From contig NW_003131573.1 of assembly GCF_000003605.2 (NCBI RefSeq), positions 1 through 30,292 of the forward strand: a DNA stretch of 30,292 nucleotides, in the 5' to 3' direction. This DNA is from Saccoglossus kowalevskii (taxonomy: Eukaryota; Hemichordata; Enteropneusta; Harrimaniidae). Under the pieces are notes generated by a model, which was not told the origin of the DNA, ran no database searches, and saw only the letters and a program-made list of their open reading frames with translations. Shown piece after piece: positions 1 through 30,292 of the stretch; position 1 is the first letter of the stretch; each line of letters opens with the position of its first letter. The translations under genes and the position numbers were made by a program.

Positions 1-26
1 CATGGCCCTGTCTACCTATTAATCTG
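1..26. other. Irregular left edge
   Basis: The window opens with CATGGCC where CATGTAAAATGGCC or a GTACAATGG core would be expected, and the first monomer reads ATTAATCT with one A lost. It may be the tail of another damaged patch. The array clearly extends to the left. Confidence 0.5.
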
Positions 27-282
27 AGGCTATCCTGACCTAAGTTTGCATGTAAAATGGCCCTGCCCACCTATTAAATCTGAGGCTATCCTGACTTAAG
101 TTTGCATGTAAAATGGCCGTGCCCACCTATTAAATCTGAGGCTATCCTGACCTAAGTTTGCATGTAAAATGGCCCTGTCTACCTATTAAATCTGAGGCTA
201 TCCTGACCTAAGTTTGCATGTAAAATGGCCCTGCCCACCTATTAAATCTGAGGCTATCCTGACTTAAGTTTGCATGTAAAAT

Positions 283-674
283 GGCCCTGTCCACCTATTA
301 AATCTGAGGCTATCCTGACCTAAGTTTGCATGTAAAATGGCCCTGTCTACCTATTAAATCTGAGGCTATCCTGACCTAAGTTTGCATGTAAAATGGCCCT
401 GTCTACCTATTAAATCTGAGGCTATCCTGACCTAAGTTTGCATGTAAAATGGCCCTGTCTACCTATTAAATATGAGCCTATCCTGACTTAAGTTTGCATG
501 TAAAATGGCCCTGTCCACCTATTAAATCTGAGGCTATCCTGACCTAAGTTTGCATGTAAAATGGCCCTGTCCACCTATTAAATCTGAGGCTATCCTGACC
601 TAAGTTTGCATGTAAAATGGCCCTGTCCACCTATTAAATCTGAGGCTATCCTGACCTAAGTTTGCATGTAAAAT
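283..674 (+). repeat. Block L, copy 1 (7 monomers, inside block C)
   Basis: The order is TCCACC, TCTACC x2, TCTACC-AAATATGAGCC-GACTT, then TCCACC x3. It recurs at 13674-14065 with the same 392-bp length. It matters because it identifies what lies to the right of the indel patch at 13601-13675. Confidence 0.7.
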
Positions 675-834
675 GGCCCTGTCTACCTATTAAATCTGAG
701 CCTATCCTGATCTAAGTTTGCATGTAAAATGGCCCTGCCCACCTATTAAATCTGAGCCTATCCTGACCTAAGTTTGCATGTAAAATGGCCCTGTCCACCT
801 ATTAAATATGAGGCTATCCTGACCTAAGTTTGCA

Positions 835-880
835 TGTAAATGGCCCTGTCTACCTATAAATCTGAGGCTATCTGACTAAG
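835..880. other. Indel patch 1 (net -4)
   Basis: Losses are AAAA to AAA in GTAAATGG, TT to T in CCTATAAAT, CC to C in TATCTGA, and CC to C in GACTAAG. All fall in short homopolymers. The patch lies between block C copy 1 and block I copy 1. Confidence 0.8.
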
Positions 881-894
881 TTTGCATGTAAAAT

Positions 895-1286
895 GGCCCT
901 GTCTACCTATTAAATATGAGCCTATCCTGATCTAAGTTTGCATGTAAAATGGCCCTGTCCACCTATTAAATCTGAGGTTATCCTGACCTAAGTTTGCATG
1001 TAAAATGGCCCTGTCCATCTATTAAATCTGAGGCTATCCTGACCTAAGTTTGCATGTAAAATGGCCCTGTCCATCTATTAAATCTGAGGCTATCCTGACC
1101 TAAGTTTGCATGTAAAATGGCCCTGCCCACCTATTAAATCTGAGGCTATCCTGACCTAAGTTTGCATGTAAAATGGCCCTGTCCACCTATTAAATCTGAG
1201 GCTATCCTGACCTAAGTTTGCATGTAAAATGGCCCTATCCACCTATTAAATATGAGGCTATCCTGACCTAAGTTTGCATGTAAAAT
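895..1286 (+). repeat. Block I, copy 1 (7 monomers, short allele)
   Basis: The order is TCTACC-AAATATGAGCC-GATCT, TCCACC-GAGGTT, two TCCATC units, CCCACC, TCCACC, then the rare CTATCC monomer (near 1238) with AAATAT. The TCTACC-AAATAT-GACTT monomer found after the TCCATC pair in copies 2-4 is absent. The downstream order TCTACC, TTTATT, GAGCC and GGACC is also shared with copies 4 and 5. Confidence 0.8.
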
Positions 1287-1331
1287 GGCCCTGTCTACCT
1301 ATTAAATCTGAGGCTATCCTGACCTAAGTTT

Positions 1332-1386
1332 GCATGTAAAATGGCCCTGTCCACCTATTTATTTGAGGCTATCCTGACCTAAGTTT
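1332..1386 (+). repeat. 55-bp subtype (TTTATTTGAG form), first of about 51
   Basis: In this monomer the usual ATTAAATCTGAG becomes ATTTATTTGAG, one base shorter, so the unit is 55 bp. I count about 51 such units across the window, for example at 3205, 5770, 8950, 12080, 16150, 19105, 22690 and 28380. Nearly all carry TCCACC on the left and GAGG on the right. TCTACC occurs only near 2135 and 13411, and GAGCC only near 3205, 8950 and 16150. The tight linkage implies one founding mutation that spread as a haplotype. Three units (near 10130, 17490 and 21350) have TTTATCT instead. The exact edges of this entry may be off by a base or two. Confidence 0.85.
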
Positions 1387-1453
1387 GCATGTAAAATGGC
1401 CCTGTCTACCTATTAAATCTGAGCCTATCCTGACCTAAGTTTGCATGTAAAAT

Positions 1454-2572
1454 GGACCTGTCCACCTATTAAATCTGAGGCTATCCTGACCTAAGTTTGC
1501 ATGTAAAATGGCCCTGTCCAACTATTAAATATGAGGCTATCCTGACCTAAGTTTGCATGTAAAATGGCCCTGTCCACCTATTAAATCTGAGGCTATCCTG
1601 ACCTAAGTTTGCATGTAAAATGGCCCTGTCTACCTATTAAATCTGAGGCTATCCTGACCTAAGTTTGCATGTAAAATGGCCCTGTCTACCTATTAAATCT
1701 GAGGCTATCCTGACCTAAGTTTGCATGTAAAATGGCCCTGTCTACCTATTAAATCTGAGGCTATCCTGACCTAAGTTTGCATGTAAAATGGCCCTGTCCA
1801 CCTATTAAATATGAGGCTATCCTGACCTAAGTTTGCATGTAAAATGGCCCTGTCTACCTATTAAATCTGAGGCTATCCTGACCTAAGTTTGCATGTAATA
1901 TGGCCCTGTCTACCTATTAAATATGAGGCTATCCTGACCTAAGTTTGCATGTAAAATGGCCCTGTCTACCTATTAAATCTGAGGCTATCCTGACCTAAGT
2001 TTGCATGTAAAATGGCCCTGTCCACCTATTAAATCTGAGGCTATCCTGACCTAAGTTTGCATGTAAAATGGCCCTGTCTACCTATTAAATCTGAGGCTAT
2101 CCTGACCTAAGTTTGCATGTAAAATGGCCCTGTCTACCTATTTATTTGAGGCTATCCTGACCTAAGTTTGCATGTAAAATGGCCCTGTCTACCTATTAAA
2201 TCTGAGCCTATCCTGACCTAAGTTTGCATATAAAATGGCCCTGTCCACCTATTAAATCTGAGGCTATCCTGACCTAAGTTTGCATGTAAAATGGACCTGT
2301 CCACCTATTAAATCTGAGGCTATCCTGACCTAAGTTTGCATGTAAAATGGCCCTGTCCAACTATTAAATATGAGGCTATCCTGACCTAAGTTTGCATGTA
2401 AAATGGCCCTGTCCACCTATTAAATCTGAGGCTATCCTGACCTAAGTTTGCATGTAAAATGGCCCTGTCTACCTATTAAATCTGAGGCTATCCTGACCTA
2501 AGTTTGCATGTAAAATGGCCCTGTCTACCTATTAAATCTGAGGCTATCCTGACCTAAGTTTGCATGTAAAAT
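1454..2572 (+). repeat. Block D, copy 1 (20 monomers)
   Basis: It starts at a GGACC monomer and a TCCAAC-AAATAT monomer. It contains two rare core changes: GTAATATGG near 1897 and CATATAAAAT near 2227. Both recur exactly 11274 bp downstream in copy 2, which proves common descent or reuse of the same sequence. A TCTACC-TTTATT monomer near 2135 is also shared. Confidence 0.88.
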
Positions 2573-2907
2573 GGCCCTGTCTACCTATTAAATCTGAGGC
2601 TATCCTGACCTAAGTTTGCATGTAAAATGGCCCTGTCTACCTATTAAATCTGAGGCTATCCTGACCTAAGTTTGCATGTAAAATGGCCCTGTCTACCTAT
2701 TAAATCTGAGGCTATCCTGACCTAAGTTTGCATGTAAAATGGCCCTGTCTACCTATTAAATCTGAGGCTATCCTGACCTAAGTTTGCATGTAAAATGGCC
2801 CTGTCCACCTATTAAATCTGAGGCTATCCTGACCTAAGTTTGCATGTAAAATGGCCCTGTCCACCTATTTATTTGAGGCTATCCTGACCTAAGTTTGCAT
2901 GTAAAAT
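2349..2907 (+). repeat. Block D2, copy 1 (10 monomers)
   Basis: The order is one TCCAAC-AAATAT monomer, one TCCACC, a homogeneous run of six TCTACC monomers (2461-2796), one TCCACC and one TTTATT monomer. It overlaps the end of block D copy 1. The same 559-bp order recurs at 18588-19146. Confidence 0.75.
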
Positions 2908-2963
2908 GGCCCTGTCCATCTATTAAATCTGAGGCTATCCTGACCTAAGTTTGCATGTAAAAT

Positions 2964-3689
2964 GGCCCTGTCCACCTATTAAATATGAGGCTATCCTGAC
3001 CTAAGTTTGCATGTAAAATGGCCCTGTCTACCTATTAAATCTGAGGCTATCCTGACCTAAGTTTGCATGTAAAAATGGCCCTGTCTACCTATTAAATATG
3101 AGGCTATCCTGACCTAAGTTTGCATGTAAAATGGCCCTGTCTACCTATTAAATCTGAGGCTATCCTGACCTAAGTTTGCATGTAAAATGGCCCTGTCCAC
3201 CTATTTATTTGAGCCTATCCTGACCTAAGTTTGCATGTAAAATGGCCCTGTCTACCTATTAAATCTGAGCCTATCCTGACCTAAGTTTGCATGTAAAATG
3301 GCCCTGTCTACCTATTAAATCTGAGGCTATCCTGACCTAAGTTTGCATGTAAAATGGCCCTGTCCACCTATTTATTTGAGGCTATCCTGACCTAAGTTTG
3401 CATGTAAAATGGCCCTGTCTACCTATTAAATCTGAGCCTATCCTGACCTAAGTTTGCATGTAAAATGGCCCTGTCCACCTATTAAATCTGAGGCTATCCT
3501 GACCTAAGTTTGCATGTAAAATGGCCCTGTCCACCTATTAAATATGAGGCTATCCTGATCTAAGTTTGCATGTAAAATGGCCCTGTCCATCTATTAAATC
3601 TGAGGCTATCCTGACCTAAGTTTGCATGTAAAATGGCCCTGTCCACCTATTTATTTGAGGCTATCCTGACCTAAGTTTGCATGTAAAAT
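2964..3689 (+). repeat. Block B', copy 1 (13 monomers)
   Basis: The order includes a five-A core (GTAAAAATGG near 3072) and a TTTATTTGAGCC monomer near 3205. Both recur in copy 2 at 15910-16635, with the same 726-bp length. It overlaps block B copy 1. Confidence 0.85.
3133..3188 (+). repeat. reference monomer (commonest TCTACC/AAATCT/GAGGCT form)
   Basis: I use this copy as the reference, with position 1 at the first G of GGCC. Recurrent variable positions are: 3 (C or A), 5 (C, T or G), 7 (G or A), 8 (T or C), 10 (T or C), 12 (C, T or A), 17-22 (TAAATC, TAAATA or the shorter TTATT), 27 (G, C or A), 28 (C or T), 37 and 38 (C or T). Positions 39-56 plus 1-2 form a 20-bp core that changes in only about 16 of 542 copies. 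The core contains the imperfect dyad TTTGCATGTAAA at 43-54, which equals its reverse complement at 10 of 12 positions. Confidence 0.9.
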
Positions 3690-4025
3690 GGCCCTGTCTA
3701 CCTATTAAATCTGAGCCTATCCTGACCTAAGTTTGCATGTAAAATGGCCCTGTCCACCTATTAAATCTGAGGCTATCCTGACCTAAGTTTGCATGTAAAA
3801 TGGCCCTGTCCACCTATTAAATATGAGGCTATCCTGATCTAAGTTTGCATGTAAAATGGCCCTGTCTACCTATTAAATCTGAGGCTATCCTGACCTAAGT
3901 TTGCATGTAAAATGGCCCTGTCCACCTATTAAATCTGAGGCTATCCTGACCTAAGTTTGCATGTAAAATGGACCTGTCCACCTATTAAATCTGAGGCTAT
4001 CCTGACCTAAGTTTGCATGTAAAAT
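3133..4025 (+). repeat. Block B, copy 1 (16 monomers)
   Basis: This 893-bp run contains an internal near-repeat: TTTATT, GAGCC, TCCACC, AAATAT-GATCT occurs twice in a row with different last monomers (TCCATC, then TCTACC). It ends with a GGACC monomer. The next monomer (4026) is AAATAT, unlike copy 2. Confidence 0.85.
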
Positions 4026-4192
4026 GGCCCTGTCTACCTATTAAATATGAGGCTATCCTGACCTAAGTTTGCATGTAAAATGGCCTTGTCCACCTATTTA
4101 TTTGAGGCTATCATGACCTAAGTTTGCATGTAAAATGGCCCTGTCTACCTATTAAATCTGATCCTATCCTGACCTAAGTTTGCATGTAAAAT

Positions 4193-4808
4193 GGCCCTGT
4201 CCACATATTAAATCTGAGGCTATCCTGACCTAAGTTTGCATGTAAAATGGCCCTGTCCACCTATTAAATCTGAGACTATCCTGACCTAAGTTTGCATGTA
4301 AAATGGCCCTGTCCACCTATTAAATCTGAGGCTATCCTGATCTAAGTTTGGATGTAAAATGGCCTTGTCCACCTATTAAATCTGAGGCTATCCTGACCTA
4401 AGTTTGCATGTAAAATGGCCCTGTCCACCTATTAAATCTGAGCCTATCCTGACCTAAGTTTGCATGTAAAATGGCCCTGTCCATCTATTAAATCTGAGGC
4501 TATCCTGACCTAAGTTTGCATGTAAAATGGCCCTGTCCACCTATTAAATCTGAGGCTATCCTGACCTAAGTTTGCATGTAAAATGGCCCTGTCTACCTAT
4601 TAAATCTGAGCCTATCCTGACCTAAGTTTGCATGTAAAATGGCCCTGTCCATCTATTAAATCTGAGGCTATCCTGACCTAAGTTTGCATGTAAAATGGCC
4701 CTGTCCATCTATTAAATCTGAGGCTATCCTGACCTAAGTTTGCATGTAAAATGGCCCTGTCCACCTATTAAATCTGAGGCTATCCTGATCTAAGTTTGCA
4801 TGTAAAAT
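4193..4808 (+). repeat. Block F, copy 1 (11 monomers)
   Basis: It is marked by TCCACAT, GAGACT and the rare core change TTTGGATGT (near 4350), followed by a GGCCTTG monomer. It is exactly 616 bp. The preceding monomer is a unique TCTACC-GATCCT unit. Confidence 0.85.
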
Positions 4809-5759
4809 GGCCCTGTCCACCTATTAAATATGAGGCTATCCTGACCTAAGTTTGCATGTAAAATGGCCCTGCCCATCTATTAAATCTGAGGCTATCCTGA
4901 CCTAAGTTTGCATGTAAAATGGCCCTGTCCACCTATTAAATCTGAGGCTATCCTGACCTAAGTTTGCATGTAAAATGGCCTTGTCCACCTATTTATTTGA
5001 GGCTATCCTGACCTAAGTTTGCATGTAAAATGGCCCTGTCCATCTATTAAATCTGAGGCTATCCTGACCTAAGTTTGCATGTAAAATGGCCCTGTCCACC
5101 TATTAAATATGAGGTTATCCTGACCTAAGTTTGCATGTAAAATGGCCCTGCCCATCTATTAAATCTGAGGCTATCCTGACCTAAGTTTGCATGTAAAATG
5201 GCCCTGTCCACCTATTAAATCTGAGGCTATCCTGACCTAAGTTTGCATGTAAAATGGCCCTGTCTACCTATTAAATATGAGGCTATCCTGACCTAAGTTT
5301 GCATGTAAAATGGCCCTGTCTACCTATTAAATATGAGCCTATCCTGACCTAAGTTTGCATGTAAAATGGCCCTGTCTACCTATTAAATATGAGCCTATCC
5401 TGACCTAAGTTTGCATGTAAAATGGCCCTGTCTACCTATTAAATATGAGCCTATCCTGACCTAAGTTTGCATGTAAAATGGCCCTGTCCACCTATTAAAT
5501 ATGAGCCTATCCTGACCTAAGTTTGCATGTAAAATGGCCCTGTCTACCTATTAAATATGAGCCTATCCTGACCTAAGTTTGCATGTAAAATGGCCCTGTC
5601 CACCTATTAAATATGAGCCTATCCTGACCTAAGTTTGCATGTAAAATGGCCCTGTCTACCTATTAAATATGAGGCTATCCTGACCTAAGTTTGCATGTAA
5701 AATGGCCCTGTCCATCTATTAAATCTGAGGCTATCCTGACCTAAGTTTGCATGTAAAAT
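4809..5759 (+). repeat. Block E, copy 1 (17 monomers)
   Basis: It contains CCCATC monomers, a GGCCTTG-TTTATT monomer, and a run of six AAATATGAGCC monomers (5312-5647) that alternate TCTACC and TCCACC near the end. It recurs at 20041-20935 with one monomer fewer: the TCCATC and AAATATGAGGTT monomers at 5032-5143 are represented there by one hybrid unit. Confidence 0.85.
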
Positions 5760-7266
5760 GGCCCTGTCCACCTATTTATTTGAGGCTATCCTGACCTAAG
5801 TTTGCATGTAAAATGGCCCTGTCTACCTATTAAATCTGAGGCTATCCTGACCTAAGTTTGCATGTAAAATGGCCCTGTCTACCTATTAAATCTGAGGCTA
5901 TCCTGACCTAAGTTTGCATGTAAAATGGCCCTGTCCACCTATTAAATATGAGGCTATCCTGACCTAAGTTTGCATGTAAAATGGCCCTGTCTACCTATTA
6001 AATCTGAGCCTATCCTGACCTAAGTTTGCATGTAAAATGGCCCTGTCCACCTATTTATTTGAGGCTATCCTGACCTAAGTTTGCATGTAAAATGGCCCTG
6101 TCCACCTATTAAATCTGAGACTATCCTGACCTAAGTTTGCATGTAAAATGGCCCTGTCCACCTATTAAATCTGAGGCTATCCTGACCTAAGTTTGCATGT
6201 AAAATGGCCCTGTCCACCTATTTATTTGAGGCTATCCTGACCTAAGTTTGCATGTAAAATGGCCCTGTCTACCTATTAAATCTGAGCCTATCCTGACCTA
6301 AGTTTGCATGTAAAATGGCCCTGTCCACCTATTAAATATGAGCCTATCCTGACTTAAGTTTGCATGTAAAATGGCCCTGCCCACCTATTAAATCTGAGGC
6401 TATCCTGACCTAAGTTTGCATGTAAAATGGCCCTGTCCACCTATTTATTTGAGGCTATCCTGACTTAAGTTTGCATGTAAAATGGCCTTGTCCACCTATT
6501 AAATCTGAGGCTATCCTGACCTAAGTTTGCATGTAAAATGGCCTTGTCCACCTATTAAATCTGAGGCTATCCTGACCTAAGTTTGCATGTAAAATGGCCC
6601 TGTCCACCTATTTATTTGAGGCTATCCTGACTTAAGTTTGCATGTAAAATGGCCCTGTCCACCTATTAAATCTGAGGCTATCCTGACCTAAGTTTGCATG
6701 TAAAATGGCCCTGTCCACCTATTAAATCTGAGGCTATCCTGACCTAAGTTTGCATGTAAAATGGCCCTGCCCACCTATTAAATCTGAGGCTATCCTGACC
6801 TAAGTTTGCATGTAAAATGGCCCTGTCCACCTATTAAATCTGAGGCTATCCTGACCTAAGTTTGCATGTAAAATGGCCCTGTCCACCTATTAAATCTGAG
6901 GCTATCCTGACCTAAGTTTGCATGTAAAATGGCCCTGTCCATCTATTAAATCTGAGGCTATCCTGACCTAAGTTTGCATGTAAAATGGCCCTGTCTACCT
7001 ATTAAATATGAGCCTATCCTGACTTAAGTTTGCATGTAAAATGGCCCTGCCCACCTATTAAATCTGAGGCTATCCTGACCTAAGTTTGCATGTAAAATGG
7101 CCCTGTCCACCTATTAAATCTGAGGCTATCCTGACCTAAGTTTGCATGTAAAATGGCCCTGTCTACCTATTAAATATGAGCCTATCCTGACCTAAGTTTG
7201 CATGTAAAATGGCCCTGTCCATCTATTAAATCTGAGGCTATCCTGACCTAAGTTTGCATGTAAAAT

Positions 7267-8273
7267 GGCCCTGTCTACCTATTAAATATGAGCCTATCAT
7301 GACTTAAGTTTGCATGTAAAATGGCCCTGCCCACCTATTAAATCTGAGGCTATCCTGACCTAAGTTTGCATGTAAAATGGCCCTGTCCATCTATTAAATC
7401 TGAGGCTATCCTGACCTAAGTTTGCATGTAAAATGGTCCTGTCCATCTATTAAATCTGAGGCTATCCTGACCTAAGTTTGCATGTAAAATGGCCCTGTCT
7501 ACCTATTAAATATGAGCCTATCCTGACTTAAGTTTGCATGTAAAATGGCCCTGTCCACCTATTAAATCTGAGGCTATCCTGACCTAAGTTTGCATGTAAA
7601 ATGGCCCTGTCCACCTATTAAATCTGAGGCTATCCTGACCTAAGTTTGCATGTAAAATGGCCCTGTCTACCTATTAAATATGAGCCTATCCTGACCTAAG
7701 TTTGCCTGTAAAATGGCCCTGTCTACCTATTAAATATGAGCCTATCCTGATCTAAGTTTGCATGTAAAATGGCCCTGTCCACCTATTAAATCTGAGGCTA
7801 TCCTGACCTAAGTTTGCATGTAAAATGGCCCTGTCCATCTATTAAATCTGAGGCTATCCTGACCTAAGTTTGCATGTAAAATGGCCCTGTCCATCTATTA
7901 AATCTGAGGCTATCCTGACCTAAGTTTGCATGTAAAATGGCCCTGTCTACCTATTAAATATGAGCCTATCCTGACTTAAGTTTGCATGTAAAATGGCCCT
8001 GCCCACCAATTAAATCTGAGACTATCCTGACCTAAGTTTGCATGTAAAATGGCCCTGTCTACCTATTAAATCTGAGGCTATCCTGACCTAAGTTTGCATG
8101 TAAAATGGCCCTGTCCACCTATTAAATATGAGGTTATCCTGACCTAAGTTTGCATGTAAAATGGCCCTGTCCACCTATTTATTTGAGGCTATCCTGACCT
8201 AAGTTTGCATGTAAAATGGCCCTGTCCACCTATTAAATATGAGGCTATCCTGACCTAAGTTTGCATGTAAAAT
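7267..8273 (+). repeat. Block G, copy 1 (18 monomers)
   Basis: It is marked by a TTTGCCTGTAAA core change near 7705 and a CCCACC-GAGACT monomer with CCAATTAAA near 8008. It contains two TCCATC pairs. TATCATGACTT near 7300 and GGTCCTG near 7436 are private to this copy. It recurs at 26798-28084 and in part at 29480-30036. Confidence 0.85.
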
Positions 8274-8440
8274 GGCCCTGTCCACCTATTTATTTGAGGC
8301 TATCCTGACCTAAGTTTGCATGTAAAATGGCCCTGTCTACCTATTAAATCTGAGCCTATCCTGACCTAAGTTTGCATGTAAAATGGCCCTGTCCACCTAT
8401 TAAATCTGAGGCTATCCTGACCTAAGTTTGCATGTAAAAT

Positions 8441-8886
8441 GGCCCTGTCTACCTATTAAATATGAGCCTATCCTGATCTAAGTTTGCATGTAAAATGGCC
8501 CTGTCCACCTATTAAATCTGAGGTTATCCTGACCTAAGTTTGCATGTAAAATGGCCCTGTCCATCTATTAAATCTGAGGCTATCCTGACCTAAGTTTGCA
8601 TGTAAAATGGCCCTGTCCATCTATTAAATCTGAGGCTATCCTGACCTAAGTTTGCATGTAAAATGGCCCTGTCTACCTATTAAATATGAGCCTATCCTGA
8701 CTTAAGTTTGCATGTAAAATGGCCCTGCCCACCTATTAAATCTGAGGCTATCCTGACCTAAGTTTGCATGTAAAATGGCCCTGTCCACCTATTAAATCTG
8801 AGGCTATCCTGACCTAAGTTTGCATGTAAAATGGCCCTATCCACCTATTAAATATGAGCTATCCTGACCTAAGTTTGCATGTAAAT
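8441..8886 (+). repeat. Block I, copy 2 (8 monomers, long allele)
   Basis: It has the same order as 895-1286, plus one GACTT monomer after the TCCATC pair. Its CTATCC monomer at the right end has lost a G (GAGCTAT at 8856) and an A (GTAAATGG at 8881). Block B copy 2 begins immediately after these losses. Confidence 0.8.
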
Positions 8887-8888
8887 GG
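8855..8888. other. Indel patch 2 (net -2)
   Basis: GG to G in GAGCTAT and AAAA to AAA in GTAAATGG. It coincides with the last bases of block I copy 2, just before block B copy 2. Confidence 0.75.
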
Positions 8889-9779
8889 CCCTGTCTACCT
8901 ATTAAATCTGAGGCTATCCTGACCTAAGTTTGCATGTAAAATGGCCCTGTCCACCTATTTATTTGAGCCTATCCTGACCTAAGTTTGCATGTAAAATGGC
9001 CCTGTCAACCTATTAAATCTGAGCCTATCCTGACCTAAGTTTGCATGTAAAATGGCCCTGTCTACCTATTAAATCTGAGGCTATCCTGACCTAAGTTTGC
9101 ATGTAAAATGGCCCTGTCCACCTATTTATTTGAGGCTATCCTGACCTAAGTTTGCATGTAAAATGGCCCTGTCTACCTATTAAATCTGAGCCTATCCTGA
9201 CCTAAGTTTGCATGTAAAATGGCCCTGTCCACCTATTAAATCTGAGGCTATCCTGACCTAAGTTTGCATGTAAAATGGCCCTGTCCACCTATTAAATATG
9301 AGGCTATCCTGATCTAAGTTTGCATGTAAAATGGCCCTGTCCATCTATTAAATCTGAGGCTATCCTGACCTAAGTTTGCATGTAAAATGGCCCTGTCCAC
9401 CTATTTATTTGAGGCTATCCTGACCTAAGTTTGCATGTAAAATGGCCCTGTCTACCTATTAAATCTGAACCTATCCTGACCTAAGTTTGCATGTAAAATG
9501 GCCCTGTCCACCTATTAAATCTGAGGCTATCCTGACCTAAGTTTGCATGTAAAATGGCCCTGTCCACCTATTAAATATGAGGCTATCCTGATCTAAGTTT
9601 GCATGTAAAATGGCCCTGTCTACCTATTAAATCTGAGGCTATCCTGACCTAAGTTTGCATGTAAAATGGCCCTGTCCACCTATTAAATCTGAGGCTATCC
9701 TGACCTAAGTTTGCATGTAAAATGGACCTGTCCACCTATTAAATCTGAGGCTATCCTGACCTAAGTTTGCATGTAAAAT
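8887..9779 (+). repeat. Block B, copy 2 (16 monomers)
   Basis: Length is identical to 3133-4025 and the subtype order is the same, but it has two private substitutions: TCAACC (near 9006) in place of TCTACC, and GAACCT (near 9469) in place of GAGCCT. These show that the copies are not simply one sequence used twice. It runs directly into block A copy 1. Confidence 0.85.
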
Positions 9780-10281
9780 GGCCCTGTCTACCTATTAAAT
9801 ATGAGCCTATCCTGATCTAAGTTTGCATGTAAAATGGCCCTGTCCACCTATTAAATCTGAGCCTATCCTGACCTAAGTTTGCATGTAAAATGGCCCCACC
9901 CACCTATTAAATCTGAGGCTATCCTGACCTAAGTTTGCATGTAAAATGGCCGTGCCCACCTATTAAATATAAGCCTATCCTGACCTAAGTTTGCATGTAA
10001 AATGGCCCTGTCTACCTATTAAATCTGGGGCTATCCTGATCTAAGTTTGCATGTAAAATGGCCCTGCCCACCTATTAAATATGAGCCTATCCTGATCTAA
10101 GTTTGCATGTAAAATGGCTCTGTCCACCTATTTATCTGAGGTTATCCTGACCTAAGTTTGCATGTACAATGGCCCTGTCTACCTATTAAATCTGAGCCTA
10201 TCCTGACCTAAGTTTGCATGTAAAATGGCCCTGTCCACCTATTAATCTGAGCCTATCCTGACCTAAGTTTGCATGTAAAAT
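9780..10281 (+). repeat. Block A, copy 1 (9 monomers, truncated right)
   Basis: The block has the most distinctive markers in the window: GGCCCCACCCACC (near 9893), GGCCGTG with AATATAAGCC, CTGGGGCT, GGCTCTG with TTTATCTGAGGTT, then a GTACAATGG core (near 10167). It is broken on the right by the indel patch at 10240-10308. Copies 2 and 3 continue for five more monomers. Confidence 0.9.
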
Positions 10282-10308
10282 GGCCTGTCACTATTAAATA
10301 TGAGCTAT
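10240..10308. other. Indel patch 3 (net -5)
   Basis: ATTAATCT, GGCCTG, GTCACTATT (two C losses) and GAGCTAT all lose homopolymer bases. The patch spans the boundary between block A copy 1 and block K copy 1. Confidence 0.8.
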
Positions 10309-10779
10309 CCTGACCTAAGTTTGCATGTAAAATGGCCCTGTCCATCTATTAAATATGAGCCTATCCTGATCTAAGTTTGCATGTAAAATGGCCCTGTCCA
10401 CCTATTTATTTGAGGCTATCCTGACCTAAGTTTGCATGTAAAATGGCCCTGTCTACCTATTAAATCTGAGGCTATCCTGACCTAAGTTTGCATGTAAAAT
10501 GGCCCTGTCCACCTATTAAATATGAGGCTATCCTGACCTAAGTTTGCATGTAAAATGGCCCTGTCCACCTATTTATTTGAGGCTATCCTGACCTAAGTTT
10601 GCATGTAAAATGGCCCTGTCCATCTATTAAATCTGAGGCTATCCTGACCTAAGTTTGCATGTAAAATGGCCCTGTCCACCTATTAAATATGAGGTTATCC
10701 TGACCTAAGTTTGCATGTAAAATGGCCCTGCCCATCTATTAAATCTGAGGCTATCCTGACCTAAGTTTGCATGTAAAAT
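10282..10779 (+). repeat. Block K, copy 1 (9 monomers)
   Basis: The order is AAATAT, TCCATC-AAATAT-GATCT, TTTATT, TCTACC, TCCACC-AAATAT, TTTATT, TCCATC, AAATATGAGGTT, CCCATC. It matches 19427-19928. The first monomer is damaged (GGCCTGTCACTATT, GAGCTAT), losing four bases, and abuts block A copy 1. Confidence 0.75.
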
Positions 10780-11842
10780 GGCCCTGTCCACCTATTAAAT
10801 CTGAGGCTATCCTGACCTAAGTTTGCATGTAAAATGGCCCTGTCCACCTATTAAATCTGAGGCTATCCTGATCTAAGTTTGCATGTAAAATGGCCCTGTC
10901 CACCTATTTATTTGAGGCTATCCTGACCTAAGTTTGCATGTAAAATGGCCCTGTCCACCTATTAAATCTGAGGCTATCCTGACCTAAGTTTGCATGTAAA
11001 ATGGCCCTGTCCACCTATTAAATCTGAGCCTATCCTGACCTAAGTTTGCATGTAAAATGGCCCTGTCCATCTATTAAATCTGAGGCTATCCTGACCTAAG
11101 TTTGCATGTAAAATGGCCCTGTCCATCTATTAAATCTGAGGCTATCCTGACCTAAGTTTGCATGTAAAATGGCCCTGTCTACCTATTAAATATGAGCCTA
11201 TCCTGACTTAAGTTTGCATGTAAAATGGCCCTGCCCACCTATTAAATCTGAGGCTATCCTGACCTAAGTTTGCATGTAAAATGGCCCTGTCCACCTATTA
11301 AATCTGAGGCTATCCTGACCTAAGTTTGCATGTAAAATGGCCCTGTCTACCTATTAAATATGAGGCTATCCTGACCTAAGTTTGCATGTAAAATGGCCCT
11401 GTCTACCTATTAAATCTGAGGCTATCCTGACCTAAGTTTGCATGTAAAATGGCCCTGTCTACCTATTAAATATGAGGCTATCCTGACTTAAGTTTGCATG
11501 TAAAATGGCCCTGTCCACCTATTAAATCTGAGGCTATCCTGACCTAAGTTTGCATGTAAAATGGCCCTGTCTACCTATTAAATCTGAGCCTATCCTGACT
11601 TAAGTTTGCATGTAAAATGGCCTTGTCCACCTATTAAATCTGAGGCTATCCTGACCTAAGTTTGTATGTAAAATGGCCCTGTCCACCTATTAAATCTGAG
11701 GCTATCCTGACCTAAGTTTGCATGTAAAATGGCCTTGTCCACCTATTAAATCTGAGGCTATCCTGACCTAAGTTTGCATGTAAAATGGCCCTGTCTACCT
11801 ATTAAATCTGAGCCTATCCTGACCTAAGTTTGCATGTAAAAT

Positions 11843-12177
11843 GGCCCTGTCCACCTATTAAATCTGAGGCTATCCTGACTTAAGTTTGCATGTAAAATGG
11901 CCTTGTCCACCTATTAAATATGAGGCTATCCTGACCTAAGTTTGCATGTAAAATGGCCCTGTCCACCTATTAAATCTGAGGCTATCCTGACTTAAGTTTG
12001 CATGTAAAATGGCCTTGTCCACCTATTAAATCTGAGGCTATCCTGACCTAAGTTTGCATGTAAAATGGCCCTGTCCACCTATTTATTTGAGGCTATCCTG
12101 ACCTAAGTTTGCATGTAAAATGGCCCTGCCCACCTATTAAATCTGAGGCTATCCTGACCTAAGTTTGCATGTAAAAT
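11843..12177 (+). repeat. Block J, copy 1 (6 monomers)
   Basis: It alternates TCCACC-GACTT and GGCCTTG monomers, then TTTATT and CCCACC, leading into block I copy 3. The combined order through block I is shared with 22448-23175. Confidence 0.75.
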
Positions 12178-12616
12178 GGCCCTGTCTACCTATTAAATAT
12201 GAGCCTATCCTGATCTAAGTTTGCATGTAAAATGGCCCTGTCCACCTATTAAATCTGAGGTTATCCTGACCTAAGTTTGCATGTAAAATGGCCCTGTCCA
12301 TCTATTAAATCTGAGGCTATCCTGACCTAAGTTTGCATGTAAAATGGCCCTGTCCATCTATTAAATCTGAGGCTATCCTGACCTAAGTTTGCATGTAAAA
12401 TGGCCCTGTCTACCTATTAAATATGAGCCTATCCTGACTTAAGTTTGCATGTAAAATGGCCCTGCTCACCTATTAAATCTGAGCTATCCTGACCTAAGTT
12501 TGCATGTAAATGCCCTGTCCACCTATTAATCTGAGGCTATCCTGACCTAAGTTTGCATGTAAATGGCCCTATCCACTATTTATTTGAGCTATCTGACCTA
12601 AGTTTGCATGTAAAAT
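12178..12616 (+). repeat. Block I, copy 3 (8 monomers, damaged right end)
   Basis: This is the long allele with the extra GACTT monomer. The right third carries many single-base losses. Its final monomer combines the CTATCC left half with a TTTATT right half, a combination not seen elsewhere. In other copies these features lie two monomers apart, so two monomers appear to have been lost inside this unit. Confidence 0.75.
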
Positions 12617-12690
12617 GGCCTGTCTACCTATTAAATCTGAGCCTATCTGACTAAGTTTGCATGTAAAATGGCCCTGTCTAACCTATTAAA
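12480..12690. other. Indel patch 4 (11 losses, 2 gains)
   Basis: This is the largest patch. Losses include GAGCTAT, GTAAATGCCC, ATTAATCT, GTAAATGG, TCCACTA, TATCTGA and GGCCTG; gains are TCTAACC and AAAATCT. It contains the odd CTATCC-TTTATT hybrid monomer and joins block I copy 3 to block D copy 2. Confidence 0.85.
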
Positions 12691-12727
12691 ATCTGAGCCT
12701 ATCCTGACCTAAGTTTGCATGTAAAAT

Positions 12728-13841
12728 GGACCTGTCCACCTATTAAATCTGAGGCTATCCTGACCTAAGTTTGCATGTAAAATGGCCCTGTCCAACTATT
12801 AAATATGAGGCTATCCTGACCTAAGTTTGCATGTAAAATGGCCCTGTCCACCTATTAAATCTGAGGCTATCCTGACCTAAGTTTGCATGTAAAATGGCCC
12901 TGTCTACCTATTAAATCTGAGGCTATCCTGACCTAAGTTTGCATGTAAAATGGCCCTGTCTACCTATTAAATCTGAGGCTATCCTGACCTAAGTTTGCAT
13001 GTAAAATGGCCCTGTCTACCTATTAAATCTGAGGCTATCCTGACCTAAGTTTGCATGTAAAATGGCCCTGTCCACCTATTAAATATGAGGCTATCCTGAC
13101 CTAAGTTTGCATGTAAAATGGCCCTGTCTACCTATTAAATCTGAGGCTATCCTGACCTAAGTTTGCATGTAATATGGCCCTGTCTACCTATTAAATATGA
13201 GGCTATCCTGACCTAAGTTTGCATGTAAAATGGCCCTGTCTACCTATTAAATCTGAGGCTATCCTGACCTAAGTTTGCATGTAAAATGGCCCTGTCCACC
13301 TATTAAATCTGAGGCTATCCTGACCTAAGTTTGCATGTAAAATGGCCCTGTCTACCTATTAAATCTGAGGCTATCCTGACCTAAGTTTGCATGTAAAATG
13401 GCCCTGTCTACCTATTTATTTGAGGCTATCCTGACCTAAGTTTGCATGTAAAATGGCCCTGTCTACCTATTAAATCTGAGCCTATCCTGACCTAAGTTTG
13501 CATATAAAATGGCCCTGTCCACCTATTAAATCTGAGGCTATCCTGACCTAAGTTTGCATGTAAAATGGACCTGTCCACCTATTAAATCTGAGGCTATCCT
13601 GACCTAGTTTGCATGTAAATGGCCCTGTCCAACTATTAATATGAGCTATCCTGACCTAAGTTTGCATGTAAATGGCCCTGTCCACCTATTAAATCTGAGG
13701 CTATCCTGACCTAAGTTTGCATGTAAAATGGCCCTGTCTACCTATTAAATCTGAGGCTATCCTGACCTAAGTTTGCATGTAAAATGGCCCTGTCTACCTA
13801 TTAAATCTGAGGCTATCCTGACCTAAGTTTGCATGTAAAAT
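12728..13841 (+). repeat. Block D, copy 2 (20 monomers)
   Basis: It has the same 20-monomer order as 1454-2572, with the private changes GTAATATGG near 13171 and CATATAAAAT at 13501. It is five bases shorter because of the patch at 13601-13675. The secure match runs from 12728 to about 13600. Beyond the patch the order fits block L equally well. Confidence 0.85.
13601..13675. other. Indel patch 5 (net -5)
   Basis: CCTAGTTT, GTAAATGG twice, ATTAATAT and GAGCTAT lose bases. The block D order is secure to the left and the block L order begins at 13674, so the patch sits at their joint. Confidence 0.8.
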
Positions 13842-14065
13842 GGCCCTGTCTACCTATTAAATATGAGCCTATCCTGACTTAAGTTTGCATGTAAAATGGC
13901 CCTGTCCACCTATTAAATCTGAGGCTATCCTGACCTAAGTTTGCATGTAAAATGGCCCTGTCCACCTATTAAATCTGAGGCTATCCTGACCTAAGTTTGC
14001 ATGTAAAATGGCCCTGTCCACCTATTAAATCTGAGGCTATCCTGACCTAAGTTTGCATGTAAAAT
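13674..14065 (+). repeat. Block L, copy 2 (7 monomers)
   Basis: This has the same subtype order and length as 283-674. It begins directly after an indel patch that ends the block D match, so the two blocks are joined at the damaged stretch. The next monomer (14066) is an unusual TTTATTTGATCC unit that has no counterpart after copy 1. Confidence 0.7.
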
Positions 14066-14398
14066 GGCCCTGTCCACCTATTTATTTGATCCTATCCTGA
14101 CCTAAGTTTGCATGTAAAATGGCCCTGTCTACCTATTAAATCTGAGCCTATCCTGACCTAAGTTTGCATGTAAAATGGCCCTGTCTACCTATTAAATCTG
14201 AGGCTATCCTGACCTATTTTGCATGTAAAATGGCCCTGTCCACCTATTTATTTGAGGCTATCCTGACCTAAGTTTGCATGTAAAATGGCCCTGTCTACCT
14301 ATTAAATCTGAGCCTATCCTGACCTAAGTTTGCATGTAAAATGGCCCTGTCCACCTATTAAATCTGAGGCTATCCCGACCTAAGTTTGCATGTAAAAT

Positions 14399-14846
14399 GG
14401 CCCTGTCTACCTATTAAATATGAGCCTATCCTGATCTAAGTTTGCATGTAAAATGGCCCTGTCCACCTATTAAATCTGAGGTTATCCTGACCTAAGTTTG
14501 CATGTAAAATGGCCCTGTCCATCTATTAAATCTGAGGCTATCCTGACCTAAGTTTGCATGTAAAATGGCCCTGTCCATCTATTAAATCTGAGGCTATCCT
14601 GACCTAAGTTTGCATGTAAAATGGCCCTGTCTACCTATTAAATATGAGCCTATCCTGACTTAAGTTTGCATGTAAAATGGCCCTGCCCACCTATTAAATC
14701 TGAGGCTATCCTGACCTAAGTTTGCATGTAAAATGGCCCTGTCCACCTATTAAATCTGAGGCTATCCTGACCTAAGTTTGCATGTAAAATGGCCCTATCC
14801 ACCTATTAAATATGAGGCTATCCTGACCTAAGTTTGCATGTAAAAT
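14399..14846 (+). repeat. Block I, copy 4 (8 monomers, clean long allele)
   Basis: This is the cleanest long-allele copy, exactly 448 bp with no indels. It continues into TCTACC, TTTATT, GAGCC, TCCACC, GGACC, TCCAAC and TCCACC monomers up to about 15237, then changes abruptly to block C copy 2. One TCCACC monomer before GGACC is extra relative to copies 1 and 5. Confidence 0.8.
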
Positions 14847-15237
14847 GGCCCTGTCTACCTATTAAATCTGAGGCTATCCTGACCTAAGTTTGCATGTAAA
14901 ATGGCCCTGTCCACCTATTTATTTGAGGCTATCCTGACCTAAGTTTGCATGTAAAATGGCCCTGTCTACCTATTAAATCTGAGCCTATCCTGACCTAAGT
15001 TTGCATGTAAAATGGCCCTGTCCACCTATTAAATCTGAGGCTATCCTGACCTAAGTTTGCATGTAAAATGGACCTGTCCACCTATTAAATCTGAGGCTAT
15101 CCTGACCTAAGTTTGCATGTAAAATGGCCCTGTCCAACTATTAAATATGAGGCTATCCTGACCTAAGTTTGCATGTAAAATGGCCCTGTCCACCTATTAA
15201 ATCTGAGGCTATCCTGACCTAAGTTTGCATGTAAAAT

Positions 15238-16022
15238 GGCCCTGCCCACCTATTAAATCTGAGGCTATCCTGACTTAAGTTTGCATGTAAAATGGCCGTG
15301 CCCACCTATTAAATCTGAGGCTATCCTGACCTAAGTTTGCATGTAAAATGGCCCTGTCTACCTATTAAATCTGAGGCTATCCTGACCTAAGTTTGCATGT
15401 AAAATGGCCCTGCCCACCTATTAAATCTGAGGCTATCCTGACTTAAGTTTGCATGTAAAATGGCCCTGTCCACCTATTAAATCTGAGGCTATCCTGACCT
15501 AAGTTTGCATGTAAAATGGCCCTGTCTACCTATTAAATCTGAGGCTATCCTGACCTAAGTTTGCATGTAAAATGGCCCTGTCTACCTATTAAATATGAGC
15601 CTATCCTGACTTAAGTTTGCATGTAAAATGGCCCTGTCCACCTATTAAATCTGAGGCTATCCTGACCTAAGTTTGCATGTAAAATGGCCCTGTCCACCTA
15701 TTAAATCTGAGGCTATCCTGACCTAAGTTTGCATGTAAAATGGCCCTGTCCACCTATTAAATCTGAGGCTATCCTGACCTAAGTTTGCATGTAAAATGGC
15801 CCTGTCTACCTATTAAATCTGAGCCTATCCTGATCTAAGTTTGCATGTAAAATGGCCCTGCCCACCTATTAAATCTGAGCCTATCCTGACCTAAGTTTGC
15901 ATGTAAAATGGCCCTGTCCACCTATTAAATATGAGGCTATCCTGACCTAAGTTTGCATGTAAAATGGCCCTGTCTACCTATTAAATCTGAGGCTATCCTG
16001 ACCTAAGTTTGCATGTAAAAAT
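15238..16022 (+). repeat. Block C, copy 2 (14 monomers)
   Basis: It matches the subtype order of 59-894 with one TCTACC monomer missing from a run of two, a typical unequal-exchange difference. Its last two monomers are shared with block B' copy 2, which starts at 15910 and continues with the order seen at 2964-3689. This copy is therefore a joint between two distant source segments. Confidence 0.8.
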
Positions 16023-16635
16023 GGCCCTGTCTACCTATTAAATATGAGGCTATCCTGACCTAAGTTTGCATGTAAAATGGCCCTGTCTACCTATTAAATC
16101 TGAGGCTATCCTGACCTAAGTTTGCATGTAAAATGGCCCTGTCCACCTATTTATTTGAGCCTATCCTGACCTAAGTTTGCATGTAAAATGGCCCTGTCTA
16201 CCTATTAAATCTGAGCCTATCCTGACCTAAGTTTGCATGTAAAATGGCCCTGTCTACCTATTAAATCTGAGGCTATCCTGACCTAAGTTTGCATGTAAAA
16301 TGGCCCTGTCCACCTATTTATTTGAGGCTATCCTGACCTAAGTTTGCATGTAAAATGGCCCTGTCTACCTATTAAATCTGAGCCTATCCTGACCTAAGTT
16401 TGCATGTAAAATGGCCCTGTCCACCTATTAAATCTGAGGCTATCCTGACCTAAGTTTGCATGTAAAATGGCCCTGTCCACCTATTAAATATGAGGCTATC
16501 CTGATCTAAGTTTGCATGTAAAATGGCCCTGTCCATCTATTAAATCTGAGGCTATCCTGACCTAAGTTTGCATGTAAAATGGCCCTGTCCACCTATTTAT
16601 TTGAGGCTATCCTGACCTAAGTTTGCATGTAAAAT
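15910..16635 (+). repeat. Block B', copy 2 (13 monomers)
   Basis: This has the same order and length as 2964-3689, with the shared five-A insertion near 16016 and TTTATTTGAGCC near 16150. It is fused on its left to block C copy 2 without local indel damage, so this joint could be a real recombination product. To the right it changes to a GAGACT monomer at 16636. Confidence 0.85.
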
Positions 16636-17137
16636 GGCCCTGTCTACCTATTAAATCTGAGACTATCCTGACCTAAGTTTGCATGTAAAATGGCCCTGTC
16701 TACCTATTAAATCTGAGGCTATCCTGACCTAAGTTTGCATGTAAAATGGCCCTGTCCACCTATTAAATATGAGGTTATCCTGACCTAAGTTTGCATGTAA
16801 AATGGCCCTGTCCACCTATTTATTTGAGGCTATCCTGACCTAAGTTTGCATGTAAAATGGCCCTGTCCACCTATTAAATATGAGGCTATCCTGACCTAAG
16901 TTTGCATGTAAAATGGCCCTGCCCACCTATTAAATCTGAGGCTATCCTGACCTAAGTTTGCATGTAAAATGGCCCTGTCCACCTATTTATTTGAGGCTAT
17001 CCTGACCTAAGTTTGCATGTAAAATGGCCCTGTCTACCTATTAAATCTGAGCCTATCCTGACCTAAGTTTGCATGTAAAATGGCCCTGTCCACCTATTAA
17101 ATCTGAGGCTATCCTGACCTAAGTTTGCATGTAAAAT

Positions 17138-17920
17138 GGCCCTGTCTACCTATTAAATATGAGCCTATCCTGATCTAAGTTTGCATGTAAAATGGCCCTG
17201 TCCACCTATTAAATCTGAGCCTATCCTGACCTAAGTTTGCATGTAAAATGGCCCCACCCACCTATTAAATCTGAGGCTATCCTGACCTAAGTTTGCATGT
17301 AAAATGGCCGTGCCCACCTATTAAATATAAGCCTATCCTGACCTAAGTTTGCATGTAAAATGGCCCTGTCTACCTATTAAATCTGGGGCTATCCTGATCT
17401 AAGTTTGCATGTAAAATGGCCCTGCCCACCTATTAAATATGAGCCTATCCTGATCTAAGTTTGCATGTAAAATGGCTCTGTCCACCTATTTATCTGAGGT
17501 TATCCTGACCTAAGTTTGCATGTACAATGGCCCTGTCTACCTATTAAATCTGAGCCTATCCTGACCTAAGTTTGCATGTAAAATGGCCCTGTCCACCTAT
17601 TAAATCTGAGCCTATCCTGACCTAAGTTTGCATGTAAAATGGCCCTGTCCACCTATTAAATCTGAGGCTATCCTGACCTAAGTTTGCATGTAAAATGGCC
17701 CTGTCCACCTATTAAATCTGAGCCTATCCTGACCTAAGTTTGCATGTAAAATGGCCCCACACACCTATTAAATCTGAGGCTATCCTGACCTAAGTTTGCA
17801 TGTAAAATGGCCCTGTCCACATATTAAATCTGAGGCTATCCTGACCTAAGTTTGCATGTAAAATGGCCCTGTCCACCTATTAAATCTGAGACTATCCTGA
17901 CCTAAGTTTGCATGTAAAAT
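17138..17920 (+). repeat. Block A, copy 2 (14 monomers)
   Basis: It starts 7358 bp after copy 1. That equals 132 monomers once 15 short units and a net 19 lost bases are subtracted. It carries all the block markers plus a second GGCCCCA monomer, here with ACACACC (near 17757) instead of CCCACC, then TCCACAT and GAGACT monomers. Confidence 0.9.
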
Positions 17921-18424
17921 GGCCCTGTCCACCTATTAAATCTGAGGCTATCCTGATCTAAGTTTGGATGTAAAATGGCCTTGTCCACCTATTAAATCTG
18001 AGGCTATCCTGACCTAAGTTTGCATGTAAAATGGCCCTGTCCACCTATTAAATCTGAGCCTATCCTGACCTAAGTTTGCATGTAAAATGGCCCTGTCCAT
18101 CTATTAAATCTGAGGCTATCCTGACCTAAGTTTGCATGTAAAATGGCCCTGTCCACCTATTAAATCTGAGGCTATCCTGACCTAAGTTTGCATGTAAAAT
18201 GGCCCTGTCTACCTATTAAATCTGAGCCTATCCTGACCTAAGTTTGCATGTAAAATGGCCCTGTCCATCTATTAAATCTGAGGCTATCCTGACCTAAGTT
18301 TGCATGTAAAATGGCCCTGTCCATCTATTAAATCTGAGGCTATCCTGACCTAAGTTTGCATGTAAAATGGCCCTGTCCACCTATTAAATCTGAGGCTATC
18401 CTGATCTAAGTTTGCATGTAAAAT
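17809..18424 (+). repeat. Block F, copy 2 (11 monomers)
   Basis: It is the same 616 bp, with the same TCCACAT, GAGACT and TTTGGATGT (near 17967) markers as 4193-4808. Its first two monomers also belong to block A copy 2. It ends at the indel patch that leads into block D2 copy 2. A six-monomer partial copy lies at 23504-23839, lacking GATCT in its last monomer. Confidence 0.85.
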
Positions 18425-18440
18425 GGCCCTGTCCACCTAT

Positions 18441-18560
18441 TAATCTGAGCTATCCTGACCTAAGTTTGCATGTAAAATGGCCCTGTCCACCTATTAAATC
18501 TGAGCCTATCCTGACCTAAGTTTGCATGTAAATGGCCCTGTCCACCTATTAATCTGAGCT
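18441..18560. other. Indel patch 6 (net -5)
   Basis: ATTAATCT and GAGCTAT each occur twice and GTAAATGG once. Three poorly assignable monomers (18425-18587) separate block F copy 2 from block D2 copy 2, and all the damage lies in them. Confidence 0.8.
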
Positions 18561-18587
18561 ATCCTGACCTAAGTTTGCATGTAAAAT

Positions 18588-19146
18588 GGCCCTGTCCAAC
18601 TATTAAATATGAGGCTATCCTGACCTAAGTTTGCATGTAAAATGGCCCTGTCCACCTATTAAATCTGAGGCTATCCTGACCTAAGTTTGCATGTAAAATG
18701 GCCCTGTCTACCTATTAAATCTGAGGCTATCCTGACCTAAGTTTGCATGTAAAATGGCCCTGTCTACCTATTAAATCTGAGGCTATCCTGACCTAAGTTT
18801 GCATGTAAAATGGCCCTGTCTACCTATTAAATCTGAGGCTATCCTGACCTAAGTTTGCATGTAAAATGGCCCTGTCTACCTATTAAATCTGAGGCTATCC
18901 TGACCTAAGTTTGCATGTAAAATGGCCCTGTCTACCTATTAAATCTGAGGCTATCCTGACCTAAGTTTGCATGTAAAATGGCCCTGTCTACCTATTAAAT
19001 CTGAGGCTATCCTGACCTAAGTTTGCATGTAAAATGGCCCTGTCCACCTATTAAATCTGAGGCTATCCTGACCTAAGTTTGCATGTAAAATGGCCCTGTC
19101 CACCTATTTATTTGAGGCTATCCTGACCTAAGTTTGCATGTAAAAT
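18588..19146 (+). repeat. Block D2, copy 2 (10 monomers)
   Basis: Order and length (559 bp) match 2349-2907, including the run of six identical-subtype TCTACC monomers. It starts immediately after the indel patch at 18441-18560. It continues into block H, unlike copy 1, which continues into TCCATC. Confidence 0.75.
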
Positions 19147-19538
19147 GGCCCTGTCTACCTATTAAATCTGAGCCTATCCTGACCTAAGTTTGCATGTAAA
19201 ATGGCCCTGTCTACCTATTAAATCTGAGCCTATCCTGACCTAAGTTTGCATGTAAAATGGCCGTGTCTACCTATTAAATATGAGTCTATCCTGACCTAAG
19301 TTTGCATGTAAAATGGCCCTGTCCACCTATTAAATCTGAGGCTATCCTGACCTAAGTTTGCATGTAAAATGGCCCTGTCCAACTATTAAATCTGAGGCTA
19401 TCCTGATCTAAGTTTGCATGTAAAATGGCCCTGTCCACCTATTAAATATGAGCCTATCCTGATCTAAGTTTGCATGTAAAATGGCCCTGTCCATCTATTA
19501 AATATGAGCCTATCCTGATCTAAGTTTGCATGTAAAAT
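19092..19538 (+). repeat. Block H, copy 1 (8 monomers)
   Basis: It is marked by the GGCCGTGTCTACC monomer with AAATATGAGTCT (near 19260-19290), followed by TCCACC, TCCAAC-GATCT, AAATAT-GATCT and TCCATC-AAATAT-GATCT. The same 447-bp order occurs at 24952-25398. Confidence 0.85.
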
Positions 19539-19928
19539 GGCCCTGTCCACCTATTTATTTGAGGCTATCCTGACCTAAGTTTGCATGTAAAATGGCCCTG
19601 TCTACCTATTAAATCTGAGGCTATCCTGACCTAAGTTTGCATGTAAAATGGCCCTGTCCACCTATTAAATATGAGGCTATCCTGACCTAAGTTTGCATGT
19701 AAAATGGCCCTGTCCACCTATTTATTTGAGGCTATCCTGACCTAAGTTTGCATGTAAAATGGCCCTGTCCATCTATTAAATCTGAGGCTATCCTGACCTA
19801 AGTTTGCATGTAAAATGGCCCTGTCCACCTATTAAATATGAGGTTATCCTGACCTAAGTTTGCATGTAAAATGGCCCTGCCCATCTATTAAATCTGAGGC
19901 TATCCTGACCTAAGTTTGCATGTAAAAT
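19427..19928 (+). repeat. Block K, copy 2 (9 monomers)
   Basis: This is the undamaged version of 10282-10779. Its left part overlaps block H copy 1. The AAATATGAGGTT then CCCATC pair at the right end is also found in block E and near 24290 and 28700. Confidence 0.75.
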
Positions 19929-20040
19929 GGCCCTGTCTACCTATTAAATCTGAGGCTATCCTGACCTAAGTTTGCATGTAAAATGGCCCTGTCCACCTAT
20001 TAAATATGAGGCTATCCTGACCTAAGTTTGCATGTAAAAT

Positions 20041-20935
20041 GGCCCTGTCCACCTATTAAATATGAGGCTATCCTGACCTAAGTTTGCATGTAAAATGGCC
20101 CTGCCCATCTATTAAATCTGAGGCTATCCTGACCTAAGTTTGCATGTAAAATGGCCCTGTCCACCTATTAAATCTGAGGCTATCCTGACCTAAGTTTGCA
20201 TGTAAAATGGCCTTGTCCACCTATTTATTTGAGGCTATCCTGACCTAAGTTTGCATGTAAAATGGCCCTGTCCATCTATTAAATATGAGGTTATCCTGAC
20301 CTAAGTTTGCATGTAAAATGGCCCTGCCCATCTATTAAATCTGAGGCTATCCTGACCTAAGTTTGCATGTAAAATGGCCCTGTCCACCTATTAAATCTGA
20401 GGCTATCCTGACCTAAGTTTGCATGTAAAATGGCCCTGTCTACCTATTAAATATGAGGCTATCCTGACCTAAGTTTGCATGTAAAATGGCCCTGTCTACC
20501 TATTAAATATGAGCCTATCCTGACCTAAGTTTGCATGTAAAATGGCCCTGTCTACCTATTAAATATGAGCCTATCCTGACCTAAGTTTGCATGTAAAATG
20601 GCCCTGTCTACCTATTAAATATGAGCCTATCCTGACCTAAGTTTGCATGTAAAATGGCCCTGTCCACCTATTAAATATGAGCCTATCCTGACCTAAGTTT
20701 GCATGTAAAATGGCCCTGTCTACCTATTAAATATGAGCCTATCCTGACCTAAGTTTGCATGTAAAATGGCCCTGTCCACCTATTAAATATGAGCCTATCC
20801 TGACCTAAGTTTGCATGTAAAATGGCCCTGTCTACCTATTAAATATGAGGCTATCCTGACCTAAGTTTGCATGTAAAATGGCCCTGTCCATCTATTAAAT
20901 CTGAGGCTATCCTGACCTAAGTTTGCATGTAAAAT
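20041..20935 (+). repeat. Block E, copy 2 (16 monomers)
   Basis: The order matches 4809-5759, except that monomer 20264-20319 joins a TCCATC left half to an AAATATGAGGTT right half and so replaces two monomers. The run of six AAATATGAGCC monomers is conserved. It is followed by a GGACC monomer and block A copy 3. Confidence 0.85.
20264..20319 (+). repeat. Hybrid monomer from intra-monomer exchange
   Basis: The left half is TCCATC, the right half AAATATGAGGTT. Elsewhere (5032-5143, and near 10617, 19760 and 24237) these sit on two consecutive monomers, followed by CCCATC as here. The simplest reading is deletion of exactly one period by unequal exchange inside the unit, between positions 12 and 22. 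No homopolymer damage is present nearby. Confidence 0.7.
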
Positions 20936-20991
20936 GGACCTGTCCACCTATTAAATCTGAGGCTATCCTGACCTAAGTTTGCATGTAAAAT

Positions 20992-21774
20992 GGCCCTGTC
21001 TACCTATTAAATATGAGCCTATCCTGATCTAAGTTTGCATGTAAAATGGCCCTGTCCACCTATTAAATCTGAGCCTATCCTGACCTAAGTTTGCATGTAA
21101 AATGGCCCCACCCACCTATTAAATCTGAGGCTATCCTGACCTAAGTTTGCATGTAAAATGGCCGTGCCCACCTATTAAATATAAGCCTATCCTGACCTAA
21201 GTTTGCATGTAAAATGGCCCTGTCTACCTATTAAATCTGGGGCTATCCTGATCTAAGTTTGCATGTAAAATGGCCCTGCCCACCTATTAAATATGAGCCT
21301 ATCCTGATCTAAGTTTGCATGTAAAATGGCTCTGTCCACCTATTTATCTGAGGTTATCCTGACCTAAGTTTGCATGTACAATGGCCCTGTCTACCTATTA
21401 AATCTGAGCCTATCCTGACCTAAGTTTGCATGTAAAATGGCCCTGTCCACCTATTAAATCTGAGCCTATCCTGACCTAAGTTTGCATGTAAAATGGCCCT
21501 GTCCACCTATTAAATCTGAGGCTATCCTGACCTAAGTTTGCATGTAAAATGGCCCTGTCCACCTATTAAATCTGAGCCTATCCTGACCTAAGTTTGCATG
21601 TAAAATGGCCCCACCCACCTATTAAATCTGAGGCTATCCTGACCTAAGTTTGCATGTAAAATGGCCCTGTCCACATATTAAATCTGAGGCTATCCTGACC
21701 TAAGTTTGCATGTAAAATGGCCCTGTCCACCTATTAAATCTGAGACTATCCTGACCTAAGTTTGCATGTAAAAT
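20992..21774 (+). repeat. Block A, copy 3 (14 monomers)
   Basis: It starts 3854 bp after copy 2, exactly 69 monomers after correcting for five short units and five lost bases. Length (783 bp) and order equal copy 2, but the second GGCCCCA monomer reads CCCACC. After GAGACT it diverges: TCTACC-GAGCC appears at 21775 where copy 2 has the TTTGGATGT monomer of block F. Confidence 0.9.
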
Positions 21775-22447
21775 GGCCCTGTCTACCTATTAAATCTGAG
21801 CCTATCCTGACCTAAGTTTGCATGTAAAATGGCCCTGTCCACCTATTAAATCTGAGGCTATCCTGATCTAAGTTTGCATGTAAAATGGCCCTGTCCACCT
21901 ATTAAATCTGAGGCTATCCTGACCTAAGTTTGCATGTAAAATGGCCCTGTCCACCTATTAAATCTGAGCCTATCCTGACCTAAGTTTGCATGTAAAATGG
22001 CCCTGTCCACCTATTAAATCTGAGGCTATCCTGACCTAAGTTTGCATGTAAAATGGCCCTGTCCATCTATTAAATCTGAGGCTATCCTGACCTAAGTTTG
22101 CATGTAAAATGGCCCTGTCTACCTATTAAATCTGAGGCTATCCTGACCTAAGTTTGCATGTAAAATGGCCCTGCCCACCTATTAAATCTGAGGCTATCCT
22201 GACTTAAGTTTGCATGTAAAATGGCCGTGCCCACCTATTAAATCTGAGGCTATCCTGACCTAAGTTTGCATGTAAAATGGCCCTGTCCACCTATTAAATC
22301 TGAGGCTATCCTGACCTAAGTTTGCATGTAAAATGGCCCTGTCTACCTATTAAATCTGAGGCTATCCTGACCTAAGTTTGCATGTAAAATGGCCCTGTCT
22401 ACCTATTAAATCTGAGGCTATCCTGACCTAAGTTTGCATGTAAAATG

Positions 22448-22782
22448 GGCCCTGTCTACCTATTAAATCTGAGGCTATCCTGACTTAAGTTTGCATGTAA
22501 AATGGCCTTGTCCACCTATTAAATATGAGGCTATCCTGACCTAAGTTTGCATGTAAAATGGCCCTGTCCACCTATTAAATCTGAGGCTATCCTGACTTAA
22601 GTTTGCATGTAAAATGGCCTTGTCCACCTATTAAATCTGAGGCTATCCTGACCTAAGTTTGCATGTAAAATGGCCCTGTCCACCTATTTATTTGAGGCTA
22701 TCCTGACCTAAGTTTGCATGTAAAATGGCCCTGCCCACCTATTAAATCTGAGGCTATCCTGACCTAAGTTTGCATGTAAAAT
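22448..22782 (+). repeat. Block J, copy 2 (6 monomers)
   Basis: It has the same 335-bp order as 11843-12177 except that its first monomer is TCTACC rather than TCCACC, with an extra G just before it (ATGGGCCC near 22446). It leads into block I copy 5. Confidence 0.72.
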
Positions 22783-23175
22783 GGCCCTGTCTACCTATTA
22801 AATATGAGCCTATCCTGATCTAAGTTTGCATGTAAAATGGCCCTGTCCACCTATTAAATCTGAGGTTATCCTGACCTAAGTTTGCATGTAAAATGGCCCT
22901 GTCCATCTATTAAATCTGAGGCTATCCTGACCTAAGTTTGCATGTAAAATGGCCCTGTCCATCTATTAAATCTGAGGCTATCCTGACCTAAGTTTGCATG
23001 TAAAATGGCCCTGCCCACCTATTAAATCTGAGGCTATCCTGACCTAAGTTTGCATGTAAAATGGCCCTGTCCACCTATTAAATCTGAGGCTATCCTGACC
23101 TAAGTTTGCATGTAAAATGGCCCTATCCACCTATTAAATATGAGGCTATCCTGACCTAAGTTTGCATGTAAAAAT
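22783..23175 (+). repeat. Block I, copy 5 (7 monomers, short allele)
   Basis: It lacks the GACTT monomer, like copy 1, and carries the CTATCC monomer near 23122. An extra A (GTAAAAATGG) lies at about 23171. The shared order continues through TCTACC, a TTTATTTT unit with an added T near 23251, GAGCC, GGACC and TCCAAC. The region then breaks up into the indel patch at 23301-23465. Confidence 0.8.
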
Positions 23176-23300
23176 GGCCCTGTCTACCTATTAAATCTGA
23201 GGCTATCCTGACCTAAGTTTGCATGTAAAATGGCCCTGTCCACCTATTTATTTTGAGGCTATCCTGACCTAAGTTTGCATGTAAAATGGCCCTGTCTACC

Positions 23301-23465
23301 TATTAATCTGAGCCTATCCTGACCTAAGTTTGCATGTAAATGGACCTGTCCACCTATTAAATCTGAGCTATCCTGACCTAAGTTTGCATGTAAATGGCCC
23401 TGTCCAACTATTAAATATGAGCTATCCTGACCTAGTTTGCATGTAAATGGCCCTGTCCACTATTA
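23301..23465. other. Indel patch 7 (net -8)
   Basis: ATTAATCT, GTAAATGG three times, GAGCTAT twice, CCTAGTTT and TCCACTATT lose bases. Single-base gains lie just upstream (five A near 23171, four T near 23251). It joins the block I copy 5 extension to a partial block F order at 23504. Confidence 0.85.
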
Positions 23466-24702
23466 AATCTGAGCCTATCCTGACCTAAGTTTGCATGTAA
23501 AATGGCCCTGTCCATCTATTAAATCTGAGGCTATCCTGACCTAAGTTTGCATGTAAAATGGCCCTGTCCACCTATTAAATCTGAGGCTATCCTGACCTAA
23601 GTTTGCATGTAAAATGGCCCTGTCTACCTATTAAATCTGAGCCTATCCTGACCTAAGTTTGCATGTAAAATGGCCCTGTCCATCTATTAAATCTGAGGCT
23701 ATCCTGACCTAAGTTTGCATGTAAAATGGCCCTGTCCATCTATTAAATCTGAGGCTATCCTGACCTAAGTTTGCATGTAAAATGGCCCTGTCCACCTATT
23801 AAATCTGAGGCTATCCTGACCTAAGTTTGCATGTAAAATGGCCCTGTCTACCTATTAAATATGAGCCTATCCTGACTTAAGTTTGCATGTAAAATGGCCC
23901 TGTCCACCTATTAAATCTGAGGCTATCCTGACCTAAGTTTGCATGTAAAATGGCCCTGTCCACCTATTTATTTGAGGCTATCCTGACCTAAGTTTGCATG
24001 TAAAATGGCCCTGTCCATCTATTAAATCTGAGGCTATCCTGACCTAAGTTTGCATGTAAAATGGCCCTGTCCACCTATTAAATCTGAGGCTATCCTGACC
24101 TAAGTTTGCATGTAAAATGGCCCTGTCTACCTATTAAATCTGAGGCTATCCTGACCTAAGTTTGCATGTAAAATGGCCCTGTCCACCTATTAAATATGAG
24201 GCTATCCTGACCTAAGTTTGCATGTAAAATGGCCCTGTCCATCTATTAAATCTGAGGCTATCCTGACCTAAGTTTGCATGTAAAATGGCCCTGTCCACCT
24301 ATTAAATATGAGGTTATCCTGACCTAAGTTTGCATGTAAAATGGCCCTGCCCATCTATTAAATCTGAGGCTATCCTGACCTAAGTTTGCATGTAAAATGG
24401 CCCTGTCTACCTATTAAATATGAGCCTATCCTGACCTAAGTTTGCATGTAAAATGGCCCTGTCCATCTATTAAATCTGAGGCTATCCTGACCTAAGTTTG
24501 CATGTAAAATGGCCCTGTCCATCTATTAAATCTGAGGCTATCCTGACCTAAGTTTGCATGTAAAATGGCCTTGTCCACCTATTAAATCTGAGGCTATCCT
24601 GACCTAAGTTTGCATGTAAAATGGCCCTGTCTACCTATTAAATATGAGCCTATCCTGACTTAAGTTTGCATGTAAAATGGCCCTGTCCACCTATTAAATC
24701 TG

Positions 24703-24812
24703 AGCTATCCTGACCTAAGTTTGCATGTAAAATGGCCCTGTCCACCTATTTATTTGAGGCTATCTGACTAAGTTGCATGTAAAATGGCCTGTCTACCTAT
24801 TAAATCTGAGCT
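24703..24812. other. Indel patch 8 (net -6)
   Basis: GAGCTAT twice, TATCTGACTAAGTTGCAT (three losses) and GGCCTG. To the left the order is GACTT, TCCACC, TTTATT, as near 28260-28418. To the right it is TCTACC, TCCACC, GGACC, as at the end of block B, so this is again a junction. Confidence 0.8.
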
Positions 24813-24951
24813 ATCCTGACCTAAGTTTGCATGTAAAATGGCCCTGTCCACCTATTAAATCTGAGGCTATCCTGACCTAAGTTTGCATGTAAAATGGACC
24901 TGTCCACCTATTAAATCTGAGGCTATCCTGACCTAAGTTTGCATGTAAAAT

Positions 24952-25398
24952 GGCCCTGTCCACCTATTTATTTGAGGCTATCCTGACCTAAGTTTGCATG
25001 TAAAATGGCCCTGTCTACCTATTAAATCTGAGCCTATCCTGACCTAAGTTTGCATGTAAAATGGCCCTGTCTACCTATTAAATCTGAGCCTATCCTGACC
25101 TAAGTTTGCATGTAAAATGGCCGTGTCTACCTATTAAATATGAGTCTATCCTGACCTAAGTTTGCATGTAAAATGGCCCTGTCCACCTATTAAATCTGAG
25201 GCTATCCTGACCTAAGTTTGCATGTAAAATGGCCCTGTCCAACTATTAAATCTGAGGCTATCCTGATCTAAGTTTGCATGTAAAATGGCCCTGTCCACCT
25301 ATTAAATATGAGCCTATCCTGATCTAAGTTTGCATGTAAAATGGCCCTGTCCATCTATTAAATATGAGCCTATCCTGATCTAAGTTTGCATGTAAAAT
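24952..25398 (+). repeat. Block H, copy 2 (8 monomers)
   Basis: Markers and length are identical to 19092-19538 (GGCCGTGTCTACC near 25121). It is preceded by GGACC rather than TCCACC and followed by TCCATC rather than TTTATT, so both ends are breakpoints relative to copy 1. Confidence 0.85.
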
Positions 25399-26797
25399 GG
25401 CCCTGTCCATCTATTAAATCTGAGGCTATCCTGACCTAAGTTTGCATGTAAAATGGCCCTGTCTACCTATTAAATCTGAGGCTATCCTGACCTAAGTTTG
25501 CATGTAAAATGGCCCTGTCTACCTATTAAATCTGAGCCTATCCTGACCTAAGTTTGCATGTAAAATGGCCCTGTCCACATATTAAATCTGAGGCTATCCT
25601 GACCTAAGTTTGCATGTAAAATGGCCCTGTCTACCTATTAAATCTGAGGCTATCCTGACCTAAGTTTGCATGTAAAATGGCCCTGTCTACCTATTAAATC
25701 TGAGGTTATCCTGACCTAAGTTTGCATGTAAAATGGCCCTGTCTACCTATTAAATCTGAGCCTATCCTAACCTAAGTTTGCATGTACAATGGCCCTGTCT
25801 ACCTATTAAATCTGAGCCTATCCTGACCTAAGTTTGCATGTAAAATGGCCCTGCCCACCTATTAAATCTGAGGCTATCCTGACCTAAGTTTGCATGTAAA
25901 ATGGCCCTGTCCACCTATTAAATATGAGCCTATCCTGATCTAAGTTTGCATGTAAAATGGCCCTGTCCACCTATTAAATCTGAGGCTATCCTGACCTAAG
26001 TTTGCATGTACAATGGCCCTGTCTACCTATTAAATCTGAGCCTATCCTGACCTAAGTTTGCATGTAAAATGGCCCTGTCTACCTATTAAATCTGAGCCTA
26101 TCCTGACCTAAGTTTGCATGTAAAATGGCCCTGTCTACCTATTAAATCTGAGGCTATCCTGACCTAAGTTTGCATGTAAAATGGCCCTGTCTACCTATTA
26201 AATATGAGCCTATCCTGATCTAAGTTTGCATGTAAAATGGCCCTGTCCACCTATTAAATCTGAGGCTATCCTGACCTAAGTTTGCATGTAAAATGGCCCT
26301 GTCCACCTATTAAATCTGAGGCTATCCTGACCTAAGTTTGCATGTAAAATGGCCCTGTCCACCTATTAAATCTGAGCCTATCCTGACCTAAGTTTGCATG
26401 TAAAATGGCCCCACCCACCTATTAAATCTGAGGCTATCCTGACCTAAGTTTGCATGTAAAATGGCCCTGTCCACCTATTTATTTGAGGCTATCCTGACCT
26501 AAGTTTGCATGTAAAATGGCCCTGTCTACCTATTAAATCTGAGGCTATCCTGACCTAAGTTTGCATGTAAAATGGCCCTGTCTACCTATTAAATCTGAGG
26601 CTATCCTGACCTAAGTTTGCATGTAAAATGGCCCTGTCTACCTATTAAATCTGAGGCTATCCTGATCTAAGTTTGCATGTAAAATGGCCCTGTCTACCTA
26701 TTAAATCTGAGGCTATCCTTATCTAAGTTTGCATGTAAAATGGCCCTGTCTACCTATTAAATCTGAGGCTATCCTGACCTAAGTTTGCATGTAAAAT

Positions 26798-28084
26798 GGC
26801 CCTGTCTACCTATTAAATATGAGCCTATCCTGACTTAAGTTTGCATGTAAAATGGCCCTGCCCACCTATTAAATCTGAGGCTATCCTGACCTAAGTTTGC
26901 ATGTAAAATGGCCCTGTCCATCTATTAAATCTGAGGCTATCCTGACCTAAGTTTGCATGTAAAATGGCCCTGTCCATCTATTAAATCTGAGGCTATCCTG
27001 ACCTAAGTTTGCATGTAAAATGGCCCTGTCTACCTATTAAATATGAGCCTATCCTGACTTAAGTTTGCATGTAAAATGGCCCTGCCCACCTATTAAATCT
27101 GAGGCTATCCTGACCTAAGTTTGCATGTAAAATGGCCCTGTCCACCTATTAAATCTGAGGCTATCCTGACCTAAGTTTGCATGTAAAATGGCCCTGTCTA
27201 CCTATTAAATATGAGCCTATCCTGACCTAAGTTTGCCTGTAAAATGGCCCTGTCTACCTATTAAATATGAGCCTATCCTGATCTAAGTTTGCATGTAAAA
27301 TGGCCCTGTCCACCTATTAAATCTGAGGCTATCCTGACCTAAGTTTGCATGTAAAATGGCCCTGCCCACCTATTAAATCTGAGGCTATCCTGACCTAAGT
27401 TTGCATGCAAAATGGCCCTGTCCACCTATTAAATCTGAGGCTATCCTGACCTAAGTTTGCATGTAAAATGGCCCTGTCTACCTATTAAATATGAGCCTAT
27501 CCTGACCTAAGTTTGCATGTAAAATGGCCCTGTCTACCTATTAAATATGAGCCTATCCTGATCTAAGTTTGCATGTAAAATGGCCCTGTCCACCTATTAA
27601 ATCTGAGGCTATCCTGACCTAAGTTTGCATGTAAAATGGCCCTGTCCATCTATTAAATCTGAGGCTATCCTGACCTAAGTTTGCATGTAAAATGGCCCTG
27701 TCCATCTATTAAATCTGAGGCTATCCTGACCTAAGTTTGCATGTAAAATGGCCCTGTCTACCTATTAAATATGAGCCTATCCTGACTTAAGTTTGCATGT
27801 AAAATGGCCCTGCCCACCTATTAAATCTGAGACTATCCTGACCTAAGTTTGCATGTAAAATGGCCCTGTCTACCTATTAAATCTGAGGCTATCCTGACCT
27901 AAGTTTGCATGTAAAATGGCCCTGTCCACCTATTAAATATGAGGTTATCCTGACCTAAGTTTGCATGTAAAATGGCCCTGTCCACCTATTTATTTGAGGC
28001 TATCCTGACCTAAGTTTGCATGTAAAATGGCCCTGTCCACCTATTAAATATGAGGCTATCCTGACCTAAGTTTGCATGTAAAAT
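26798..28084 (+). repeat. Block G, copy 2 (23 monomers, internal 5-monomer duplication)
   Basis: It has the same order as 7267-8273 with TTTGCCTGTAAA near 27236. Five extra monomers (280 bp, about 27302-27581) repeat the neighbouring order TCCACC, CCCACC, TCCACC, TCTACC-AAATATGAGCC and TCTACC-AAATAT-GATCT. One monomer of the extra set has ATGCAAAATGG near 27408, unique in the window. Confidence 0.85.
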
Positions 28085-28474
28085 GGCCCTGCCCACCTAT
28101 TAAATCTGAGGCTATCCTGACCTAAGTTTGCATGTAAAATGGCCCTGTCCACCTATTTATTTGAGGCTATCCTGACCTAAGTTTGCATGTAAAATGGCCT
28201 TGTCTACCTATTAAATCTGAGGCTATCCTGACCTAAGTTTGCATGTAAAATGGCCCTGTCTACCTATTAAATATGAGCCTATCCTGACTTAAGTTTGCAT
28301 GTAAAATGGCCCTGTCCACCTATTAAATCTGAGGCTATCCTGACCTAAGTTTGCATGTAAAATGGCCCTGTCCACCTATTTATTTGAGGCTATCCTGACC
28401 TAAGTTTGCATGTAAAATGGCCCTGTCTACCTATTAAATCTGAGGCTATCCTGACCTAAGTTTGCATGTAAAAT

Positions 28475-28730
28475 GGCCCTGTCCACCTATTAAATCTGAG
28501 CCTATCCTGACCTAAGTTTGCATGTAAAATGGCCCTGTCCACCTATTAAATATGAGGCTATCCTGACCTAAGTTTGCATGTAAAATGGCCCTGTCCACCT
28601 ATTTATTTGAGGCTATCCTGACCTAAGTTTGCATGTAAAATGGCCCTGTCCACCTATTAAATCTGAGGCTATCCTGACCTAAGTTTGCATGTAAAATGGC
28701 CCTGTCCACCTATTAAATATGAGGTTATCC
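28475..28730 (+). repeat. Block M, copy 1 (about 4.6 monomers)
   Basis: The order is TCCACC-GAGCC, TCCACC-AAATAT, TTTATT, TCCACC, AAATATGAGGTT. It matches the right edge of the window at 30037-30292 over 256 bp. After this copy the array continues with two CCCATC monomers. Confidence 0.7.
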
Positions 28731-29414
28731 TGACCTAAGTTTGCATGTAAAATGGCCCTGCCCATCTATTAAATCTGAGGCTATCCTGACCTAAGTTTGC
28801 ATGTAAAATGGCCCTGCCCATCTATTAAATCTGAGGCTATCCTGACCTAAGTTTGCATGTAAAATGGCCCTGTCTACCTATTAAATCTGAGGCTATCCTG
28901 ACCTAAGTTTGCATGTAAAATGGCCCTGTCCACCTATTTATTTGAGGCTATCCTGACCTAAGTTTGCATGTAAAATGGCCCTGTCTACCTATTAAATCTG
29001 AGCCTATCCTGACCTAAGTTTGCATGTAAAATGGCCCTGTCCATCTATTAAATCTGAGGCTATCCTGACCTAAGTTTGCATGTAAAATGGCCCTGTCCAT
29101 CTATTAAATCTGAGGCTATCCTGACCTAAGTTTGCATGTAAAATGGCCCTGTCTACCTATTAAATATGAGCCTATCCTGACTTAAGTTTGCATGTAAAAT
29201 GGCCCTGCCCACCTATTAAATCTGAGGCTATCCTGACCTAAGTTTGCATGTAAAATGGCCCTGTCCACCTATTAAATCTGAGGCTATCCTGACCTAAGTT
29301 TGCATGTAAAATGGCCCTGTCTACCTATTAAATATGAGCCTATCCTGACCTAAGTTTGCATGTAAAATGGCCCTGTCTACCTATTAAATATGAGCCTATC
29401 CTGACCTAAGTTTG

Positions 29415-29428
29415 CATGTAAATGGCCC
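29415..29428. other. Indel patch 9 (single loss)
   Basis: One A is lost in GTAAATGG. The subtype order changes here: two TCTACC-AAATATGAGCC monomers are followed by TCCATC and then block G copy 3. Confidence 0.55.
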
Positions 29429-29479
29429 TGTCCATCTATTAAATCTGAGGCTATCCTGACCTAAGTTTGCATGTAAAAT

Positions 29480-30036
29480 GGCCCTGTCTACCTATTAAAT
29501 ATGAGCCTATCCTGACTTAAGTTTGCATGTAAAATGGCCCTGCCCACCTATTAAATCTGAGGCTATCCTGACCTAAGTTTGCATGTAAAATGGCCCTGTC
29601 CATCTATTAAATCTGAGGCTATCCTGACCTAAGTTTGCATGTAAAATGGCCCTGTCCATCTATTAAATCTGAGGCTATCCTGACCTAAGTTTGCATGTAA
29701 AATGGCCCTGTCTACCTATTAAATATGAGCCTATCCTGACTTAAGTTTGCATGTAAAATGGCCCTGCCCACCTATTAAATCTGAGGCTATCCTGACCTAA
29801 GTTTGCATGTAAAATGGCCCTGTCCACCTATTAAATCTGAGGCTATCCTGACCTAAGTTTGCATGTAAAATGGCCCTGTCTACCTATTAAATATGAGCCT
29901 ATCCTGACCTAAGTTTGCCTGTAAATGGCCCTGTCTACCTATTAATATGAGCCTATCCTGATCTAGTTTGCATGTAAAATGGCCCTGTCCACCTATTAAA
30001 TCTGAGGCTATCCTGACCTAAGTTTGCATGTAAAAT
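29480..30036 (+). repeat. Block G, copy 3 (10 monomers, partial)
   Basis: It matches the first ten monomers of copies 1 and 2, including TTTGCCTGTAAA near 29919. Three bases are lost between 29920 and 29968, after which the order switches to block M. Position 6 of the run is CCCACC, as in copy 2, while copy 1 has TCCACC. Confidence 0.82.
29918..29970. other. Indel patch 10 (net -3)
   Basis: GTAAATGG, ATTAATAT and TCTAGTTT each lose one A. The block G copy 3 order ends here and block M copy 2 follows from 30037. Confidence 0.75.
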
Positions 30037-30292
30037 GGCCCTGTCCACCTATTAAATCTGAGCCTATCCTGACCTAAGTTTGCATGTAAAATGGCCCTGT
30101 CCACCTATTAAATATGAGGCTATCCTGACCTAAGTTTGCATGTAAAATGGCCCTGTCCACCTATTTATTTGAGGCTATCCTGACCTAAGTTTGCATGTAA
30201 AATGGCCCTGTCCACCTATTAAATCTGAGGCTATCCTGACCTAAGTTTGCATGTAAAATGGCCCTGTCCACCTATTAAATATGAGGTTATCC
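30037..30292 (+). repeat. Block M, copy 2 (cut by window end)
   Basis: It has the same order as 28475-28730. The last monomer is partial (33 bp, ending GAGGTTATCC), so the array continues past the window edge. Confidence 0.7.

Follow-up and report, generated by a model that had tools for sequence, protein, structure and literature searches.

The single-base losses of a tandem satellite array are concentrated in ten short patches and carry a strand mark: with one ambiguous column left out, each monomer with several losses has either purine runs or pyrimidine runs shortened, the class changes from purine to pyrimidine in the four patches that contain both, and nearly all patches lie where one duplicated block of the array gives way to another. 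The losses themselves are, in our estimate, very likely technical, and the patches are probably the residue of an assembler or read-corrector that stitched satellite segments together. The original prediction, according to which homopolymer losses coincide with junctions between duplicated blocks, is thereby confirmed as an observation, and its interpretation is partly supported and sharpened; the strand mark of the losses is new and was absent from it.

Losses and their strand mark

The window analysed here is the whole contig C2330, which comprises 30,292 bases of a 572-Mb assembly with 4,830 contigs. It is a tandem satellite array with a 56-bp unit that is repeated head-to-tail in 542.6 copies at 94% match (Table 1). 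The wrap-around alignment to this unit, from which all substitution and indel counts were taken, divides the window into 544 monomers or part-monomers, among which there are 102 exact subtypes, and yields a total of 866 substitutions, 102 deleted bases and 6 inserted bases. Monomer lengths range from 52 to 58 bases, save for end pieces of 1 and 35 bases.

With the 55-bp subtype left out of all loss counts, the array contains 52 single-base losses, and every one of them is located in a consensus run of two to four bases; bases in runs of two or more make up half of the window. Neighbouring columns are never lost together. Fifty of the losses fall inside the ten patches, which represent 25 of the 544 monomers, and the remaining two are found at positions 20 and 14215. 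Both the type of loss and the ten predicted locations are thus borne out. Since the patches were defined by the losses themselves, their clustering serves as an independent test: 49 of the 52 losses have another one at a distance of at most 60 bases, a number that averaged 9.6 and never exceeded 28 when the losses were placed uniformly 10,000 times. In the 16 purine-class monomers, the five purine runs per monomer account for 30 losses (12 from AAAA, seven from AAA, seven from GG at column 28, three from AA and one from GG at column 3), a rate far above replication error.

Table 1. The satellite array and its ten loss patches (positions in the window; class of losses with column 28 left out)
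Feature	Positions	Strand	Class	Description
Whole contig, 56-bp satellite array	1..30292	+		544 monomers or part-monomers, 102 exact subtypes
Patch 1	837..875	+	Purine then pyrimidine	Losses A, T, C, C; right block begins directly after
Patch 2	8857..8882	+	Purine only	Purine plus one column-28 loss; left-block material
Patch 3	10243..10303	+	Purine then pyrimidine	Flip between monomers 184 and 185
Patch 4 (largest)	12482..12688	+	Purine then pyrimidine	Purine losses, chimera-like monomer, then pyrimidine losses plus two inserted bases
Patch 5	13605..13669	+	Purine only	Purine plus column 28; left-block material
Patch 6	18441..18557	+	Purine only	Purine plus column 28; monomers without clear agreement with either donor
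Patch 7	23304..23459	+	Purine then pyrimidine	Seven losses, of which five are clear purine and two fall in column 28, followed by one pyrimidine loss
Patch 8	24703..24809	+	Pyrimidine only	Pyrimidine plus column 28; weak left donor
Patch 9	29419..29419	+	Purine only	Single purine loss; monomer follows neither donor
Patch 10	29922..29964	+	Purine only	Left-block material, one monomer before switch

The ambiguous column 28 was left out of the main strand test, because GAGCT may stem either from GAGGCT or from GAGCCT. The remaining 39 losses comprise 23 purine and 16 pyrimidine losses. All 11 monomers with more than one loss are restricted to a single class, i.e. purine only or pyrimidine only. 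Neighbouring losses within a patch belong to the same class in 25 of 29 cases, and all four changes lead from purine to pyrimidine, with none in the reverse direction. The purity of the monomers, the likeness of the neighbours and the common direction of the four changes were each reached by 0 of 20,000 label shuffles. When column 28 is counted as G, 14 of 17 monomers are pure (11 of 20,000 shuffles reach this value), neighbours are alike in 31 of 40 cases (30 of 20,000 shuffles), and six changes run one way and three the other; the strand signal is weaker but kept. Purine and pyrimidine runs interleave along the 56-bp unit, and the position within the unit therefore does not explain the strand purity.

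The order rule is based on the four mixed patches. The flip of patch 7 coincides exactly with the block switch, namely, between monomer 420 as the last one of the left block and monomer 421 as the first one of the right block, and patches 3 and 4 fit. Monomer 184 of patch 3 follows the left block and monomer 185 fits neither donor fully. The flip in patch 4 falls within monomer 226, which we read as a chimera of the left path and another subtype; its allele at column 9 agrees with the left path (cf. monomers 156-159 and 263-266), and columns 20-24 carry alleles of the 55-bp subtype. The position of the flip relative to the switch cannot be placed in patch 1. Monomer 16 likewise fits neither donor fully.

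Block switches, clean joints and control satellites

The window contains 21 block pairs of at least eight monomers. The comparison of their monomers revealed identity in 203 of 219 cases and differences in 16, and the private substitutions predicted near 9006, 9469, 17757 and 7436 were present in each of the four cases. Nine of the ten patches are located at a strong block switch (score of at least 15 on each side and an excess of at least 12, with patch monomers made neutral), compared with 356 of 1,377 patch-free placements (26%), which overlap and are not independent, making this comparison a guide and not a strict probability. The median switch excess is 49 for the patches and 13 for the background. 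Patch 8 is the exception to the predicted coincidence; its left flank lacks a clear donor, and its subtypes are common ones. In a stricter, exact test with five monomers per side, five of the ten patches have both flanks duplicated elsewhere on different diagonals, and the background values are 29 of 406 (width 2), 23 of 415 (width 1) and 32 of 397 (width 3). Five patches were likewise obtained with three monomers per side, versus 76 of 443 at width 2, and under this setting the flanks of patch 5 lie on a shared diagonal. Seven patches (1, 2, 3, 5, 7, 8 and 10) open with one or more monomers that follow the left block, and patches 4, 6 and 9 agree with neither of the named donors. Clean joints, whose presence had also been anticipated, are documented by the 42 ends of the block pairs of at least eight monomers; at 24 of these ends, neither copy has a patch at a distance of two monomers or less.

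Eight runs of at least four monomers are single-copy; seven of them are free of such indels and one has a single insertion. The two longest (5758-6928 and 25397-26795; 1.2 and 1.4 kb) contain no losses. The second has six monomers in common with a 14-copy array of the same unit in another contig (C16:24693-25467). A 20-base probe with up to two mismatches detected at least 518 forward and at least 13 reverse sites in the assembly, with 517 inside the window, and the 12 sites outside it among the matches listed are all located in this short array. It has rare subtypes in common with the window and the same order of six monomers as window monomers 475-480, which suggests that the two arrays are close kin. 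They are perhaps alleles of one locus, the C16 array being a short allele or perhaps the source of the long array. ABC-transporter-like coding stretches flank the short array on both sides; these open stretches correspond to successive segments of the Pfam ABC transporter domain (E = 2e-4 and 9e-5), both below the curated cut-off. A search of plasmids and phages with 1,001 bases of the window gave no match, and the same holds for an exact 37-base pattern in genome contigs and an exact 32-base pattern in viral contigs.

None of the monomers of the same cleaned subtype outside the patches carries any of the patch losses. Eight of the 25 patch monomers have a loss in common with another patch monomer, exclusively at columns 20, 28 or 54. 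Patches 5 and 7 agree in three losses on the same subtype pair; columns 28 and 54, at which these occur, are the two hottest of all columns, and hot columns or common descent may explain the agreement. This rare subtype pair (5A; 14A,24A), on which both patches lie, occupies 13565-13671 and 23340-23446, and a further copy of it directly follows the end of patch 4. Three of the six insertions represent one variant with an extra A in an AAAA run (3071, 16017 and 23170); the sites at 3071 and 16017 correspond to each other within a block pair. We read this variant, unlike the patch losses, as an inherited indel.

As controls we used the first 10 kb of each of the 20 contigs adjoining in number (C2320-C2340 without C2330). 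This neighbourhood is satellite-rich and consists mostly of short contigs; 16 of the 20 harbor arrays that occupy more than 4 kb of this piece and whose units measure 30 to 363 bases, and one further contig, C2321, is an array in part only. Strand-pure loss patches were found neither in the 16 control arrays, of which at most 10 kb each were covered, nor in three further stretches of the assembly that were checked for them. Nine of the 16 arrays contain at least four exact block pairs within 10 kb, compared with two, four and one in the three 10-kb pieces of the window, which indicates that mosaicism is normal here and by itself brings no patches. Ten loss clusters in C2335 were rejected as patches, since they arise from longer, partly recurring indels. 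The 31 rare single-base losses of C2327, 22 of them in runs, are unclustered (six with a near neighbour; simulated mean 9.7).

The terminal 800 bases on both sides of 14 control arrays (C2321, C2335 and C2336 left out) exhibit no polar pattern and no strand-pure patch. Single homopolymer losses of either class are located within 60 bases of contig ends at window position 20 and in four of these 14 controls (C2332, C2333, C2337 and C2338). The last 120 bases of C2323 are full of indels and hold two more homopolymer losses; this end seems to leave the array. In C2326 (positions 1-10000) the 363-base tandem unit contains a tRNA-like gene. ARAGORN, run with the bacterial code, reported 16 tRNA genes in these 10 kb, mostly tRNA-Leu(TAG) of about 89 nt, and we take the gene to resemble an intron-bearing tRNA-Tyr gene.

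Origin of the patches

The losses look technical because they are dense, strand-pure and absent from same-subtype monomers outside the patches. In this respect the original interpretation is supported. Raw long reads bridging corrected segments, as proposed there, should, however, add substitutions, and rare substitutions (alleles seen up to three times) are not in clear excess within the patches, with three in 25 patch monomers and 37 in the 519 others; two of the six insertions lie inside a patch. A systematic single-strand error therefore fits better than plain raw reads. According to the mechanism that we consider probable, each half-patch would have been read from one strand, and the method used would tend to drop bases from the purine runs of that strand. 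Left of the joint, the strand entering from the left would be kept and A and G runs would be short; right of the joint, the opposite strand would be kept and C and T runs would appear short on the plus strand. The two single-strand read-outs would end at the joint, tail to tail, and their overlap in the 56-bp register would make the join. Purine-only, pyrimidine-only and purine-then-pyrimidine patches as well as clean joints would be allowed by this tail-to-tail arrangement, and pyrimidine-then-purine patches would be forbidden, in agreement with the classes in Table 1. The strands would then be those of sequencing reads, the platform would be one with such an under-calling of purine runs, and the joins would be missing from the chromosome.

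Several observations speak against stitching. The 16 patch-free control satellites document that the assembly does not carry this fault throughout. Retained read tails might be expected at the ends of control arrays and were not seen there. Some patches are separated by 0.5 to 1.4 kb, which is less than the length of a long read, and the agreement of patches 5 and 7 in three losses also counts against it.

A possible but rather unlikely reading is that the joints represent real chromosome structure and that only the consensus is poor there. Reads from other block copies would support the blocks and not the joint, where a few one-strand reads would keep their systematic losses, and order and copy number would largely be right. 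Block mosaics with clean joints are indeed common here, and losses that are systematic by column and strand are what a thin one-strand consensus would leave. The loss-free single-copy stretches of 1.2 and 1.4 kb are difficult to reconcile with this scenario, an objection that is softened by the six C16 monomers in the second one and by the chance that the reads contain additional copies of one or the other. The nine mosaic controls with at least four block pairs, and hence joints, also lack such patches.

The assumption that order and copy number are partly an assembly product may hold for the marked joints, which alone are suspect; the mosaic as a whole is no artefact, as the nine of 16 controls and the 24 of 42 clean block ends indicate. 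Block order and copy number across the ten marked joints of C2330 are unproven and should not be relied on. If the stitching reading is true, the strand class of the losses provides a read-free test for doubtful satellite joints, which locates the joint and orients both of its sides.

It is very unlikely that the patches date from the DNA preparation prior to sequencing. Incomplete strands could anneal out of register during library amplification and be extended, thereby producing chimeras with 3' ends that meet at the joint. The joins do keep register and orientation, and both sides of a joint can be marked. However, the 16 purine-class monomers, each with five purine runs, carry 30 losses. 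About a third of these runs are thus affected, and library polymerases are not known to lose a base at such a frequency.

We consider it highly improbable that the patches are scars of error-prone recombination repair (break-induced replication), in which nascent 3' strands slip in runs and then switch template. In yeast the mutations arising from this process are for the most part 1-bp deletions, of which 70-100% affect runs of at least two bases, and their rate can reach 2,800 times the normal one (PMC3039667). The claim that biological exchange does not produce homopolymer losses was thus too strong, and it is the density of the losses, not their kind, that argues against exchange. Deletions in runs, polarity and template switching all fit, and 1-bp deletions in runs do lie beside what would be template switches in the window. 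Fifty losses in 25 monomers would nevertheless be far beyond the rate of this process, which furthermore has to contend with the lack of a clear substitution excess and with the monomers of the same subtypes that are free of patch losses. Accordingly small is the chance that the losses are present in the chromosome as repair scars, with both 3' ends extended convergently up to about 150 bases by a polymerase slipping on pyrimidine-run templates; if this were true, the convergent purine-loss signature would mark and orient satellite rearrangements.

Ordinary independent mutation in the array, to which the two losses outside the patches (20 and 14215) could be assigned, is a practically negligible explanation, since the clustering was unmatched in 10,000 simulations and the strand purity in 20,000 shuffles. 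Four further candidates were rejected: homopolymer compression, as runs of three or four are one base short and no adjacent columns are lost together; losses wherever the sequence is single-copy, as clean single-copy stretches exist; random end ligation, which would hardly keep the 56-bp register and the orientation of the joins; and joined contig ends, as those of the 14 control arrays have scattered single losses and no polar pattern.

Comparison with known systems

Mosaic satellite arrays, exemplified by nine of the 16 controls, likewise consist of subtype blocks that are repeated with few differences; they differ from the window in being free of strand-pure loss patches. The accessible parts of the literature on assembly and read error and on strand-specific purine loss contain no description of strand-marked losses at satellite joints, and those on purine loss provided no source for the loss from purine runs in particular. 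The HiCanu authors state that read self-correction in Canu can homogenise near-identical repeats (PMC7545148). Such homogenisation would make block copies alike and joints less supported; strand-marked losses at joints are not described in the part of that source that was available. Break-induced replication (PMC3039667) resembles the window in its 1-bp deletions in runs of two or more, and differs in that the density in the window is far higher and the losses are clustered around joints. Strand-specific miscalls are on record for nanopore sequencing (PMC10039527). This base-calling error of single-strand long reads is alike in that it affects one read strand and depends on the context. The example given there is a C/T miscall, whereas the window exhibits only single-base losses, which would be losses of purines on the strand that was read and are located mostly at block joints.
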